A DNA stretch of 64,000 nt from positions 7,693,678 to 7,757,677 of the forward strand of contig NZ_PTJS01000001.1 of assembly GCF_002941025.1 (NCBI RefSeq). Reading direction: 5' to 3'. The position numbers were made by a program, and so were the translations under genes. The notes beneath the pieces were generated by a model. It was not told where the DNA came from. It did not search any database and worked only from the letters and a program-made list of their open reading frames with translations. Shown here piece after piece: positions 1-64,000 of the stretch. How positions within the stretch are numbered: position 1 is the stretch's first letter; each line of letters begins with the position of its first letter. The DNA comes from Streptomyces sp. QL37. Its GTDB lineage: Bacteria > Actinomycetota > Actinomycetes > Streptomycetales > Streptomycetaceae.

Positions 1-57
1 GTCCTGGCCCAGGCGGGGGCGGGAGACGGTGACAGGGGTGGAGGACGAGGTGGTCAG
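1..57 (-). CDS. Possible N-terminus of an ABC sugar permease, cut by the window edge
   Basis: On the minus strand one frame is open from a CTG overlapping the stop of the binding-protein gene (CTGA, 54-57) to the left edge. It reads as a Ser/Thr/Pro-rich start (TTSSSTPVTVSRPRLG), the style of the cytoplasmic N-terminus of actinobacterial sugar permeases, and a permease is the expected next gene after a binding protein. There is no ATG or GTG in the visible part of this frame, so the true start could be this CTG or lie outside the window. Only 19 codons are visible and this is a guess from context. Confidence 0.25.
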   Translation of the reverse strand, partial: MTTSSSTPVTVSRPRLGQD

Positions 58-1382
58 CGCTTCACCTGTTGCCGGTAGGCGGCGAGTCCGGCCTTGATCG
101 CGGCGGCCGGAGAGGTACGGCCCTTGAGCGCGTCGAGAACGGGGCCGCCGAGAACGTCGCTCAGGATCTGCATCCCGGGCGCCTGGTAGAAGAGCGGCAG
201 GTCGGCAGCGGCACGGCCGTAGACGTCGAACACCTTCTGACCGCCCAGGAATTCGTCCTTGACTCCGAGCAGCTCGGGGTCCTGGTACAGCGGCTTCAGG
301 GTCGGCAGGAAGCCCCCGGACCTGTAGCGCAGGATCTGCCCCTCACGGCTGAGGTAGACCCGTCGCAGGAGTTCCAGGGACGCGTCCGTGTTGGGCTTGT
401 CCTTCAGCACGGTGAACGCGGTGCCACCCAGGGTGGAGGCGAGATGGCCGCCGCCGGCGAAGGGCGGCAGTGTCCGCATCCGCCACTTGCCCTTCTGGCC
501 GGGCACGTTGGCCTGCAGACCGTAGGCGTTGTACCAGTTGGGCATGGCCGTGGCCGCCAGCCGCCCGGACTTGAGCGCCGCGGCGCACGCGCTGCCGTAC
601 GGGTCCGGCAGGGCGAGCAGGACTCCGGTGCGCACACCGCGGCTCATGAACTCCAGCACCTCGACGGCTTCGGGGGAGTCCAGCACCAGTTCGCCGGCGG
701 CGTCGAAGAACCCCCCGCCGCGTTGGAGCAGAAGCTGCAGAAATCCGTTGACGACGGACATGTTGTCGCCTGTGGAGACCATGCCCAGGCTGATGCCGTG
801 GTCGGAGTGCAGCCGCTCTCCGTGTTCGGCCAGCTCCTCCCACGTCCCGACGTCCTCGGGCACGCGGTACTTGTCGAACACGTCCTGCCGGTAGTACAGG
901 ACGGTGATGGAGTTGTCGGAGTCCAGTCCGTAGGGGACGCCGTCGACCACATAGGGGGCGAGCTTCAGGAGTTCGTCGCCCAGAGGCCGTACGGTCTCCG
1001 TCAGGTCGACGAAGAGGTTTTCGGCGATGGACGAGCCCATGACGCGGGAGTACTGGTCCACGACGATGCCGGCGAGGTCGGGGGTGTTCCCGTCGGCGAC
1101 CGCTTGCGCGACCAACCGGGTCACGACGTCGCTGGGGGCCGTGCTGGTGGACCGTATCCGGAAGTCGAAGCGGGAGCCGCGCATCAGCGCGGGGTCCTTC
1201 ACCGCCGTCTCGAACGTCTTGATGTAGCCAGGGTCATGAGTCCAGACGCTGATGCCCACCCCGCCGGACCGGACCGGCCCGGCGCCGGCGGTGCCACACG
1301 CGGCCAGGGCGGGGGCGGTCAGCAGGCCCAGGCCGAGACCGCCCGCGCCGCGCAGCAGGGCTCTGCGGCCGAGGCCGGTCAC
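54..1382 (-). CDS. ABC transporter sugar-binding lipoprotein (extracellular solute-binding protein family 1)
   Basis: 442 aa. The N-terminus has a twin-arginine-like stretch (GRRALLRG), a hydrophobic core and a lipobox ending in AAC at about residue 29, so it should be a lipoprotein anchored outside the membrane. The rest matches the periplasmic-binding fold of carbohydrate importers (ISVWTHDPGY start, PNWYNAYGL, GGTAFTVLKDKPN near the C-terminus). The GTG start at 1382 is preceded by GAGGGA. It is divergent from a GntR regulator, the usual layout for a regulated importer, and its permeases should lie beyond the left edge. It is clearly different from the two paralogous binding proteins at 13-17 kb. 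The ligand is unknown; an acidic pectin oligosaccharide is an inference from context. Confidence 0.9.
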   Translation of the reverse strand: MTGLGRRALLRGAGGLGLGLLTAPALAACGTAGAGPVRSGGVGISVWTHDPGYIKTFETAVKDPALMRGSRFDFRIRSTSTAPSDVVTRLVAQAVADGNTPDLAGIVVDQYSRVMGSSIAENLFVDLTETVRPLGDELLKLAPYVVDGVPYGLDSDNSITVLYYRQDVFDKYRVPEDVGTWEELAEHGERLHSDHGISLGMVSTGDNMSVVNGFLQLLLQRGGGFFDAAGELVLDSPEAVEVLEFMSRGVRTGVLLALPDPYGSACAAALKSGRLAATAMPNWYNAYGLQANVPGQKGKWRMRTLPPFAGGGHLASTLGGTAFTVLKDKPNTDASLELLRRVYLSREGQILRYRSGGFLPTLKPLYQDPELLGVKDEFLGGQKVFDVYGRAAADLPLFYQAPGMQILSDVLGGPVLDALKGRTSPAAAIKAGLAAYRQQVKR

Positions 1383-1506
1383 AGTCCCTCGCGCCGGGGC
1401 GAACTACACATCGGAAGGCGCCCGAAGGAGTGTGTGCGCGACTTTCGGACGGGCGACGACAACATGACAGGCGGCTCCTGCGTGTGCGGCTCGGTGAAGT
1501 GGCTTC

Positions 1507-1546
1507 ATCGTGAGCGCGAGCCTCAACAGTGTCAAGATGTATTCAT
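1507..1546 (-). promoter_or_regulatory. Promoter of the binding-protein gene with an adjacent AT-rich dyad
   Basis: Read on the minus strand, TTGACA (1535-1530) is followed after 17 nt by CACGAT (1512-1507), a good vegetative -35 with a weaker -10. Directly upstream of the -35, ATGTATTCAT (1537-1546) is an imperfect palindrome in an AT-rich patch (1536-1554) that stands out in this GC-rich DNA. It is a plausible site for the divergent GntR regulator, by position only. Confidence 0.5.
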
Positions 1547-1641
1547 AATTAATGCGTGCCGGTAGGATGCGATCACTCTGCATGCGCGGCAGCACCCACA
1601 CCGCGCGCACCAAGGTGCGCGCATCGAGAGGAGAGCGCGAC

Positions 1642-2379
1642 ATGGCGTCCTACAGTGGGCGAGGTGTCCACGGTCAGGTTGTGCACGTCCTCGGCGCACG
1701 CATCGTGAGCGGCGGCATCCCCGTGGGGGCGACCCTGGACATTCGCGCCCTCGGCGAGGAGCTCGACGTGAGCCTCACCGTCATGCGCGAATCGCTCAAG
1801 GTCCTCGCGAGCAAGGGGCTGATCGACGCCCGCCAGAAGCGCGGAACATTCGTCACCGAGCGCAGCCGCTGGAACCTCCTCGACGCGGACATCATCCGCT
1901 GGCGAGTCGATGGCGGCGGGGGCGAACAACTGATGCGCGACCTCGCGGACGTCCGGTCCATCGTCGAACCCGCGGCCGCGCACCGAGCCGCTCTGCGCCG
2001 GACGGACGCGGACCTGGCCGCGCTCCAGGACGCCCTCGACGCCATGGGCCGGGCACAGGCCGACTCGGCCGCCGCGGCAGAGGCCGACGCGGCCTTCCAC
2101 CGGGCCCTGCTGGCCGCCACCGGAAACGAAATGCTGACCCGCATGGACATGTTGCTCGAACCGGGTCTCCGGGAGCGCGACCGGCTCGTCCACGCCCATG
2201 CCGCGGCCGACGACCCGGTACCCAGCCACCAGGCCGTACTGGACGCGGTCCGGGAGCAGGATCCGGCGCGGGCGGAGCTCGCCATGCTCGACCTCCTGGC
2301 CAAGGCGGCGCACGACCTCGACCGTATAACCGCGAACTCCGACAGCTCGGTGACGCGGAGTCCCGCCTCGGGCCGCTGA
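1642..2379 (+). CDS. GntR-family transcriptional regulator, FadR/FCD subfamily
   Basis: 245 aa from the ATG at 1642, chosen because GAGAGGAGAG lies just upstream and the protein then begins right at the winged helix-turn-helix. Residues about 8-75 are the GntR DNA-binding domain (GEELDVSLTVMRESLKVLAS, then GLIDARQKRGTFV). About 95-220 form an all-helical FCD ligand domain (DLADVRSIVEPAAA, then DAAFHRALLAATGN, whose Asp and His usually help hold a metal). FCD regulators bind small carboxylates or sugar acids. It is divergent from the binding-protein gene, so it probably represses that importer in response to an uronate-like ligand; that is inferred. Confidence 0.88.
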   Translation: MASYSGRGVHGQVVHVLGARIVSGGIPVGATLDIRALGEELDVSLTVMRESLKVLASKGLIDARQKRGTFVTERSRWNLLDADIIRWRVDGGGGEQLMRDLADVRSIVEPAAAHRAALRRTDADLAALQDALDAMGRAQADSAAAAEADAAFHRALLAATGNEMLTRMDMLLEPGLRERDRLVHAHAAADDPVPSHQAVLDAVREQDPARAELAMLDLLAKAAHDLDRITANSDSSVTRSPASGR

Positions 2380-2511
2380 GTCGGGCAACGGTGCGGCTCC
2401 GGTTCGCGGCCTGTACGAGGCATCTCGTGTCACTGTCTACGCGGTGACGGCCGTCGCTTCCCGAGCCGAAGACGTAGAGCCCAGGAACGCACGTGTGACG
2501 CGCGCCACTCG

Positions 2512-2529
2512 GAAAGCAGCCGTGCTTTC
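2512..2529. promoter_or_regulatory. Perfect 7-bp dyad upstream of the PL11 gene
   Basis: GAAAGCA and TGCTTTC flank a 4-nt spacer, about 115 bp before the PL11 start. The size fits an operator for one of the local regulators, but the sequence does not resemble the 28-bp LacI palindromes elsewhere in the window. Confidence 0.35.
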
Positions 2530-2579
2530 TGTGACAGCCGCCCCTCGGGCCGGTCTCCCAATCGTCAGGCGCTCAACCA

Positions 2580-2619
2580 GGAGGTGATGCCGGGGCCTGC
2601 CCGGTCGCGCATCACCTCC
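2580..2619 (+). promoter_or_regulatory. Strong inverted repeat in the leader of the PL11 gene
   Basis: Perfect 11-bp arms GGAGGTGATGC (2580-2590) and GCATCACCTCC (2609-2619) with an 18-nt loop, ending 25 bp before the PL11 start codon. The left arm is a full Shine-Dalgarno sequence and the right arm equals the 16S anti-Shine-Dalgarno core. The gene's own ribosome site (ACAGGAGA) lies outside the stem. Confidence 0.55.
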
Positions 2620-2644
2620 GTGTCACAAGCCACAGGAGATTCAC

Positions 2645-4540
2645 GTGCACCCCAAGCACCGACGTCGCAAGATCGGCTGGTGGGTCACAGGCGTTGGCTC
2701 GACCGCACTGGTCCTGTCCGCGGCCCTGCTGACCGACTTCACCCCGATGGGCCTTGCCGCTCAGGATCCTTCCTCCGCCGACGCGGAATCCTCGACGGTA
2801 CGACCGATGGAGAAGCTCGGCCGGGGAGTCGTGGCCGTACGCAGCAGTCCGACCGATGTTCTTGTCTCCTGGCGGCTGCTGGGACTGGATTCCGAGGGCA
2901 TCGGTTTCGACGTCTACCGGTCCACGGGTGACAGCGATGACTACGTCAAGCTCAACTCGCAGGTACTCACCAAGGGCACCAACTTCACGGACACCACGGC
3001 CGACCTGACCCGAAGCAACAGCTACCAGGTCCGCCCGGTCGTCGACGGCAAGGCGCAAGCGCCCAGCGACGCGTTCGAGCTCTCCGCCGACCACGCCCAG
3101 GAGCCTGTGGTCCGGATTCCTCTGCGCGACGGTGCCCCGATCAAGTTCACGTGGGTCGGGGACCTGGACGGCGACGGCGAGTTCGACTACGTCGTCGACA
3201 GGCAGACCGCCCCACGCACCATCGAGGCTTACCGCAGCGACGGCACCTTCCTGTGGTCCATGAACATGGGGCCGAACGGAGAGAACGTCAACAACATCGA
3301 AGGGGGATCGTCGAGCATAGACACCGGCAACTGGGACGGCGTGACCGTCTACGACTTCGACAGTGACGGCAAGGCGGAGGTGGCGGCGCGTATCGCCGGC
3401 GGTGTGACGTTCGGCGACGGTACGAAATTCACCCGGGCCGAAGGCGACCACCAGGCCATCGCCATGCTCGACGGCCTGACAGGAGCCCCACGAGCCACGG
3501 CCCCCGTCCCCGACGACTACATCGCCGACGGGCCGCTGGCCGCGCGCTTCGCCGTGGGCCATCTCGACGGCCACACCCCCACTCTGGTGTCCTTCATGAA
3601 GAACCGCGTCGGCAGGGGTGGATTCAACCTCATGATCGGCGCATGGACCTTCGACGGTGGCAAGGTCGAACAGAAGTGGAAATGGCTGCGTGGCAAGCAG
3701 TCCGCCGCGGACGGGCACAACACCCGTGTCATCGATGTCGACGGAGACGGCAAGGACGAGGTCGCCGAGATCGGGTTCGTCCTCAATGGTGACGGCACCC
3801 TGCGTTACTCGCTGGCGGACCAGGGTATCGGCCACGGGGACCGCTGGTACATCGGAAAGATGGATCCTGAGCGCCCCGGGCTTCAGGGCTACGGCGTCCA
3901 GCAGGACAACACCAGCGGGCTGCGCGAGTACTACTACGACGCGACCGACGGCAGCATGATCTGGAAGCACAGTGCCAAGGGCGTTGTCGACGTCGGACGA
4001 GGCCTGGTCGGCGACATCGATCCCGATGAGCCCGGCTTGGAAGCATGGTCCTTCTCGGGCCTCTACAACGCCAGGTCCAACAAGCTCCTGGCGAAGAACA
4101 CCTCACTGCAGCCCTGGCCGGCGCTGGGACTGTGGTGGGACGGCGACCTGGGCATGGAACTCCTCAACGACGGCAAGATAGAGAAATGGAACCCGGCCTC
4201 CCCGAGCACGGCCAGGAGTCTCCCCCGCCTGGAAACCGTCTGGAAGCTCGGTGCGACGGGCTTCGGATCCACCGACAACCCCACGTTGATCGGCGATCTC
4301 TTCGGTGACTGGCGTGAAGAGGCCGTCTTCACCAATGCTGACAACAACGAACTGGTGATCCTCTCGACCGACCGGGCGACGGACACCCGTCTGTACACGC
4401 TGGCGCACAACCCCGCCTACCGCAACGACATGACGGTCAAGGGCTACATGCAGTCGCATCAGGTGGACTACTACCTCGGCAACGGCATGTCCGCACCCTC
4501 CCGGCCCGACATCAGCTACGTGGGTGAGCCTGCCGAGTAA
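2645..4540 (+). CDS. Rhamnogalacturonan lyase, polysaccharide lyase family 11
   Basis: 631 aa secreted enzyme. Start GTG 2645 follows ACAGGAGA. A basic N-terminus and hydrophobic segment (residues about 10-37) form a signal peptide. Residues about 50-140 form the N-terminal beta-sandwich typical of PL11 (GRGVVAVRSSPTDVLVSWRL, then GIGFDVYRS). The remainder is the eight-bladed propeller with repeated Asp-rich calcium loops (DLDGDGEFDYVV, DFDSDGKAEVAAR, DVDGDGKDEVAEIG) and the C-terminal blade (GDLFGDWREEAVF). Length and order match YesW/YesX-type enzymes, which cleave the alternating GalA-Rha backbone of RG-I by beta-elimination. A strong terminator follows, so it is probably a single-gene transcript. 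Whether it acts endo or exo cannot be decided here. Confidence 0.93.
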   Translation: MHPKHRRRKIGWWVTGVGSTALVLSAALLTDFTPMGLAAQDPSSADAESSTVRPMEKLGRGVVAVRSSPTDVLVSWRLLGLDSEGIGFDVYRSTGDSDDYVKLNSQVLTKGTNFTDTTADLTRSNSYQVRPVVDGKAQAPSDAFELSADHAQEPVVRIPLRDGAPIKFTWVGDLDGDGEFDYVVDRQTAPRTIEAYRSDGTFLWSMNMGPNGENVNNIEGGSSSIDTGNWDGVTVYDFDSDGKAEVAARIAGGVTFGDGTKFTRAEGDHQAIAMLDGLTGAPRATAPVPDDYIADGPLAARFAVGHLDGHTPTLVSFMKNRVGRGGFNLMIGAWTFDGGKVEQKWKWLRGKQSAADGHNTRVIDVDGDGKDEVAEIGFVLNGDGTLRYSLADQGIGHGDRWYIGKMDPERPGLQGYGVQQDNTSGLREYYYDATDGSMIWKHSAKGVVDVGRGLVGDIDPDEPGLEAWSFSGLYNARSNKLLAKNTSLQPWPALGLWWDGDLGMELLNDGKIEKWNPASPSTARSLPRLETVWKLGATGFGSTDNPTLIGDLFGDWREEAVFTNADNNELVILSTDRATDTRLYTLAHNPAYRNDMTVKGYMQSHQVDYYLGNGMSAPSRPDISYVGEPAE

Positions 4541-4585
4541 GCGGCGGCGGGCGCGGGCCGGCGACCGGAGCAGGACGGTGCCCTG

Positions 4586-4620
4586 GACGGCACCGGCGGG
4601 GAACGACCGCCGGTGCCGTC
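4586..4620 (+). terminator. Factor-independent terminator-like hairpin after the PL11 gene
   Basis: Perfect 14-bp arms GACGGCACCGGCGG and CCGCCGGTGCCGTC with a 7-nt loop, 46 bp past the stop codon. There is no T-tract, which is common in streptomycete terminators. Confidence 0.75.
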
Positions 4621-4851
4621 GTCCGAGGCGTCGTGGAACTGACGATCCGCGGGACAACCGCCCTGGCCCGGTCGGGCCCGTACGGCCCGGGCACGGCCTG
4701 TGCCATCGGTACCCGAACGCCGTCCCGGCGCCCTTGCGTTACGTCGCTGACCGCCGACGATGGCACACTGTCGCAGCGTGACGGCGGCCTCGTGCCGGGC
4801 GGTCTCGGGCTGCCCACGTCACGGCCGCACGAAGTGAGAGGTGAGGGGACG
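4621..4851 (+). other. Leader region of the sigma-factor gene with a spaced dyad
   Basis: This 231-bp stretch contains no convincing gene. Arms TGTGCCATCG (4699-4708) and CGATGGCACA (4758-4767) are perfect reverse complements separated by 49 nt, possibly two half-sites for a looping regulator or the sigma factor's own control region. I see no clear -35/-10 pair. Confidence 0.3.
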
Positions 4852-6441
4852 GTGGCGCAGGTGCGCTCGCGCGAGCCGGAGGCGCATTCGGAGGCCGCCC
4901 GGGTAAAGGCTGCCGCAGGGGGAGACCCGGAGGCCCTCGACGCCCTGGTGGCGGACTATCTGCCGCTGATCTACAACGTCGTCGGGCGGGCCATGGACGG
5001 CCACCCGGACGTCGACGACGTCGTGCAGGAAACCATGTTCCGCGCGGTGAAGAGTCTCTCCGCGTTGCGCGAGCCGGAACGCTTCCGTTCCTGGCTCGTC
5101 GCCATCGCGGTGCGTCAGGTGCGCGACTCGTGGCAGGCCCGGCAGACCCGGCCGCGGTCAGGGCTGCCCGAGGACGTCGCCGCTCGGACCGATCCCCAGG
5201 CGGACTTCGCCGACCTCACCATCCTCCGGCTGGAACTGTCCGGGCAGCGCCGCGAAGCCGTGGAGGCGACACGATGGCTGGAGGAGACGGACCGGGAGAT
5301 CCTGTCCTTGTGGTGGATGGAAGCCACAGGGCAGTTGAGCCGCGGCGACTGGGCGGCCGCCGACGGGCTCGACTCCCATCAGGCGGCGGTACGCGTGGCT
5401 CGCGTCAAGGAGCGCCTGGAGGCGGCCCGGTCCGTGCTGCGTGCGTTGACCGCCTCGCCCCGCTGCGCCGAGCTGACCGGCCTGCTGCCTTCCTGGGACG
5501 GCCGCCCCAGTGCCCTGTGGCGCAAGCGGCTGCACCGTCATGTCCGTGAGTGCCCGTACTGCTTGAGTGCCCGCGGTGTACTCATGCCTGCGGAGGGGCT
5601 GCTGGGCCGGCTGGCCCTGGTGCCGTTGCCGCTGGGCCTCGGTGCCCACCTGGTCGCGGGAGCCCTCACGGGCGCGCAGGGCGGCGCCGCGGCAGTCAAG
5701 GCTGAGGGGCTGCTTTCCGGCCCACGTCAGGCCATCCGGGCGGCCGGGCAGGCGCACGGCACCGCCGCGGCGGTGGCATCCGGCGTACTCGCCCTGGCCG
5801 GTGCGGGCCTCTGGTACGGGCTGACCGTGCACTCGGGGCCCGAGGGCGCTCCCGAAGCCCGGCCCCGGCCGACGCCGGCTTCCGTCTCAGCCTCCGCCTC
5901 CGTTCCGGCGGCGTCCTCGCGGCCGAGCACTCCGCCGCCCACGACCTCTCCAGCGCCGTCCACGAGTCCCACCACCACGTCCACCCCCGCTCCGGTGTCG
6001 GGCATGCTCGGTCCGCACGCCTTGGAGGCAGCGGCCGAACCTGGCCGGTACATAGCCGCAGTGGACGGACGGGCAGTGGTGAAGACCGCACGCGAGGGAG
6101 CATCGCTCGCTTCCCAGCGACTGGTCTTCACCGTCACGCGGGGCCTCATGGGCACAGGCTGCTATTCGTTCCGGGAGCCCGGCGGCGCGTACCTGCGCCA
6201 CACCGGCTACCACGAGGGGTCGGTGGAACTGGGTACGAACGACGGAAGTGCCCGCTTCCGGGCTGATGCCACCTATTGCGTACGCGGGGGAGCGGTGGAG
6301 GGCTCCAAGTCCCTGTTCGCCTTCAACAGCCCGCACTCGCACCTGCGTTACCGCGAAGACGGGGAGCTGTGGCTCGAACCCGGAGAAGGGGCCGACGCCG
6401 GGTACGCGCGGGCCACGTCCTTCATTTTTACGACGCCTTGA
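4852..6441 (+). CDS. ECF sigma factor fused to zinc-finger, membrane segment and extracytoplasmic AbfB (CBM42) domain
   Basis: 529 aa from GTG 4852 (leader GAGAGGTGAGGGG; GTG 4834 is an in-frame alternative). About residues 10-100 are sigma region 2 (DVDDVVQETMFRAVKSL, FRSWLVAIAVRQVRD). About 125-200 are region 4 (ETDREILSLWWMEATG, HQAAVRVARVKERLE). A short H-x3-C-x2-C element follows (HVRECPYC), like the zinc anti-sigma fold. Then come a membrane helix (AVASGVLALAGAGLWYGLTV), a Ser/Thr/Pro-rich linker, and a C-terminal AbfB domain of about 140 aa (GCYSFREPGGAYLRH, FAFNSPHSHLRYREDGELWL) of the kind that binds arabinofuranose. ECF sigma factors with such C-terminal membrane and sugar-binding extensions are known in actinobacteria. 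The neighbours suggest it senses arabinosylated pectin or arabinogalactan; how the sigma domain is activated is unknown. Confidence 0.85.
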   Translation: MAQVRSREPEAHSEAARVKAAAGGDPEALDALVADYLPLIYNVVGRAMDGHPDVDDVVQETMFRAVKSLSALREPERFRSWLVAIAVRQVRDSWQARQTRPRSGLPEDVAARTDPQADFADLTILRLELSGQRREAVEATRWLEETDREILSLWWMEATGQLSRGDWAAADGLDSHQAAVRVARVKERLEAARSVLRALTASPRCAELTGLLPSWDGRPSALWRKRLHRHVRECPYCLSARGVLMPAEGLLGRLALVPLPLGLGAHLVAGALTGAQGGAAAVKAEGLLSGPRQAIRAAGQAHGTAAAVASGVLALAGAGLWYGLTVHSGPEGAPEARPRPTPASVSASASVPAASSRPSTPPPTTSPAPSTSPTTTSTPAPVSGMLGPHALEAAAEPGRYIAAVDGRAVVKTAREGASLASQRLVFTVTRGLMGTGCYSFREPGGAYLRHTGYHEGSVELGTNDGSARFRADATYCVRGGAVEGSKSLFAFNSPHSHLRYREDGELWLEPGEGADAGYARATSFIFTTP

Positions 6442-6654
6442 CACCCTGGGGGAGGCCTCGGCCCTCGTGGTCGTGCGGCGGTCGGCAACGCTCGTAGCGT
6501 CATCCCGTTCCGGAGGCGGACCCGAGAGGGCCAAGGTCCCCTCTTCCCCGAGAGGCACCGTCCTTTCCGGAGGTGTCGACGGTGTCCGCGTCGATGGTCG
6601 GCATGCGGTGTCCCGCCATCGCCCGGCGACGCATCCATGCCGCTGCGACAAGTC
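6442..6654. other. Intergenic stretch, no gene seen
   Basis: Between the sigma-factor gene and the GH42 promoter I see no gene or strong hairpin. Several purine-rich ribosome-site-like words (GGAGG) occur without plausible reading frames. Confidence 0.4.
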
Positions 6655-6683
6655 TTGACGGCCGTGCAACCCCGTCGTAGCGT
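6655..6683 (+). promoter_or_regulatory. Promoter of the GH42 gene
   Basis: TTGACG (6655-6660), 17-nt spacer, TAGCGT (6678-6683). It has the same spacing and near-identical hexamers as the two promoters of the paralogous binding-protein genes, and lies just upstream of the palindromic operator. Confidence 0.7.
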
Positions 6684-6695
6684 CTGCGTACCCTG

Positions 6696-6725
6696 ACCGT
6701 GAACGCTCACGGGAGCGTTCACGGT
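6696..6725. promoter_or_regulatory. LacI-family operator upstream of the GH42 gene
   Basis: Perfect 13-bp arms ACCGTGAACGCTC and GAGCGTTCACGGT around ACGG. It begins 12 bp after the -10, so a bound repressor would cover the transcription start. The half-site is shared with the operators at 14433-14460 and 16016-16043. Confidence 0.85.
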
Positions 6726-6831
6726 CCCCCGTGGGGCAACCGCAGTGAGCAGGGGCAACGCGGGACAGCCTCGCGATGCGGATCTGCACCAGCACCGAGC
6801 TGACCGACCACAAGCTGTTGGGAGCTTCTTG

Positions 6832-8874
6832 ATGACCGATCAGGTCGAGCGGAGTGAGTCCTCGCCCGCCACGTTGTATGTCGGAGCCAACTACCATCCG
6901 CACGACTCGGATCCACGTCAGTGGGAACGCGATATCCGCATGATGAAGGGGGCTGGGCTCACCGTCGTGCGCCTGGGGCACCTGGCCTGGGACAGTTTCG
7001 AACCCGCGGACGGCAAGTTCGAGTTCACCTGGTTCGACCCCGTCATGGATCAGATGCACGATGCCGGAATCGAGGTGATTCTCGACATCGCCGTCCGGCC
7101 GGCCCCGCTCTGGCTGCACCGGAAACACCCGAGCATCGGGATTACCGATTCGAGCGGCAACCGGCTGTACCCCAACACCCGCTACATGGTGGATGTCGGC
7201 GACCCCGCGTACCGTGAACACGCGCTCCGCTTCGCCGACACACTGACCCGCCGCTACGCCGAGCACCCGGCTCTGCTGGCCTTCGGCATCGACAACGAGC
7301 CGGGCGACGGACCGTACTCGTACTCCGAGACGGTTCGCTCCCGCTTCGTGTCCTGGCTGCGGAACCGATACTCCACCGTCGAGAAGCTCAACCAGGCCTG
7401 GGCAGGACAACGCTGGTCCCGACGCATCGGCGACTTCGACGAAGTCGGACTACCGGTGTCAGGGAAGGTGAAGGGCGCCCCGGAACGACTGCTGGACTTC
7501 CGGCGCTTCGTCTCCTGCGAGATCAACGAATTCCTGCTCTCCGTCGTCAGCAGCGTCGAGGAGAACGCCCCCGAGGCTCTCCGGACCGGAAACTCCTGGT
7601 ACTACACCGAAGCCGGGCGCTACTTCGACTATGCCGAGATCGCTTACTCAGGGCGGATGAACCGCGACGGCATGGGTTTCTACCCGGGGCCGTCCCTCGT
7701 GGACGACACCGGTCTCCACGAAGCCCTGCTGGGGATCGCCCGGATTCGTTTCGAGACCGACACCCCGTTCTGGTGCACGGAGTTCACGACCATGACCGCG
7801 GCCCCCGGCTCGGTGCGCAGGAGCGCTTACGCCTCGCTGCTCATGGGCAACCAGATGGTCTGCGGCTGGACCTGGCAGACGATGCACGGCGGAGAGGAGC
7901 AGTACCTGCAGGGGATGGTGGACTGGGACGGCGAACCCAACCGGAAGTACGACGAGTACCGACAACTCGCCCATGAGTTCGCCAAGATCCAGGACTGCGG
8001 TTTCCCCTACCGGTCACGGGCCGAAATCGGACTCGCCTTCTCCTTTCCGAGCCAGCTCGCGAGCGCCTCCCTGCCGGAGAAGCACGACGACCAGCTCCAG
8101 ACCTGCTTCGACGCGGTCCTCGACCGGAATCTCGACCAGCGTGTGGTCGATGTGAGCCGCAGCGGCCTGCAGTACCAGATCCTCGTCCTCCCCGGCGTCG
8201 TACTCATGGATGACGAGTCGGCAGCGCGCATCCGGCGCTTCGTCGCGGACGGCGGAACGGCCGTCATGACCTCCTACTCCGCACTCGTCGATGTGACCGG
8301 CCAGGTCTTCGCCACCACCAGGCCAGGCCTCCTCGACGACGTGTTCGGCATCAGGCTCGGGTCCTACCAGGAGCCGCACGTGCTCAACGAGCTGACCGGA
8401 GGCAAACGGACGGGCGAGGAACTGGACATCGTCCACGGGGACAGGCACCTTCGCGTCGAAGCCCCGCGCATCGACGAGATCCACCCTCGTTCGGCACGCG
8501 TAGTGGCCTCCGCAGTCGGACTCGACCGCGACTACCCGGTGGTCACGGTCAACGCGTACGGAAAGGGCCGCGCCATCTACGTCGGTACACCGGCGCGGCG
8601 TGCGCTCATCGACCTCGTCCTCGACTCCGAGACCGAGCTGAGGGGTCTACGCCCCGACCTCGCGGTGCCGCAGGGTGTCCTGGCGCGGGCCATCGACGCT
8701 ACACACCTGCTGTACGTGAACCTCGACGGCGAAAACAAGCAGATCGTCACCCCTGGGCCTTCCCGCAGTGTGCTGCACGACCACGCCCACGCCCAGGACG
8801 GTTTCACGCTCGCCCCGTTCGACTCCGATCTCGTCGAGCTCCTCCAGCCGGCACGGTCTGCGACGCCGATCTGA
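6832..8874 (+). CDS. Beta-galactosidase, glycoside hydrolase family 42
   Basis: 680 aa from ATG 6832. No signal peptide is seen, so it should act in the cytoplasm on imported galacto-oligosaccharides. The N-terminal TIM barrel has the family start (GANYHPHDSDPRQWERDIRMM). Glu156 in GIDNEPGD is the expected acid/base and Glu317 in FWCTEFTTM the expected nucleophile. A trimerisation domain (about 400-600) and a small beta domain follow; length is normal for GH42. The LacI operator in its promoter joins it to the importer regulon, which fits cleavage of beta-1,4-galactan side chains of RG-I. Galactoside linkage preference cannot be read from sequence. Confidence 0.93.
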   Translation: MTDQVERSESSPATLYVGANYHPHDSDPRQWERDIRMMKGAGLTVVRLGHLAWDSFEPADGKFEFTWFDPVMDQMHDAGIEVILDIAVRPAPLWLHRKHPSIGITDSSGNRLYPNTRYMVDVGDPAYREHALRFADTLTRRYAEHPALLAFGIDNEPGDGPYSYSETVRSRFVSWLRNRYSTVEKLNQAWAGQRWSRRIGDFDEVGLPVSGKVKGAPERLLDFRRFVSCEINEFLLSVVSSVEENAPEALRTGNSWYYTEAGRYFDYAEIAYSGRMNRDGMGFYPGPSLVDDTGLHEALLGIARIRFETDTPFWCTEFTTMTAAPGSVRRSAYASLLMGNQMVCGWTWQTMHGGEEQYLQGMVDWDGEPNRKYDEYRQLAHEFAKIQDCGFPYRSRAEIGLAFSFPSQLASASLPEKHDDQLQTCFDAVLDRNLDQRVVDVSRSGLQYQILVLPGVVLMDDESAARIRRFVADGGTAVMTSYSALVDVTGQVFATTRPGLLDDVFGIRLGSYQEPHVLNELTGGKRTGEELDIVHGDRHLRVEAPRIDEIHPRSARVVASAVGLDRDYPVVTVNAYGKGRAIYVGTPARRALIDLVLDSETELRGLRPDLAVPQGVLARAIDATHLLYVNLDGENKQIVTPGPSRSVLHDHAHAQDGFTLAPFDSDLVELLQPARSATPI

Positions 8875-9214
8875 CAATCCCAATCGCCGAGGGACGACCC
8901 GGCATCGACGTCTGCACGTCCAGTAGGGCGTGGTCGAGGCCGGAAGGATCGGCGAGCACGCGACACGCACTCCACCGACCTGCACATCATGTCCTGTTCC
9001 CTGCGTGGAGAGACCCACGTCACACATGAGGTAGCCCAGGTTTCCGTGACCCGAGGCGCGCGTCGGTCACCCATGCGTAAGGCACCGCCCACGGGTGCGG
9101 CAGTTCGAACGCCATCCGGGTGGGCGATCTTGGTCGCACAGAGTGCGGACGTGCGGCAGCCCCCCACGAACATCCCGCACCCCCACTGTCCCCCCACGAC
9201 TTCAAGGAATCCGA
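8875..9214. other. Intergenic region, no gene or clear terminator
   Basis: The 340 bp between the GH42 gene and the beta-helix gene hold no convincing open frame, operator palindrome or strong hairpin. A promoter for the downstream gene presumably lies here but I cannot pick hexamers with confidence. Confidence 0.4.
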
Positions 9215-10432
9215 ATGATGCGACACAACACGAACCAGCACCGGAGCCGGCGCAAGACCGTCTCGATCACGGCGGCGAGTGCCACGGTGCTGGCCGTCGT
9301 AGCGGCGACCGCGGCTGTCCAGAGCAACGCCTTCGGCACCGAGGAGAAGCCGGCCGCCGCCTCGCAGTCGGCGGCCGAGGCGCAGGAGTGCGGTGCGGGT
9401 GCGTTCCAGGCCCGGGTCGCGAAGACGGGAGACACCTGGAAGGCCCGTCACGGCGACACCGTCCTCTACACGGGCGACGACATGTTCGCCGCCATGAACG
9501 CCGGCCTGGACAGCCTGACGCCGAACCGCACCACCAAGGAGCGCATGGTCGTCCTCGGGTCCGGGACGATCAGCGCATCGGAGCGGCTCAAGCTGCCCAG
9601 CTACACCGTCCTGGACGTCTGCGGCACCATCAACGCGACAGGCGCCGTCGCCACGGATACCGGGCCCATCTATTCCAGGGACACGACCGACGTCGAGGTG
9701 CAGCACGCCAAGATCACCGGGGCACCGATGTACGGGATGTTCTTCCGCAGCGTCAGCAACCTCACTCTGGGGCAGATCGACATGCGCCTCAGCGGCGGCC
9801 TGGGCATCCGGATCGACAACGGCAGCGAGATCGCCCTTGCGACCAACACACGGATCGACAACGTCTACGTCTCGGGCGCCAGCTCGCACGCCGTCGAGAC
9901 CGCAGGCCTCGACGGCGTCACCATCGGCACGGTGACCGCCCGCGACGTGGGTGAAGCCGGCCTGCTGCTCAACACCACCACGAACGCCGAGGTGGGAACC
10001 GTGGACGCCGAGAACGTCGGCGCCGGAACCGGCTACGCCGCCTTCCGTATGGCCAATCGGAACGGCCGGATCGGTGACGGCTACGAAACCAACATCCACG
10101 TCGAGGAGGTCATCGCCCGGGGAGGCGGACGTGGCATCTTCTGCGTCTCCGAGAGCGGGGGAGCGGTGATCGACCGCGTCGACATCGCCGACACCGGGAA
10201 CGACGCCGTCCTGGTGGAGAACTGCTACAACGTCACCATCGCGGCGGAGGGCGGCACCGTTTCGGGGGCCGGAGGCATCCGGATCGCGGCCCGCGACGAA
10301 TTCGCGAACACGAGCGACGTCACTCTGGAGAACCTGACCGTGACGGACTCATTCATCAAGGAGAGCCCGTGCGGTGAGAACACCGTCATCAGGAACGTCG
10401 AGTTGGTGAACACCACGAAGGACGTCTGCTGA
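9215..10432 (+). CDS. Secreted right-handed parallel beta-helix protein (pectin-lyase fold), function unassigned
   Basis: 405 aa from ATG 9215 (CAAGGAAT upstream; ATG 9218 is an alternative). A Sec signal peptide (basic start, hydrophobic core VSITAASATVLAVVAATAAV) precedes the mature chain. From about residue 90 the sequence has short repeated beta-strand turns rich in Ile/Val/Asn (TTDVEVQHAKITGAPMYG, NLTLGQIDMRLSGGLGIRIDNG, GLDGVTIGTVTARDVGEAG), the pattern of the single-stranded pectin-lyase fold. I do not recognise catalytic motifs of PL1, PL3, PL9 or GH28, so lyase, hydrolase and binding roles all remain open. Position between GH42 and PL4 suggests a pectin-related role. Confidence 0.8.
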   Translation: MMRHNTNQHRSRRKTVSITAASATVLAVVAATAAVQSNAFGTEEKPAAASQSAAEAQECGAGAFQARVAKTGDTWKARHGDTVLYTGDDMFAAMNAGLDSLTPNRTTKERMVVLGSGTISASERLKLPSYTVLDVCGTINATGAVATDTGPIYSRDTTDVEVQHAKITGAPMYGMFFRSVSNLTLGQIDMRLSGGLGIRIDNGSEIALATNTRIDNVYVSGASSHAVETAGLDGVTIGTVTARDVGEAGLLLNTTTNAEVGTVDAENVGAGTGYAAFRMANRNGRIGDGYETNIHVEEVIARGGGRGIFCVSESGGAVIDRVDIADTGNDAVLVENCYNVTIAAEGGTVSGAGGIRIAARDEFANTSDVTLENLTVTDSFIKESPCGENTVIRNVELVNTTKDVC

Positions 10433-10448
10433 CCCCTCTCAGAAGACG

Positions 10449-10480
10449 GCGCCGCGGACCCCGGCCGGGGTCCGCGGCGC
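10449..10480. terminator. Bidirectional terminator between convergent genes
   Basis: A perfect 32-bp palindrome built from 16-bp arms, left arm GCGCCGCGGACCCCGG, between the stop codons of the convergent beta-helix and PL4 genes. Confidence 0.85.
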
Positions 10481-10500
10481 TCATGCTTAGACGGCGGGGG

Positions 10501-12498
10501 TCAGCGGTGTACCTGGAGGCGGATGGTGTCGTACATGACACCCGCCATGGGCTGCATCCAGTTGTCGGACGTGGGTGCCTCCGCCGGGGCGGCGGGGGCG
10601 AGAGTGAGGACGTTCTCGCCACGGTGGATGAGGCGGGCGGGAAAGCTGATGGTCTTCAGCTGACGGTGCATGCCGCGGACCGCCAGCCGGTAACTGCAGG
10701 CGTCACGGTTCACACCGGGAAGCGGTGCGAAGGAAGCGATCTCGGTGCCGTTGAGCGCTACAGCGAGTGTGCCGAAGACGGCGCCCGTCAGGTGGATGTC
10801 CAGGTAGCCGGTGCCACGGCGGTAGCCGTTGGAGTCGAAACGGATCCTCCAGGTCTCGAGCGAGCTGTCGGCCGTGGTTCCGCGCCACGCCAGCTGAGCG
10901 GGCGTGCCCGGTGTTCTGACGGCGGGGTGGAAGTAGTTCCAGTCGGTGGCCGGGTCGTCGACGCCCACCTTGAAGTCGACACCCTTGGGGAAGTCGTACG
11001 GGTACTCGAGCCATGTCAGGGTGTCGCTGTAGCCGCTCCTGCCGCCGGAGATGTGGAATTCCTGGGCGGAGCGGTCGGGGTTGCCGATCTGCCAGAGCGT
11101 GGTGCCGTGGCTGGTCGGGGCCCAGACGTGGGTGCCTGTGCTGACCGCTGTGGCCGCCGGCACCTTGATGCCGGGGCGGCGGTACTCTCCGAGGACGCCC
11201 TCGGAGAAGGTGGCCAGCGTGTAGGTGCCGGGGCGGACGGCGGGAATGGTGAACCGGCCGTCCGTACCGATCTTCGCGGAGTAGACGTAGCCGTGCCCGG
11301 TGTGCTGCCAGTCGTTGCCGTCGAGCGTGGCGCTCTGCCATTCGCGGTCGGGCTCCGGCTGGTAGAGGAGCGCCCAGCCGTTGTCGACGGGACCGCGGGA
11401 GGAGACGACGAGCTTGCCGCTGACGGCGGAGCGCGTGGTCGCGCCGTAGGCCGGGTCGGTGATCCACCGGTAGGGCCAGGACCGCTCTTCCCGCGCGGCT
11501 TCCTGTTTGGCGTCCTGCCACAGGGCGGCGACGTTCGTCTCCTCGTCGCCTGCGGCGACTTCGCCGACGTGGAGGTAGGAGGGGCCGTAGACCTTTTCCC
11601 AGCCCTTGGGCGGCTGGACGTCGATGCCGTAGTGGCTGGACACCGGGTGCCAGAGCAGGATCATGCCCTTGTAGTAGTCGTGAGTGGTCAGCTCCTGCCG
11701 GGTCGGCCCGCCGAACCAGTCCTTGTCGGCCTGTATGAGGGAGAGGCCCACCCGCCCGTTGGACATCATGAAGACATTGCTGTCCCCTTCGAGGTTCGAC
11801 TTGTTCTGATACTTGGAGTAGATGGAACCGTCGGGCAGGGCGTAGACGGAGTCCTGGAGGGTGACCCCCTGGGCCAGTTCCTCCGCTGCGGGGCGTCGTT
11901 GGACACCGCGGTCGTCGTCGACGACGAACCAGCGGAAGGCCGGGTCGTCGGCGGAGTAGGCGTACCGCAGCTGCCCGAGTGAGAGGCCGTCGGGCATGTT
12001 CTCGGGGTACTTGATGATCCAGTAGTTGTACAGGCCCGATCTACCGCGTTCGAGGACCAGGCGGATGTCGAGGTAGAAGCCCAGCAGAGCGGGGTCGTTG
12101 TCGAGCATGGAGATCTCGACCCGGTCGGCCGTCTCGGTGATGACGCTGAAGGTGGCGCCCTTCAGGCCGACGGCGCCGGGCGCTCCGGAGTAGTTGATGG
12201 TCGTGTAACCGTGGCCGCTGCGGCCGCCTGGGAGCAGGTTGGTGTCTCCGTTGCCGTGGCTGCTGGCGAGGAGACGGAGGTCGGTGATTTCGGCGGTGGC
12301 CTTGACGACGGTGAACTGGATGACGCCGTTGGCGAGTGTGGCAGTGGTGCCGTTGTCGACGAGCGTCACGTCGGGTCCCGCAGCGGTGTCCTCGGCGGTC
12401 GATGCGAAGGCGGCGGCCGCAGGGAGGGAGAGGGCTGCTGTTCCGGCGGCTGCGCCGATGAGACCGAGCGCACCGCGCCGGGTGACGGAGCTGGGCAT
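10501..12498 (-). CDS. Rhamnogalacturonan lyase, polysaccharide lyase family 4 (copy 1)
   Basis: 665 aa, ATG 12498 preceded by GAAGGGAAA. A twin-arginine leader (SVTRRGALGLIG, then AAAFAS) marks export of a folded protein. The PL4 layout is N-terminal lyase domain (about 40-340: DVTLVDNGTTATLANGVIQF, SGLYNYWIIKYP, ALPDGSIYSKYQNKSNLEG, YYKGMILLWHPVSSHYG), a fibronectin-III-like domain (about 345-450) and a C-terminal carbohydrate-binding-like jelly roll (about 460-660: TLWQIGNPDRSAQEFHI, DWNYFHPAVRTPGTPAQLAW). Fungal PL4 uses a Lys and a His; the conserved KSNLEG and WHPVSSH stretches are candidates here. It closely resembles the PL4 at 21 kb through its whole length, so the two are paralogues. 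Confidence 0.93.
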   Translation of the reverse strand: MPSSVTRRGALGLIGAAAGTAALSLPAAAAFASTAEDTAAGPDVTLVDNGTTATLANGVIQFTVVKATAEITDLRLLASSHGNGDTNLLPGGRSGHGYTTINYSGAPGAVGLKGATFSVITETADRVEISMLDNDPALLGFYLDIRLVLERGRSGLYNYWIIKYPENMPDGLSLGQLRYAYSADDPAFRWFVVDDDRGVQRRPAAEELAQGVTLQDSVYALPDGSIYSKYQNKSNLEGDSNVFMMSNGRVGLSLIQADKDWFGGPTRQELTTHDYYKGMILLWHPVSSHYGIDVQPPKGWEKVYGPSYLHVGEVAAGDEETNVAALWQDAKQEAAREERSWPYRWITDPAYGATTRSAVSGKLVVSSRGPVDNGWALLYQPEPDREWQSATLDGNDWQHTGHGYVYSAKIGTDGRFTIPAVRPGTYTLATFSEGVLGEYRRPGIKVPAATAVSTGTHVWAPTSHGTTLWQIGNPDRSAQEFHISGGRSGYSDTLTWLEYPYDFPKGVDFKVGVDDPATDWNYFHPAVRTPGTPAQLAWRGTTADSSLETWRIRFDSNGYRRGTGYLDIHLTGAVFGTLAVALNGTEIASFAPLPGVNRDACSYRLAVRGMHRQLKTISFPARLIHRGENVLTLAPAAPAEAPTSDNWMQPMAGVMYDTIRLQVHR

Positions 12499-13052
12499 GG
12501 TTGTTTCCCTTCGAACTTCGTTGTTGTCCGGAGAGCTGCCGGAAGCCGGAATTCGTGTCGGCAGCGCGGCCCGGAACCTGTGCTGAGCCGGGCAGGTCGG
12601 GCCTCATGCGGGCGGACGCGCCAGGGGCCGGATGAGGCGAACGGGGCGCCGGAGAGGGGACGCCGGGCGCTGCGGTCGCTGTCCCGGCATGGCCGTTCGA
12701 GCGGCGCCGGAACGTAGGCTCGCGGGGGGACCTCAGCCACCGTTCGACGCGATGGTCTGCTCGGCTCCGCGCGCCTGACGGTCGCAGGCCCGTGTGCGAG
12801 GGCGGCGCAAGCGGGATGCCGCTCCACAGCACGATCGAGGGCCCGTCGGGCCGGTCATGGAGGTCACGCAGCGCAGAGGCGCCGGCCATCTGCTCGGGCC
12901 CGACCGGTCATGACGCGGACGTCACGGGTGCGGAGCGGTCGGGGCCTTGCTGTTCGTCGCCGGCCTTCGCGGCGCCCGATCGCCACCGGCTACGGTCTCT
13001 TCGCCGCCGGCGTCGTCCTTCCCCAGGCCGCGAGGGCCCGGGGAAGCGGTCT
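12499..13052 (-). other. Leader region of PL4 copy 1 and gap to the binding-protein gene
   Basis: No gene is seen in 554 bp. Arms GCTGCCG (12535-12541) and CGGCAGC (12559-12565) form a hairpin about 37-67 bp upstream of the PL4 start, either an operator or leader structure. A weaker pair GCCTCAT/ATGAGGC sits at 12601-12638. No terminator-grade hairpin follows the binding-protein gene that ends at 13053. Confidence 0.4.
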
Positions 13053-14357
13053 TCAGCGGCCCAGACCCTGCTCGGCGTTCTCCACCACTTTGGCCGCACC
13101 CGCGGACGCGCTGGTCTTGCCGAAGATCACGTCGTCGTAGACCCGCTGGAAGTCGGACTTGAGGGCGGCGCTGCCGCTGGGCCAGAACCAGGAATCCGAC
13201 GGCATGAGCCGGTCGGCCATCTTCGTCTGGAAGTCGCATGTCTGCTTGTCGGGGCCGGTGGCCTGAGCACAGACCGCTTCCTTGTTGTCGGAGTTGGGGG
13301 GCGTGCCACGGGTCGTGCCGAGTATTTCGCCGGCTTCCGCATCGTTGACAAGGAAGTCCAGCAAGAGCGTCGCGGCCTCCTTGTGGGAGGAGCGCTGGCT
13401 GACCCCGTAGTACACCGGTGGCAGAGCAGGCATGCCGGACGCGGTCGTACTGTCGGTCGGGAGAGGCGCGAGTTCGACCGTGCCGCCCTGATAGCTGGAG
13501 ACGTAACTGGACACACCCGAGTCGTACGAGGTCTCGGAGGCCGATTCCTTGGCAACCATGGGGGAGTTCTGTACCGAGCCGTCCGACTTGGTGGTGACCT
13601 CGGGTGAGGTGATGGCCTTCTTCGCACGCAAGGACCCCAGCATGCTCCAGTACTCGGCGAGGTCGTCCTTGCCGAAGCCGAGCTTCTCCTTGCTGGCGTA
13701 GAGCGCCTTGCCCCGCTGGTGCAGCCATGCTTCGAACAGGTCCGCGGACCAGCCGAAGTCGGACGCACCGGCGCGGCCGGTCTTGCTCTGCACCTTGACC
13801 ATGTCGGCGGCGAACTGGTCCCAGGTCCAGCCGTCGTCCGGAATGTTCACCCCGGCCTCGGCGAACAGCTGCTCGTCGTAGACGACGAGCTCGGTCGTGA
13901 GCCCGGCGGGCATCGCGTACTGGCCTTCGTCGGCCTTGCCACCGGCGAGGAGGCTGGCGGGGATCTTCTCGGTCTTCAGCGACTTGCCCACGTACGGCGA
14001 CAGGTCGGCCAGCTGGCGTTTCTGCTGGTATTCGCCGAAGGTCGGGCGGTCCAACTGCAGCAGGTCGGGCGCGGCGCCGCCGGCGATCTGGGTCGTCAGC
14101 TTCTGCACGTACGAGGGGTAGCCGCTGAACTCGGTCTGGACCTTGATGTTGGGGTGCTTCTTCTCGAACAGTGCCACCGCCTCCTTGGTGGCTTCGGCCC
14201 GGTCCTCGTTTCCCCACCAGACGAAGCGGATCGTCTGTTCGGCATCGCTGCCTACTTCGTCCGACGACGACGAGCACGCGGTGAGCGTGCCCGCCAGGGT
14301 GAAGGCGGCTGCTGCCACCACGCTCCAGCGGCCCCGACGCGGGGTGCGACCTCTCAT
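13053..14357 (-). CDS. ABC transporter sugar-binding lipoprotein (paralogue 1)
   Basis: 434 aa. ATG 14357 follows CAAAGGGACTCCC. The leader ends in a lipobox (GTLTAC, Cys at about 28), then the family-1 binding-protein fold (TIRFVWWGNEDRAEAT, NIKVQTEFSGYPSYVQKLTTQIAGGAAPDLLQ, DGWTWDQFAADM, LGTTRGTPPNS, FQRVYDDVIFGKTSASAG). It is a close paralogue of the protein at 16122-17423, with nearly the same leader and C-terminus and more change in the middle, which suggests altered ligand preference. No permeases follow it, so it probably shares the pair at 17.5-19.3 kb. Its promoter and operator are an inverted copy of those at 16 kb. Confidence 0.9.
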   Translation of the reverse strand: MRGRTPRRGRWSVVAAAAFTLAGTLTACSSSSDEVGSDAEQTIRFVWWGNEDRAEATKEAVALFEKKHPNIKVQTEFSGYPSYVQKLTTQIAGGAAPDLLQLDRPTFGEYQQKRQLADLSPYVGKSLKTEKIPASLLAGGKADEGQYAMPAGLTTELVVYDEQLFAEAGVNIPDDGWTWDQFAADMVKVQSKTGRAGASDFGWSADLFEAWLHQRGKALYASKEKLGFGKDDLAEYWSMLGSLRAKKAITSPEVTTKSDGSVQNSPMVAKESASETSYDSGVSSYVSSYQGGTVELAPLPTDSTTASGMPALPPVYYGVSQRSSHKEAATLLLDFLVNDAEAGEILGTTRGTPPNSDNKEAVCAQATGPDKQTCDFQTKMADRLMPSDSWFWPSGSAALKSDFQRVYDDVIFGKTSASAGAAKVVENAEQGLGR

Positions 14358-14432
14358 GGGAGTCCCTTTGGGTTCGACGGTGTATCGGTTCGATCAGTGG
14401 GAGTGCCTCGCACCGACCGGATGCAACCCGAT

Positions 14433-14460
14433 CCGTGATCGCTCACGTGAACGCTCACGG
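14433..14460. promoter_or_regulatory. LacI-family operator upstream of binding-protein paralogue 1
   Basis: 28-bp dyad with 14-bp arms. The half next to the promoter is the consensus CCGTGAGCGTTCAC read on the minus strand; the distal half differs at two positions. It starts 13 bp downstream of the -10. Confidence 0.82.
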
Positions 14461-14473
14461 AAGATTGGCGGCG

Positions 14474-14502
14474 ACGTTACGTCCGTGCGTCGGCAGCGTC
14501 AA
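14474..14502 (-). promoter_or_regulatory. Promoter of binding-protein paralogue 1
   Basis: On the minus strand TTGACG (14502-14497), 17-nt spacer, TAACGT (14479-14474), identical to the promoter at 15974-16002 including the spacer. Confidence 0.75.
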
Positions 14503-14895
14503 TAGTTTGATCAGAGGTCCGAGTTGACGACGTTGAGCGCCGCTTCGACGGTGGCCGCGCCTGTGCGGATCGCCTGGGGGGCCGGCCGAAGTCGCGGGGC
14601 CGGCCGGCCCCGCGTGGAGGGTGCCCGCTCGCCGGTGGTCGAACTGCTCGGTTGTCGCAGGTGAAGCGCTGGTCGGTGCCCTGGCCGTGAGCTTCTCCGG
14701 CATGCCCGCGATCCGTCGTCGTTCAGCGGGAGTGGGTCACCGTTGTCCACGGGCGAGAGGCCCTGGCCGCCGTTGGAGCCGGCGGCCAGGAGTGCGGCAC
14801 GGTGGCTCCGGACGGGCCGCCGAGGCGGGGCCGCCGGGCGACGCGGAGTGATGATCGCGATCGCGCGCGCCCCCGCAGTCGTGGTCCGGGTCGTC
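14503..14895. other. Gap between lacI gene end and the binding-protein promoter, possible gene remnant
   Basis: About 390 bp without a convincing intact gene. One minus-strand frame ending at 14511 closes with a protein-like tail (QAIRTGAATVEAALNVVNSDL) that has no credible start or body, so it may be the remnant of a decayed gene. The 20-bp palindrome at 14594-14613 lies inside it. Confidence 0.3.
14594..14613. terminator. GC-rich palindrome downstream of the lacI gene
   Basis: Perfect 20-bp palindrome with 10-bp arms GCGGGGCCGG/CCGGCCCCGC, about 280 bp past the regulator's stop. It could end the regulator transcript before the next promoter, but it lacks a loop and T-tract. Confidence 0.45.
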
Positions 14896-15897
14896 TCAAG
14901 CGGACTCGCGCCACAGCGGTTGTGGAATGACGGTACGGACGATCGACTCGTGGGGCCCGGCGTCATGCGCCTCCAGCAGGGTGTCCACGATGTCCGCCGC
15001 CGTCTTCGCCACGGCGAGCCGGTCGATGGACAGCGTGGACAGCGAGGGGGTGGTGACGCTTCCGAGTGAGAGTCCGTCGATGCCCACGATGCGCACGTCG
15101 GCGGGGATGGAGACGCCGAGCGTATGGGCGCCGTGGACGGCTCCCATCGCCATGAGGTCGTTGAACACGAGCACCGCGTCGAGTCCGGGGGCCGCGTTCC
15201 ACAACCGTCGGAAGCCGTCGGCGCCGCCGCGCATCGACTCCTCGGCCACGACGATCGAGTCGAGGGAGCCGGGGCCCGCGAGCTTCTCGTACGCCCGGCG
15301 GCGCTGTGTGGGCTGATAGGGATTGGGGTCCGCCGCCGCGTCGGACTCGATGAGACCGAAGCGGGAGGCCCCGCGGTCTCTGAGCTCGGTCAGCAGCGCC
15401 TCGATCCCCTGCTCGAAGTCCAGGTCGACCGAGTGCAGCCCGGGCACGGCGGCTGTCCGCTCGAACATCACCACGGGAACCCCCCGGGCCGCGGCGGCGA
15501 GGGAAACCTGGTCGGGGGCGACGAAGTAGCCGAATATGGCGTCCACCTGCCCGGCCAGCGTGGAGATCAGTTCAAGATCGGTGCCCTGCTCGCGTGAGCA
15601 CACGACCACCTGCCAGCCGCGCGCCGTGGCGACGTCCAGGACCTCTGCGGCCAGTTCCGTGTAGTACGGATTGCGGAACGAGGCGATGACCAGGCCGATC
15701 GCGTGGCTCCTCCGGCGCGAGGCGAGGTTGCTGGCGAACCGGCTGGGGCGGTAACCGAGTCTGTCCGCCGCGTCCAGCACGCGCTGCCGGGTCTTCGGGC
15801 TGATCTCCGTCATGCCGTTCATGGCTCGTGTGACGGTCTGGCGTGAGACTCCGGCCGCCCGGGCGACGTCCTCGATCGTGATCCGTTGTCTGGGCAC
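14896..15897 (-). CDS. LacI-family transcriptional regulator, likely repressor of the oligosaccharide importer and GH42
   Basis: 333 aa from GTG 15897, chosen for the GGGGAGAGACA ribosome site and because the protein then starts at the helix-turn-helix (RITIEDVARAAGVSRQTVTR, hinge with RPSRFASNLASRR). An upstream in-frame extension exists but has no domain content. Residues about 60-333 are the periplasmic-binding-like sensor (AIGLVIASFRNPYYTELAAEV, VFNDLMAMGAVHGAHTLG, IVGIDGLSLGSVTTPSLSTL). It lies between the two duplicated binding-protein genes, divergent from one and followed by the other. The matching palindromes by both promoters and by GH42 are its obvious targets. The inducer is unknown, probably a galacto- or rhamnogalacturono-oligosaccharide. 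Confidence 0.9.
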   Translation of the reverse strand: MPRQRITIEDVARAAGVSRQTVTRAMNGMTEISPKTRQRVLDAADRLGYRPSRFASNLASRRRSHAIGLVIASFRNPYYTELAAEVLDVATARGWQVVVCSREQGTDLELISTLAGQVDAIFGYFVAPDQVSLAAAARGVPVVMFERTAAVPGLHSVDLDFEQGIEALLTELRDRGASRFGLIESDAAADPNPYQPTQRRRAYEKLAGPGSLDSIVVAEESMRGGADGFRRLWNAAPGLDAVLVFNDLMAMGAVHGAHTLGVSIPADVRIVGIDGLSLGSVTTPSLSTLSIDRLAVAKTAADIVDTLLEAHDAGPHESIVRTVIPQPLWRESA

Positions 15898-15925
15898 TGT
15901 CTCTCCCCGCTGATGGATGACGTTC

Positions 15926-15931
15926 ATTATG
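15926..15931 (-). promoter_or_regulatory. Possible -10 element of the lacI gene
   Basis: CATAAT on the minus strand, 29 bp before the GTG start. No good -35 is seen at the right distance. The nearby palindrome at 16016-16043 could allow autoregulation. Confidence 0.35.
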
Positions 15932-15973
15932 CAGGCGCGCGATGCGTCGGCCGACTGTCCTTCGCAACATCTA

Positions 15974-16002
15974 TTGACGCTGCCGACGCACGGACGTAAC
16001 GT
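15974..16002 (+). promoter_or_regulatory. Promoter of the importer operon
   Basis: TTGACG (15974-15979), 17-nt spacer, TAACGT (15997-16002), followed 14 bp later by the operator. It drives binding-protein paralogue 2 and probably the permease operon. Confidence 0.78.
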
Positions 16003-16015
16003 CTCCGCCAGCTTA

Positions 16016-16043
16016 CCGTGAGCGTTCACGTGAACGCTCACGG
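16016..16043. promoter_or_regulatory. LacI-family operator of the importer operon
   Basis: Perfect 28-bp palindrome, half-site CCGTGAGCGTTCAC. It lies just after the promoter and 119 bp upstream of the lacI start on the other strand. Confidence 0.88.
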
Positions 16044-16121
16044 AATTGAGGAACTCGCCCATGAGGCGGACGAGGGCCTTCTGCTCATTCTGTCGATCCA
16101 CCTGCGCACAAAGGGACTCTC

Positions 16122-17423
16122 ATGACAGGTCGCACCCCCCGCCGGGGCCGCTGGAGCGTGCTGGCAGCAGCCGCCTTCACCTTGGCGGGCACGCTCACCG
16201 CGTGCTCGTCGTCGCCGGACGAAGTAGGCAGCGACGCCGAGCAGACCATCCGCTTCGTATGGTGGGGAAACGAGGACCGGGCCGCAGCCACCGAGAAGGT
16301 GGTGAAGAGGTTCGAGAAGGAACACCCGAACATCAAGGTCCAGACCGAGTTCAGCGGCTACCCCGCCTACGTGCAGAAGCTGACCACGCAGATCGCCGGC
16401 GGCAACGCGCCCGACCTGCTCCAGCTGGACCGCCCCACCTTCGGCGAGTACCAGCAGAAGCGTCAGCTCGCCGAGCTCACCCCCTACGTCGGCGGGACGC
16501 TGAAGACCGAGGGCATCTCCGACAGCCTCCTCGCGGGGGGCGAGGCCGACGGCAAGCAGTTCGCGATGCCCGCCGGCCTGACGACGCAGCTGTTCGTCTA
16601 CGACAAGGACCTGTACAAGAAGGCGGGGGTCACCGTCCCCGAGGACGGCTGGACCTGGAAGCAGTTCGCCACCGACATGGCCAGGGTCCAGGCCGAAAGC
16701 GGCAGGGCGGGTACCACCGACTTCGGCTGGGCCGTCGACTGGTTCGAGAGCTGGCTGCACCAGAACGGCAAACAGCTCTACACCAGTGACCGCAAGCTCG
16801 GCTTCACCGAGGACGACCTCGAGCAGTACTGGACCATGCTGGCCTCGATGCGGAAGCAGAAGGGCGTGACCGCGGCCGAGGACACCACCAAGATGGACGG
16901 CTCCGCACAGAACTCGGCACTCGTCGCGAAGCAGTCCGGCTCCGAGATCGCATACGACTCCAGCGTGACGAGCTACGTCTCGACCTACCAGGGAAAGCTG
17001 GGCTACGCGCCACTGCCGAGCGACAGCAAGACCGAATCCGGCATGGCCGCTCTGCCCCCCGTCTACTACGGCATCGCCAAGACCTCGCCCCACAAGGACG
17101 CCGCCGCGCTGCTGCTCGACTTCATCCTGAACGATCCCGAGGCCGGCAAGGTGCTCGGGACCACCCGCGGCACGCCGCCCAACTCGGAGGTCGCGGCCGA
17201 TGTCTGCGCCTCGGCCACCGGTGCCGACAAGGACACCTGTGACTTCCAGAGCAAGGTGAAGGACAAGCTCAGCCCCTCCGACACCTGGCTGTGGCCCAGC
17301 GGCAGCTCGGCCGTCAAGACGGACTTCCAGCGGGTCTACGACGACGTGATCTTCGGTAAGACGAGCGCGTCCGCAGGCGCGGCCAAGGTCGTCGGAAACG
17401 CCAAGCAGTCCCTCGGACAGTAA
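16122..17423 (+). CDS. ABC transporter sugar-binding lipoprotein (paralogue 2)
   Basis: 433 aa. ATG 16122 follows CAAAGGGACTCTC, the same ribosome site as in paralogue 1. Lipobox GTLTAC (Cys about 28) and the binding-protein fold (QTIRFVWWGNEDRAAAT, NAPDLLQLDRPTFGEYQQK, DGWTWKQFATDMARV, YYGIAKTSPHKDAAALLLDF). It is first in an operon with two permeases, a YesL-like protein, an oxidoreductase and PL4 copy 2. A hairpin follows before the first permease, the usual way to keep binding protein more abundant than permease. Ligands are probably RG-I oligosaccharides, inferred from the operon. Confidence 0.92.
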   Translation: MTGRTPRRGRWSVLAAAAFTLAGTLTACSSSPDEVGSDAEQTIRFVWWGNEDRAAATEKVVKRFEKEHPNIKVQTEFSGYPAYVQKLTTQIAGGNAPDLLQLDRPTFGEYQQKRQLAELTPYVGGTLKTEGISDSLLAGGEADGKQFAMPAGLTTQLFVYDKDLYKKAGVTVPEDGWTWKQFATDMARVQAESGRAGTTDFGWAVDWFESWLHQNGKQLYTSDRKLGFTEDDLEQYWTMLASMRKQKGVTAAEDTTKMDGSAQNSALVAKQSGSEIAYDSSVTSYVSTYQGKLGYAPLPSDSKTESGMAALPPVYYGIAKTSPHKDAAALLLDFILNDPEAGKVLGTTRGTPPNSEVAADVCASATGADKDTCDFQSKVKDKLSPSDTWLWPSGSSAVKTDFQRVYDDVIFGKTSASAGAAKVVGNAKQSLGQ

Positions 17424-17432
17424 GACATGCGC

Positions 17433-17458
17433 CCTCGCGGTCGGCCGCGACCGCGAGG
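17433..17458 (+). terminator. Intra-operon hairpin between binding-protein and permease genes
   Basis: Arms CCTCGCGGTCG and CGACCGCGAGG (11 bp) with a 4-nt loop, starting 10 bp after the binding-protein stop and ending 19 bp before the permease start. It probably acts as a partial terminator or 3' RNA-stabilising structure. Confidence 0.7.
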
Positions 17459-17476
17459 CGCAGAAAGGATCACGCG

Positions 17477-18448
17477 ATGCCAACCATCGCACGGGCTCGC
17501 TCCGCGGGCGAGCGAACCGAGGCCCCCGCGCGCAAAGCGCCGGCGGCACCGCCCCGGCGCCGACGACAGCGGAGCGGACCAGCGTACGTCTTCCTGTCAC
17601 CCTGGCTCATCGGCGCCTCGCTGCTGACCGTCGGCCCCATGCTGGCCTCGCTGTACCTGGCCTTCACCGACTACGACCTCTTCAACACCCCCCGGTGGGT
17701 CGGCCTGCAGAACTTCGAGCGCATGTTCACCCAGGACGACCGCTTCTGGAACTCCGTATGGGTCACCGTGAAGTTCGCGGTGATCTCCGTGCCGCTCAAG
17801 CTCGCCGCGGCTCTGGGCGTGGCGCTGCTCCTCAACAAGTCGCGACGCGGAACGGGTTTCTACCGCTCCGCCTTCTACGCGCCGTCCCTGCTGGGTGCCA
17901 GCGTCAGCGTCGCCCTCGTCTGGCGGTCCCTGTTCGGCTCCAACGGTGTGGTCGACGACTTCCTGGGCATGTTCGGCATCCACATCGGCAGCATGGTCGA
18001 CCAGCCACGCTACGCACTGCTCACCGTGATCGCCCTGGCGATCTGGCAGTTCGGCGCACCGATGGTGATCTTCCTCGCGGGCCTGAAGCAGGTGCCGAGC
18101 GAACTGTACGAGGCGGCTGCCCTGGACGGTGCCGGACCGGTCCGGCGGTTCTTCTCCGTCACCCTGCCCATGATCACTCCGGTGCTGCTGTTCAACCTCG
18201 TTCTGGAGATCATCCAGGCGTTCCAGTCCTTCACCGGGGCCTTCGTGATCGGCAGCGGACGCGGCGGTCCCAGTGACTCGGCGCTCCTCTACACGCTGTA
18301 CCTCTACCAGCGCGGCTTCAACAACTTCGAGATGGGCTACGCCTCCGCCATGGCCTGGGTGCTGCTCGTCGTGATCGCGATCATCACCGTCCTGCTGTTC
18401 CGCAGCTCGCGGAAGTGGGTCTTCTACGCCGGGGAGGGAACCCGATGA
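17477..18448 (+). CDS. Sugar ABC transporter permease (MalF-type)
   Basis: 323 aa, ATG 17477 after AGAAAGGATCACGCG. A basic cytoplasmic N-terminus is followed by six membrane helices (first: VFLSPWLIGASLLTVGPMLA). The EAA loop that docks the ATPase is present (YEAAALDGAGPVRRFFSVTLP). It forms the heterodimeric channel with the next gene, with which it overlaps by 4 nt. No ATPase gene is near; in streptomycetes such importers commonly share the MsiK ATPase encoded elsewhere. Confidence 0.94.
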   Translation: MPTIARARSAGERTEAPARKAPAAPPRRRRQRSGPAYVFLSPWLIGASLLTVGPMLASLYLAFTDYDLFNTPRWVGLQNFERMFTQDDRFWNSVWVTVKFAVISVPLKLAAALGVALLLNKSRRGTGFYRSAFYAPSLLGASVSVALVWRSLFGSNGVVDDFLGMFGIHIGSMVDQPRYALLTVIALAIWQFGAPMVIFLAGLKQVPSELYEAAALDGAGPVRRFFSVTLPMITPVLLFNLVLEIIQAFQSFTGAFVIGSGRGGPSDSALLYTLYLYQRGFNNFEMGYASAMAWVLLVVIAIITVLLFRSSRKWVFYAGEGTR

Positions 18449-19332
18449 GCGTCCAGGCTGCGACCCCAGCCCCCTCCACCACAGGTGCCGGACCGCGGGG
18501 GACCACCGCGCGCACCGTACTGTGGCACGTGGCCGTCATCGCACTGGTCCTGGTGCTGATGTATCCCGTGCTGTGGCTTGTCTCCAGCTCCTTCAAGCCG
18601 GCCGACGAGGTCCTCTCCAACCTCGCACTGCTCCCCGACAACGGGACGACCTCCAACTACAGCCAAGTGTTCGGCGGCGTCGCCGGCTACAGCGTCTGGC
18701 AGTACTTCGGTAACTCGCTGCTCGTCTCCGGCCTCTCCGTGATCGGAAACGTGCTGTCCTGCTCACTGGCCGGATACGTCTTCGGCCGGCTGAAGTTCCG
18801 AGGGCGCGGCCCGCTCTTCGCCTTCATGATCGCCACGATCATGCTGCCGCACCACGTCGTGTTGATCCCGCAGTACATCATCTTCCAGAAGCTCGACATG
18901 GTGAACACCTTCTGGCCGCTGATACTGCCGAAGTTCTTCGCCACGGAAGCGTTCTTCGTCTTCCTGATGGTGCAGTTCGTACGCGGCCTTCCCAAGGAGC
19001 TGGACGAGAGCGCGACCATCGACGGATGCGGACCGTTCCGTACCTTCTGGTACGTGATCCTTCCGCTCCTGCGACCGGCCGTCATCACGACGTCGATCTT
19101 CACCTTCATCTGGACGTGGAACGACTTCTTCAGCCAGCTGATCTACCTGAACGACCCCTCGAAGTTCACCCTGCCGCTCGCCCTGCAGATCTACGTCGAC
19201 CAGACCAGCCAGTCGGCGTTCGGGCCGATGTTCGCCATGTCGGTCCTGGCTCTCGTCCCGATCGGGCTGTTCTTCGTGGCGTTCCAGCGATTCCTCGTCG
19301 ACGGGGTCTCCACCTCGGGTCTGAAGGGCTGA
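18445..19332 (+). CDS. Sugar ABC transporter permease (MalG-type)
   Basis: 295 aa. ATG 18445 overlaps the previous stop (ATGA) and has GGGAGGGAA upstream. Six membrane helices start with VAVIALVLVLMYPVLWLVSSSF. The EAA loop is present (LDESATIDGCGPFRTFWYVILP), and the C-terminus RFLVDGVSTSGLKG is typical of MalG-family permeases. Tight coupling with the MalF-type gene fits equal subunit production. Confidence 0.94.
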   Translation: MSVQAATPAPSTTGAGPRGTTARTVLWHVAVIALVLVLMYPVLWLVSSSFKPADEVLSNLALLPDNGTTSNYSQVFGGVAGYSVWQYFGNSLLVSGLSVIGNVLSCSLAGYVFGRLKFRGRGPLFAFMIATIMLPHHVVLIPQYIIFQKLDMVNTFWPLILPKFFATEAFFVFLMVQFVRGLPKELDESATIDGCGPFRTFWYVILPLLRPAVITTSIFTFIWTWNDFFSQLIYLNDPSKFTLPLALQIYVDQTSQSAFGPMFAMSVLALVPIGLFFVAFQRFLVDGVSTSGLKG

Positions 19333-19334
19333 CC

Positions 19335-19931
19335 ATGCAGACCACTGCCCCACGGGCCGCCGGCCGTGAGCCGCGTACCGGTCTGATGCGCCATCTGGAG
19401 CTGCCCGCCGAAGTCCTTTTCATCGGCGTGCTGGTGAGCATCGCCTCGCTGCCTCTCGTGACCTCCCTCGCCGCAGCGGGTGCCGGCGCCACTCTGCTGC
19501 GCGAGATGACCGAGACGGAGCGGACTCCTACCGTGCGGCGTTTCGTCTCGCTGCTCGCGGAGTCCTTCCGGCAGCCGGTCGTCCTGCTCGCCCCCACCGC
19601 CGCGGCAGCGGTGGCGGGCATGGACCTGCTGGCGCTGGCCGCAGGCGTGCCCGGGGGGCGGCCGACAGCCGTACTGACCGCGCTGGCACTGACCTTCGTC
19701 GCGCTCGTCGGCATTCGCAGCGCCGCCCGGTGGCGGCCCGGTACGGCCTGGCGAACCGCCCTGGCGCCCGCCGCCGACATCGTGGCACGCGACTGGAGGG
19801 GCAGCCTGATGCTGGTCGGCGCAGTCGTGGTGCTCGGCCTCGTGGCCTTCGAGGTACCCGCGTTCACATTGATCCTTCCTGGCCTGCTGGTGCTGGCCGC
19901 GGTCGCCGTGGAAGGAAGGAGGGCCAAGTGA
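19335..19931 (+). CDS. YesL-like (DUF624-type) membrane protein of a sugar-transport operon
   Basis: 198 aa from ATG 19335, 2 bp after the permease stop. Four or five membrane segments are visible (VLFIGVLVSIASLPLVTSLAAAGAG; VVLLAPTAAAAVAGMDLLALAAG; PTAVLTALALTFVALVGI; GSLMLVGAVVVLGLVAF). The first helix with its SLPLVTS-Gly-rich turn and the F-x-x-L-x-E-S-F-R stretch resemble the YesL family. In Bacillus, yesL heads the yes gene cluster for RG-I use. Family assignment is by pattern only and the molecular role is unknown. It overlaps the next start by 4 nt (GTGA), so it is translationally coupled. Confidence 0.65.
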   Translation: MQTTAPRAAGREPRTGLMRHLELPAEVLFIGVLVSIASLPLVTSLAAAGAGATLLREMTETERTPTVRRFVSLLAESFRQPVVLLAPTAAAAVAGMDLLALAAGVPGGRPTAVLTALALTFVALVGIRSAARWRPGTAWRTALAPAADIVARDWRGSLMLVGAVVVLGLVAFEVPAFTLILPGLLVLAAVAVEGRRAK

Positions 19932-21040
19932 CCTGGACGATCGTGCTCGCGGGCGCGTCGGGATACGGCGCCACGTACGTGCGTGAGATCGCCGAGCTCG
20001 AAGCCCGGGGACTCGTCCGCCTCGTGGGCCTGTGCGATCTGCAGCCCTTGGACGGGGACGCCCGCAGACAGTTCGGCGACCGCGCCCTCGACGCCCGCCT
20101 CGACCGTCTGCTCGCCGAGACCCGGCCGGACCTGGCTGTCGTCGCCACCCCCATCCACACCCATCTGCCCTTGGGCCGGCAGGTTCTCGAGGCGGGCAGC
20201 CACCTGCTGCTGGAGAAACCGCCCGCCCCGAGCGCCGCCGAGTGGCAAGAAATCCTCACGCTCGCCCGCAGCAGGCAACTGAGCTGCCAGGTCGGATTCC
20301 AGAGCCTCGGTTCCGGGGCGTACGCCCGGCTCGCCGAGCTGATGGCCGCCGGAAAGCTCGGCGAGATCCGGGGAATCGGCTGCTACGGCGCCTGGTCACG
20401 CGACGCCGCGTACTACCGGCGCGCGGCCTGGGCCGGCCGACGGGAACTCAACGGCGTCCCGGTGGCGGACGGCGCGCTGACCAACCCCTTCGCCCACGCG
20501 GTGGCCACGGCCCTGGCCCTGGACGGCAGCACCGGCTGGGACGACATAGCCGACCTGGAAACGGAACTCCTGCGGGTCCGCGACATCCAGGTCGACGACA
20601 CCTCGTGTCTGCGGCTGAGGACAGCACGCGGCACGGTGATCACCGTCGCGGTCACCCTGGCCGCAAGGACGCCCGCGGAACCGGTCATCGTCGTGCACGG
20701 CACCCAGGGCCGAGCCGAACTGCACTACACGCGCGACCTTTTGGTGCTGGACGGGCAGTCCGAGCACCACGGTCGCATCTCACCGCTGCGGAACCTCCTC
20801 ACGCATCTGGACCAAGGGGCGCCGCTCCAGTGCGACATCGCCTCGTGCGGCGCGTTCACCCGGGTACTCGAACACATCAACGCCACGCCCGCCCCCCGAC
20901 TCATCGGCGAACGATGGCTCGCGCACGAAAGCGACGGGCCTCAGGACCGCATTCACATCCCGGGGGTGGAGGCAGCCGTGCGTGCGTCCGCCGAGCGACT
21001 GGCCACGTTCGCGGAACTCGCCGAGCCATGGGCGGTCTGA
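19928..21040 (+). CDS. Gfo/Idh/MocA-family oxidoreductase
   Basis: 370 aa from GTG 19928, overlapping the previous stop. The N-terminal Rossmann domain has an unusual glycine motif (VLAGASGYGATYVREI) followed by the family signature LLLEKPPAPSAAEW, where the Lys of EKP is the usual catalytic or cofactor-contacting residue. A C-terminal alpha/beta domain (about 130-340) includes the substrate-side sequence NPFAHAVATALALDG. These enzymes oxidise or reduce sugars or sugar acids with NAD(P). Placement inside the RG-I import operon suggests action on an unsaturated uronate- or rhamnose-derived product, but the substrate cannot be told from sequence. Confidence 0.86.
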   Translation: MTWTIVLAGASGYGATYVREIAELEARGLVRLVGLCDLQPLDGDARRQFGDRALDARLDRLLAETRPDLAVVATPIHTHLPLGRQVLEAGSHLLLEKPPAPSAAEWQEILTLARSRQLSCQVGFQSLGSGAYARLAELMAAGKLGEIRGIGCYGAWSRDAAYYRRAAWAGRRELNGVPVADGALTNPFAHAVATALALDGSTGWDDIADLETELLRVRDIQVDDTSCLRLRTARGTVITVAVTLAARTPAEPVIVVHGTQGRAELHYTRDLLVLDGQSEHHGRISPLRNLLTHLDQGAPLQCDIASCGAFTRVLEHINATPAPRLIGERWLAHESDGPQDRIHIPGVEAAVRASAERLATFAELAEPWAV

Positions 21041-21179
21041 ACCCGGACGGACCCGCCCCCGGGGATCACGCCCGTGCTCCCGGCGACACCTGCTGAGTCA
21101 GTGCCCCCGGACAGCCTCCTCGGCGCCGGATGCCGGCGCCCTCCTTCATCGCAGCAACGACGCTCGAAGGGAATCACCC

Positions 21180-23168
21180 ATGTCTTCTCCGATCGCCCGA
21201 CGCACAGTCCTCGGCCTGATGGGCGCGGCAGCGCTGTCGCTGCCGCAGGCCACCGCCGCTGTCGCTTCGGGGCCGAAGCCGGTCGCAGCCGGACCCGACG
21301 TCACGCTGGTGGACAACGGCAGCTCCGTCACCCTGTCGAACGGCCTCATCCGGTTCACGGTCGTCAAGAGCACCGCGCGGATCACGGACCTGCGGCTGCT
21401 CGCCGGGCCCCAGGCGGACAGCGGCGTCAACCTGTTCGCCGGCGCTCACGGCAACGGCTACACGGAATTCAACTACTCCGGCGCGCCGAAGGCCGTGACG
21501 CTGACCGGCGCCGTCTTCAGCATCGTCTCCCGGACCGCCGACCGCGTCGAGATCTCCATGCTCGCCGACGATCCGTCGCGCCTGGGCTTCTACGTGGACA
21601 TCCGGATGGCCATCGAACGCGGCCGGTCCGGCATCTACAACTACTGGATCGTCAAGTACCCCGAGGACATGCCCGACGGCCTCACCCTCACCCAGCTCCG
21701 CTACGCCTACGCCGCGGACACGCCGGCCTTCCGCTGGTTCGTCGTGGACGACGAGCGCGGTGTCCAGCAGCGCCCGTCCGCGGCTGAGCTCAAGGAGGCC
21801 GTCACCCTTCAGGACTCCACAGCCGTCCTCCCCGACGGAACCCTTTACTCCAAGTACCAGAACAAGTCGAACCTCGAAGGCGACAACCACGTCTTCATGA
21901 TCTCCGACGGCAAGGTCGGACTCTCGCTCGTGCAGGCCAGCAAGGAGTCCTTCGGCAGCCCCACACGCCAGGAACTGACCTGCCACGACTACTACGACGG
22001 CATGATCCTGCTCTGGCACCCGATCGCCAGCCACTACACGGCGAACGTGGAGGTCTCCAAGGGCTGGGCGAAGGTCTACGGGCCCTCCTACCTCCACGTC
22101 GGCGGGGCCGCGGCCGGAGACGAACGGGCGAACGTCGAAGCGCTGTGGAAGGACGCCAAGCGGGCCGCCGCACGTGAGCAGGCGGAATGGCCGTACAGGT
22201 GGATCACCGACCCCACCTACGCCGCGACCGAGCGGTCCACCGTCAGCGGCAAGCTGACCGTCGCCTCGCTCGGCACCGTCGCCAACGGCTGGGCCGTGCT
22301 CTACCAGCCCGAGCCCGATCGTCAGTACCAGGAGATCACCCTCGACGGAGACGACTGGCAGTACGCCGGCCGCGGTTACGTCTACGCCGCCAAGATCGCC
22401 CCGAACGGCCGATTCAGCATCCCGGCCGTCCGGCCCGGAACGTACACACTCGCCGCATTCGTGAAGGGCGCCATGGGCGAGTACCGGCACCCGGACCTCA
22501 AGGTCCCGGCCGCCGCCACCGTGGACGTGGGTACGCACGTCTGGAAGCCGATCAGCCACGGCAAGACACTCTGGCAGATCGGCACCCCGGACCGCACGTC
22601 CCAGGAGTTCCACATCCATGGCGGCGACAACGGCTACTACAGGTCCCTCTCCTGGCTCGAGTATCCGTACGAGTTCCCCGGAGGAGTCGACTTCAAGGTG
22701 GGCGTCGACGACCCGGCCACCGACTGGAACTACTTCCATCCGGCGGTCAGGACCCCGGGGACCCCCGCCCAGCTGCAGTGGCGCGGAACCACCCCCGACA
22801 GCACGCTCGAAACCTGGAAGATCCGCTTCGACGCCCGGCGTTACCGGCGCGGCACCGGCTACCTCGACATCTCCCTGGCCGCTTCGGTCTTCAGCACCCT
22901 GGCCGTGACCCTCAACGGGAAGGAGATCGCCTCCTTCGCACCCGTACCAGGAGTACGGGGAGACGGCAGTTCCTACCGTCTCGCCGCCCGGGCAGCACAC
23001 CGCCAACTCCCCACCATCACGTTCCCCGCCGGCCTCATCCACGACGGAGAGAACGTCCTGACCCTCGCGCCCGTGAGCCCGGCCGAGGCTCCCACGGCCG
23101 ACAACTGGATGCAGCCCATGGCCGGCGTCATGTACGACGCGATCAGGCTGCAGGTCGACAGGACCTGA
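21180..23168 (+). CDS. Rhamnogalacturonan lyase, polysaccharide lyase family 4 (copy 2)
   Basis: 662 aa from ATG 21180 (GAAGGGAATC upstream). A twin-arginine leader (SPIARRTVLGLMGAAALS) is followed by the three PL4 domains in the same order and with the same key stretches as copy 1 (DVTLVDNGSSVTLSNGLIRF, YSKYQNKSNLEGDNH, YYDGMILLWHPIASHY, FHPAVRTPGTPAQLQW). It sits at the end of the importer operon after a 139-bp gap, whereas copy 1 stands alone. The two copies probably arose by duplication inside the locus; differences cluster in loops and the linker. Product: unsaturated RG-I oligosaccharides. Confidence 0.93.
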   Translation: MSSPIARRTVLGLMGAAALSLPQATAAVASGPKPVAAGPDVTLVDNGSSVTLSNGLIRFTVVKSTARITDLRLLAGPQADSGVNLFAGAHGNGYTEFNYSGAPKAVTLTGAVFSIVSRTADRVEISMLADDPSRLGFYVDIRMAIERGRSGIYNYWIVKYPEDMPDGLTLTQLRYAYAADTPAFRWFVVDDERGVQQRPSAAELKEAVTLQDSTAVLPDGTLYSKYQNKSNLEGDNHVFMISDGKVGLSLVQASKESFGSPTRQELTCHDYYDGMILLWHPIASHYTANVEVSKGWAKVYGPSYLHVGGAAAGDERANVEALWKDAKRAAAREQAEWPYRWITDPTYAATERSTVSGKLTVASLGTVANGWAVLYQPEPDRQYQEITLDGDDWQYAGRGYVYAAKIAPNGRFSIPAVRPGTYTLAAFVKGAMGEYRHPDLKVPAAATVDVGTHVWKPISHGKTLWQIGTPDRTSQEFHIHGGDNGYYRSLSWLEYPYEFPGGVDFKVGVDDPATDWNYFHPAVRTPGTPAQLQWRGTTPDSTLETWKIRFDARRYRRGTGYLDISLAASVFSTLAVTLNGKEIASFAPVPGVRGDGSSYRLAARAAHRQLPTITFPAGLIHDGENVLTLAPVSPAEAPTADNWMQPMAGVMYDAIRLQVDRT

Positions 23169-23182
23169 CCCGCTACCTCACA

Positions 23183-23204
23183 CAATCCCACTGCCACGGG
23201 ATTG
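23183..23204. promoter_or_regulatory. Short dyad between PL4 copy 2 and the GH43 gene
   Basis: CAATCCC (23183-23189) and GGGATTG (23198-23204) with an 8-nt loop, in the 69-bp gap. It is too weak for a confident terminator and could be an operator or processing site. Confidence 0.35.
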
Positions 23205-23237
23205 CCGTTCACGATCGACGCAATGAAAGAGCAGGGA

Positions 23238-24284
23238 ATGTACGACTCCATCCGCCCGGGCCAGATCTGGCTGGACACCAACGGCAACCGCATCCACGCA
23301 CACGCGGGTTCCTTGCTCCACGAGGACGGCACCTACTACTGGTACGGGGAGAACAAGGAGCACTCGAAGCCGGGTGACAACGTCTGGACGTGGGGGATCC
23401 GGTGCTATTCCTCGACCGATCTCTACAACTGGACGGATCTCGGTCTCATCATCCCTCCGGATCTCGACGACCCTGAATCGCCGCTGCACCCCTCGCAGTT
23501 GATCGACCGCCCGCACATCGTCCGCAACCCGCGCACCGGGAAGTACGTCTGCTGGCTCAAGATCATGGGGGAGGGCGACCAGCAGCTCTGCACCGTCCTC
23601 ACCGCCGACTCCCTGCTGGGCCCCTACGAGATCGTCCGCACGGGATTCAGTCCGCTGGGGATGTTCGCCGGCGACTTCGATCTCGTCGTCGACCCGGTCG
23701 ACGGCAAGGGCTACTACTACTTCGAGCGGGTCCACAGCGAGATGATCTGTGCCGACCTCAGCGACGACTTCACGGACGTCACCGGCTACTACTCGACGCA
23801 CTTCCCCCAGCCCCACCCTCCTCTGGTGCGCGAGGCACCCGCCTACTTCCGGCGGAACGGCAAGCACTACCTGATCACCTCCGGTACGACGTGGTACTAC
23901 CCGAACCCCTCGGAGGTGGCCGTGGCGGACACCTACCACGGGCCCTACACCGTCATCGGGGATCCCCACCCGCAGGCCGCCACCCGCACCTCCTACCGGT
24001 CGCAGATCAGCTCGGTCTTCAAGCACCCGACGCAGGAGGACCTCTACATAGCCCTCGCGGACCGATGGCTCCCGCAACTGTCGGAAGAGGAATCGGACCA
24101 GGACAGGCCCTTCCACGAGCACTACTCCGCCAAGGAGGCCGGCAAGGCTGTCGCGCCCTTGCCGCTGCCGGAGGCCGACACCTCGATCGCCGACTACGTG
24201 TGGCTTCCCATCCGCTTCGACGGGGAGACGCCGGTGATCGAGTGGCAGGACGAATGGCGGATCGAGGACGTCGACCCGCGGTGA
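23238..24284 (+). CDS. Glycoside hydrolase family 43-type enzyme
   Basis: 348 aa from ATG 23238 (AAAGAG six bases upstream); ATG 23223 in frame is possible but lacks a ribosome site. No signal peptide, so it is cytoplasmic. The five-bladed propeller pattern is visible: IWLDTNGNRIHAHAGSLLHE (first Asp as general-base candidate), TYYWYGENKEH, IDRPHIVRNPRTGKYVCWLK, AGDFDLVVDPVDGKGYYYF, and APAYFRRNGKHYLITSGTT. The sequence resembles the GH43 branch active on galactans (exo-beta-1,3-galactosidase-like), which would fit arabinogalactan side chains, but substrate is an inference. It may be cotranscribed with PL4 copy 2, 69 bp upstream. Confidence 0.82.
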   Translation: MYDSIRPGQIWLDTNGNRIHAHAGSLLHEDGTYYWYGENKEHSKPGDNVWTWGIRCYSSTDLYNWTDLGLIIPPDLDDPESPLHPSQLIDRPHIVRNPRTGKYVCWLKIMGEGDQQLCTVLTADSLLGPYEIVRTGFSPLGMFAGDFDLVVDPVDGKGYYYFERVHSEMICADLSDDFTDVTGYYSTHFPQPHPPLVREAPAYFRRNGKHYLITSGTTWYYPNPSEVAVADTYHGPYTVIGDPHPQAATRTSYRSQISSVFKHPTQEDLYIALADRWLPQLSEEESDQDRPFHEHYSAKEAGKAVAPLPLPEADTSIADYVWLPIRFDGETPVIEWQDEWRIEDVDPR

Positions 24285-24354
24285 CCGTCGGAGCGGACCC
24301 GGCGGAGCCCGACCCCCGCTGAGATCAGGCTCCGGAGCGGTCACGGCACGGGGA

Positions 24355-24384
24355 CCGGTGGCCTGCCTCGCGGCCGGCCACCGG
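24355..24384 (+). terminator. Hairpin after the GH43 gene
   Basis: Arms CCGGTGGCC and GGCCACCGG with a 12-nt loop, 71 bp past the GH43 stop; likely the end of the pectin operon. Confidence 0.6.
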
Positions 24385-24493
24385 CTGTGGCCGCGGGGTC
24401 TTCCCGGATCCGCCCGAGGCCGGGAGCCGTAGGGCGATGGGGGCCGGTGAGGGATGCACGACGGGCGATACGAGCCGACAGGAGTAGGTCAGG

Positions 24494-25552
24494 ATGAAGT
24501 CGCGCGTGGGCATCGCGGACGTGGCCCGGGAAGCCGGCGTCTCCATCGGCACGGTCTCCAACGTGTACAACAGGCCCGGCATCGTCGCGGTGGACACACG
24601 CATCCGTGTGCTGTCAGCCATAGAGCGCCTCGGATACGTACGCAGCGAGAACGCCCGAGTTCTCCGCGGGCAGCCCTCACGCCTCATCGCCTTCCCCGTG
24701 CACGACCTCACGGATCCCTTCTGCACGACCCTCGTCCAAGGAGTGGAAGAAGCGGCGCGCGAGGCGGGGCTGGCCGTCCTGGTGAGCAGGAGTGCCCGGA
24801 ACGCCGAAGAAGAAGCACGCTACCTCGACCTGCTCAAGGAGCACGAGGTCCGGGGCGTGCTGATCACGCCGGCCGACAAATCCCGGTCCTTCACGGCTGC
24901 TCTTCAGGGTTCCGGCATTCCCTTCGTCCTGATGGGGAACGACGTGCGGCAGGGGCCTCCGAGCGGGTGCTCCGTCACCATCGACGATGTCGCCGGTGGA
25001 CGGCTGGCCCTACAGCATCTCCTGGACGCCGGTCACCGCGACGTCGGCTTCATCAGCGGTCCGCTCCGTCTCCCGCTGGTCGGACAGCGCCGGGCAGGCG
25101 CGCTCGAGGCGCTGGCACAGGCCGGTCACCCCACCACTGTGTGGGAACTGGTCTGCCCGGCCATGACCGTCGCCGCGGGGAGGGAAGCGGGAAGGCGTCT
25201 GCTCAGCGGCCCCGACAGGCCCACCGCCCTGTTCTGCGCCAGTGACCTGCTCGCCCTCGGAGTGCTCCAGGAACTGGGCGAGGCAGGGCTGCGGGTGCCG
25301 GACGACCTGGCCCTCGTCGGCTGTGACGACGTCGAGTACGCATCCTCGGCAGGCGTCCCCCTCACGTCCTTGCGGCGTCCGGGAAGGATCATGGGCGCCA
25401 GAGCCGTCCGTTTGCTGGAGGCGGAGACCACGCGTCTGCGCGGCGAGCACGACCACTGCCAGGTCGTCCTGACACCCGAACTGGTCGTGAGGGCTTCCAG
25501 CCGCCGCGAGACCCCCGCGCCGCGTCAGTACCGTTCAGCGGTCGCGCCGTGA
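24494..25552 (+). CDS. LacI-family transcriptional regulator (second)
   Basis: 352 aa from ATG 24494 (GTAGGTCAGG upstream). The helix-turn-helix is at residues 5-30 (VGIADVAREAGVSIGTVSNV), the hinge at about 50-60 (RSENARVLRGQPSR), then a sensor domain of the ribose/galactose-binding type (DLTDPFCTTLVQGVEEAARE, LFCASDLLALGVLQELGEAG, LALVGCDDVEYASSAGVPL). The last 18 nt overlap the convergent permease gene. Its DNA targets are not visible: the 28-bp palindromes belong more naturally to the other LacI protein. GH43 or the PL11 upstream dyad are possible targets. Confidence 0.88.
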   Translation: MKSRVGIADVAREAGVSIGTVSNVYNRPGIVAVDTRIRVLSAIERLGYVRSENARVLRGQPSRLIAFPVHDLTDPFCTTLVQGVEEAAREAGLAVLVSRSARNAEEEARYLDLLKEHEVRGVLITPADKSRSFTAALQGSGIPFVLMGNDVRQGPPSGCSVTIDDVAGGRLALQHLLDAGHRDVGFISGPLRLPLVGQRRAGALEALAQAGHPTTVWELVCPAMTVAAGREAGRRLLSGPDRPTALFCASDLLALGVLQELGEAGLRVPDDLALVGCDDVEYASSAGVPLTSLRRPGRIMGARAVRLLEAETTRLRGEHDHCQVVLTPELVVRASSRRETPAPRQYRSAVAP

Positions 25553-26860
25553 CCGCGCCGCGGCCACGGCACCGAGCGCCGCGCCGACAGCCAGTACGAG
25601 GAGCCCTCTCAGCCAGACCTCCTGCTCGATCCGGGTCGCGAGCACCACGCAGGACACAGCTCCGAGAACGGGTACGGCCGTCGGCGCCCGGAAGTGCTCG
25701 CGGGGGGCGGCATCGCGACGCAGCACCAGGAGCGCGGTGTTGACGAGGAAGAAGACCACGAGGAGGAGCAGGACCAGGGTTGAGGCGAGGGTGGAGACGT
25801 CGCCGGTCAGCGCCAGGCCCAGCGCGAGGCCGGTGGTCACGGCGATGGCGGCCCAGGGTGTGCGCCGGCCGGGCAGCACCTTCGTCAGGAAACGGGGCAG
25901 GAGACCGTCCCGCGCCATGCCGTAGGCCAGTCGTGAGGACATGATGCCCGTGAGCAGGGCACCGTTCGCGACGGCCACCAGGGCGATGGCGCTGAAGAGC
26001 TCCGTGGGGACCCCGCCGGCGGCCCGGACGACTTCGAGGAGCGGCCCGCTCGACCCGGCGAGCGTTCCGGTCGGCACGGCCGCCGCGGCGGCTGCTCCGA
26101 CCAGCGCGTACACCGCGCCCGCCGTGACCAGTGCACCGAACAGCGCCCTCGGATACGAGCGGCGGGGGTCACGGGTCTCCTCAGCCACGTTGACGGACGT
26201 CTCGAACCCGACGAAGGAGTAGTAGGCGAGCACCGCTCCGCTCAGCAGGGCCGCCACGGGCCCCTCGCTCGCGGTCCCCAGCTCCGTCAGCCTCCCCGCG
26301 TCCCCGTCGCCGCGCAGCACGACCCAGGCTCCGAGCCCGATCACGAGCAGCAGCCCGCCGACCTCGATCACCGTGGCGACGACGTTGGCCCGGGTCGACT
26401 CGCTGATCCCTCGCGCGTTCAGCAGCGCCAGCGCGACCAGGAAGACGATCGTCACCAGCACCACGGGGAGAGAGACGAACTCGGACAGGTAGTCGCCGCC
26501 GAACCCGCGGGCCAGAGCGGCCACCGACACGACTCCTGCGGCGAGCATGCAGAAACCGGCGAAGAACCCGACGAACGGTCCATAGGCCAAGGTGGCGTAA
26601 TGCGAGGCACCGCCCGCTCGCGGATATTTGGTCACCAGCTCCGCGTAGGAGGCCGCTGTCAGCAGGGCCAGACACAGGGCCGCGAGCAGGGGAGCCCAGA
26701 CGGCACCGCCGGATTCGGCGGCCACCTGGCCCACCAGGACATACACCCCCGCCCCGAGGACGTCGCCGAGGATGAAGAAGTACAGCAGCGGGGTGGTCAG
26801 GGTCTTCTTGAGCGGTGCCGGAGAGTCCGCCGCCGGGGGCGTCACAGAGGGATGTTTCAC
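25535..26860 (-). CDS. APC-family amino acid permease
   Basis: 441 aa from GTG 26860; the longer in-frame extension upstream has no domain content. About twelve membrane helices are visible, beginning LYFFILGDVLGAGVYVLVGQVA, the TM1 glycine-rich motif of APC transporters, with YSFVGFETSVNVAEETRDPRRSYPRAL as the conserved TM6-loop region. The substrate is unknown, probably a cationic or neutral amino acid or a polyamine. It does not obviously belong to either neighbouring locus and marks the border between them. Confidence 0.9.
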   Translation of the reverse strand: MKHPSVTPPAADSPAPLKKTLTTPLLYFFILGDVLGAGVYVLVGQVAAESGGAVWAPLLAALCLALLTAASYAELVTKYPRAGGASHYATLAYGPFVGFFAGFCMLAAGVVSVAALARGFGGDYLSEFVSLPVVLVTIVFLVALALLNARGISESTRANVVATVIEVGGLLLVIGLGAWVVLRGDGDAGRLTELGTASEGPVAALLSGAVLAYYSFVGFETSVNVAEETRDPRRSYPRALFGALVTAGAVYALVGAAAAAAVPTGTLAGSSGPLLEVVRAAGGVPTELFSAIALVAVANGALLTGIMSSRLAYGMARDGLLPRFLTKVLPGRRTPWAAIAVTTGLALGLALTGDVSTLASTLVLLLLVVFFLVNTALLVLRRDAAPREHFRAPTAVPVLGAVSCVVLATRIEQEVWLRGLLVLAVGAALGAVAAARSRRDR

Positions 26861-27052
26861 GTGATCCCGTATACCCGGCCGGGTGCCCGGCAGGCGGCGG
26901 AACCCCCGGATGCTTGCGAGAGTGAGGAGGTCCGAACGGTCCGGTACGGGAGCCGGCGCATCCGACGAGATCCGGAGGACCACCGCGGCTGTCCGCAGGA
27001 CACGGCAGCGGGGCCGGGTGACCGGGAACGCCGGGAACACGTGGAGGTATCG

Positions 27053-28669
27053 ATGCCGGACGCGGTGGTCATCGGGGCGGGGCCGAACGGCCTCGTCGCC
27101 GCGAATCTCCTTGCCGCTGCGGGATGGAGCGTGGAGGTGCTGGAGGCGCAGCAGGAGCCGGGCGGCGCGGTCCGCAGCGACCGCGGCGTCCACCCCGACT
27201 ACGTGAGCGACCTCTTCAGCGCCTTCTACCCACTGGCCGCGGCCTCGCCGATCCTCGGAGGCCTGGAGCTCCAGGAGGAAGGGCTCAGATGGAGCCGCGC
27301 CCCGCGTGTGCTGGCGCATCCGCTGCCGGACGGCCGCTGCGCGGTCCTCGAACGCGGGGCGGAGGACACAGCGGCGGGGCTCGACACGTTCGCGGCGGGC
27401 GACGGGGCCGCCTGGCTCGATCTGTACGGCACATGGAGTCGCCTGGGTCCCGACATCCTGCGGGCCCTGTTCACCCCCTTCCCGCCGGTACGCTCCGCTC
27501 TCCGCCTCGCGGCCCGTCTCCGGGCGTCCGGCGGTCTCCGGATGGCACGGACGATGGTGCTGCCCGTGCGCCGCCTCGGGGAGGAGGAGTTCCGCGGCGA
27601 GGGGGGCAGGCTCCTCCTCGCGGGCAACGCGCTCCACGCGGACCTCGGCCCCGAGGCAGCGGGAAGCGGAGGCTACGGATGGCTCATGTCCATGCTCGGA
27701 CAGACCTACGGCTTCCCGGTGCCGGTAGGGGGAGCCGGTGCACTGACGGCGGCCCTGGTGCGCCGGCTGGAACGGCACGGCGGCGCGGTCCGCTGCGGGG
27801 AGCGCGTGACCGAGGTGGTCGTACGCGGCGGACGCGCCGTCGGAGTACGTACCGCGGGCGGCGAGGCCGTACCGGCCTCCCGTGCCGTCCTCGCCGACGT
27901 GTCCGCGCCGGCGCTGTACGGCGAACTGGTCGACGCACGGCACCTGCCCGGCGGCATGCTGAGCGACCTGCGCCGGTTCCAGTGGGACTTCGCGACGTTC
28001 AAGGTCGACTGGGCGCTGAACGGCCCCGTGCCGTGGACCGCCGGGGACGCGTCCACGGCGGGAACGGTCCACCTGGCCGACGGGGTCGACGGTCTCACCC
28101 GCTTCGCCGCCCAGATCGCGACAGGCCGGGTGCCCGACCGCCCCTTCCTCCTCTTCGGGCAGATGACCACCGCCGATGCCACGCGCTCACCCGCCGGAAC
28201 GGAGTCGGCCTGGGCGTACACCCACGTCCCGCACCACATCAAGGGGGACGCGGGCGAGGACGGCCTGACGGGTCTGTGGGACCGGCGCGAGCAGGAAGCC
28301 ATGGCCGACCGCGTGGAGAACGAAGTCGAACGCTGGGCACCGGGGTTCCGCTCCCGCATCACCTCCCGGCGTCTTCTCGCACCACCCACCATCGAGGCCA
28401 TGGACGCCAACCTGCACGGCGGCGCGATCAACGGTGGGACCGCCGCCGCGCACCAGCAGCTGGTGTTCCGCCCGACGGCCGGGACCGGGCGGCCCGAAAC
28501 ACCGGTGAAGGGCCTGTACCTGGCCTCGGCCTCGGCCCACCCGGGCGGCGGCGTGCACGGAGCCCCCGGCGCCAACGCCGCGCGTGCGGCGCTGCGCGGA
28601 CGGAGCGGGTACGGGCTGCGCGCACCGTCAATGCCGTGGGCCGTCCGCGCGGGGCGGAACACCGGGTGA
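27053..28669 (+). CDS. FAD-dependent oxidoreductase of the carotenoid desaturase / retinol saturase type
   Basis: 538 aa from ATG 27053, with GGAGG eight bases upstream. The N-terminal dinucleotide fold is complete (VVIGAGPNGLVAANLLAAAG, then VLEAQQEPGGAVRS). The C-terminus has the matching FAD-contact segment (GLYLASASAHPGGGVHGAPGANAARAAL), as in phytoene desaturase-like enzymes. These remove or add hydrogen on long polyene or isoprenoid chains. It converges on and overlaps the PfaC-like gene by 42 bp, so it may tailor the chain made by the adjacent synthase, though it also fits an independent gene. No phytoene synthase is in the window. Confidence 0.82.
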   Translation: MPDAVVIGAGPNGLVAANLLAAAGWSVEVLEAQQEPGGAVRSDRGVHPDYVSDLFSAFYPLAAASPILGGLELQEEGLRWSRAPRVLAHPLPDGRCAVLERGAEDTAAGLDTFAAGDGAAWLDLYGTWSRLGPDILRALFTPFPPVRSALRLAARLRASGGLRMARTMVLPVRRLGEEEFRGEGGRLLLAGNALHADLGPEAAGSGGYGWLMSMLGQTYGFPVPVGGAGALTAALVRRLERHGGAVRCGERVTEVVVRGGRAVGVRTAGGEAVPASRAVLADVSAPALYGELVDARHLPGGMLSDLRRFQWDFATFKVDWALNGPVPWTAGDASTAGTVHLADGVDGLTRFAAQIATGRVPDRPFLLFGQMTTADATRSPAGTESAWAYTHVPHHIKGDAGEDGLTGLWDRREQEAMADRVENEVERWAPGFRSRITSRRLLAPPTIEAMDANLHGGAINGGTAAAHQQLVFRPTAGTGRPETPVKGLYLASASAHPGGGVHGAPGANAARAALRGRSGYGLRAPSMPWAVRAGRNTG

Positions 28670-31600
28670 GGTGTGTGGTGGCCGGTCCGCCCCGGACACC
28701 ACACGCATACCCAGCCCACGCACCCGGTAGATGCAGGTGTCATCGCCCCAGAGCGACGCGTCCGCCACCGCATAGGGGCCACACTCGTCCGTTTCGCTCT
28801 CCACGATGTCCATGTCCACCCGGATCAGCCGGCTGGCCGGGGTGATCTGGCCACGATAGGTCCAGGCCGTCTCGCGGCCGGGCAGCACCGGCTCGAACCT
28901 GGGGTGCGGGATGCCGTCGCCCGCTCCCCGTTCGACGAGGTGGTACTGGAGCAGCTGGCACATGGCCTCAAGGCCCAGGGAGCCGGGCTGCACCGGGTCC
29001 TGGAAGAAGTGTGCCCGGAAGAACCAGGCGTCCGGGCGGACGTCCTTCTCCGACCGCAGCCGGCCGAGTCCCGCGCTCCCCCCGTCCGGCCAGTAGCCCG
29101 TGATCCGGTCCAGCATCAGCAGCATGGGGCCGGGGAGAGACGGCTTCCCGGCGCGGTACCGGGCGGGCCGGGCGGTCAGATCGACCGTACGGCCGCACGG
29201 TTCGTCGAGGCGTGCCCGGTCGTCCGCCGACGTCGCGAGCCCCTGCTGGTCCTCGAAGGCCGACGGAGGGAAGTAACCGAAGACCGTGGAGAGTTCGAGC
29301 ACGGGCACACCGTCGGCCGTGCACGACACCCGGAACGACTCGATGATCATGTCCCCGCTGCGCGAGACACGCGTCAGTTCGGCACGGGTACGGACCGTAC
29401 GCGTCGCCGGAGTCACCTCGCCGGTGACCGTCCCCGACCCGTCGAGGTTGCGGAAGAGCAGGTCCATGCCGGTCGTCAGCGCGCTGCCCACGTACGAGGC
29501 GAGCCACCCGCAGGGCTGCAGCGCGATCTCCATGAGCACGGCGAACGGCACGGTGTGGCCACCGCTCTGCTCGAAGTACCAGGCCTCCGCCGGTACGTCG
29601 TACTCCGCGACGACCGTGCTGCCCTCCCGCATGCCGCCCTGCGGCCCGTCCACCGAGGCGATCCGGCTCATGAAGTGGTAGGGCGGCCCGGGAAGCCGGG
29701 CCACCCTGCGGGTGCCGTCGAAGGGCTCGTACATGGCGCCGAACGCCTCGCTCGGCCTGCCCCAGGCACACGCCAGCAGCGAGGCGTAGCCGAAGGGGAA
29801 CCCGTCGGCTGCCACAGCCACCGGCCTCTCCTCCTGGTGTCCGGCCAGCCCGCCGAGCCGCGGCAGCGGCACCGGGGCTCCGCCGGCCTGGACGAGGGGC
29901 GGGCCCGAATGCCGCCAGTGAGCCAGCGGCCAGTCGGGTACCAGCCTGAGAGCCATGCCACGGCCCAGGAACGCCTTCGTCCCGTCCACCGAACCCAGCA
30001 CCTCGGCGTAGAGCGTCGGTTCCGGACCGGCCGAGACACCGCGTACGAACACCTCGTAGACGACCCGCCGGCCCTCCGGGGTCGCCTGGCCCCGGCACAT
30101 GGCCTTGTAGGGGATCCCGCTGACCGGTTCGAAGCGCCAGCCGTCCCGGTCGACGGTGAAGCCCATGACCGTCAGGTAGAACGCCATCGCCTGGAGGCCG
30201 CCCTGGAGCATCAGAGTGCCCGGCATGCAGGGGTCGTTCTTGAAGTGACCGGGGAAGAACCAGTCGTCCGGCGACAACGCGGTCTCGGCGCGCAGATAGC
30301 CCCGGCCCCACGGGCCGCCGGCCGGGTCGAAGACGGTCACCTCGTCCAGCAGCCGCAGCCGGTCCACGTCGAGCACCGGCGACCGGACATGGGCCGCCGT
30401 GGGCTCCCAGCCGGGGCCGAAGCAGTCCCACGGCCGCCCTTCCACGAGGGCCCGCACCCGGTCCGTTCCGAAACGGGTCCGTTCGCAGCGCACGGCAGGC
30501 GGGTCGAGCGGCAGGTCGTCACCGGGCGGGTGCTCGGCGGGATCCCACCGGACACCGCCGCTGCCGGCGAGCTCCGCGGGGGTGAAGAAACCTGCCTGGC
30601 CCTCACGGACACTGAGCCGGAGCTCGCCGTCCACATGACAGTCGTAGTGGAAGAAGGCCAGGCGGACGCCCTCCTCCTCCGCATGGCCGTCGACATGGAT
30701 CTCGAAGCTCAGCGTGTCACCGGCTTGCGGCGGCTCGCCGTGGAACGTCACCTCGCAGCCGAGCAGCCGGTAGGCGCGCTCGCCCCGGTTGAGGAGGTCG
30801 ACACCCAGCCAGCTGAGCAGGAGCAGATCGGCCTGGCCCGCCTCGATCAGCAGGCCGGCCGGGATGCGTCCCGTGGAGTCCAGGTACCAGCTGTCGGGCA
30901 GGACGTCGGTCTCCGTCCAGATCCTTCCGTCCGTTCGCACCGGATCCGGCAGGGTGAGCGCCGCGGGCACCGCGTCGATGCCGGTCACCCGGTCCGCGAA
31001 CAGCATGGGCGGCCCGGGCATCCGGGTCTGCACGGCGTACTCGTCCTGCTCGGCGAAGCGCGGGCCGAACAGGACGGAGACCTCACGGGAGGCGAGGTGC
31101 TCCAACTGGGCGCGGTCGAATGCCGGACCCGGCCTCGGAGCCGGCACAGACGCCGGTGGAGACCGGACGGCCGGAGGAGGTGTGACCGGGCGGGGCTGTC
31201 GTGCCGGAGCGGGATTCGGCGGCACGGCGGCCGTCAGCGCGGTGACGGCGAGCGCCGACACCCGCAGGAACCGCTGATGGGCCTCGGTGTGCCCGGCCAT
31301 GACCTCCTGGTGCAGCGCCGCGACCCGCAGACTCTGCCGGGCGACCGCGGCCCGGACACCCACCGGCCCCGGCTGCCCTGGGCCTCCGGCGGGAACGGCG
31401 GGAGCGGACGGGGTGGTGAGCCCGCCGGAGTCACGTGCCGCCGGGACGGCCGGTGCGGCGGAGTGGCCGGGCCCGCTGTCCTGCGGAACGGCGGCGGCGG
31501 AGGGCCGGCCGGGCCCCCCGTCCGGTACCGGGGCCAGCTCGGGAGCCCGGGGCAGGACGGTCACGACGGACTCCAGGGGCGGCAGGCACGGGGACCCGAT

Positions 31601-34600
31601 CATGGGAAGGGTGACGGTGGGGCCGGGCCGCGGGAGATCCGTGGCGGCCTCGGCGAGCCGGGCGAACACCTCGTCGGCCCGCACCGGCACCCCGGCGACG
31701 ACGAGTTCGGCGACCGCCAGGCACAGCTGCCTCAGCCCGGTGTCCTCCGGGGAGTCCAGCGCGACGGCCACGTGCTCCCGGTCGCCGAGCACCCGCTTGA
31801 TCCAGCCGGTGCACAGTCTCCTCGGCCCGTGCTCCACGAAGACCCGGACACCGTCGGCCCACGCCTGCTCGACCGTGGCCGCGAAGTCGATCGTGCCCAG
31901 GCCCTGGGCGGTGATCGCCTCGGCCGCCCGTTCGGCCGTCGGCCGGTACGCCTGCCCGGTGGCTCCGCTGTAGAACCGCACCCCGGGCACCTCGACCGTG
32001 GGACGGTGATGGGCTTCGCGCCACACCTCCCGGACCTCGGCCAACTCCGGTGCGTGGGCCGCCATGTCGTAGTCCAGCTCGATCGCACGGTCGGCGCCGA
32101 GCCTGGCCACGACAGCCGCGCACGCCCGGGACTCGCCGCCGATGACGCAGACCCCGGGCGCGTTCACCGCCATCAGATGGACCGCGGCCTCCGCGGCGAG
32201 CTCCGCACGGACCACGTCCAGCGGGACGCCGACCAGGTAGCTCGACCAACGGGAGCCCTGGATGCCCCGCCGCTGCCAGTAGCGCCGGACCGCCCGGAGC
32301 TCACCGGTGAGTTCGGTCGTGAACAGACCGCTGTCCCGGGTGGCTTCGTACAGCCCCGAGGCGTCCGGCCAGGCCCCCAGCGCGACCAGGGCGGCCGACT
32401 CGCCCGAGGAGTACCCGAGCGCGGCGTCCGGCCGCAGGCCGAGCACCTCACGGGTGAACACGGTGTGGACGGCGGACAGTTCGGCGGCGGCCCAGATCTG
32501 GCCGAGCACCCCGCGCTCCGGCTCCGGCCCGGAGCGCAACCGCGTGCCGAGCGCCCTGTGGGCGTCCCGGACGGCCTCCCCGAGCGACGGCAGGGCGAGC
32601 GCCAGCTCATGGCCCATCCCCGGGTACGCGGCCGAGCCGTTGGTGTACACGAACGCGGTCCCCCCGTCGACCGGCCGGTCCCGGTACAGCACATCGGCGG
32701 GACGGGGCCCGCCCTCCGTCAGCCAGCGCCGGGCGGCCGCCTTGCGGTCCGGCAGCGCGGTGCCGCCGCCGACCACGAGCGCCAGCCGGGCCGGGCCCGC
32801 GCCGGACTCGACACCCGAGTCCAGGGCGGCCAGCACCTCCCGGCGGTCGGCCCCGGAGAAGACGTGCAGACGCGGAGCCGGTCCCCGCAGCCACGGTCGA
32901 GGATCACCCGTACGCAGGCGCACGCTCGCCGAGGGCCCCTCCATCGGGGTCACCACGGCCCGCGCGGTGTGGGCGACGGCCCCGGTGTCCGCGGGCCCGC
33001 CCGGGCGCGGCACGGCGCGGTGCTGGAGCGCGAGCGCCGCGACCGCCACGGAGACCAGCCCGGACGCGGCATGAGCACGCCCGAAGGCCGACGCCGGATC
33101 GAACGCCGCGCCGGGGCCGTCGCCGATGACCATGTCGGGCTCGTCGGAGGCCCCCTCGTCCAGCAGGGCGACGACGGTGTCGCCGTCCCCGCGAGCGGTA
33201 TCCAGGGGTTTGAGGACCAGCACGACGGCCGCGTCCCCCGGATCGCCCTCGCTTCCCAGCTCGCCCAGCGCGGCCCGGTGGACCGCCTCGCAGGACAGGT
33301 CGGTGGCACCGACGAGCGCCGCGTCGGCCTCGCCCGACCGGACGGCCCGCGCCGCGGCCTCCAGCGCCACCAGCCCGGACGCCTCCTCCGCGGACACCGC
33401 GAACGACGGTCCTGCCAGGTCCAGTTGGGTGCTGATCCGGCTCGCCACGAGGTTCGGCATGCTGCCCACCACCCCCTCCGCGGTCATGGGCGGCACGAAC
33501 GCGTCCTGGGCGGGGCCGGCCGGCGGCACGGTCACGCCCCGCCCGGCCGCCTGCTCCAGCCAGTGCGGGACCCGCCAGCGGGCGCCCGCCCGGGCCACCT
33601 CGGGGTCCACCCCCATGCCGATGACCACCATGGTCCGTTCGCGAGGCAGGGCCACCGACCGTGCGGCCTCCCGGGCGGCCTCCAGCACCAGAAGCTGGTG
33701 GCGTACGGTCCGCTCCAGTCCCGACGGCGGGAAGCACAGGCCCGTGAGCTCCACGGCGATCTCCGTGGCGGGACCGCGTCGTTCACCGCCCAGCACCGCC
33801 CGGCGGAAGTCCTCGACGCAGGTCCCGTCGCCGACCCGGGCGCCGAGAGCGACGATCGCCACCGCCCGGCCGCCGGAAGGTCCGTCCGGCCGCCGTACGG
33901 CAGTCGTCGCGCGGTGCGGCGGCCGCGGCACGGAGACCGGGGGAGCGTCCTCCGCGTGGTCCACGACCAGGTGGGCGTTGGTGCCGCCGAACCCGAAGGC
34001 GCTCACCGCCGCCCTGCGTGGCCCCACCCACTCCTCCGGAGCGGTCAGTACCCGCAACGGCGTGCCCGCCAGCGCGTCCAGCGGCCGATCCGCGCCGAGC
34101 GTCGCCGGACGGACCCCCGCGCGCAGCGCACCGAGCACCTTGAGCAGCCCGGCCACGCCCGCAGAAGCCAGCAGGTGCCCGACGTTCGACTTCGCCGAGC
34201 CGATGGGCACGTCGTCAGCGGCCCCGAAGACCCGGGCCATGCCGCGCACCTCCACCGCGTCGCCGACCGGCGTCCCCGTCGCGTGGCACTCGACGAGCGA
34301 CACCGACTCAGGAGCGATGCCCGCCATGTCGTAGGCCAGGCGCATGGCCCGTACCTGACCCTCCTCCGACGGGCTGATCAGCCCGGAACCGCGCCCGTCG
34401 TTCGACAGCCCCACACCGCGGATCACCCCGAACACGGGCAGTCCGGCGGCGCGCGCCTCGGACAGCCGCATCAGCGCGACGAACCCGGCGCCCTCGCCGT
34501 GCACCAGCCCGTCCGCGTCCCGGTGGAAGGGGCGGCTGCGCCCCGTGCGGCTCGTCGCGGACAGCCCGCAGAACCCCACGTGCAGATAGAGGGGATCCGG

Positions 34601-35278
34601 TCGGCTGACCCCGCCGGCCACCATCAGGTCGGCCGTTCCGTCGTGCAGCCGGTCGCACGCCAGCTTGATCGCGTACAACGAGGACGCGCAGGCCGCGTCG
34701 AGGGCCCACGCCCCCGCGCCGAGCCCGAGCGCACGGGCCGCGAGCCGGGCGGGCAGCCCGGAGGAGAAGCGGTTGCGTGCGTCGGGGCGCGCCGTGTGCT
34801 CACCCCTCAGGAGGGCGTCACGGAGCGGGGGCCGCTGCGCCGACAGCCAGACGTGTTCGGAGAAGACGGCCCCGGCCTGAGTGGGGTACGAGAGGTTCCC
34901 GATCACCAGACCCCCGCGCGGCAGCGGGCCCGACCGGCCCGCCTCCGTCAGCGCCTGCCGCACCCCGTACAGGACCCAGTGGAAGAGCGGGTCCAGCGAG
35001 GCGATCCGCTCCGGGGGGATCCCGAAGCCGCTCGGATCGAAGACGGACTCGAACCCCTCGACGTAACCGCCGACATCGGTCCAGGTGCGGTCGAGGTGGT
35101 CGTCGACCGAGCCCATGGCCCAGCGGCGCGGCAACCGCCAACGGCCCGCCGGGGCAGCCGATACCGTGGTGCGGCCGGCGGCGACGTTCTCCCAGAACGT
35201 GTCCGGGTCGAGCGCCCCGGGCAGCACGCAGCCCCGGCCGACGACGGCGATCGGTTCGAAATCCATACGGGTACTCAC
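28628..35278 (-). CDS. PfaC-like synthase subunit: KS-CLF-AT-DH-DH
   Basis: 2216 aa from GTG 35278 (ATG 35266 possible). Domains: KS about 8-435 with Cys197 (DAACASS), His332 (ECHATGT) and His368 (SNVGHL); a second KS-like domain about 445-800 in which Glu632 replaces the active Cys (SAEEASG), i.e. a chain-length factor; AT about 870-1190 with Ser957 in GYSSGES; a Pro/Ala linker; then two FabA-type double-hotdog dehydratases with HFKNDPCMPG (His1678) and HFFQDPVQPGS (His2090). Marine bacterial PfaC lacks the AT, which is on PfaB there, so this protein looks like PfaC with a PfaB-type AT inserted. It should elongate and dehydrate the chain carried by the PfaA-like ACP. It lies 30 bp after that gene, in one operon. 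Confidence 0.9.
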   Translation of the reverse strand: MSTRMDFEPIAVVGRGCVLPGALDPDTFWENVAAGRTTVSAAPAGRWRLPRRWAMGSVDDHLDRTWTDVGGYVEGFESVFDPSGFGIPPERIASLDPLFHWVLYGVRQALTEAGRSGPLPRGGLVIGNLSYPTQAGAVFSEHVWLSAQRPPLRDALLRGEHTARPDARNRFSSGLPARLAARALGLGAGAWALDAACASSLYAIKLACDRLHDGTADLMVAGGVSRPDPLYLHVGFCGLSATSRTGRSRPFHRDADGLVHGEGAGFVALMRLSEARAAGLPVFGVIRGVGLSNDGRGSGLISPSEEGQVRAMRLAYDMAGIAPESVSLVECHATGTPVGDAVEVRGMARVFGAADDVPIGSAKSNVGHLLASAGVAGLLKVLGALRAGVRPATLGADRPLDALAGTPLRVLTAPEEWVGPRRAAVSAFGFGGTNAHLVVDHAEDAPPVSVPRPPHRATTAVRRPDGPSGGRAVAIVALGARVGDGTCVEDFRRAVLGGERRGPATEIAVELTGLCFPPSGLERTVRHQLLVLEAAREAARSVALPRERTMVVIGMGVDPEVARAGARWRVPHWLEQAAGRGVTVPPAGPAQDAFVPPMTAEGVVGSMPNLVASRISTQLDLAGPSFAVSAEEASGLVALEAAARAVRSGEADAALVGATDLSCEAVHRAALGELGSEGDPGDAAVVLVLKPLDTARGDGDTVVALLDEGASDEPDMVIGDGPGAAFDPASAFGRAHAASGLVSVAVAALALQHRAVPRPGGPADTGAVAHTARAVVTPMEGPSASVRLRTGDPRPWLRGPAPRLHVFSGADRREVLAALDSGVESGAGPARLALVVGGGTALPDRKAAARRWLTEGGPRPADVLYRDRPVDGGTAFVYTNGSAAYPGMGHELALALPSLGEAVRDAHRALGTRLRSGPEPERGVLGQIWAAAELSAVHTVFTREVLGLRPDAALGYSSGESAALVALGAWPDASGLYEATRDSGLFTTELTGELRAVRRYWQRRGIQGSRWSSYLVGVPLDVVRAELAAEAAVHLMAVNAPGVCVIGGESRACAAVVARLGADRAIELDYDMAAHAPELAEVREVWREAHHRPTVEVPGVRFYSGATGQAYRPTAERAAEAITAQGLGTIDFAATVEQAWADGVRVFVEHGPRRLCTGWIKRVLGDREHVAVALDSPEDTGLRQLCLAVAELVVAGVPVRADEVFARLAEAATDLPRPGPTVTLPMIGSPCLPPLESVVTVLPRAPELAPVPDGGPGRPSAAAVPQDSGPGHSAAPAVPAARDSGGLTTPSAPAVPAGGPGQPGPVGVRAAVARQSLRVAALHQEVMAGHTEAHQRFLRVSALAVTALTAAVPPNPAPARQPRPVTPPPAVRSPPASVPAPRPGPAFDRAQLEHLASREVSVLFGPRFAEQDEYAVQTRMPGPPMLFADRVTGIDAVPAALTLPDPVRTDGRIWTETDVLPDSWYLDSTGRIPAGLLIEAGQADLLLLSWLGVDLLNRGERAYRLLGCEVTFHGEPPQAGDTLSFEIHVDGHAEEEGVRLAFFHYDCHVDGELRLSVREGQAGFFTPAELAGSGGVRWDPAEHPPGDDLPLDPPAVRCERTRFGTDRVRALVEGRPWDCFGPGWEPTAAHVRSPVLDVDRLRLLDEVTVFDPAGGPWGRGYLRAETALSPDDWFFPGHFKNDPCMPGTLMLQGGLQAMAFYLTVMGFTVDRDGWRFEPVSGIPYKAMCRGQATPEGRRVVYEVFVRGVSAGPEPTLYAEVLGSVDGTKAFLGRGMALRLVPDWPLAHWRHSGPPLVQAGGAPVPLPRLGGLAGHQEERPVAVAADGFPFGYASLLACAWGRPSEAFGAMYEPFDGTRRVARLPGPPYHFMSRIASVDGPQGGMREGSTVVAEYDVPAEAWYFEQSGGHTVPFAVLMEIALQPCGWLASYVGSALTTGMDLLFRNLDGSGTVTGEVTPATRTVRTRAELTRVSRSGDMIIESFRVSCTADGVPVLELSTVFGYFPPSAFEDQQGLATSADDRARLDEPCGRTVDLTARPARYRAGKPSLPGPMLLMLDRITGYWPDGGSAGLGRLRSEKDVRPDAWFFRAHFFQDPVQPGSLGLEAMCQLLQYHLVERGAGDGIPHPRFEPVLPGRETAWTYRGQITPASRLIRVDMDIVESETDECGPYAVADASLWGDDTCIYRVRGLGMRVVSGADRPPHTSPGVPPRADGPRH

Positions 35279-35308
35279 TTCACAGCGGGGCGGAGTCCGG
35301 GGACGAGG

Positions 35309-38300
35309 TCAGGAGGGGCGACGGACGAGTTCGACACCGATCAGTTCCAGCCGTACGGACCCGTCGGCGTCGATCAGTGCCGCGTCGCAGCGCGCCCCCG
35401 TGTCGTGCGCCTTGCGTCCCCGCACGACACACCGCACGCTGCCGTCCGACGGGCCGCGCCTGTGCACCCTGCACTCGGCGACGGCCATGGGCAGCGTCCC
35501 CGCCCCGAGTACCTCCTCGCCCCAGAGCAGGGCGAGTTGGAGCGCGCCGTCCACGGCGGCCGGGTCGAGCGGCCAGTGCGCGCCCTGCCAGTCCAGGGCG
35601 CGCACACCCGCGACGGTCGCCTCGGCGCCCTGCTCGGAGACGCCGTGCACCGTGCGCAGGGCGTGGAACCGCGGACCGTGGAAGAGGACCTTCCCGTCGT
35701 ACAGATCGGCCCGGCCGAGCGGCCTCAGGCCGTCCGGGGCGCCCCACGTCGCCGGATCCGGCTCCTCGCTCCCGGCGTCCAGGACGGCCCGGAAGCACAC
35801 CAGGCCGTCCTCGCCCCGCAGCTCCGCCTCCAGGGCCGAAGGTGAACCGGGTGCGCCCCGGCTGCCGGACAGGGTGAGCCGGTGGCCCGCACCCGCCAGT
35901 TCCGGCAGGGCGCACGTCCTGTACACACGCAGATCGCGCAGGACGAGCGGTCCGGCGGCCGGCAACCAGGCCGTGGCCGCGCTCGCGAACCAGTTCAGCA
36001 CCAGTGCCACGGGCAGCACCGGGGCCTCGGCTGGAGCGTGGTCGGCCAGCTGCGGCAGGGTGTCCGAGCGGACCAGCACCTGTGCCCGGGGCCGGCCGGC
36101 GGCCGGGGAGAGAGCCGCCGGGTCGTCGCCGGCCGCGAGGACGACGCGGGCCTCACCGACGGTGCCGTCCAGCTCGGCCGTGAAGGCGGCCGCGCCCTGC
36201 TCCAGGGGGATGAGCGGGACCCCGGACCGGCCGAAGTGCGCGGCCAGGGCGGGCGTGACCATACCGCCCTGCCAGGGACCCCAGGCGATGCACCGCACCA
36301 GGCAGCCGGGGCGGCGGGTCTGTTCGGCCGACGCGACCTGATGGAGGACCTCGTTGGCCATGGCGTAGTCGCTCTGCCCCGTGTTGCCGAACACGGCGGC
36401 CACCGACGAGAACAGGCAGATCATGTCCAGCGGATCGTCCGCCGTCGCGGCCAGCAGCGCACGCAGACCGTCCACCTTGGTGGACATCACCAGTTCCGCC
36501 CGCTCGACGCTCTTGTCGGCGATCAGCTTGTCGGCCAGGACCCCCGCACCGTGCACGATGCCGGTGACCGGACCCCAGGTGTCGCGTACGTCGCGGAGGG
36601 CGGCGGCCAGGGCGCCGGCGTCGCGGGCGTCGACCTGGACGTACCGGACGGGGGACCCGGCCGACTCCAGCGCCGCCAGTGTCGCGCGTACCTCGCGTGC
36701 GGCCAGGATCTCCCTGGCCCGCGCCGCGATCCGGGCGGGCGAGGAGTCCGCCGCGTCCCTGTCGGAGCGCTCCGCGAGCAGCCGGGTGAGCGCCGGCTCG
36801 TCGGACGCCGAAGCCAGCTCGGCGGGTTCTGCGGCCGGGTCGGTCCTGCCCACCAGGACGATCCGGGGACCGTGGGTCCTGGCCAGGTCCAGCAGGGCGG
36901 CCGCGGTCACCCCACGGGCGCCGCCGGTGGCCACGATCACCGAGGCGGAGGTGATCCGCCGCGTCCTGCCCGGAGTCACCGGCTCGCGCACCGTCCGCGG
37001 GAGGGTGCGGGTGCCGTCCGCGCGGAGGCCGACCTCCAAGTCGGCCCCGCCTTCGAGCAGTTCCCGCACGAGCGCCTCGGCGAGTTCCTCGTCGTCCCGG
37101 CCGCCCCGCTCGCAGTCGACGATCCTGACCGAGGCGTCCGGCCACTCCTTCGCCGCGGTCCTGGTCAGACCCGCGACGCCGCCCAGCCACGCGCGGCCGG
37201 GCGAGCGGCCACCGAGCCCGAAGTCGCCCCCGGTGTCCTGCACGGTCACGAACAGCGCACCGCCTGCGGCGGCTCGCGCCGCCACCGTACGCGCCGCGCG
37301 GAACGCCGACCGGTGGACCTCCGCCGCCTCCTGCTGCCCGTCCCTCGCGGTGAGCGCGCCGAGATGGACGACCCCGCGTGTGCCTTCGGGCACCTCCGCC
37401 GCCGCGGTGGCGTCCACGCCGCGCTCCGTCAGCTTCCGGGCGACGAGACCGGTCAGCCCGCCTCCGCCCGTCCCCCCGCCGGTCACCACGACCGGCCCGT
37501 CCAGCAGCCCAGCCGTCGCCAGGCCGCAGGCCGGTGACTCCACCGCACGCGGCACCAGCCTCGTCAGCACCGCCGTCCCACCGGCCCCGGTACGCGTGGC
37601 GGTGAGTCCGGCGTCCTCCTCGGTGCCGGAGGACCCTGATCCCGTGCGGGGCTCCGGCACGGCGGGGACGGCCACGTCGGCGGTGAGGCCGGGCGCGTCC
37701 TGGGGGGCGGGCGCCGGGGCCCCGGCGGGGCGGGCGCCCGTGGTGAGCGCGTCGACGATCTCGCGCAGTGTGCGGAGCTTGCCGAGGTGGCCGACGTCTC
37801 CCGCCCCCAGATCGCCCACCTGGCGGCGTACGGCCGACAGGATCTCGACGCGCTTGATGGAGTCGACCCCCAGGTCCGCCTCCAGCTCCATGTCCATGTC
37901 GAGCATGTCGCTGGGGTAACCGGTGAGCCGGGCCACCACGGAGAGCAGCAACTCCTCCAGCTCCGAGGGCGAAAGGGGCACGACATCATCAGCGGGAGCG
38001 GGAGCGGGAGCCGCCGCCGGCGAAGGCGCTGCTCCCGCCCCGGCGTACGCGGGCGCTGCGGGAGCTGCGACCGGGGCGGGCACGGCCGCCGAGACACCGG
38101 TCGCGACCGGAGCGGGTGCCACGGACGCCGGCGCGCGCACCGGTGACGAAGGCCGGGGCAGCGGCAGCGGCACCGGGGGAGCCGCCGCGTCGAGCGCCTC
38201 ACCCGCCTGGGGCACCCCGAGCATCGCGGCCAGAGTCGTCTCGGTCATCCGCAGAAAGGCCACATGGCTGTCCGTCAGCATGCGTTGGCAGGCCGCGTGC

Positions 38301-41300
38301 GCCTCGGCGGTGTGGCGCTGGACGCTCTCGACCGCGGCGTACCAGTCGGCTCCGACGGCCTCGGCGGCGTAAGGGGAGACGGCCGCGTGCACGGGCCCCG
38401 GCCCCGGTGACGGTGCCACGTCGCGGGCGCTCACCGGATCGTGTGCGGGCTCCGGCGCGGGCAGGGGGACCGCCGGTGTGCCGGACGCGGGCACGGGGGC
38501 GGGCCTCGGCCGGCCTTCCGGTCCGCGTTCCGGTGCGGGCGACGGTTCGGCGGCTGCGGCGCGGGGCGGGTGCAGCTGACCGTAGTTGGCTCCGCTGATC
38601 TTCACGGTCATTCGGGGCTCGCGTTCCTTCGGTGAGGCTCCGGGCGTGCCGTACGGCGCCCAGAGGCTGTCGAGATCGAGGGGGACACCGCGTACGGCGA
38701 GTTCGCCGAGCGCGGTGTGCAGGGTGCCGGCCCCGGACCGGCCGGGCCGGTCCAGAGGGACGGCCGCGTGTTCGCGGTCGCCGAGGATCTGTCCGACCAG
38801 GCCGGTCAGCGCGGCGCCCGCGCCGACTTCGACGAAGGTCCGCACCCCCGCCGCGTACATCGCCTCGATCTGGTCCTGGAAGAGCACCGGTGAGGCGAGA
38901 TGCCCGGCGACCCGGCGGCGCACCTCGTCGGGGTGTGACGGGTACGGCTCCGCGTCCGCGTTGCCGTAGACCTCGATCCCCGGCTCCGTGAGCGGCACCG
39001 CGCGCAGGTACGCGGCGAGCGGTTCGGCGGCCGGGGCGACCAGCGGGCTGTGGAAGGCGGTCGACGTGGCAAGCCGCCGGGTGCCCGTCCCCTCGGCCGC
39101 GAACGCGTCCTCGGCGCGCAGGACAGCCTCCTCGGAACCCGAGAGCACCACCTGACGCGGGGAGTTGTGGTTGGCCGTCCAGATCTCGCCGAACCCGCCG
39201 CCGCCCAGCACCTCCGCCACGTGCGCGCGGTCCGCCGCCACGGCCAGCATCGCGCCCGGTGTGACCGCCGCGTCCCGCATCAGCTCACCTCGGCGGCGGG
39301 CCAGACCCACCAGCGCCTCCGCCTCCAGCACACCCGCGCAGTGCAGCGCCACCAGCTCACCGAAGCTGTGGCCCGCCACGCAGTCCGGTCGCAGGCCCAG
39401 CTCCCGCACCACCTCCAGCAGCGCGAGCGCGTGCACGGCGAGGGCGGGCTGCGCCCACTCGGTTGCGTCCAGGAGGGCCCGTCGGTCCGCGCGCTCCTCG
39501 TCGGTGAAGGCGGGCGGCGGGAACACCACCCGGTGCAGCGGCCGTCCGTCGAAGCGGGTGGAGCCGAGCCGGTCCCACACGGCCTGGGCGGCCGGCGCAA
39601 GCATGGCGAGGTCGGCTCCCATCCCGACGTACTGGGACCCCTGCCCCGGGAACAGGAAGCCGATACGGCCCGGAGCGGGCTCCCCGCACGCGTACCGGAC
39701 GCCGGCGGGGGTGGAGAAGGCCGTGCCGGGCCGCCGCCGGATCGACGCGACCGCCTGCGCGTACTTCTGCCGCAGGTCCTCACCGTCGGCGGCGACGACG
39801 GCCAGCCGCACCCGGTCGGTGGGTGAGAAGGAGGTGTGGCTCTCCCGTGCCAGGGCGGCCAGCGGACGGCCGTCCTCCGTCGTCGGCGGTACCAGATCCG
39901 ACACGGAGGCGCCGCTGAAGAGGACGAGTTCGCTCGGCGCCGAGCGGTGGCGCAGGGCCGCGCGGCCGCCCCGCGCCGAGGGCACGTACTCCTCCAGCGT
40001 GACGTGGAAGTTGCTGCCGCCGAAGCCGAAGCTCGACACCGAGGCCCGGCGGGGATGCCCGGCGGGCCGTACCCACGGGCGGGTCTCCGTGTTGACGTAG
40101 AACGGGCCGTCGGGGGCGGCGGCCGCCGGATTCGGCCGGTCGACCTTGACGGTCGGCGGCAGCACCTTGTGGTGCAGGGCCATGACCGCCTTGAGCAGCC
40201 CCGCCGCGCCCGCCGCACACTTGGTGTGGCCGATCTGCGACTTCACCGAGCCGATCGCGCACCACTGCCCGTCCGGACGGCCAGACGCGCCGAACACCTC
40301 CCCGAGGGCTGCCAGTTCGGCGGTGTCCCCGGCCTTCGTGCCGGTCCCGTGCGCCTCGACCAGCTCCACGGTCTCCGGTCCGTAACCCGCCTCCTCGTAG
40401 GCGCGTCGCAGGGCCCGCGCCTGGCCGTCGGGCAGTGGCGCGTAGATCGCCGTGCTCCTGCCGTCGGACGAGGTGCCGATGCCCCGGATCACCGCGTGGA
40501 TCCGGTCGCCGTCACGCTCCGCGTCGGACAACCGCTTCAGCGCGTACATGACGACCGCTTCGCCGAGCATGGTGCCGTCGGCCGAGGCTGAGAACGGGCG
40601 GCAGTCACCGCTCGGGGACAGCGCGGGGGTCTTGGAGAAACACAGGAACATGCCGATGTCGTTCCCGGTGTCCACGCCCCCGCTGATCACCAGGTCGGCC
40701 CGGCCGAGCGCCAGTTCACCGACGGCCGTGGACAGGGCGGCCAGGGAGCTGGCACAGGCGGCGTCGGTGGTGTGGTTGACGCCGTGCAGATCGAAGCGGT
40801 TGGCGATGCGCCCCGCGACGACGTTCCCGAGCAGCCCGGGGAAGGTCGATTCCCGCCACGGTTCGAAACGGGCCGAGATGCGGTCGCACACGGCCTGAGC
40901 CTCGGCCTCACCCAGTCCGCTCTCCCGGAGCCCCGCGAGCCACAGCGGGCGCTGGGTGCGCCCGTACATGTGCGGAAGGAGTTCCAGGGCGGCCGCGCCG
41001 AGGACGACGCCGGTCCGCTCCCTGTCCACCCCGGCCGGACCGCCCGCGTCGGCCAGCACCTGGTCGGCCACCATCAGGGCGAGCAGCTGGGAGGTGTCCG
41101 TCGCCGGCAGGTTGGCGGGAGGCACCCCGTAGGCCATCGGTTCGAAGTCCACCTCCGGCAGGAAGGCGCCCCGACGGGCGTACGTCTTGTCGGGGGCGGC
41201 CGGGTCCGGGTCGTAGTGGTCCTCCACCCGCCAGCGGGACGGGGGGACCTCGGTCATCAGATCCCGGCCGCCCGTCACGATCCTCCAGTAGCCCGCAGCG

Positions 41301-41374
41301 TCCGTCGCACCGGGCACCACAGCGCCCACACCGACCACGGCGACGGGAATCCGGTGGGACGGGGAATCGTGCAC
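35309..41374 (-). CDS. PfaA-like multidomain synthase: KS-AT-ACP-KR-DH
   Basis: 2021 aa from GTG 41374, preferred for its GAGGAGAGACC ribosome site; GTG 41434, overlapping the pfaD stop (GTGA), would add 20 residues. KS about 8-435 has Cys207 (DAACASS), His342 (EAHGTGT) and His383 (GHTKCAAG). AT about 560-870 has Ser670 (GHSFGEL). A Pro/Ala-rich linker leads to a single ACP with Ser1172 (DLGVDSIKRVEIL). KR about 1475-1760 has the ATGGARG nucleotide motif and Tyr1670 (GQSDYAMANE). The C-terminal region is hotdog/DH-like (LADHAPAEAPVLP). The order is PfaA of PUFA and glycolipid synthases, but marine PfaA has several tandem ACPs. No phosphopantetheinyl transferase is fused or nearby. Confidence 0.92.
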   Translation of the reverse strand: MHDSPSHRIPVAVVGVGAVVPGATDAAGYWRIVTGGRDLMTEVPPSRWRVEDHYDPDPAAPDKTYARRGAFLPEVDFEPMAYGVPPANLPATDTSQLLALMVADQVLADAGGPAGVDRERTGVVLGAAALELLPHMYGRTQRPLWLAGLRESGLGEAEAQAVCDRISARFEPWRESTFPGLLGNVVAGRIANRFDLHGVNHTTDAACASSLAALSTAVGELALGRADLVISGGVDTGNDIGMFLCFSKTPALSPSGDCRPFSASADGTMLGEAVVMYALKRLSDAERDGDRIHAVIRGIGTSSDGRSTAIYAPLPDGQARALRRAYEEAGYGPETVELVEAHGTGTKAGDTAELAALGEVFGASGRPDGQWCAIGSVKSQIGHTKCAAGAAGLLKAVMALHHKVLPPTVKVDRPNPAAAAPDGPFYVNTETRPWVRPAGHPRRASVSSFGFGGSNFHVTLEEYVPSARGGRAALRHRSAPSELVLFSGASVSDLVPPTTEDGRPLAALARESHTSFSPTDRVRLAVVAADGEDLRQKYAQAVASIRRRPGTAFSTPAGVRYACGEPAPGRIGFLFPGQGSQYVGMGADLAMLAPAAQAVWDRLGSTRFDGRPLHRVVFPPPAFTDEERADRRALLDATEWAQPALAVHALALLEVVRELGLRPDCVAGHSFGELVALHCAGVLEAEALVGLARRRGELMRDAAVTPGAMLAVAADRAHVAEVLGGGGFGEIWTANHNSPRQVVLSGSEEAVLRAEDAFAAEGTGTRRLATSTAFHSPLVAPAAEPLAAYLRAVPLTEPGIEVYGNADAEPYPSHPDEVRRRVAGHLASPVLFQDQIEAMYAAGVRTFVEVGAGAALTGLVGQILGDREHAAVPLDRPGRSGAGTLHTALGELAVRGVPLDLDSLWAPYGTPGASPKEREPRMTVKISGANYGQLHPPRAAAAEPSPAPERGPEGRPRPAPVPASGTPAVPLPAPEPAHDPVSARDVAPSPGPGPVHAAVSPYAAEAVGADWYAAVESVQRHTAEAHAACQRMLTDSHVAFLRMTETTLAAMLGVPQAGEALDAAAPPVPLPLPRPSSPVRAPASVAPAPVATGVSAAVPAPVAAPAAPAYAGAGAAPSPAAAPAPAPADDVVPLSPSELEELLLSVVARLTGYPSDMLDMDMELEADLGVDSIKRVEILSAVRRQVGDLGAGDVGHLGKLRTLREIVDALTTGARPAGAPAPAPQDAPGLTADVAVPAVPEPRTGSGSSGTEEDAGLTATRTGAGGTAVLTRLVPRAVESPACGLATAGLLDGPVVVTGGGTGGGGLTGLVARKLTERGVDATAAAEVPEGTRGVVHLGALTARDGQQEAAEVHRSAFRAARTVAARAAAGGALFVTVQDTGGDFGLGGRSPGRAWLGGVAGLTRTAAKEWPDASVRIVDCERGGRDDEELAEALVRELLEGGADLEVGLRADGTRTLPRTVREPVTPGRTRRITSASVIVATGGARGVTAAALLDLARTHGPRIVLVGRTDPAAEPAELASASDEPALTRLLAERSDRDAADSSPARIAARAREILAAREVRATLAALESAGSPVRYVQVDARDAGALAAALRDVRDTWGPVTGIVHGAGVLADKLIADKSVERAELVMSTKVDGLRALLAATADDPLDMICLFSSVAAVFGNTGQSDYAMANEVLHQVASAEQTRRPGCLVRCIAWGPWQGGMVTPALAAHFGRSGVPLIPLEQGAAAFTAELDGTVGEARVVLAAGDDPAALSPAAGRPRAQVLVRSDTLPQLADHAPAEAPVLPVALVLNWFASAATAWLPAAGPLVLRDLRVYRTCALPELAGAGHRLTLSGSRGAPGSPSALEAELRGEDGLVCFRAVLDAGSEEPDPATWGAPDGLRPLGRADLYDGKVLFHGPRFHALRTVHGVSEQGAEATVAGVRALDWQGAHWPLDPAAVDGALQLALLWGEEVLGAGTLPMAVAECRVHRRGPSDGSVRCVVRGRKAHDTGARCDAALIDADGSVRLELIGVELVRRPS

Positions 41375-41430
41375 GGTCTCTCCTCGGAGTGGGGCTGTCG
41401 TCGTGGGCGCCTTCGGAGCGCCGGGCCCGC

Positions 41431-43014
41431 TCACGCAAGCTCGCGCGGCGTGTACGTGAACGCATCGGGCGTCAACGGGACGCCGTAGGTCCGCAGTTGG
41501 TGGGCCCGGGTGAGCACTGCGGCGCCTTCGAGCAGGTTGAGCGCGATCTGCACCACTGACCGGTTAGCCGGGTCGGCCAGCACGGTGCCCTCGACCCACC
41601 GGTTGAACGCGCCCATCGCCGGCCCGCACCAGATCTGGTAGTCGGCCCGCCGGGACACGTCCCCGGTGATCGCCCACCGGCTCGAACCGCCCAGGTACCA
41701 GCGGAAGACCAGGGCCATCCGGTGTTTCGGGTCGGCCTCCGCGCGGGTGATCTCCGCGGGATCGCGCTGCTCCCAGAACATGCGGGTCCGCTGCCAGATC
41801 TCGCCGAACGGGGCGCGCAGCACGTCACGTTCGATCGGGACGCGCAGCTCGGACGGGATCTCCTCGAGCGAACCGTGCGCCCGGTACGCCGCGTGGAGCC
41901 GGCCCGCCCGCTGGGCGAACATCGTTCCCCGCGAGAGAACCTGCAACTTCACACCGAGTTCGAACATGTCGGCCGCCGGCGCCATGGCCACATCCGCGAT
42001 GTCCGCGTCGCAGAGCATCGCCTTCGCCTCGTCGGACAGGCCGGCCTCGACGGCCGTCTGGTTCACCGACCCGATGACCACGTAGGACGCACCGAGGGCG
42101 AAGGCGGCGGCCACCGCGTCCGGTGTGCCGAGGCCGCCGGCCGCACCGACGCGGACCGGCCGGCGGTAGCCGAACCGCCGGCACAGGACGTCACGCAGGA
42201 GGGTGATCCGCGGCAACAGGGCCGACAACGGCCGGTTGTCGGTGTGTCCGCCGCTGTCCGCCTCCACGGTGATGTCCTCGGCCACCGGCACCCGGGCCGC
42301 CAGCTCCGACTCCTCCCGGGTCAGTTCGCCCTGGGCGACCAGCGAGCTCAGCAGCGCGGCCGGGGCGGGGGAGAGGAACCTCTCGGCCACCTCGGGCCGG
42401 GAGACCTTCGCGAACACCCTCGTACGCCGGACGACGTCGCCGTCCGCGCCCCGGCGCAGCCCCCGGGCCGAGCACAGCACGACGGCAGGGGTCAGCTCCA
42501 TGAACGCCGACGCGGAGATCCGGGGGACGCCGCAGCGCAGCAGCAGCTCGGCGACGCGCCACTCCAGCTCCGGTTCGGCCGGTGAGTGGATGAGGTTCAC
42601 GCCCCAGTTCCCGCGCGGCCCCAGCTCCTGGCCCAGTGCGTGCACGGCCCGCTCCACCTCGGGGTACGCCAGACCTCCCGCGCCGAAGAAACCGAGCATG
42701 TCCGCCCGGGCCATCGCCGACACCATCTCCGTGGTCGCGATGCCGTTCGCCATCTCGCCCGCGACATAGGGGAAGCGGACGCCGTGCGCCTCGCAGAAGG
42801 TGCGGCCGCCGAGCCACTCGGGATACAGCGGCGGCAGCGTACCGAGCACCGGCCCTCCCGGCACAGGACCCGTCGCGAGCCCCAGCTCACGGCCGTCCGG
42901 CCCGCTGATCACGTGGACGGGTTCCCTGATCCGCCGGGCACAGGCCGCGATCCCCTCCGGGGAGAGGGACGGCGGGGACGCGGCGGGGGAGCCGGGAGCT
43001 GCGAGGACGGACAC
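41431..43014 (-). CDS. pfaD: PfaD-type trans-acting enoyl reductase
   Basis: 527 aa from GTG 43014 (GGAG upstream). It is a TIM-barrel flavoenzyme of the 2-nitropropane dioxygenase-like PfaD family: FPYVAGEMANGIATTEMVSAM near the start, then GFFGAGGLAYPEVERAV, ITVEADSGGHTDNRPLSALLP (conserved His of the barrel), and VGAAGGLGTPDAVAAAFALGASYVV for FMN phosphate binding. The C-terminal helical part (FEQ-like WQRTRMFWEQRDPAEITRAE; WYLGGSSRWA) is typical. In PUFA synthases it selectively reduces enoyl double bonds in trans. It overlaps an in-frame upstream GTG of the PfaA-like gene by 4 nt, so the operon is tight. Confidence 0.94.
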   Translation of the reverse strand: MSVLAAPGSPAASPPSLSPEGIAACARRIREPVHVISGPDGRELGLATGPVPGGPVLGTLPPLYPEWLGGRTFCEAHGVRFPYVAGEMANGIATTEMVSAMARADMLGFFGAGGLAYPEVERAVHALGQELGPRGNWGVNLIHSPAEPELEWRVAELLLRCGVPRISASAFMELTPAVVLCSARGLRRGADGDVVRRTRVFAKVSRPEVAERFLSPAPAALLSSLVAQGELTREESELAARVPVAEDITVEADSGGHTDNRPLSALLPRITLLRDVLCRRFGYRRPVRVGAAGGLGTPDAVAAAFALGASYVVIGSVNQTAVEAGLSDEAKAMLCDADIADVAMAPAADMFELGVKLQVLSRGTMFAQRAGRLHAAYRAHGSLEEIPSELRVPIERDVLRAPFGEIWQRTRMFWEQRDPAEITRAEADPKHRMALVFRWYLGGSSRWAITGDVSRRADYQIWCGPAMGAFNRWVEGTVLADPANRSVVQIALNLLEGAAVLTRAHQLRTYGVPLTPDAFTYTPRELA

Positions 43015-43047
43015 GGAGAGGCTCCAACGGGAGAGGACGTCTGCTGG

Positions 43048-44193
43048 TCAGGCGTTCCGGGCGGACGGGAAGGCGGTCACGGATGCGTCCGGCGAGCCGG
43101 CGAGCGCCCGGCCGGGCGGGGCCAGACCGGACCAGAGGTAGTCGAGGTCCACCGGGGCGGACGTGGCCGAGGGTCCCAGCGACGACCTGACACGGGTGTC
43201 GTCGAACCGCCTCCGGTGGGCGAGGTAGGCCGTCATGCCCGGGTAGAAGTCCAGCAGCGCCTCCAGCGCCGACGCGGCGTCCGGCTTGGTGGCGACCAGT
43301 TCGATCGAGAGCGGGACGAGCTGTTCCAGCAAGGTCACGACCGTGGGTACGGGCACGTCGCGATCATGGACGACGTGGTACGTGTCGACCCCTCCCGAGG
43401 GCGTCCGGCCGGCCAGCCGCACCATCACCTCAGCCGCGTGCTCCACCTGCAACAGGTTCAGGTGGCCGTGCGGGTGCCCCACCGTACGGACGCGTGGCCG
43501 GCCGGGGCCGTGAGGGTCCGCGGCACCGCGCGCGTCACGCAGGATCCGCTCGATGACCAGCAGCGGATGCGAGGGCAGCTCGGGGTGCGGCGGCATGTCG
43601 GAGACCAGGATGCTCGGCCGCAGGACCAGCGCCGGGCGGCGGTGCTCCCTGCACCACGTGTGGACGAGCAGCTCCGCCTCGTACTTGGAGCGTTCGTAGG
43701 CGTTCTCGAAGCCACAGGCATCGTCCAGCTCGTCCTCGTACGCCACCCCCTCACGCCGTGCCCCGGCCACGAAGGCCGTGCTCACGTGGTGGACCACGGG
43801 TCGCCGGCTGCCCGCGGCGGCCAGCTCCAGCAGGTGCCGGGTCCCTTCGACATTGGTCCGGCGCAGTTCGGGGAGGTCGCCCTCCAGGTTGATGCTGCCC
43901 GCACTGTGCCAGATCGCGTCGATGCCGTCGGCCAGCTCCTGGAACGCCCGCGTGGACAATCCCAGCCGGGGCTGGGCGAGATCAATGTCCACCACCCGCA
44001 ACCGGGCGGGGAGCCCGGAGGTGAACGCCTCGGTGGCGCCGGTCAGTTCGAAGAACCGGGTGATGCGGTGCAGAGCGTCTCCCGACCCCGCGTGGGCCAG
44101 GACCGTGAGCGACCGGTTCGTGTCGAGCAGGCGGCGCAACAGGCGCAGTCCGAGGAATCCGGTGGCGCCGGTGAGGGCGACATGCACGACCAT
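43048..44193 (-). CDS. Extended SDR, thioester-reductase-like (acyl chain release)
   Basis: 381 aa from ATG 44193; GGAG lies very close, so GTG 44187 is also possible. The N-terminal Rossmann motif is VALTGATGFLGLRLLRRLL. Catalytic residues are visible as Ser138 (HHVSTAF), Tyr166 and Lys170 (YERSKYE). Spacing and the substrate-side sequence match the NAD-binding-4 / thioester reductase group that releases thioester-bound acyl chains as aldehydes or alcohols; the protein is free-standing rather than fused to a carrier. It is first in the synthase operon, 33 bp ahead of pfaD, paralleling the reductase of heterocyst glycolipid clusters. An alternative is an epimerase-like tailoring enzyme. Confidence 0.8.
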   Translation of the reverse strand: MVVHVALTGATGFLGLRLLRRLLDTNRSLTVLAHAGSGDALHRITRFFELTGATEAFTSGLPARLRVVDIDLAQPRLGLSTRAFQELADGIDAIWHSAGSINLEGDLPELRRTNVEGTRHLLELAAAGSRRPVVHHVSTAFVAGARREGVAYEDELDDACGFENAYERSKYEAELLVHTWCREHRRPALVLRPSILVSDMPPHPELPSHPLLVIERILRDARGAADPHGPGRPRVRTVGHPHGHLNLLQVEHAAEVMVRLAGRTPSGGVDTYHVVHDRDVPVPTVVTLLEQLVPLSIELVATKPDAASALEALLDFYPGMTAYLAHRRRFDDTRVRSSLGPSATSAPVDLDYLWSGLAPPGRALAGSPDASVTAFPSARNA

Positions 44194-44962
44194 GGCTCCA
44201 AGGCTTCGAAAGGGACTGGCCCGCGACCGGGCGGGGACGGGCTGCCGCTGCTGCGGCGACGGGAGCGGAACGGGACGCCCGGCCGTCCCACGGTGCGGAG
44301 CGTCACCCGGCGGCCGTGGTGCGAGCGGCTCGATCCGTCCGGCCGGTCCGGTGCGGCGAGTACCCGCCGGTCCCCCCGACGCCCCCAGCGTCGCCGGGGG
44401 CTTCTCGGGCCCCTCCCCGGGGCCAGATGATCTCCAGCGGCACGCCACACGATGTCAGACAGCGGGCCGGGCGGAAGCCTCGATCCGACCTGCTCACCCG
44501 AACGAAGTACGCCGCGTCGTGACGGGCCGACCTGCACCGACCGGCGGAATCCCGTCGCAGGCCGGGGCGTCGGGACGCTCGGGGGTGATGCCACAGAGCC
44601 GGAGGCGGGCGGAGCCCCGTCCCCCCTTCGAGGGATCTTGCGGACGGTGTTCCGGGACGGCCTTCCTGGGTGCGTCCGCGCCGCCGGCGGCGGGGTGCGG
44701 GCGGCAGCAGGCCAGTCACCGCAAGGTGGACGGGCTGCTCGTGGGTCCGGAGGCGGATGTGGCGGTCCACGGCGGACGGTGGCGACGGGATTCCGGTGCC
44801 GGCCGGCGCCACCGCGGGCGGTGGTCATCCTGAGTGGTCGGGCGGGTGCGGCCGGGCTGCCCGGCCCGGTGCCCGGCCTGCCGGCCGGTCCGCCGCGCTC
44901 CGCCCGTCCCCTCTTCCCGTCGGCCCGCCCGCCGTTGGCACGAACAGGAGCCCTGAAGCCCC
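44194..44962. other. Divergent intergenic region of the lipid cluster
   Basis: This 769-bp gap between the reductase and acyltransferase genes is the largest in the window. I see no protein-like frame, tRNA, operator palindrome or strong promoter hexamers. It should hold the promoters of both directions. Confidence 0.4.
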
Positions 44963-46321
44963 ATGACCGTCTCCGATCAGCCCGACCGGTCCACCCGGTC
45001 CGCCCCGTCGGACACGTCCGTCCGGCCCGGTCGGTCCGTTCCCTCGCCCCGCCACCCGACCCACTCCGTCGACCGCGCCTTCCTCAACCTGGAACGGCGC
45101 CGGCCCGACGTCCGTTGGGACGCCGGTGGCGTCGCGTACCTCAGCGGTCCGCCCCCGGCCCTGTCGGACCTCCGCGCGTATGTCGGCTTCCGCCTGGGCG
45201 AACTGCCCCTTCTCACCAGCCGTGTCGAGGGCGGGCGGCGGCTCCGGTGGCAGCCGGACGCCGACTTCTCCGTCGACCGGCACGTGCACGAGGTGGTCGC
45301 CGACGGCCCCGACGGGTGGGACGCCGCCCTGCACACCGCGCTCAACGCCCCCTTCGCGCCCGGCGCGTACTGGGGGGTCTGGCTGGTCCACGGTCACGCA
45401 CCCGACGCGTACGCGGTGTGCTACCGCTTCCGCCACGCCTGCCAGGACGGTTCGGCCGCCGCCATGACCTTCCGGACGATGCTGGGAGGGGGAGAGCTCT
45501 CGGCCCGCCCGGTGCCGGGCAGGAGCCGGGGGACCGGGGTGCCACGGCGGGTGGGTGCGGCCGTCGGGCTGGCCACGAAGTTCGTGGCCGGCTCCCTCGT
45601 CGGCCGACGACACCGCCCCGGGGTCGCCTTCGTCCCCTCAGGGGAGCAACGGCTGTGGCGGGGCCGCGTACCGGTGGACACCCTCCGCCGGATCGGTACG
45701 GCGCGCGGCGGATCGGCCCATGACGTACATCTTGCCGCGCTCGCCGGGGCGTTGTCGGTCTGGTCGGACCGCTCCGGCGTACCGCTCCCACGGGTGACGG
45801 CCGTGCTGCCCGTTGACGCGCGCCGCAGCGACGAGGACCAGACGTGGGGGAACCGCTGCTTCGCCCTGCCGCTGGAGCTGCCCGTGCGGGCCGCCTCACG
45901 GCGCCCGGACGGGTCGCGGGACGGGGAGGCGTCCCTGCGGCGACTGGACGACGTCATGACGACGACCCGGAAGCTGCGGGGCGAGGCGTGGCGGCAGGCC
46001 ATTCAGGACCTGGTCCGCTTCATGCCGGGACGCCCCACCGACTGGTACCTGCGAAGGGTGCTCTCCCCGCGCGTCACCAACGTCATGGCGACCTCCATGC
46101 CGCTCGCCGACAAGGGGAGCCTGGGGGAGACGCAGGTGACCGGCACCGCACTGCTGCCCCTGCTCGTGCCCGGGCACCTCTTCGGGGTGGGGCTGTCGTT
46201 CTTCGGCGACTGGGCCGAGGTGTCCTTCGTCGCCGACCGCGCCCTTCCGATGGGCGAACTGCTGCCGGAGCTTTGGGAGCAGGCCGTGGGGGAGCTGGAG
46301 GAGAGCTCGGCGCCCGCGTGA
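44963..46321 (+). CDS. WS/DGAT-like acyltransferase (wax ester synthase / condensation-type fold)
   Basis: 452 aa from ATG 44963; AGGAG lies 13 nt upstream. After a disordered 35-residue start, the fold matches wax ester synthase / diacylglycerol acyltransferases: SVDRAFLNLERRRP, WQPDADFSVDRHVHEV, and the active-site region FRHACQDGSAA with His158, Asp162 and Gly163. The usual HHxxxDG has Arg instead of the first His, but the catalytic second His is kept. The C-terminal half has VTAVLPVDARR, WGNRCFALPLELPV and VTNVMATSMPL. Such enzymes esterify an alcohol with an acyl-CoA or acyl carrier. Next to a thioester reductase this suggests ester formation with the reduced chain, an inference. Confidence 0.78.
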   Translation: MTVSDQPDRSTRSAPSDTSVRPGRSVPSPRHPTHSVDRAFLNLERRRPDVRWDAGGVAYLSGPPPALSDLRAYVGFRLGELPLLTSRVEGGRRLRWQPDADFSVDRHVHEVVADGPDGWDAALHTALNAPFAPGAYWGVWLVHGHAPDAYAVCYRFRHACQDGSAAAMTFRTMLGGGELSARPVPGRSRGTGVPRRVGAAVGLATKFVAGSLVGRRHRPGVAFVPSGEQRLWRGRVPVDTLRRIGTARGGSAHDVHLAALAGALSVWSDRSGVPLPRVTAVLPVDARRSDEDQTWGNRCFALPLELPVRAASRRPDGSRDGEASLRRLDDVMTTTRKLRGEAWRQAIQDLVRFMPGRPTDWYLRRVLSPRVTNVMATSMPLADKGSLGETQVTGTALLPLLVPGHLFGVGLSFFGDWAEVSFVADRALPMGELLPELWEQAVGELEESSAPA

Positions 46322-46352
46322 GCACGGTTGCCGGGCCCTCGGACGGCGGGGA

Positions 46353-47735
46353 TCAGGCGGCGTCGGCCGCCGGAGCGGGTCCGGCCACCCCGGGCAGCGG
46401 CAGGAGAGCACCGCGTGCTCGGCGCCTGCCCGCCCGGAGTTCCCGGCGGAGGGCTCTTCGGTAGGAGCGGACGTCGATCTCGATGCCGTGACGGTAGGTG
46501 GACACGTATGTCTTGTCATGGCGGCGCCGTTCACGGGCGATCGCCCGCTCCATGTCCGCCGGTGAGGGAAGGGCGACCTTCCCCTCCATCAGGTCGGTGA
46601 TCCATTCCGCCTGCGGTTCGAGCAACGGGAAGGCCGCACCGGCGGGTTGGGCGAGTCCCATGAAGTAGAGCCCGGGGAGCCGCGGCGCAACCGTGCGCAG
46701 ATAGAGCTCCGTGCGGCCGGCCGGGGCGGCGAAGACGGAGGGCTCCAGGAAGGGGAAGGAGATCGAGTAACCGGTGGCGTACACCACGGCGTCCACGGGT
46801 TCGTGGCTGCCGTCCGTGAAGGCCGCCGTCTCCCGGCCGAAGGAGCTGACGCCGGGCTTGGGGGTCACCGCGCCCCGGGCCAGCTGGACGAGGAGTTCGT
46901 CCGAGGTGGAGGGGTGGGCGGCGAGCGGGCCCCGGACAGGTCGGGGGAGCCCGTAGTGGGCCGGGGCGCCACGGGTGAGCCGCAGGAGGAGCGCCATCGC
47001 CGGCCCCTTGAGGGGCAGCGGAAGGCGGGACAGCGGGCTCCACACCAGGTGGTCCGCCGGCCGGCCGAGCAGCATCTTGGGGAACACATGTGCCGTGTCG
47101 CGTGCGGAGAGGTACGTACGCGCGGCCGTACGGGAGATCTCCGCCGCGATCTCGCACGCGGAGTTGCCCATGCCGATCACCAGCACCCGCAGCCCGGCGT
47201 ACGGCTCGGGGGAGCGGTAGTCGTGCGAGTGCACAGCGGGCCCCTCGAACCCCTCGGCCCCGGGGACGGCCGGGTCGGGGAGACGGGGGTCCCAGTGGTG
47301 ACCGTTGGCCACCACCACCTCGGTGTAACGCCGCGTCTCCGCCTCCGCGTCCGTGCCCCCGCGGCGCCGGTGGGAGACCTCCCAGCCGCCGTCGTCCAGG
47401 GACCGCACCGAGGTGACCTCGGTACCGGGCGTGATGTGGCGGTGCAGGCCGAAGGACGTCGCGTAGTCCTCCAGGTAGGCGAGGACCTTGCTGTGGTGCG
47501 GAAAGACCGGATAGGTCTCCGGCATGGCCAGCGAGGAGAAGGACATGCTCTCCTTCGAGATGTTCGCGTGCAACGACGCGTACACCCCCGACATGCCGTT
47601 GTCGTTGCCGTACCGCCAGAGCCCGCCGATCTTCGAACCGGCCTCGAAGCAGTCGAACGGAACGTTCCGTGAGGCGAGGACCTTGCTCGCCGCCAGGCCG
47701 GACGGCCCCGCACCGATCACGCACGTTCTCCGCAT
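46353..47735 (-). CDS. Flavin-containing monooxygenase
   Basis: 460 aa from ATG 47735; upstream in-frame sequence is not protein-like. FAD motif CVIGAGPSGLAASKVL at residues 4-20, then FDCFEAGSKIGGLWRY. The FMO signature appears as HSHDYRSPEPYAG, and the NADPH motif is VLVIGMGNSACEIAAEIS. The second ATG-type motif is VVYATGYSISFPFLE. Class B monooxygenases of this kind oxygenate N or S atoms or insert oxygen next to a ketone (Baeyer-Villiger). It converges with the acyltransferase gene 31 bp away and may tailor the product, but membership in the cluster is only positional. Confidence 0.87.
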   Translation of the reverse strand: MRRTCVIGAGPSGLAASKVLASRNVPFDCFEAGSKIGGLWRYGNDNGMSGVYASLHANISKESMSFSSLAMPETYPVFPHHSKVLAYLEDYATSFGLHRHITPGTEVTSVRSLDDGGWEVSHRRRGGTDAEAETRRYTEVVVANGHHWDPRLPDPAVPGAEGFEGPAVHSHDYRSPEPYAGLRVLVIGMGNSACEIAAEISRTAARTYLSARDTAHVFPKMLLGRPADHLVWSPLSRLPLPLKGPAMALLLRLTRGAPAHYGLPRPVRGPLAAHPSTSDELLVQLARGAVTPKPGVSSFGRETAAFTDGSHEPVDAVVYATGYSISFPFLEPSVFAAPAGRTELYLRTVAPRLPGLYFMGLAQPAGAAFPLLEPQAEWITDLMEGKVALPSPADMERAIARERRRHDKTYVSTYRHGIEIDVRSYRRALRRELRAGRRRARGALLPLPGVAGPAPAADAA

Positions 47736-48105
47736 GGCTGACCGACCTTCCCTCGGGTGGACGTGACTGCGCCGGAACGCGCGTGCACGGGACCGCACGA
47801 GGGTGGGCGTGGTCCGTCGGGCCGGCCCGGACGACGGTGCCCGGCCGTGCACCCCGGCCCCGGTCACGCTAGTCGTCCCAGCCCGCTCGGGGCCCGTGCG
47901 CGGCGGTGAACCCGTCGCACGCGTGACATGTCGTGCAACGCGTTGACGCCCACGTGTCTCCGGCGCCGTTTCCGCTGCCTGGTCCGCTCGTTGACCACGA
48001 GCGGACCGGTCGAGCCGCCGAGGGCCGGCCGGACGAACTCGCCGACTGGAAGACGCGGACCGGTTCCGCGGCCATCGGGAAGACCTGGCACGACGGAGCA
48101 GCGCG
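47736..48105. other. Divergent intergenic region between monooxygenase and ABC exporter genes
   Basis: No gene in 370 bp. An 8-bp palindrome GACATGTC (47925-47932) lies 10 bp before a TTGACG (47943-47948) that could be a -35 for the ABC genes, but the -10 is poor. Confidence 0.35.
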
Positions 48106-48720
48106 ATGGACGTCAGAGATGTGCACCACTCCTACCGGAAGCACGCCGTTCTGCGGGGCGTCGACCTTCGGCTGCGGCCCGGCACGCTCGCCGGGATCGT
48201 CGGGGAGAACGGCGCCGGCAAGACGACTCTGCTGAAGGCCCTCGCCGGTGAACTCAGGCCGGACCGGGGGTCGGTGCACCATGCCGGCAGGTTCGGTTAC
48301 TGCCCGCAGACCGTGGTCCTCGACGACTCCTTCACCGTCCGCCAGCACCTCGACTTCTTCCGGAGCGCGTTCGGGCTCCGGGACCTGCGACGGGCCGGAG
48401 AGGTGATGGAGACCCTGGCCTTCACCGAGTACCTCGACCGGCGTGCCGGGCAACTCAGCGGCGGCTCGCGGCAGAAGCTGAACCTCACCCTTGCGTTGAT
48501 GCACGATCCGGACGTGCTGCTGCTGGACGAGCCCTACCAGGGCTTCGACTGGGAGACGTATCTGCGCTTCTGGGAGCTGGCGACGAGTCTGCGCGACGCC
48601 GGACGCTCGGTGCTCGTCGTCTCGCATCTCGCGTACGACATCGGCCGGCTGGACGTGCTGTGGCGCCTGGACGGCGGGCGCCTCACCCTTCAGGAACCGC
48701 GTGCGGAGGCGACGGCATGA
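48106..48720 (+). CDS. ABC-2 exporter ATP-binding protein
   Basis: 204 aa, short for the family but complete. ATG 48106 follows GACGGAGCAG. Walker A is GENGAGKTT (33-41), the Q-loop GYCPQ, the signature LSGGSRQKLN, and Walker B VLLLDEPYQGFD, followed by the H-loop VVSHLAYD. It overlaps the permease gene by 4 nt. Small ATPases of this sort pair with ABC-2 type membrane proteins to export lipids, antibiotics or peptides, so it could export the product of the neighbouring lipid cluster. Confidence 0.92.
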   Translation: MDVRDVHHSYRKHAVLRGVDLRLRPGTLAGIVGENGAGKTTLLKALAGELRPDRGSVHHAGRFGYCPQTVVLDDSFTVRQHLDFFRSAFGLRDLRRAGEVMETLAFTEYLDRRAGQLSGGSRQKLNLTLALMHDPDVLLLDEPYQGFDWETYLRFWELATSLRDAGRSVLVVSHLAYDIGRLDVLWRLDGGRLTLQEPRAEATA

Positions 48721-49574
48721 GGCGGCACTGGTCCCTCTTCACCACGGCGTCCAAGTACGCGTTGATCGGGCATGCCCGCAACCGGTTCGCGATGCTGCTG
48801 GTGGTCGCGTACATCCCGGTGTGGATCGGCCTCGCCTATGTGACCATCCCCGACGAGCCAGCGCCGTTCCGGCTGCGGGCCACGGGCGAGATCCTGTCCC
48901 CGCCGGGGAACCACCTCACCCAGATCACCGGTGCGCTGAACGCGGTCACCCTGATCGCCGGGTTCATGATGTTCGCCGCCACCTTCACGGGCGGTGCGTT
49001 CGACCGCCGCCTGGCCATGGCGGGATACCCGAGATATCACCTCGTCCTCGCCAAGCTCTCCGCGCTCACGCTGGTCTGTGCCGCCGTCGCCGCGTACGCC
49101 ACGGCAGCCGCCGGGTTCGCCTGGGCACCTCGCCAGCCCCTCATGCTCGCCGCCGCCCTGTTCTGCGCCGCCCTGACCTACGGCGCCTTCGGAGTGGTCT
49201 TCGGATCGGTGCTCCGTCGCGAGGTGGAGGGCATGTTCGCCATTCTGATGATCAGCATCCTCGACGTCGCCCTCCAGAACCCCCTCTCCAGCTCGGGGTC
49301 GGACAGCGCCGTCGTGCGCTTCCTGCCGACGTACGGAGCCGTGCAGGCGAGCATGTCCGCGGCCTTCTCCGACGCGTCGGTGCATGAGGGCCTCCTGATC
49401 CAGGTCCTCTGGCTCACCGGCGCCGCGTTCGCCGGTTTCCTGGTCTTCCGCCGCCGCACCCGCGACGCCCTTCCACCGGGCAGGCCCGGTGTTCCGGCTC
49501 CCTCCGGGCCCACACCGGCCGAAGGAGCCCAAGGGCCCGCGCCCACAACGGCCGTGACCAAGGGAAGCCGTTGA
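48717..49574 (+). CDS. ABC-2 type exporter membrane protein
   Basis: 285 aa from ATG 48717 (ATGA overlap with the ATPase stop). Six membrane segments are visible (MLLVVAYIPVWIGLAYV; NAVTLIAGFMMFAATF; LSALTLVCAAVAAYATAAAGF; MLAAALFCAALTYGAFGVVFGSVL; FAILMISILDVALQNPL; LIQVLWLTGAAFAGFLVF) and a Pro-rich cytoplasmic tail. The arrangement is ABC-2. I do not recognise the substrate class. Confidence 0.85.
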   Translation: MRRHWSLFTTASKYALIGHARNRFAMLLVVAYIPVWIGLAYVTIPDEPAPFRLRATGEILSPPGNHLTQITGALNAVTLIAGFMMFAATFTGGAFDRRLAMAGYPRYHLVLAKLSALTLVCAAVAAYATAAAGFAWAPRQPLMLAAALFCAALTYGAFGVVFGSVLRREVEGMFAILMISILDVALQNPLSSSGSDSAVVRFLPTYGAVQASMSAAFSDASVHEGLLIQVLWLTGAAFAGFLVFRRRTRDALPPGRPGVPAPSGPTPAEGAQGPAPTTAVTKGSR

Positions 49575-49645
49575 TCGTTCTGTAGCCGCGGGCGCTGACG
49601 CGGTGCCCGGACCGACACGTTCTTCGTGCAAGGAGCACCACCCTC

Positions 49646-50167
49646 ATGACCCTTTCGCGCACCGTCCGGCGCACCGTCCTCACCGCAGCTGTCCTGTCCG
49701 TCTCCGCCCTGGCCGTCCCCTCACCCGCACAGGCCGCCCCGCTGCCCCCGGCCTGTCAGGAGGCGCTGCTCGAAACCCTCGACAAGTTCCCCGTGGTCGA
49801 CTTCACGGTCCCCGACAAGGCACAGAACACGATGCTGGCCGAGGTCCTGGGGCTGAGCGAGGCCGACCAGGCGGTCCTCACCGAGGCGGCCTGCGCGGCC
49901 TGGAACACCTGGGCGACCCAGAACGGTCAGGCGGTCGCCGCGGACCTGGACACCCGCTACCGGAACGCGGCGGGACCCGTGTGCAACAAGTTCGCCAAGT
50001 CCTCCCTGGCGACCATCAAGAAGTACGCCCCGAATGTGCCCGCCGCGACCCGGGAGCTGGAGAAGCTGGCCAAGAAGGTCTGGAAGAACTCCATGGAGAA
50101 GCTGGCCGCGGAGGCCACCAACGCCGACTGCCGTACCGCCTACACAGGGGCGAAGGCCGGCTGGTAG
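49646..50167 (+). CDS. Small secreted protein with four cysteines, function unknown
   Basis: 173 aa from ATG 49646, with AAGGAG upstream. A clear Sec signal peptide (RRTVLTAAVLSVSALAVPSPAQA) ends at the AQA-AP site, about residue 31. The mature part is about 140 aa, mostly helical in pattern, with four cysteines (PPACQEA, AACAAW, GPVCNKF, ADCRTAY) that could make two disulfides, and a Lys-rich C-terminal third. I recognise no family. It lies 71 bp after the ABC exporter and is followed by a terminator, so it may be cotranscribed with the exporter or stand alone. Confidence 0.75.
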   Translation: MTLSRTVRRTVLTAAVLSVSALAVPSPAQAAPLPPACQEALLETLDKFPVVDFTVPDKAQNTMLAEVLGLSEADQAVLTEAACAAWNTWATQNGQAVAADLDTRYRNAAGPVCNKFAKSSLATIKKYAPNVPAATRELEKLAKKVWKNSMEKLAAEATNADCRTAYTGAKAGW

Positions 50168-50244
50168 CGGAACCGGGCGGCGAGGCCGGCCCGCGCCCAG
50201 GGGGCGACGCGTGTGCGACAGGCCGCACCGTGCGGTGTTCCGGA

Positions 50245-50286
50245 CACGGCGAAGCCCCGCCGCACTCCTGGCGGGGTCTCGCCGTG
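50245..50286 (+). terminator. Terminator after the small secreted protein gene
   Basis: A long, nearly perfect hairpin from CACGGCGA...GCCCCGCC to GGCGGGG...TCGCCGTG with an 8-nt loop and one small internal mismatch, 78 bp past the stop. Confidence 0.78.
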
Positions 50287-50424
50287 CGAGGCGCGGGAGC
50301 GGTCCGGGACTCCTTGTTCGTCACCCGCTTTGCTCTGCCGTACCGCCCTGCGGTTAGTTTGGGTGCAGGACAGGCAGGCGGGCCCGTGGCGGCGAGGTGC
50401 ACGGGGGACGGGAGGTCGGGAAGA

Positions 50425-52653
50425 GTGTCGCTGCGCGGAGGTGATCCAGCGGAGATCGGCGGCTATCCGCTCGAGGCGCGGCTCGGCTCCGGCGGTATGG
50501 GCACGGTCTTCCTGGCCCGTACGAGTTCGGGGCGGCCGGTCGCGATCAAACTGATCCACCAGCAGTTCGCGGGGGACGACGAGTTCCGCATCCGTTTCCG
50601 GCAGGAGGTGGCGGCCGCGAGACGGGTGAGCGGCGCGTTCACCGCCGCCGTGGTCGACGCCGCCCCCGAGGCCGAGCAGCCGTGGATGGCGACGACCTAC
50701 ATCGAGGGGAACACCCTCGCCCAGCACATCGCCGCGGAAGGCCCGCTGGACGGTGCGGAGCTGAGGAGGCTGGCCATCGGGCTGGCGGAGGCGCTGCGCG
50801 ACATCCACCGGGTGGGGGTCGTCCACCGTGACCTGAAGCCCTCGAACGTCGTGCTCTCGCCCGAGGGCCCGCGCGTCATCGACTTCGGCATCTCACGCGC
50901 CGCGGACCAGCAGACGCTGACGATGACAGGGCGTGTCATCGGTACGCCGCCCTTCATGTCGCCGGAGCAGCTGCAGGCGCCGCGCGGTGTGGGTCCGCGG
51001 TCCGACGTCTTCTCGCTGGGGACCCTGCTGGTGTACTCGGCGACGGGCCACGGCCCCTTCGACGCCGACAGCCCCTACATGACGGCGTATCAGGTGGTGC
51101 ACGAGGAGCCGTCGCTGGGCGCCGTGCCGGCGGCTCTGCGCGCGGTCGTCGAGTCCTGCCTGGACAAGGAGCCGGAGGGGCGCCCCTCGGCGGACGAACT
51201 GCTCGTGCTGCTGCGTGACCTGCCGTCCGACCTCGGTGGGACCGAGGCGCCCGCGACCGGCGCGAGCCGGACCCGCGACATGATCACCCAGCATCACTCC
51301 GGGGCGGAGGCCACGCCGGCTCCGGCCGCCCCGGCCGGTCGCGCTGCGGGTGGCGGCGGCGCCCCGGCCGGCCGCCGCCTGCGTCGCGGATGGCGGCCCG
51401 TGCTCGCGGCCGCGGTCGCGGTGGCGGCGATCGGCGGGGGAGTCGCCGCCATGAAGACGGGCAGCCTCGGAGGGAGCGGCGACGGCAAGGGCGACGGCGT
51501 CGCGGCTCCGGCCGCCGCCCTTCCGGACGGCTTCGAGCCGTGGCGCGGGACCGTGCGGGGTGGTGACGAGGGCATACCCGACGAGCTGCGTTGCGTCGCG
51601 CGCGGCGACGCGCTGTTCTGCGGGGGTGGCGGTGTCGTCGCGACCCGTGTCAGTGCCGTGGACGGCACGAGGGCGTGGACGGCGAAGAGTCCGGGCGTTC
51701 CCGTCCAGGGCATGCACATGGTGGGCGCCACCGACGACACGGTGCTCGGCTACCGCTTCGCCTCCCAGGACGCCCCCCAGGGCCCTCCCAGCGAGGTGGT
51801 GGCCATCGACGCGGAGACCGGCCGGGAGCTGTGGTCCGTGCCGTCCGGGGCCCAGTCGACGGCCATCACGGGCCGGACCCAGGACGCCGTCGTGGCCGGT
51901 TCGGACGTCGTGACGGTCGACGCCTCCAACTCCCGCTTCGAGGCCCGGGACGCGCACAGCGGTGAGGTGACCTGGAAGACGCCGTTCCCCGCGGGTACGC
52001 GGTGCGCTCCCGTTCCCGCCGGACCGCGGCTCCTCGCGATGTGCTCGACGGACGCCGAGGTGGACGCCCTGGAGGTGCGCCACCCCACCCTGCGGACGCT
52101 CGACCGCGCCTCGGGGGCACTGGGCGCGCCCATCGCGGTCGACGGGCCCGCCAGGCCGGTGGGCGTCGACGAGGGCGGTCTCGTACTCCTTCAGGAGCAC
52201 CGGGAGGGCGCGGCGCTGACCGGGTACGACGGTGTGGCGCGGGTGGACCCGGCCTCGCGGAAGGTCACGTACTTCCGACTGGCCAAGACGTACGGGGGGA
52301 CGCCCGGCATGGCTGGCGGCACCGTCTACATGAGCGGACAGACGGGCCTCGTCACGGCGCTCGACCCCGCGACCGGACGGAAGAAGTGGTCGCGGCAGAC
52401 GCCCGTGGAGGGCGCCTCGGGCCCCGCTGCGGGCGCGGGCGCGCTGTATTTCAGCTCGGCCACCGGCCGGGTCGTGGCGCTCTCGCCGGACGACGGCAGA
52501 ATCCTGTGGACGACGGATCCGCAGGCCGAGGGCCCGTCGGGCGGGGAGGGCGAGAGCCCGCGCGTGACCGTCGCGGGGCGCGTGGTGGTCGTGGCCGCGG
52601 CTGACAACACCCTCTTCGCCTTCGACGCGCGGAAGCCGCCGAAGTCGGGCTGA
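50425..52653 (+). CDS. Membrane Ser/Thr protein kinase with extracellular PQQ-like beta-propeller
   Basis: 742 aa from GTG 50425 (GGGAGGTCGGGAAGA upstream). Kinase domain about 10-270: glycine loop LGSGGMGTVFLA, Lys in VAIKLI, HRDLKPSNVVLS with catalytic Asp, DFGISRAAD, and SPEQL. A Gly/Pro-rich juxtamembrane linker, one membrane helix (VLAAAVAVAAIGGGVAA) and an outer propeller of about 370 aa follow. Repeats such as VVAIDAETGRELWSV, VTALDPATGRKKWSR and VVALSPDDGRILWTT mark the PQQ-like blades. Hanks-type kinases with propeller sensors are known in streptomycetes and relay envelope signals; the ligand is unknown. Confidence 0.92.
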   Translation: MSLRGGDPAEIGGYPLEARLGSGGMGTVFLARTSSGRPVAIKLIHQQFAGDDEFRIRFRQEVAAARRVSGAFTAAVVDAAPEAEQPWMATTYIEGNTLAQHIAAEGPLDGAELRRLAIGLAEALRDIHRVGVVHRDLKPSNVVLSPEGPRVIDFGISRAADQQTLTMTGRVIGTPPFMSPEQLQAPRGVGPRSDVFSLGTLLVYSATGHGPFDADSPYMTAYQVVHEEPSLGAVPAALRAVVESCLDKEPEGRPSADELLVLLRDLPSDLGGTEAPATGASRTRDMITQHHSGAEATPAPAAPAGRAAGGGGAPAGRRLRRGWRPVLAAAVAVAAIGGGVAAMKTGSLGGSGDGKGDGVAAPAAALPDGFEPWRGTVRGGDEGIPDELRCVARGDALFCGGGGVVATRVSAVDGTRAWTAKSPGVPVQGMHMVGATDDTVLGYRFASQDAPQGPPSEVVAIDAETGRELWSVPSGAQSTAITGRTQDAVVAGSDVVTVDASNSRFEARDAHSGEVTWKTPFPAGTRCAPVPAGPRLLAMCSTDAEVDALEVRHPTLRTLDRASGALGAPIAVDGPARPVGVDEGGLVLLQEHREGAALTGYDGVARVDPASRKVTYFRLAKTYGGTPGMAGGTVYMSGQTGLVTALDPATGRKKWSRQTPVEGASGPAAGAGALYFSSATGRVVALSPDDGRILWTTDPQAEGPSGGEGESPRVTVAGRVVVVAAADNTLFAFDARKPPKSG

Positions 52654-52659
52654 TCCGGG

Positions 52660-53493
52660 CTATCGGTCGCCGCGCAGGTGCCATCGGCCCGGGCGGTCGT
52701 CCGACGAGTGCGAGCCGCCTGCCTGGCCGCCCTCCTCGTACTGCGTACGGTCCCGGTCCCCGCGCCCCGCGTCGTCGGATCCGGCCTCCCTGGCCGGCAC
52801 CGGCTTCCCGCGCGGTGCGGACGGCTGCCGCTGTGGCTGCCGGGCGGGCCGGGGCGGCGCCGCTTCTCCCGGTGCCCGCCTGGAGTCGGGGCCCGTGCGC
52901 CGGTCTTCCTCGTCGTTCCCACGGCCTGGCGCCGTCGGTTCGGGCTCGCTGCGGGCTGCCATGCCGTAGGGGGATTCGGGTTCCACACCATGGCGGTCCC
53001 GGTCCTCGTCGCGCACTTCGTGCTCCCGCTGATCCCGTTCGTGGCGCGCCCGGCGCTCCGCCCGGCGCTCACGCCCGCCCATGACCGCCGAGCCGATGAG
53101 CATGAGCACGCCGCCGAGAAGGGCGAGCCCCACTCCGCTGCCGAGACCGTTGCCGTCCCCCGAGACCGTCAGGCTGCCCTGGGCCTGCCCCTGCCTGACC
53201 ATCCACAGGACCGCGAACCCGAGGGCGATGATTCCTGCGATGAGGACGAGCAGCCGGGAGCGCCACACCACTCCGATGATCGTGAGCACGGCGGCGACGA
53301 GGAGGGGCAGGAACATGGAGGCGAACAACCCCGCACCCGAGTCCGTCACCCCGGCCCCGGTGAACAGCTCCCAGACCCGGAAGTCGTGGCCGAGCCGGCC
53401 GTCGTACCAGTTGCGGAACGGCGCCCACAATGCCGCGGCAGCGCCCAGGACGGCCAGAATCAGCCCGATGGTGTTGCGGATACCCCGTACCAT
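52660..53493 (-). CDS. Membrane protein with charged, disordered C-terminal tail
   Basis: 277 aa from ATG 53493, preceded by GGGAGGTCACGGC. Four membrane segments in the first half (IGLILAVLGAAAALWAP; LFASMFLPLLVAAVLTIIGVVW; LLVLIAGIIALGFAVLWMV; GVGLALLGGVLMLIGSAVM) are followed by about 130 residues rich in Arg, Glu, Asp, Pro and Gln without clear structure. I recognise no function. It converges with the kinase gene 6 bp away. Confidence 0.78.
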   Translation of the reverse strand: MVRGIRNTIGLILAVLGAAAALWAPFRNWYDGRLGHDFRVWELFTGAGVTDSGAGLFASMFLPLLVAAVLTIIGVVWRSRLLVLIAGIIALGFAVLWMVRQGQAQGSLTVSGDGNGLGSGVGLALLGGVLMLIGSAVMGGRERRAERRARHERDQREHEVRDEDRDRHGVEPESPYGMAARSEPEPTAPGRGNDEEDRRTGPDSRRAPGEAAPPRPARQPQRQPSAPRGKPVPAREAGSDDAGRGDRDRTQYEEGGQAGGSHSSDDRPGRWHLRGDR

Positions 53494-53741
53494 GCCGTGA
53501 CCTCCCGGCAAGTCGGATCGGTGCACGCGGAATCCCGCGTGTCGGATCTCGTCCTGTTTACGAGGCTATGCCTGCCCTGCGGACGACGCCACGCGGTGTC
53601 GTGCGCTGCCCCGGGCTCCGCGTCCTGTGCGCCCCGGGGCGCATCACCCACCACCTCGATGTGGCTTCTACGGCGTGATACCCGCGCATGCATGAGACAG
53701 ATACCCTCGCAGGTTCCTCGGGTGTGGGTAAACTCCAGGGT

Positions 53742-54284
53742 GTGAGAGCCGACGCCGTACGCAACGTGGAAGCGGTCCTGACCACCGGCGCGCGCATGCT
53801 GGCCGCCGATCCGGGCGCCAGTATCGCGAGCATCGCCGCCGAGGCCGGGGTGGACCGGCGCACGGTCTACCGGCGGTTCGCCTCCCGCGAGGAACTCCTC
53901 GCGGCCGTCTACGCGTCCCGGCTGGAGGCCGTCGAGCAGGCCATCGAGGACGCACGACTGCGGGAGGCCCCGGTAGCGGTGGCTCTGCACCGGTACGTCG
54001 AGAACATCATCGCCGTGAACCGGACCTGGCCCGTGGACCTGGCCCGTATGCTCGCCGACGACGAGGTCCGCGCCCGGAGGGACGCCTCGGTCCGTGAGGT
54101 CGACTCATTCCTCCGACGCGCCACCGACGAGGGCCTGCTCCGCTCCGACGCGCCGGCGGGATGGGCCGGTGTCCTGCTGCCGCAGCTCATGCACCTCGCG
54201 TCGCGGCAGATGCCGGACCTGTCGGCCGCCCGGGCGGCCGACCTCGTCGTCGACACGCTGTTGCGAGGGCTGGGAAGGTCCTGA
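53742..54284 (+). CDS. TetR/AcrR-family transcriptional regulator
   Basis: 180 aa from GTG 53742, where the protein begins directly with helix 1 (VRADAVRNVEAVLTTGARML); ATG 53688 would add 18 residues. The helix-turn-helix lies at about 25-48 (ASIASIAAEAGVDRRTVYRRF). The C-terminal ligand domain is short and helical. It converges with the LLM oxidoreductase gene 28 bp downstream. The dyad in the promoter between that gene and the aldehyde dehydrogenase is a likely target, by position. Confidence 0.85.
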   Translation: MRADAVRNVEAVLTTGARMLAADPGASIASIAAEAGVDRRTVYRRFASREELLAAVYASRLEAVEQAIEDARLREAPVAVALHRYVENIIAVNRTWPVDLARMLADDEVRARRDASVREVDSFLRRATDEGLLRSDAPAGWAGVLLPQLMHLASRQMPDLSAARAADLVVDTLLRGLGRS

Positions 54285-54312
54285 CGCAGCGAGTGCGTCC
54301 GCGGCCGGGCCG

Positions 54313-55248
54313 TCACCCCGCACGCAACCCGGTGAGGAAACGGCCGGCCAGGTCGACTCGTTCGTCGAGCGTGACGGGCGTCTGGCCGAAGTCCACGAAG
54401 AGTTCGTGTACACCGTGCTCGGCTGCGGCCCGGGCGTAGTCGACGTACTGCTGGAGCGTCCCCCGCCGTGGCACCTGCTCCGACTCCGCTTCGCTGTCGG
54501 TCAGTTCGAGGTTCACGCGCAGCGCCATACGCAGAGTGGCCGGGTCCCTTTCCGCTTTCTCGGCTTCCCTCACGATGACGCCCCACATGTCCATGAGGTG
54601 TGTCAGCGGCGCGGCGCCGGGCAGCCAGCCGTCGAGCCGGTGCCCGATGCGGGCGAAGCCCCGGGGCGTGAACGCGGCCAGGAGCACGGGAGGCCCGGGC
54701 CGCTGATGCGGCCTCAGCCCCACCTCCGTCTCCGGCACGGTGAACAGCGTCCCGTGATGGGCGAAGGGACCGCCGGCCCAGTACCCCTCCAGGACGTCGA
54801 GCGTCTCGTCCAGCCTTGAGCCCCTGCCTTTCCACGGCACGTCGACCGCCTCGTACTCCTCGGGCATCCAGCCGAGCCCGAGGCCGACGTCGAGACGCCC
54901 CCGGCTGACCAGGTCGAGCGTGGTCAGTGACCGGGCGAGCATGATCGGCGGCTGCCAGAGGCCGTTCAGCGTGCTGGTCCCGAGACGGACCCTGCTCGTG
55001 TGGGCCGCGGCGAACGTCAGGGCCACGAGGGGGTCCAGGTGGTTCTCGTAGGTGCGCGGCATCACGCCGTCGCGGCCCGGGTAGGGCACGCTCGGCACGG
55101 GCGGGGCGAGAACGCGGTCCCCCGTCCACAGGGAGTCGTAGCCCATGTCCTCCGCGGTGCGGCTGACTTCGATGATGCCTTCCGGCTCCGCGTCCGGACC
55201 GAATGTCGGAAGGGCGACGCCCAATCGCATACGCGTGCTCTGTGACAT
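54313..55248 (-). CDS. LLM-class F420-dependent oxidoreductase
   Basis: 311 aa from ATG 55248 (ATG 55230 possible). Luciferase-like TIM barrel: MRLGVALPTFGPDAEPEGI, GYDSLWTGDRVLAP, RVRLGTSTLNGLWQPPIMLARSLTTLD, then GRLDVGLGLGWMPEEYEA. This pattern is usual for actinobacterial F420-dependent members rather than FMN luciferases. It is divergent from an aldehyde dehydrogenase, which suggests a shared catabolic or detoxification role, but the substrate is not known. Confidence 0.88.
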   Translation of the reverse strand: MSQSTRMRLGVALPTFGPDAEPEGIIEVSRTAEDMGYDSLWTGDRVLAPPVPSVPYPGRDGVMPRTYENHLDPLVALTFAAAHTSRVRLGTSTLNGLWQPPIMLARSLTTLDLVSRGRLDVGLGLGWMPEEYEAVDVPWKGRGSRLDETLDVLEGYWAGGPFAHHGTLFTVPETEVGLRPHQRPGPPVLLAAFTPRGFARIGHRLDGWLPGAAPLTHLMDMWGVIVREAEKAERDPATLRMALRVNLELTDSEAESEQVPRRGTLQQYVDYARAAAEHGVHELFVDFGQTPVTLDERVDLAGRFLTGLRAG

Positions 55249-55320
55249 GGGAACTCACGATGTCATGTGCGCGCTGGCGGGGGAAGGGGCCGCGCCGAGC
55301 GCTCAGAGCTGCGCATGAGC

Positions 55321-55346
55321 GTGGCACTAATTTTGCAAAGTGCTAC
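55321..55346. promoter_or_regulatory. Dyad in the divergent promoter of LLM oxidoreductase and aldehyde dehydrogenase genes
   Basis: GTGGCACT (55321-55328) and AGTGCTAC (55339-55346) are reverse complements at 7 of 8 positions around AATTTTGCAA, in an AT-rich spot. The spacer contains TTGCAA, which could serve as a -35 for the dehydrogenase gene. Size and place fit a TetR operator. Confidence 0.5.
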
Positions 55347-55387
55347 AGTGATGAGACATGTAAGCGATCCTGTGGAGGCGGGAGCGA

Positions 55388-56830
55388 ATGATCACCTATG
55401 ACAAGCTCTTCATCGCTGGTTCCTGGACGGACCCGAGTGGACCGGGGCTGAGGGAGATCCGCTCCCCGCACGACCGGACCGTGATCGGCCGTGCGGCGCA
55501 GGCGCTGCCGGCCGATGTGGACCGTGCGGTGGCCGCGGCGCGCGCAGCCTTCGACTCGGGGGTGTGGCAAGGGGTGGAGCCGGCCGAACGGATCGCCGTA
55601 CTACGCGAGTTCAACGCCCTGCGCGAAGCGGACGCGGAGAGGATCGCCGCGCTGATCTCGGCGGAGAACGGTTCCGCGGCGTGGTTTACGCTGGCCGGTC
55701 AGCCGGGCCTCACGCGGCAGGCGAACGCGTACCTGAAGGCGGCTGAGGAGTTCGGGTGGGAGGAGACCGTCGAGCCCTCCGACCCGGCTTCGACGGTGCG
55801 CAGCGTGGTGCGCCGGGAGGCGGTGGGTGTGGTGGCCGCCGTGATTCCGTGGAACTCACCGTTCTCGGCGGCGACGGCGAAGATCATTCCGGCACTGCTG
55901 GCGGGAAACTCGGTCGTGCTGAAGGTGTCGCCGGAGAACTCGTTGAGCATGGGGTTGCTGGCAGACCTGCTGGCTCAGGTCGGTCTGCCGGAGGGTGTGA
56001 GCAGCGTCCTGCCGGCGGACAGGGAGACCAGTGAGTACCTGGTGTCACACCCGGGCGTCGACAAGATCGCGTTCACCGGATCGACGCGGGCCGGACGCCG
56101 GATCGCCTCGATCGCGGGTGAACAGCTGAAGCGTGTCAGCCTGGAGCTGGGCGGCAAGTCGGCGGCGGTCATCCTTCCGGACGCCGATGTGACCCGGGCC
56201 GTGCAAGGGCTGAAGTTCGGCTCACTCCTCAACAACGGCGAGTCCTGCATCGCCCAGACCCGCATCCTCGTACCCCGCTCCCGTCATGAGGAGTTCGTGG
56301 CCGCGCTGAAGGAGCTCGTGGAGTCCCTGAAGGTGGGCGACCCCGAGGACCCGGACACCTTCATCGGCCCGATGATCCGCCGGGACCAGCAGCAGCGGGT
56401 GCGCGATTACATCGCACTGGGTATCGAGGAAGGCGCCCGCCTGGTGACCGGCGGCCCGCAGGTCCCCGAGGGCCTCGAAGAGGGCAACTACGTCACCCCG
56501 ACGCTGTTCGCCGACGTCGACAACTCCATGCGCATCGCGCGGGAGGAGATCTTCGGCCCCGTCCTGGTCGTCATCGCCTACGACGACGAGGACGACGCCG
56601 TACGCATCGCCAACGACTCCGAGTACGGCCTCTCCGGCGGCGTGTGGTCCTCCGACGAGGCCCGCGCGCTCGCTGTGGCGCGTCGGATCCGGACCGGGAC
56701 CGTGACCGTCAACGGGGCTTCCGTCGGCTTCGACGGCCCGTTCGGAGGTTTCAAGGCCAGCGGCATCGGCCGCGAGTACGGGGCTGCCGGCCTCTCCCAG
56801 TACGTCGAGTGCAAGACCATCACGGTCTGA
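55388..56830 (+). CDS. NAD(P)-dependent aldehyde dehydrogenase
   Basis: 480 aa from ATG 55388 with GAGGCGGGAG upstream. All ALDH landmarks are present: VAAVIPWNSPFSAATAKI with the Asn of the oxyanion hole, ALLAGNSVVLKVSPE, FTGSTRAGRRI, Glu253 in SLELGGKSA, Cys287 in GESCIAQTRI, and IFGPVLVVIAYDDEDDAV. It oxidises an aldehyde to an acid. The divergent F420-type oxidoreductase and nearby TetR gene suggest they act together. The specific aldehyde cannot be assigned. Confidence 0.94.
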   Translation: MITYDKLFIAGSWTDPSGPGLREIRSPHDRTVIGRAAQALPADVDRAVAAARAAFDSGVWQGVEPAERIAVLREFNALREADAERIAALISAENGSAAWFTLAGQPGLTRQANAYLKAAEEFGWEETVEPSDPASTVRSVVRREAVGVVAAVIPWNSPFSAATAKIIPALLAGNSVVLKVSPENSLSMGLLADLLAQVGLPEGVSSVLPADRETSEYLVSHPGVDKIAFTGSTRAGRRIASIAGEQLKRVSLELGGKSAAVILPDADVTRAVQGLKFGSLLNNGESCIAQTRILVPRSRHEEFVAALKELVESLKVGDPEDPDTFIGPMIRRDQQQRVRDYIALGIEEGARLVTGGPQVPEGLEEGNYVTPTLFADVDNSMRIAREEIFGPVLVVIAYDDEDDAVRIANDSEYGLSGGVWSSDEARALAVARRIRTGTVTVNGASVGFDGPFGGFKASGIGREYGAAGLSQYVECKTITV

Positions 56831-56835
56831 ACGGC

Positions 56836-58035
56836 TCATCGCGCCGCGAGCGCGCCTCGCCGGGCGGACTTCCCGGTTCCGTGCCAGTCCAGTATGAGGA
56901 CGGTCGCGTCGTCCTTGAGGTTGCCCCGGCAGGCATCCAGCACCGCTGTGGTCAGGGTGCGGACGGCCTCCCTGGGATGCGAGTCGCGGGTGTCGCCGAC
57001 GAGAGAGGCCAGATCGACCGCTGCGGCCCCGCGTTCCTGCATGCCGTCGGTGAGCAGCACCAGCCGGTCGCCCGGGTGCAACTGAAGCGTCTGGAGTTGG
57101 TAGGAGACGGGCGATGCGACGCCGAACGGCAGGTTGACGGCGAGCGGGACCTCCTCGGCCTCGGTGGCGCCGTCCCGCAGACGAAGGGGCCAGGGGTGTC
57201 CCGCGTTGACCAGTTCGCAGGTGCCCGTCTCGAGTCGGACGCACAGCAGTTGTCCGGTCGCCAGCCCGCGGTTGTGGCTCAGCAGGGCCTCGTGGGCGCG
57301 ACGGGCCTGATGCAGCGCGTCGCAGCCCGTGCGACGGGCGCCGCGCAGCGCGCCCGTGACCAGTGTGGCCAGCAGCGCGGAGTCGGTGTCGTGGCCCATG
57401 GCGTCGGTGATGGAGAGGTGCAGCGTGTCCTGGTCGAGCGTGTAGTCGTAGGTGTCGCCGCCGATGTCGTCGGCCGGGACGAGACCTGCGGCGAGGGTGA
57501 ACTGGGGTGCCTCGCAGCACGAGGACGACGGGAGCAGCTGATGCTGGATCTCGGCCGCGAGGCTGGTCCGGGTGGTCCGCCGGCCCGCGTGGTACAGGTC
57601 GGTGAAGCGGCGGTCCGTGACGATGATGTAGGCCAGCGCGTGGGCCGCGTCGCTGATCTGTCCGAGCACGACCTCGTCGGCGTACTGCAGTGTCACCTCC
57701 AGCACACCGATGCAGTCGCCCCGATTGCTCACCGGCGAGATCACCCGCCGTCCGCCCTGGCCGTCCGGCCCCACGTGCTGGCGCTGGCTGCGGAGAACCG
57801 TGTCGTAGATGCTGCCCCGCAGACCGATCCGCTCCGGAACGTCAGCCATGTCACCCTCCACGGGCGCGGTCAGGCGTAGCAGCCGCTCCCCCAAGAGGTC
57901 GACGAACAGGAACGACACACTCTCCGCCCCGAAGCGCTTGCGCAGATCGTGCGCGACCACGCCGACGGACTCCCCGGGCGGCGCGGACTCCGCGGCGGCC
58001 AGAAGCTCGCCAAGTTCCAGATCTCTGCCATCCAT
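56836..58035 (-). CDS. PP2C-type (SpoIIE/RsbU) phosphatase with GAF domain
   Basis: 399 aa from ATG 58035, with GGGAGGTTGCC upstream. A GAF-like sensor at about 15-150 (GVVAHDLRKRFGAESVSFLFVD, ISPVSNRGDCIGVLEV) precedes a SpoIIE domain at about 170-390: LAAEIQHQLLPSS, then metal-binding ADDIGGDTYDY, SITDAMGHDTDSALLATL, ELVNAGHPWPLRL, DRLVLLTDGMQER and DDATVLILDWHG. The family dephosphorylates anti-anti-sigma factors in partner-switching stress circuits. It converges with the aldehyde dehydrogenase gene and has no partner kinase or antagonist gene next to it. Confidence 0.92.
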   Translation of the reverse strand: MDGRDLELGELLAAAESAPPGESVGVVAHDLRKRFGAESVSFLFVDLLGERLLRLTAPVEGDMADVPERIGLRGSIYDTVLRSQRQHVGPDGQGGRRVISPVSNRGDCIGVLEVTLQYADEVVLGQISDAAHALAYIIVTDRRFTDLYHAGRRTTRTSLAAEIQHQLLPSSSCCEAPQFTLAAGLVPADDIGGDTYDYTLDQDTLHLSITDAMGHDTDSALLATLVTGALRGARRTGCDALHQARRAHEALLSHNRGLATGQLLCVRLETGTCELVNAGHPWPLRLRDGATEAEEVPLAVNLPFGVASPVSYQLQTLQLHPGDRLVLLTDGMQERGAAAVDLASLVGDTRDSHPREAVRTLTTAVLDACRGNLKDDATVLILDWHGTGKSARRGALAAR

Positions 58036-58256
58036 GGCAACCTCCCATCGTCTGTCGCCCCTTGTTCCCCGGGATTCGCCGACCTCACCTGGTAACCCCG
58101 CGCCGTCCCCCTTACGAGGCCTTGTCCGCCAGGACGAGCAGGCGCTCCGATGCCGGGTCCGGTCCTCCTTCGCGGACCGGTCCACGTCCACCCCCCGTCC
58201 GGAGGGACCGCCGTCCAGGGGCGCCCCGGAGCCAGGCACGCTCCCGGCCGGAGCGC

Positions 58257-59465
58257 CTATCCGGCAGCCTCGGCCCCTCGGTCGTCCCCGGCCACGGACG
58301 CCTCGCCGAAGGCGAGCTCGCTCGCCAGGAGAGCGGCCCCGACCACCCCCGCGCGGGGGCCGAGTCCGGACATGACGATCGGCAGGTTTCCGGTGGCGAG
58401 GGGAAGCGAGCGTTTGTACACGACGCTGCGGATCTCGGCGAGCAGGGGGTAGCCGAGCCCGGTCAGTCCTCCGCCGATCACGATCATCGACGGGTTCATG
58501 AAGCTGACCAGAGTGGCGAGGACCTGACCCACCCGGTGGCCGCCGGCCCGGATCAGGCCGACGCTCGTGCTGTCGCCGCCGTCCGCGCACTCACCGACGT
58601 CCACGGCGGTCAGGACCCCCCGCTCGGCGAGCCGCTCGGCAAGGGCGGGTGAACGACCCGATCTCGCGGCCTCCGTGGCGTCCCTGGACAGCGCCACCCC
58701 GCCGAAGTACGCCTCCAGGCAGCCGGTGTTCCCGCAGGAGCAGACGGGCCCGTCGGCCTCGGCCTCGACCTGGACGTGCCCGATGTCGCCGGCACACCCC
58801 TCCGCGCCCCGGTAGATGCGGCCGTGGTGCTGCATGCCGGAGCCGATACCACTGCCGATCTTCACGAAGAGCAGGTGGTCGACGGTCCTCGCGACCCCGC
58901 TGTGCTGCTCCCCGAGGGACATCACGTTGACGTCGTTGTCGACCACGACGGGACAGCCGTGCGCACGGGCGAGGGTGTCGCGTACCGGAAAGCGGTTCCA
59001 GCCCACCATGATCGGCGGTGAGACGGGCACGCCCTCGCGGAAGCTGACCGGCCCCGGCAGTCCGATGCCGATCGCGTCGAGTCGGGTCCAGTGTCCCTGG
59101 TCGGCCAGCGCGCGCAGGAGTTCGCTGACGCGCCCGAGCACGGCGACCGGCCCGGAACGGATGTCCGCCGGCTCGGAGCAGGAGGCCACCGGTGCCAGCG
59201 CGCCGTCGGTGATCTCGATGTCGATGGAGCTGGCCCCCAGGTCGACGGCGGCGAACCGCACCCCCGGGTCGAGCTGGACGAGGGTGGAGCGCCGCCCGCC
59301 GCGCGACGCGGCCGGGCCCGCCTCACGGACCCGCCCGGCCGAGACCATGCGGTCGAGTTCACCGAGCAGCCGCGGGCGCGGAACCTCCAGCCGGTCCGCG
59401 AGTTGGGCGCGTGACAGCGGTCCGTTGTCACGCAATAGGCTCAACACGCGGTACTGAAGGTTCAC
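58257..59465 (-). CDS. ROK-family transcriptional regulator
   Basis: 402 aa from GTG 59465 (GAGGAAGTGAGTCC upstream). The winged helix (residues about 1-60: LSRAQLADRLEVPRPRLLGELDRM) precedes the ROK actin-like fold: FAAVDLGASSIDIEI, GIGLPGPVSF, VVVDNDVNVMSLGE, IGSGIGSGMQHHGRIYRGAEG, and the zinc motif CSCGNTGCLEA. ROK repressors answer to sugars such as xylose or N-acetylglucosamine. It lies upstream of a sugar-dehydrogenase/isomerase pair on the same strand and has a near-palindrome in its own upstream region. Confidence 0.92.
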   Translation of the reverse strand: MNLQYRVLSLLRDNGPLSRAQLADRLEVPRPRLLGELDRMVSAGRVREAGPAASRGGRRSTLVQLDPGVRFAAVDLGASSIDIEITDGALAPVASCSEPADIRSGPVAVLGRVSELLRALADQGHWTRLDAIGIGLPGPVSFREGVPVSPPIMVGWNRFPVRDTLARAHGCPVVVDNDVNVMSLGEQHSGVARTVDHLLFVKIGSGIGSGMQHHGRIYRGAEGCAGDIGHVQVEAEADGPVCSCGNTGCLEAYFGGVALSRDATEAARSGRSPALAERLAERGVLTAVDVGECADGGDSTSVGLIRAGGHRVGQVLATLVSFMNPSMIVIGGGLTGLGYPLLAEIRSVVYKRSLPLATGNLPIVMSGLGPRAGVVGAALLASELAFGEASVAGDDRGAEAAG

Positions 59466-59597
59466 GGACTCACTTCCTCTGAACGCCCTCGGAGAGCTTG
59501 GGGAGTTGTCGCGGAGGTGGCACGGAGCCCCGGCAACGGAACGACCGGCTGGGTCCGCGCTCGCGCGCCGCAGGGCGAGGCGCGGGCGACTTCCGGT

Positions 59598-59623
59598 AAC
59601 TTTTCCATAGAACGCGGAAAGTT
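59598..59623. promoter_or_regulatory. Putative ROK operator
   Basis: AACTTTTCC (59598-59606) and GGAAAGTT (59616-59623) with a 9-nt spacer form an imperfect dyad 133 bp upstream of the ROK start, AT-rich against its surroundings. Confidence 0.45.
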
Positions 59624-59696
59624 GCGGCACGGTTGACGGAACTCCCGTGCCCCGCCACCTGGCAGCACCCACCACTCACGGAGCCCGGGCACAGAA

Positions 59697-59722
59697 CTGC
59701 CCCGCCGGTGACAGCGGGGCAG
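59697..59722 (-). terminator. Terminator after the secreted sugar dehydrogenase gene
   Basis: Arms CTGCCCCGC and GCGGGGCAG with an 8-nt loop, 18 bp past the stop (minus strand). Confidence 0.72.
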
Positions 59723-59740
59723 CTCGGGTCCGTCCCGGCG

Positions 59741-62700
59741 TCAGCCGGTGGCGCCTCCCTTCAGCGCCCGCGCGCTCCGTGCCAGTGCCGTGCCGGCCTC
59801 GCTGTCCGGCACCAGGGCGGTGTCGGACGCGTGGCCGGCGAACGACTCCAGCACGGCCGCGGCCTGACCGGTGCGGCCCGCGTCGGCGTGCGCCTCCGCC
59901 TGGGAGAGCCGTACGGTCAGCCGCTGCTGTCCCTGCGCCGTGATCAGGCCGTCGGCCCGCAGCCGGGTGATCAGCCCGCGGATGTCCGCATAGGACGTAC
60001 GGGTCGTGAAGGCCACGGTCTTCGTGGTGGTGTTGCCGGCCTTGTCCCGGGCCCTGACCGTGAGGTCATGGCTCCCCAGCGGCAGCCGCCACAGCTCCAG
60101 CATCTGGCCCGAGGTGACGGGCCTGCCGTCAAGCGTGGCCGTCGCGGTGGCCCCGCCGGACACCGCGTCCTGTGCCGAGAAGACCGGCGTCGGCCTCCCG
60201 GAGTTCCCGTACACGCCGTCCGCGTCGAGACCGGTCAACGCCACCGTGGGACCGGTGCGGTCGATCCGTACGGTGAGCGAACCCACCTCGGAGACGTTGC
60301 CGCCGTTGTCCGTCGCCCGGTAGCGGACGGTCGTGGCGCCCTCGGCGGACAGGGTGACGGCCGCGTTGGCCGACTGCCACGTCGTCCCTCCGTCGACCGA
60401 GTACTGACGGCTCGCGACCGTCCCGTTGTCGGTCGCCGAGACGGAGAGCGACACGTTGCCGGTGTACCAGCCGTCGTCACCGTCGGGCCGGGGAGGGTTG
60501 AGCGTGGCGGTGACCTTGGGCGCGGTCCGGTCCGCGACGCCCGCGCCCTGGAAGGTCAGCGAGTCCAGCTCGACACCGCCCGAGCTGGTGACGAAGACCT
60601 CGCCGCTCCCCGAAGGCGCGCCGGAAAGGGCGGTGGTGACGGTCTTCCAGCCCTCACCGGCGGGAACCGAAACCGTGGCGAACGGCTCCGCGTCGGCCGC
60701 GCCCCAGCGCAGCGCGAGGGTGCCGGCACCGCTTGCACGGGTCTGCACGCCGGTGATCCCGGCGAACGACACCGGGTCGTAGGCGATCCAGTCACCCGCG
60801 TCGAAGGAGGTCAGCTTGCGCTGCCCCGACGCCGTGGTGTCGTCCGAGACGGTGACTCCCTCCGCCGAGTCGTAGTGCTCGGCCTGCATGAGGGCCGGGT
60901 TGAGCACCACCTGGGCGTCGCCGGTGGCCGGCGGAACGCCGCCCGCGCCCTTGTCGGTGTAGGTGATTCCGAGCACGCCGAAGACGTTCTCGGTGTCGCC
61001 GTGCCCCGCGTCGGTCGGGGTGACGACACCGCCCTTGCAGCCGGTGCCGCTGTTGACCGGGTGGCCGTGCTGGTTGTGCCCGAGGCCGAAGGTCCAGGCA
61101 GCCTTGGCGCAGTCCGGCGTGGTGCCGTCCTCCGGGTCCTCGACGGCTATGCCGTACGGAACGGCGTCGCCCCAGTTGAAGAACCCGCCGTCGGGCGGCG
61201 AGGTGATCCGCACCGTCGGCGCCGTGTTGCCCACGGTGACCTGGCGGCTCGACAGACCGGACTTGCCCTGCGGGTCGGAGACCTTCAGCCGCGCCTGGAA
61301 CTGCCCGTTCTCCGGATACGTACGGGTGGCGGTGGGCCCGGTCGCGTCGAAGGTGCCGTCGCCGTCGAGGTCCCACTGGTAGGTGAGGTCGCCGTTCTCG
61401 GGGTCACTGGAGCCGGTGGCGTCGAACGAGACCTCCAGCGGGGCCTGGCCGGACGTCCTGTCTGCCTTGATCACGGCGGTGGGCGCCTTGTTGCCCTCGG
61501 CGTAGTCGATCCGGTAGAGGCCGGCGTCGGGGTTCTGCCGGAAGAAGCCGTCGCCGTAGTCGAGGACGTAGAGCGCGCCGTCCGGGCCGAACTCCAGGTC
61601 CATCGGGTTGTCCCACTGCGGGATGCCGTTCTGCGAACGCTCGCTGTTGGGCAGGAGGTTCTCCAGCTTGCTCACGGGGCCGTCCGGCCCGTCGAGCGTG
61701 AGCGCGGCGACGTAGTCCTGGGAGAACTCGGCGAAGAACGCCTTGCCGTCCCAGTACTCCGGGAACTTGCCGGGCGAGGGGTTGTCCGCGTCGTAGTGGT
61801 AGACCGGGCCACCCATCGGGGCCTGCCCGCCCGGGCCGCCGGGGCCGCGGAAGGCGGTCAGCTCGGGCCAGGGCTGGTCGCTGTCCCGGTCGCCGTACCA
61901 GAGCGTGGCCGGCGCGGAGGCGGGCAGCTCGGTCAGGCCGGTGTTCCAGCGCGAGTCGTTCACCGGCGCCGCGCAGTCGAAGGCGGGGCCGGGCGTGAGG
62001 GTGGCGAAGTCGAAGTCCCGGTAGGGCTTGCTGTTGTCGCCCGTGCAGTACGGCCAGCCGCTGTTCATGGCCTTGGTCGTGGTCTGCCACTCGACGTATC
62101 CCATCGGCCCGCGATTCGGGTCGGCGGTGCCGGCGTCGGGGCCGTAGTCGCCCCACATCACGGCGTCGGTCTCGGGGTCCACCGCCAGCCGGAAGGGATT
62201 GCGCAGACCCATCACGAAGATCTCCGGACGGGTCCTGTCCGTGCCGGGCTCGAAGAGGTTCCCGCCAGGGATGGTGTAACTGCCGTCCTCCTGAACGTGG
62301 ATGCGCAGGATCTTGCCCCGCAGGTCGTTGGTGTTGCCCGAGCCGCGGCGCTCGTCGAGCCCGGGGTTGTAGCCGGCGGCGTCGTTGATCGGCGTGTAGC
62401 CGTTGACGTTCGGGCCCGACGCCGGGGTGTTGCCACCGGTCGCGAGGTAGAGGTTCCCCTCCCCGTCGAAGTCCACGTCACCGGCCACGTGACAGCACTG
62501 GCCGCGGTTGCTGTCGACCCGGATGATCTCCTGCGCGGTGGAGAGGTCGAGCTTGTCCCCGGTCCACTTGAAGCGGGTCAGGGTGTCGTACCCCTCCCAC
62601 TGCTTCCAGTACGAGTCGTCCTGCCCGGCGGGCAGTTGGAGCGGTGCGGAGCCGGCCGGGGTGTTCAGCGGCGGCGAGTAGTAGAGGTAGACCCACTTGT

Positions 62701-63040
62701 TGGTGGCGAAGTCCGGGTCGAGCGTGACGGTCTGCAGCCCCATCTCGGAGTTCTGGTACACGTCGACGTGGTTGACGACCTTCGTGACGCCGGTGCCGGG
62801 GTCGGTGAGCCGTACGTCGCCGTTGCGGGCCGTGTGCAGGACGCGGTTGTCGGGCAGCACGGCGAGGTCGATCGGCTCGCCGGTGTCCTTCGTCAGGGTG
62901 ACCTTCTCGTAGTTCGACCAGTCCAGGGCGTGTTCATGGCCGGGGTGTGCCTGGGCGGCGGGCGCGAGCGCCACACCGCCCAGCGCGGGCAGTGCCATGA
63001 GCAGGACCCCGGTGATCAGGCGTCTCAGAGTGCGGTGCAC
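59741..63040 (-). CDS. Secreted glucose/sorbosone-type sugar dehydrogenase with PKD, CBM6-like and further repeat domains
   Basis: 1099 aa from GTG 63040 (AAGGAGACGCATCACC upstream). A Sec signal peptide ends near AAQAHPGHEH. About 35-520 are a PQQ-type glucose/sorbosone dehydrogenase propeller (VLPDNRVLHTARNGDVRL, QCCHVAGDVDFDGEGNLYLA, LRGKILRIHVQEDGSY, GLRNPFRLAVDP, PMDLEFGPDGALYVLDYGDG). A PKD domain follows (NKAPTAVIKADRTSGQAPLEVSFDATG), then a small inserted domain with HNQHGHP, a CBM6-like jelly roll (about 710-830: QAEHYDSAEGVTVSD, FDAGDWIAYDPV), an Ig-like OmpL47-type repeat (RQYSVDGGTTWQ) and a helical C-terminus resembling FIVAR. It should oxidise a sugar while bound to a polysaccharide; the substrate is unknown. 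Confidence 0.9.
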   Translation of the reverse strand: MHRTLRRLITGVLLMALPALGGVALAPAAQAHPGHEHALDWSNYEKVTLTKDTGEPIDLAVLPDNRVLHTARNGDVRLTDPGTGVTKVVNHVDVYQNSEMGLQTVTLDPDFATNKWVYLYYSPPLNTPAGSAPLQLPAGQDDSYWKQWEGYDTLTRFKWTGDKLDLSTAQEIIRVDSNRGQCCHVAGDVDFDGEGNLYLATGGNTPASGPNVNGYTPINDAAGYNPGLDERRGSGNTNDLRGKILRIHVQEDGSYTIPGGNLFEPGTDRTRPEIFVMGLRNPFRLAVDPETDAVMWGDYGPDAGTADPNRGPMGYVEWQTTTKAMNSGWPYCTGDNSKPYRDFDFATLTPGPAFDCAAPVNDSRWNTGLTELPASAPATLWYGDRDSDQPWPELTAFRGPGGPGGQAPMGGPVYHYDADNPSPGKFPEYWDGKAFFAEFSQDYVAALTLDGPDGPVSKLENLLPNSERSQNGIPQWDNPMDLEFGPDGALYVLDYGDGFFRQNPDAGLYRIDYAEGNKAPTAVIKADRTSGQAPLEVSFDATGSSDPENGDLTYQWDLDGDGTFDATGPTATRTYPENGQFQARLKVSDPQGKSGLSSRQVTVGNTAPTVRITSPPDGGFFNWGDAVPYGIAVEDPEDGTTPDCAKAAWTFGLGHNQHGHPVNSGTGCKGGVVTPTDAGHGDTENVFGVLGITYTDKGAGGVPPATGDAQVVLNPALMQAEHYDSAEGVTVSDDTTASGQRKLTSFDAGDWIAYDPVSFAGITGVQTRASGAGTLALRWGAADAEPFATVSVPAGEGWKTVTTALSGAPSGSGEVFVTSSGGVELDSLTFQGAGVADRTAPKVTATLNPPRPDGDDGWYTGNVSLSVSATDNGTVASRQYSVDGGTTWQSANAAVTLSAEGATTVRYRATDNGGNVSEVGSLTVRIDRTGPTVALTGLDADGVYGNSGRPTPVFSAQDAVSGGATATATLDGRPVTSGQMLELWRLPLGSHDLTVRARDKAGNTTTKTVAFTTRTSYADIRGLITRLRADGLITAQGQQRLTVRLSQAEAHADAGRTGQAAAVLESFAGHASDTALVPDSEAGTALARSARALKGGATG

Positions 63041-63126
63041 GGTGATGCGTCTCCTTGATCGCTGGCAGGGAGGAGCGGACACGGAGGCGCCTCACGCGGA
63101 GGAGCCTCCCTTGCCGTGGGCGCTGT

Positions 63127-64000
63127 TCAGGCGAGGAGCCCTTCCAGTGCTGTGAAGCTGCGCTCCGCCGCACCGAGCGAACCGGGCGGATTCGGCTGGG
63201 TGTTGGGCGCGGTGTCCTGCTCCCAGATGCCGACGTGCGAGGCGCGGGGCCCGATGTCGCGGATGAACCTCTCGTACGGGAGGTCACCGGCGCCGAACTC
63301 GACGATGTCGAAGCCGTTGGCGTTCGCCGCGTTGGCGTCGCCGTCCTTCATGTGGAACAGCGGATAGCGGTAGGGCTGGTTGCGCACGTACGCGGCGGGG
63401 TCGAATCCGGGCCAGCGGTACTGGCCCACGTAGGCCCAGTAGATGTCCAGCTCCAGGTAGACATGGCGGGGGTCGGTGTTCCTGAGGAACACGTCGTACA
63501 GCCGTACCGACGGCTGGTCGGTGGCGAAGGCGAACTCACCCGCGTGGTTGTGCTGGTAGAGCTTCAGACCGCGCGCGGTCGCCGCCGCGCCCCAGACGTT
63601 GAACTCGTCGGCGGCGGCGCGGTACCCCGCGACGGTGTTGACGTTCGAGGGCGCGTTGGCGGTGCCCACGTGCGGCATCCCGAGTATCTGCGCGGCGTCC
63701 AGTTCGGCCTGCAGGTTGGTCCGCAGACTGCCGATGCCGACGTGGCTGCCGACCGCGCGCAGTCCGTGGTCGTCGAGCAGCGTGCGGATCTCCGGGAGAG
63801 TGATCTGCCGGCCCAGGATGGAGGTGGACTGGGTGTATCCGGCGAACTCGATCTCCTTGTAGCCGATCCGGGCCAGTTCGGGGAGGACGACGGCGAAGCC
63901 GAGCGCGCTGACCTTGTCGCGGATGCTGTAGAGCTGGATGCCGATGCGGTCCTTGGGGATGGACAGACCGCTCGGTGCGGCGGCGGCCGAGGTCGCCGCG
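63127..64000 (-). CDS. Sugar phosphate isomerase/epimerase-like TIM-barrel protein, N-terminus beyond window
   Basis: The last 291 codons are visible; the frame stays open to the right edge. It begins within an Ala-rich stretch that looks like the end of an export signal (AAAPSGLSIPKDRIGIQLYSIRD), then the AP-endonuclease-2 type barrel: IGYKEIEFAGYTQST, LRAVGSHVGIGSLR, ILGMPHVGTANA, LKLYQHNHAGEF, VYLELDIYWAYVG, PLFHMKDGD. The Glu, His and Asp residues typical of the metal centre are present. It is 86 bp upstream of the sugar dehydrogenase gene on the same strand, a pair often seen in actinobacterial sugar oxidation loci. Confidence 0.88.
   Translation of the reverse strand, partial: AATSAAAAPSGLSIPKDRIGIQLYSIRDKVSALGFAVVLPELARIGYKEIEFAGYTQSTSILGRQITLPEIRTLLDDHGLRAVGSHVGIGSLRTNLQAELDAAQILGMPHVGTANAPSNVNTVAGYRAAADEFNVWGAAATARGLKLYQHNHAGEFAFATDQPSVRLYDVFLRNTDPRHVYLELDIYWAYVGQYRWPGFDPAAYVRNQPYRYPLFHMKDGDANAANANGFDIVEFGAGDLPYERFIRDIGPRASHVGIWEQDTAPNTQPNPPGSLGAAERSFTALEGLLA

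Follow-up and report, generated by a model that had tools for sequence, protein, structure and literature searches.

A 64,000-nucleotide stretch of the 8.78-Mb genome of Streptomyces sp. QL37 (hereafter the window) contains a gene cluster that combines a Pfa-like synthase with a thioester-reductase-type short-chain dehydrogenase/reductase (SDR; here TR), a WS/DGAT-like acyltransferase, an ABC/ABC-2 transporter pair, and a small secreted protein that we call X173 (Table 1). Our best reading, which we hold with about even confidence, is that these genes encode synthesis, reductive release, esterification, and export of a lipid, with X173 as a secreted partner. Across related loci, membership of the cluster is nested: the synthase and TR are shared most widely, followed by the WS/DGAT gene, then X173 with the ABC-2 pair, and finally a flavin monooxygenase (FMO).

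Table 1. Features of the cluster and its surroundings, in window coordinates
Feature	Position	Strand	Support
FAD-dependent oxidoreductase, judged outside the cluster	27053..28669	+	PF01593
Fused PfaB/PfaC-like synthase, KS-CLF-AT-DH-DH (pfaBC)	28628..35278	-	Pfam ketoacyl synthase, acyl transferase, two FabA stretches
PfaA-like synthase, KS-AT-ACP-KR-DH, one ACP	35309..41434	-	TIGR02813
PfaD-family enoyl reductase	41431..43014	-	TIGR02814
TR, thioester-reductase-type SDR (~381 aa), first gene of the operon	43048..44193	-	PF07993, TIGR01746, 4u7w profile
Non-coding block, moderately conserved (limits approximate), TR-WS/DGAT gap	44380..44530	.	
WS/DGAT-family acyltransferase, divergent from the pfa/TR operon	44963..46321	+	
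FMO-type flavin monooxygenase, optional member	46353..47867	-	PF00743
ABC transporter ATPase	48106..48720	+	PF00005
ABC-2-like membrane subunit (ABC2), isoprenoid-associated lineage	48717..49574	+	PF12698 below cut-off
X173, small secreted protein, signal peptide and four Cys	49646..50167	+	

The initial annotation placed PfaD-, PfaA-, and PfaC-like proteins in one operon with a thioester-reductase-like SDR, and this arrangement is borne out by shared strand, family matches, and tight junctions (by coordinates, 33 bp between TR and pfaD, a 4-bp overlap of pfaD and pfaA, and 30 bp between pfaA and pfaBC). PfaD scores 675 bits against TIGR02814 (curated cut-off, 449) and the PfaA-like protein scores 1181 bits against TIGR02813 (curated cut-off, 1010). 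In PfaA, the Cys-His-His triad of the ketosynthase (KS), the Ser of the acyltransferase (AT), the Ser of the ACP, and the Ser and Tyr of the ketoreductase (KR) are kept in all 28 homologues compared, and the His and Asp of the C-terminal dehydratase (DH) are kept in 27, the remaining one having a gap. In PfaBC, both FabA-type DH His residues and the AT Ser are kept in 23 of 23 homologues and the first KS triad in 22, with one gap. The second KS carries Glu in place of Cys in 22 of the 23 (again one gap), which is what a chain-length factor (CLF) should show. With these residues kept, the synthase looks functional.

The AT of PfaBC (residues 946-1165) precedes the two DH motifs (~1678 and ~2090) and bears a GYSxG motif in 21 of 23 homologues and GFSxG in the other 2. 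GYSxG is the motif described for PfaB, as opposed to the GHSxG of malonyl ATs; this exchange of His for Tyr is published as characteristic of bacterial PfaB, which is described as a terminal acyltransferase with influence on what is finally made (PMC12895367). Judged by this AT, the PfaC-like protein is a fusion of PfaB and PfaC. Marine PUFA synthases (Pfa types A and B) share the PfaA, PfaB, PfaC, and PfaD domain set, with PfaB and PfaC fused in the window, but have tandem ACPs and a pfaE phosphopantetheinyl transferase (PPTase) in the cluster. Here, by contrast, there is one ACP, and five PPTase-type matches occur in the genome with none inside the window. A polyunsaturated chain is only one possibility; with two FabA-type DHs and an enoyl reductase, the chain could equally be saturated, partly unsaturated, or hydroxylated.

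A single-ACP protein with the order KS-AT-ACP-KR-DH also resembles enediyne-type iterative polyketide synthases, and pattern searches found one ACP motif in 27 of 28 PfaA homologues (zero in the other). These features would suit a cluster whose product is not a lipid but a polyene polyketide, a reading that we consider very improbable: PfaD, the KS-CLF pair, the PfaB-type AT, and the two FabA-type DHs fit secondary-lipid synthases, and these include single-ACP members in the 2011 catalogue of Pfa-like synthases (PMC3098273). That catalogue lists Streptomyces synthases of unknown product, among them the Type L secondary-lipid synthase of S. coelicolor and S. ghanaensis (Shulse and Allen 2011), whose product is likewise given as unknown (PMC3098273). 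Type L resembles the present synthase in its fused pfaBC, its pfaD at the 5' side, and its actinobacterial members, but its pfaBC is described as KS-CLF-DH2-AT, whereas the order here is KS-CLF-AT-DH2 (PMC3098273). None of the loci recovered in our searches came from S. coelicolor. The QL37 genome holds a second Pfa-like cluster (G000:C1:1624992-1656500; L090 and L091), in which PfaD is 50-51% identical, KS-bearing PfaA/PfaC-like matches (33-35%) lie upstream, and a PPTase match is found nearby at 1638637.

TR, with its start at ~44193, matches PF07993 at 3.5e-45. Its best NCBIfam match is the thioester-reductase family TIGR01746 (132.3 bits), and because this score falls below the curated cut-off of 213.35, we grade thioester-reductase activity as probable and predicted. 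The glycine motif of the SDR fold (GATGFLG), HVST, and YxxxK are invariant in 19 sequences, and the best PDB alignment of a TR profile is the MxaA terminal reductase (4u7w; E 2.1e-31). The likeness extends over the Rossmann core and YxxxK; the difference is that TR is a free-standing SDR, whereas the MxaA reductase is a domain of a megasynthase. The MxaA reductase makes a primary alcohol. No ACP was detected in TR by Pfam at 0.001.

An acyltransferase of the WS/DGAT type near the synthase had also been proposed, and it is present, although Pfam by itself misses the call (WS_DGAT_cat, 17.8 bits against a cut-off of 23.6; E 0.003). Pfam lists the WS_DGAT domain for many homologues of this protein. 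Within its HHxxxDG motif, the second His (H158), which we take to be the catalytic one, and the Asp and Gly (D162 and G163) are invariant in 26 sequences, and the first His is Arg here and variable in relatives. Structural alignment with the wax ester synthases AbWSD1 (7nxg) and that of Marinobacter (6chj) covers both halves of the protein and the H-x(3)-DG motif, supporting the WS/DGAT fold. It differs from these two in its low identity to them (17-19%), in being tied to a secondary-lipid synthase, and in being missed by the Pfam model. Enzymes of this fold can use other acceptors. The acyltransferase might accordingly act like PapA5 or a starter condensation domain, moving a synthase-bound or primary acyl chain to a hydroxyl or amine of another metabolite while TR makes a separate aldehyde or alcohol; we rate this a minority possibility, well behind the formation of a wax-like ester.

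The distribution of the acyltransferase ties it closely to the synthase. A PfaD-like match at 1e-80 is present in 90 of the 392 genomes compared within the genus, and an orthologue of the WS/DGAT gene (at least 57% identity) occurs in 19, which are exactly the genomes with PfaD at 71% identity or higher; none of the other 373 has one. Two further matches, at 34-35% identity, are paralogues. One of these (L191) stands in the same run as genes for an acyl-CoA dehydrogenase and a TR-like protein, a TR-WS/DGAT pair apart from Pfa synthases, Pfa matches being absent in the fetched stretch. At two other loci, a second, diverged WS/DGAT gene adjoins the conserved copy (L098:6420-7847 and L102:6601-8049). 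By PfaD we fetched 30 other loci at roughly 62% identity or more and two outgroups at ~51%; TR lies upstream of pfaD in 23 of the 31 loci in the former class, the window counted. A conserved synthase with freely varying accessory genes is thus not what was found (TR, 23/31; WS/DGAT, 19/19), and a conserved association of Pfa-like synthase, reductive release, ester formation, and export is supported.

A second set of 26 named loci (L094-L173) came from a scan that selected on TR (at least 59% identity and at least 9 kb upstream, a gene being counted at 75% or more of its length); in it, WS/DGAT is found in 20 loci, X173 in 14, the ABC ATPase in 12, ABC2 in 12, and FMO in 9. Because named loci and numbered genomes overlap (e.g., L099 and G279), the two samples are non-independent. 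Remnants of FMO in two further loci (L095 and L098) and of the ABC pair in one (L106) indicate repeated loss. In L113, L116, L124, and L140, TR and the synthase are kept and no WS/DGAT gene was found within 10 kb; some lineages thus dispense with the ester step. These four relatives, together with the presence of the transporter and X173 in only about half of the named loci, would be expected if the product were a long-chain alcohol or aldehyde in free form, with the acyltransferase acting in storage or housekeeping and the ABC genes and X173 in a neighbouring function. We find this unlikely, since only cluster genomes have the WS/DGAT orthologue (19/392) and since X173 adjoins the WS/DGAT gene without an ABC/ABC2 pair in G147, G170, L103, and L105, which ties X173 to the ester gene.

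Outside Streptomycetaceae, two loci (L136 and L142) carry TR, WS/DGAT, pfaD, and pfaA in line. Compared with the window, their acyltransferases are 27-30% identical and their PfaD proteins 65-67%, and a PfaD tree, which leaves six entries unassigned to any group (contig too short; L104 and L115), sets them apart from the Streptomyces group with at least two forced changes. From these identities and the tree, we read the WS/DGAT gene as having been recruited repeatedly. An Amycolatopsis locus (L138) has a Pfam-confirmed WS/DGAT gene beside TR and close to Pfa-like KS matches; no PfaD match was found there.

An ATPase and membrane-subunit pair is present that probably forms the expected ABC-2 exporter. 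The ATPase (PF00005, 1.2e-28) has Walker A, LSGG, and Walker B motifs, and the ABC2 subunit has hydrophobic segments and a weak match to PF12698 (E 0.0021; 17.6 against a cut-off of 31.6). ABC2 relatives occur in 108 of the 392 genomes. Isoprenoid genes (squalene/phytoene synthase, cis-prenyltransferase, polyprenyl synthase, or terpene synthase) lie within 4.5 kb of ABC2 in 18 of 20 sampled loci at 60-66% identity and in 8 of 20 at 37-50%, counts in which five sampled loci (L192, L193, L195, L201, and L205) match themselves because seven of the 10 queries were taken from them. An isoprenoid gene is Pfam-confirmed in each of these five, and seven sampled loci are confirmed overall. The closer sample comprised 20 loci in 18 genomes from 26 matches (first G234 to G383), leaving out the X173 carriers G160, G220, and G146 as well as G242, G334, and G259; the more distant 20 were picked by the analyst. 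The same queries gave no match across 974 kb of Pfa loci, window included. The exporter lineage of the cluster thus often accompanies isoprenoid genes, and here it accompanies a proposed fatty-ester pathway. In three isoprenoid-associated loci (L203, L204, and L231), a distant WS/DGAT-like gene (27-29%) lies ~2.5 kb or less from the ABC2 relative, hinting at esterified isoprenoids. Near the ABC/ABC2 pair of L205 and L206 is a fusion of a CrtC/lipocalin-like portion and a polyprenyl synthase, and L211 has a similar ORF.

The initial annotation ended the cluster at 49574 and did not list X173; we extend the cluster to 50167, adding this gene. X173 has 173 aa, a signal-peptide-like N terminus, and Cys at positions 37, 83, 113, and 162. 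A 1,016-aa ORF at 49603 was rejected, its first ~190 codons being a wrong-frame reading. No Pfam family was matched, and PDB comparison gave no match of weight and no relative of solved structure; the predicted model is helical (pLDDT 81). There are 118 homologues, and wherever a source gives an organism name for one, it is Streptomyces. X173 is single-copy in the QL37 genome and present in 23 of the 392 genomes, including 16 of the 19 cluster genomes at 74% identity or more. Seven copies have lower identity (49-67%), one of them in a cluster genome (G195) ~130 kb from the cluster, and five of these seven loci have ABC and ABC2 relatives alongside. ABC2 is adjacent to X173 in 19 of the 23 genomes, the exceptions being G147, G170, G195, and G350. 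Other neighbours at X173 loci are squalene/phytoene-synthase/cis-prenyltransferase fusions (Pfam-confirmed in L183 and L185, predicted in L186) and polyprenyl synthases (L184, L187, L188, and L189). X173 was not found within 4.5 kb of ABC2 in any of the 40 further ABC2 loci sampled, the closer 20 of them picked with X173 carriers set aside; it therefore partners only part of the ABC2 family, and the ABC/ABC2 pair mostly works without it. We tentatively suggest, with more doubt than conviction, that the pair could be a previously unrecognised Streptomyces system that deposits very hydrophobic neutral lipids extracellularly, with X173 as the founding member of a secreted lipid-carrier family present at part of the loci. 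Lineages would then swap the attached lipid genes: squalene/phytoene-synthase/cis-prenyltransferase fusions, polyprenyl or terpene synthases, or, here, Pfa-TR-WS/DGAT genes for a surface wax built from secondary-lipid chains.

Two flavoenzymes had been counted as cluster genes. The FMO is clearly present (PF00743, 2e-79; true start probably at ~47735) and is an optional rather than a constant member, as the counts above convey. The FAD oxidoreductase (PF01593, 9e-12), labelled as a desaturase/saturase, converges on pfaBC, the two genes overlapping at their 3' ends; we exclude it, as no match at 1e-10 was found in any of 26 other loci spanning the position (each reaching at least 15 kb beyond pfaD; two are 51% outgroups). 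Between TR and the WS/DGAT gene, a gap of ~770 bp includes the block at 44380..44530, which is moderately conserved in an alignment of 16 loci and is a possible promoter or operator. An Rfam search of 44100-50300 at E 0.1 gave no matches. Elsewhere in the window, 10501-24284 holds two rhamnogalacturonate-lyase-family genes, a GH43-type gene, a LacI-type regulator, and a sugar ABC transporter, probably a pectin-use island.

A functional parallel may be the heterocyst glycolipid (hgl) cluster of cyanobacteria, described as having a Pfa-like synthase, the thioester reductase HglB, and an exporter required for deposition (PMC8064123). HglB, however, combines an ACP with the reductase (PMC8064123), whereas TR has no ACP, and the hgl island has a glycosyl transferase (PMC11804610), in whose place a WS/DGAT acyltransferase is found here. 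Since neither the ACP of HglB nor the glycosyl transferase was found, the cluster is not an hgl member; similarly, the "glycolipid-type" label given earlier does not fit, as typing of the genes from 25.5 to 53.5 kb turned up no glycosyltransferase. We propose by analogy that the cluster may work in an hgl-like manner, with esterification replacing glycosylation. The zeamine secondary-lipid synthase also joins a Pfa-like synthase to a TR domain (PMC13291983) but differs from the present system, whose synthase showed no aminotransferase domain and whose typed genes include no NRPS partner.

From gene content, catalytic residues, the acyltransferase fold, conservation, and nesting, we infer the reactions, their order, the chain, and its transport as follows. 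PfaA, PfaBC, and PfaD would assemble a long acyl chain in iterative rounds, with the one ACP of PfaA as its carrier; TR would cleave the acyl-ACP thioester reductively, giving an aldehyde or, like MxaA, a primary alcohol; and the WS/DGAT enzyme would form a wax-like ester from this alcohol and an acyl-CoA or acyl-ACP. In QL37 and many of its closest relatives, the ABC/ABC-2 pair would export the ester and X173 receive it, and in QL37 and a subset of relatives, FMO would oxidise the product. The least certain points in this scheme are which acceptor the acyltransferase uses and whether TR goes beyond the aldehyde.

We found no paper in the open literature on the Pfa-TR-WS/DGAT-exporter gene combination. 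The terms "thioester reductase" and "wax" are absent from the main text of PMC3098273, as are "wax" and "DGAT" from that of a 2026 survey of hybrid PUFA-synthase clusters, which describes Streptomyces clusters with NRPS partners (PMC13291983). The exporter-X173 module could prove the more novel part. Our analysis sorts the neighbouring genes into cluster members and non-members, links the exporter to isoprenoid loci and to the X173 family, and gives one Pfa-like clade a precise prediction that can be tested, namely that an ester is exported in which the synthase supplies the alcohol half. If true, it would tie the orphan clusters of many strains to lipids outside the cell, perhaps those of aerial hyphae or spores.
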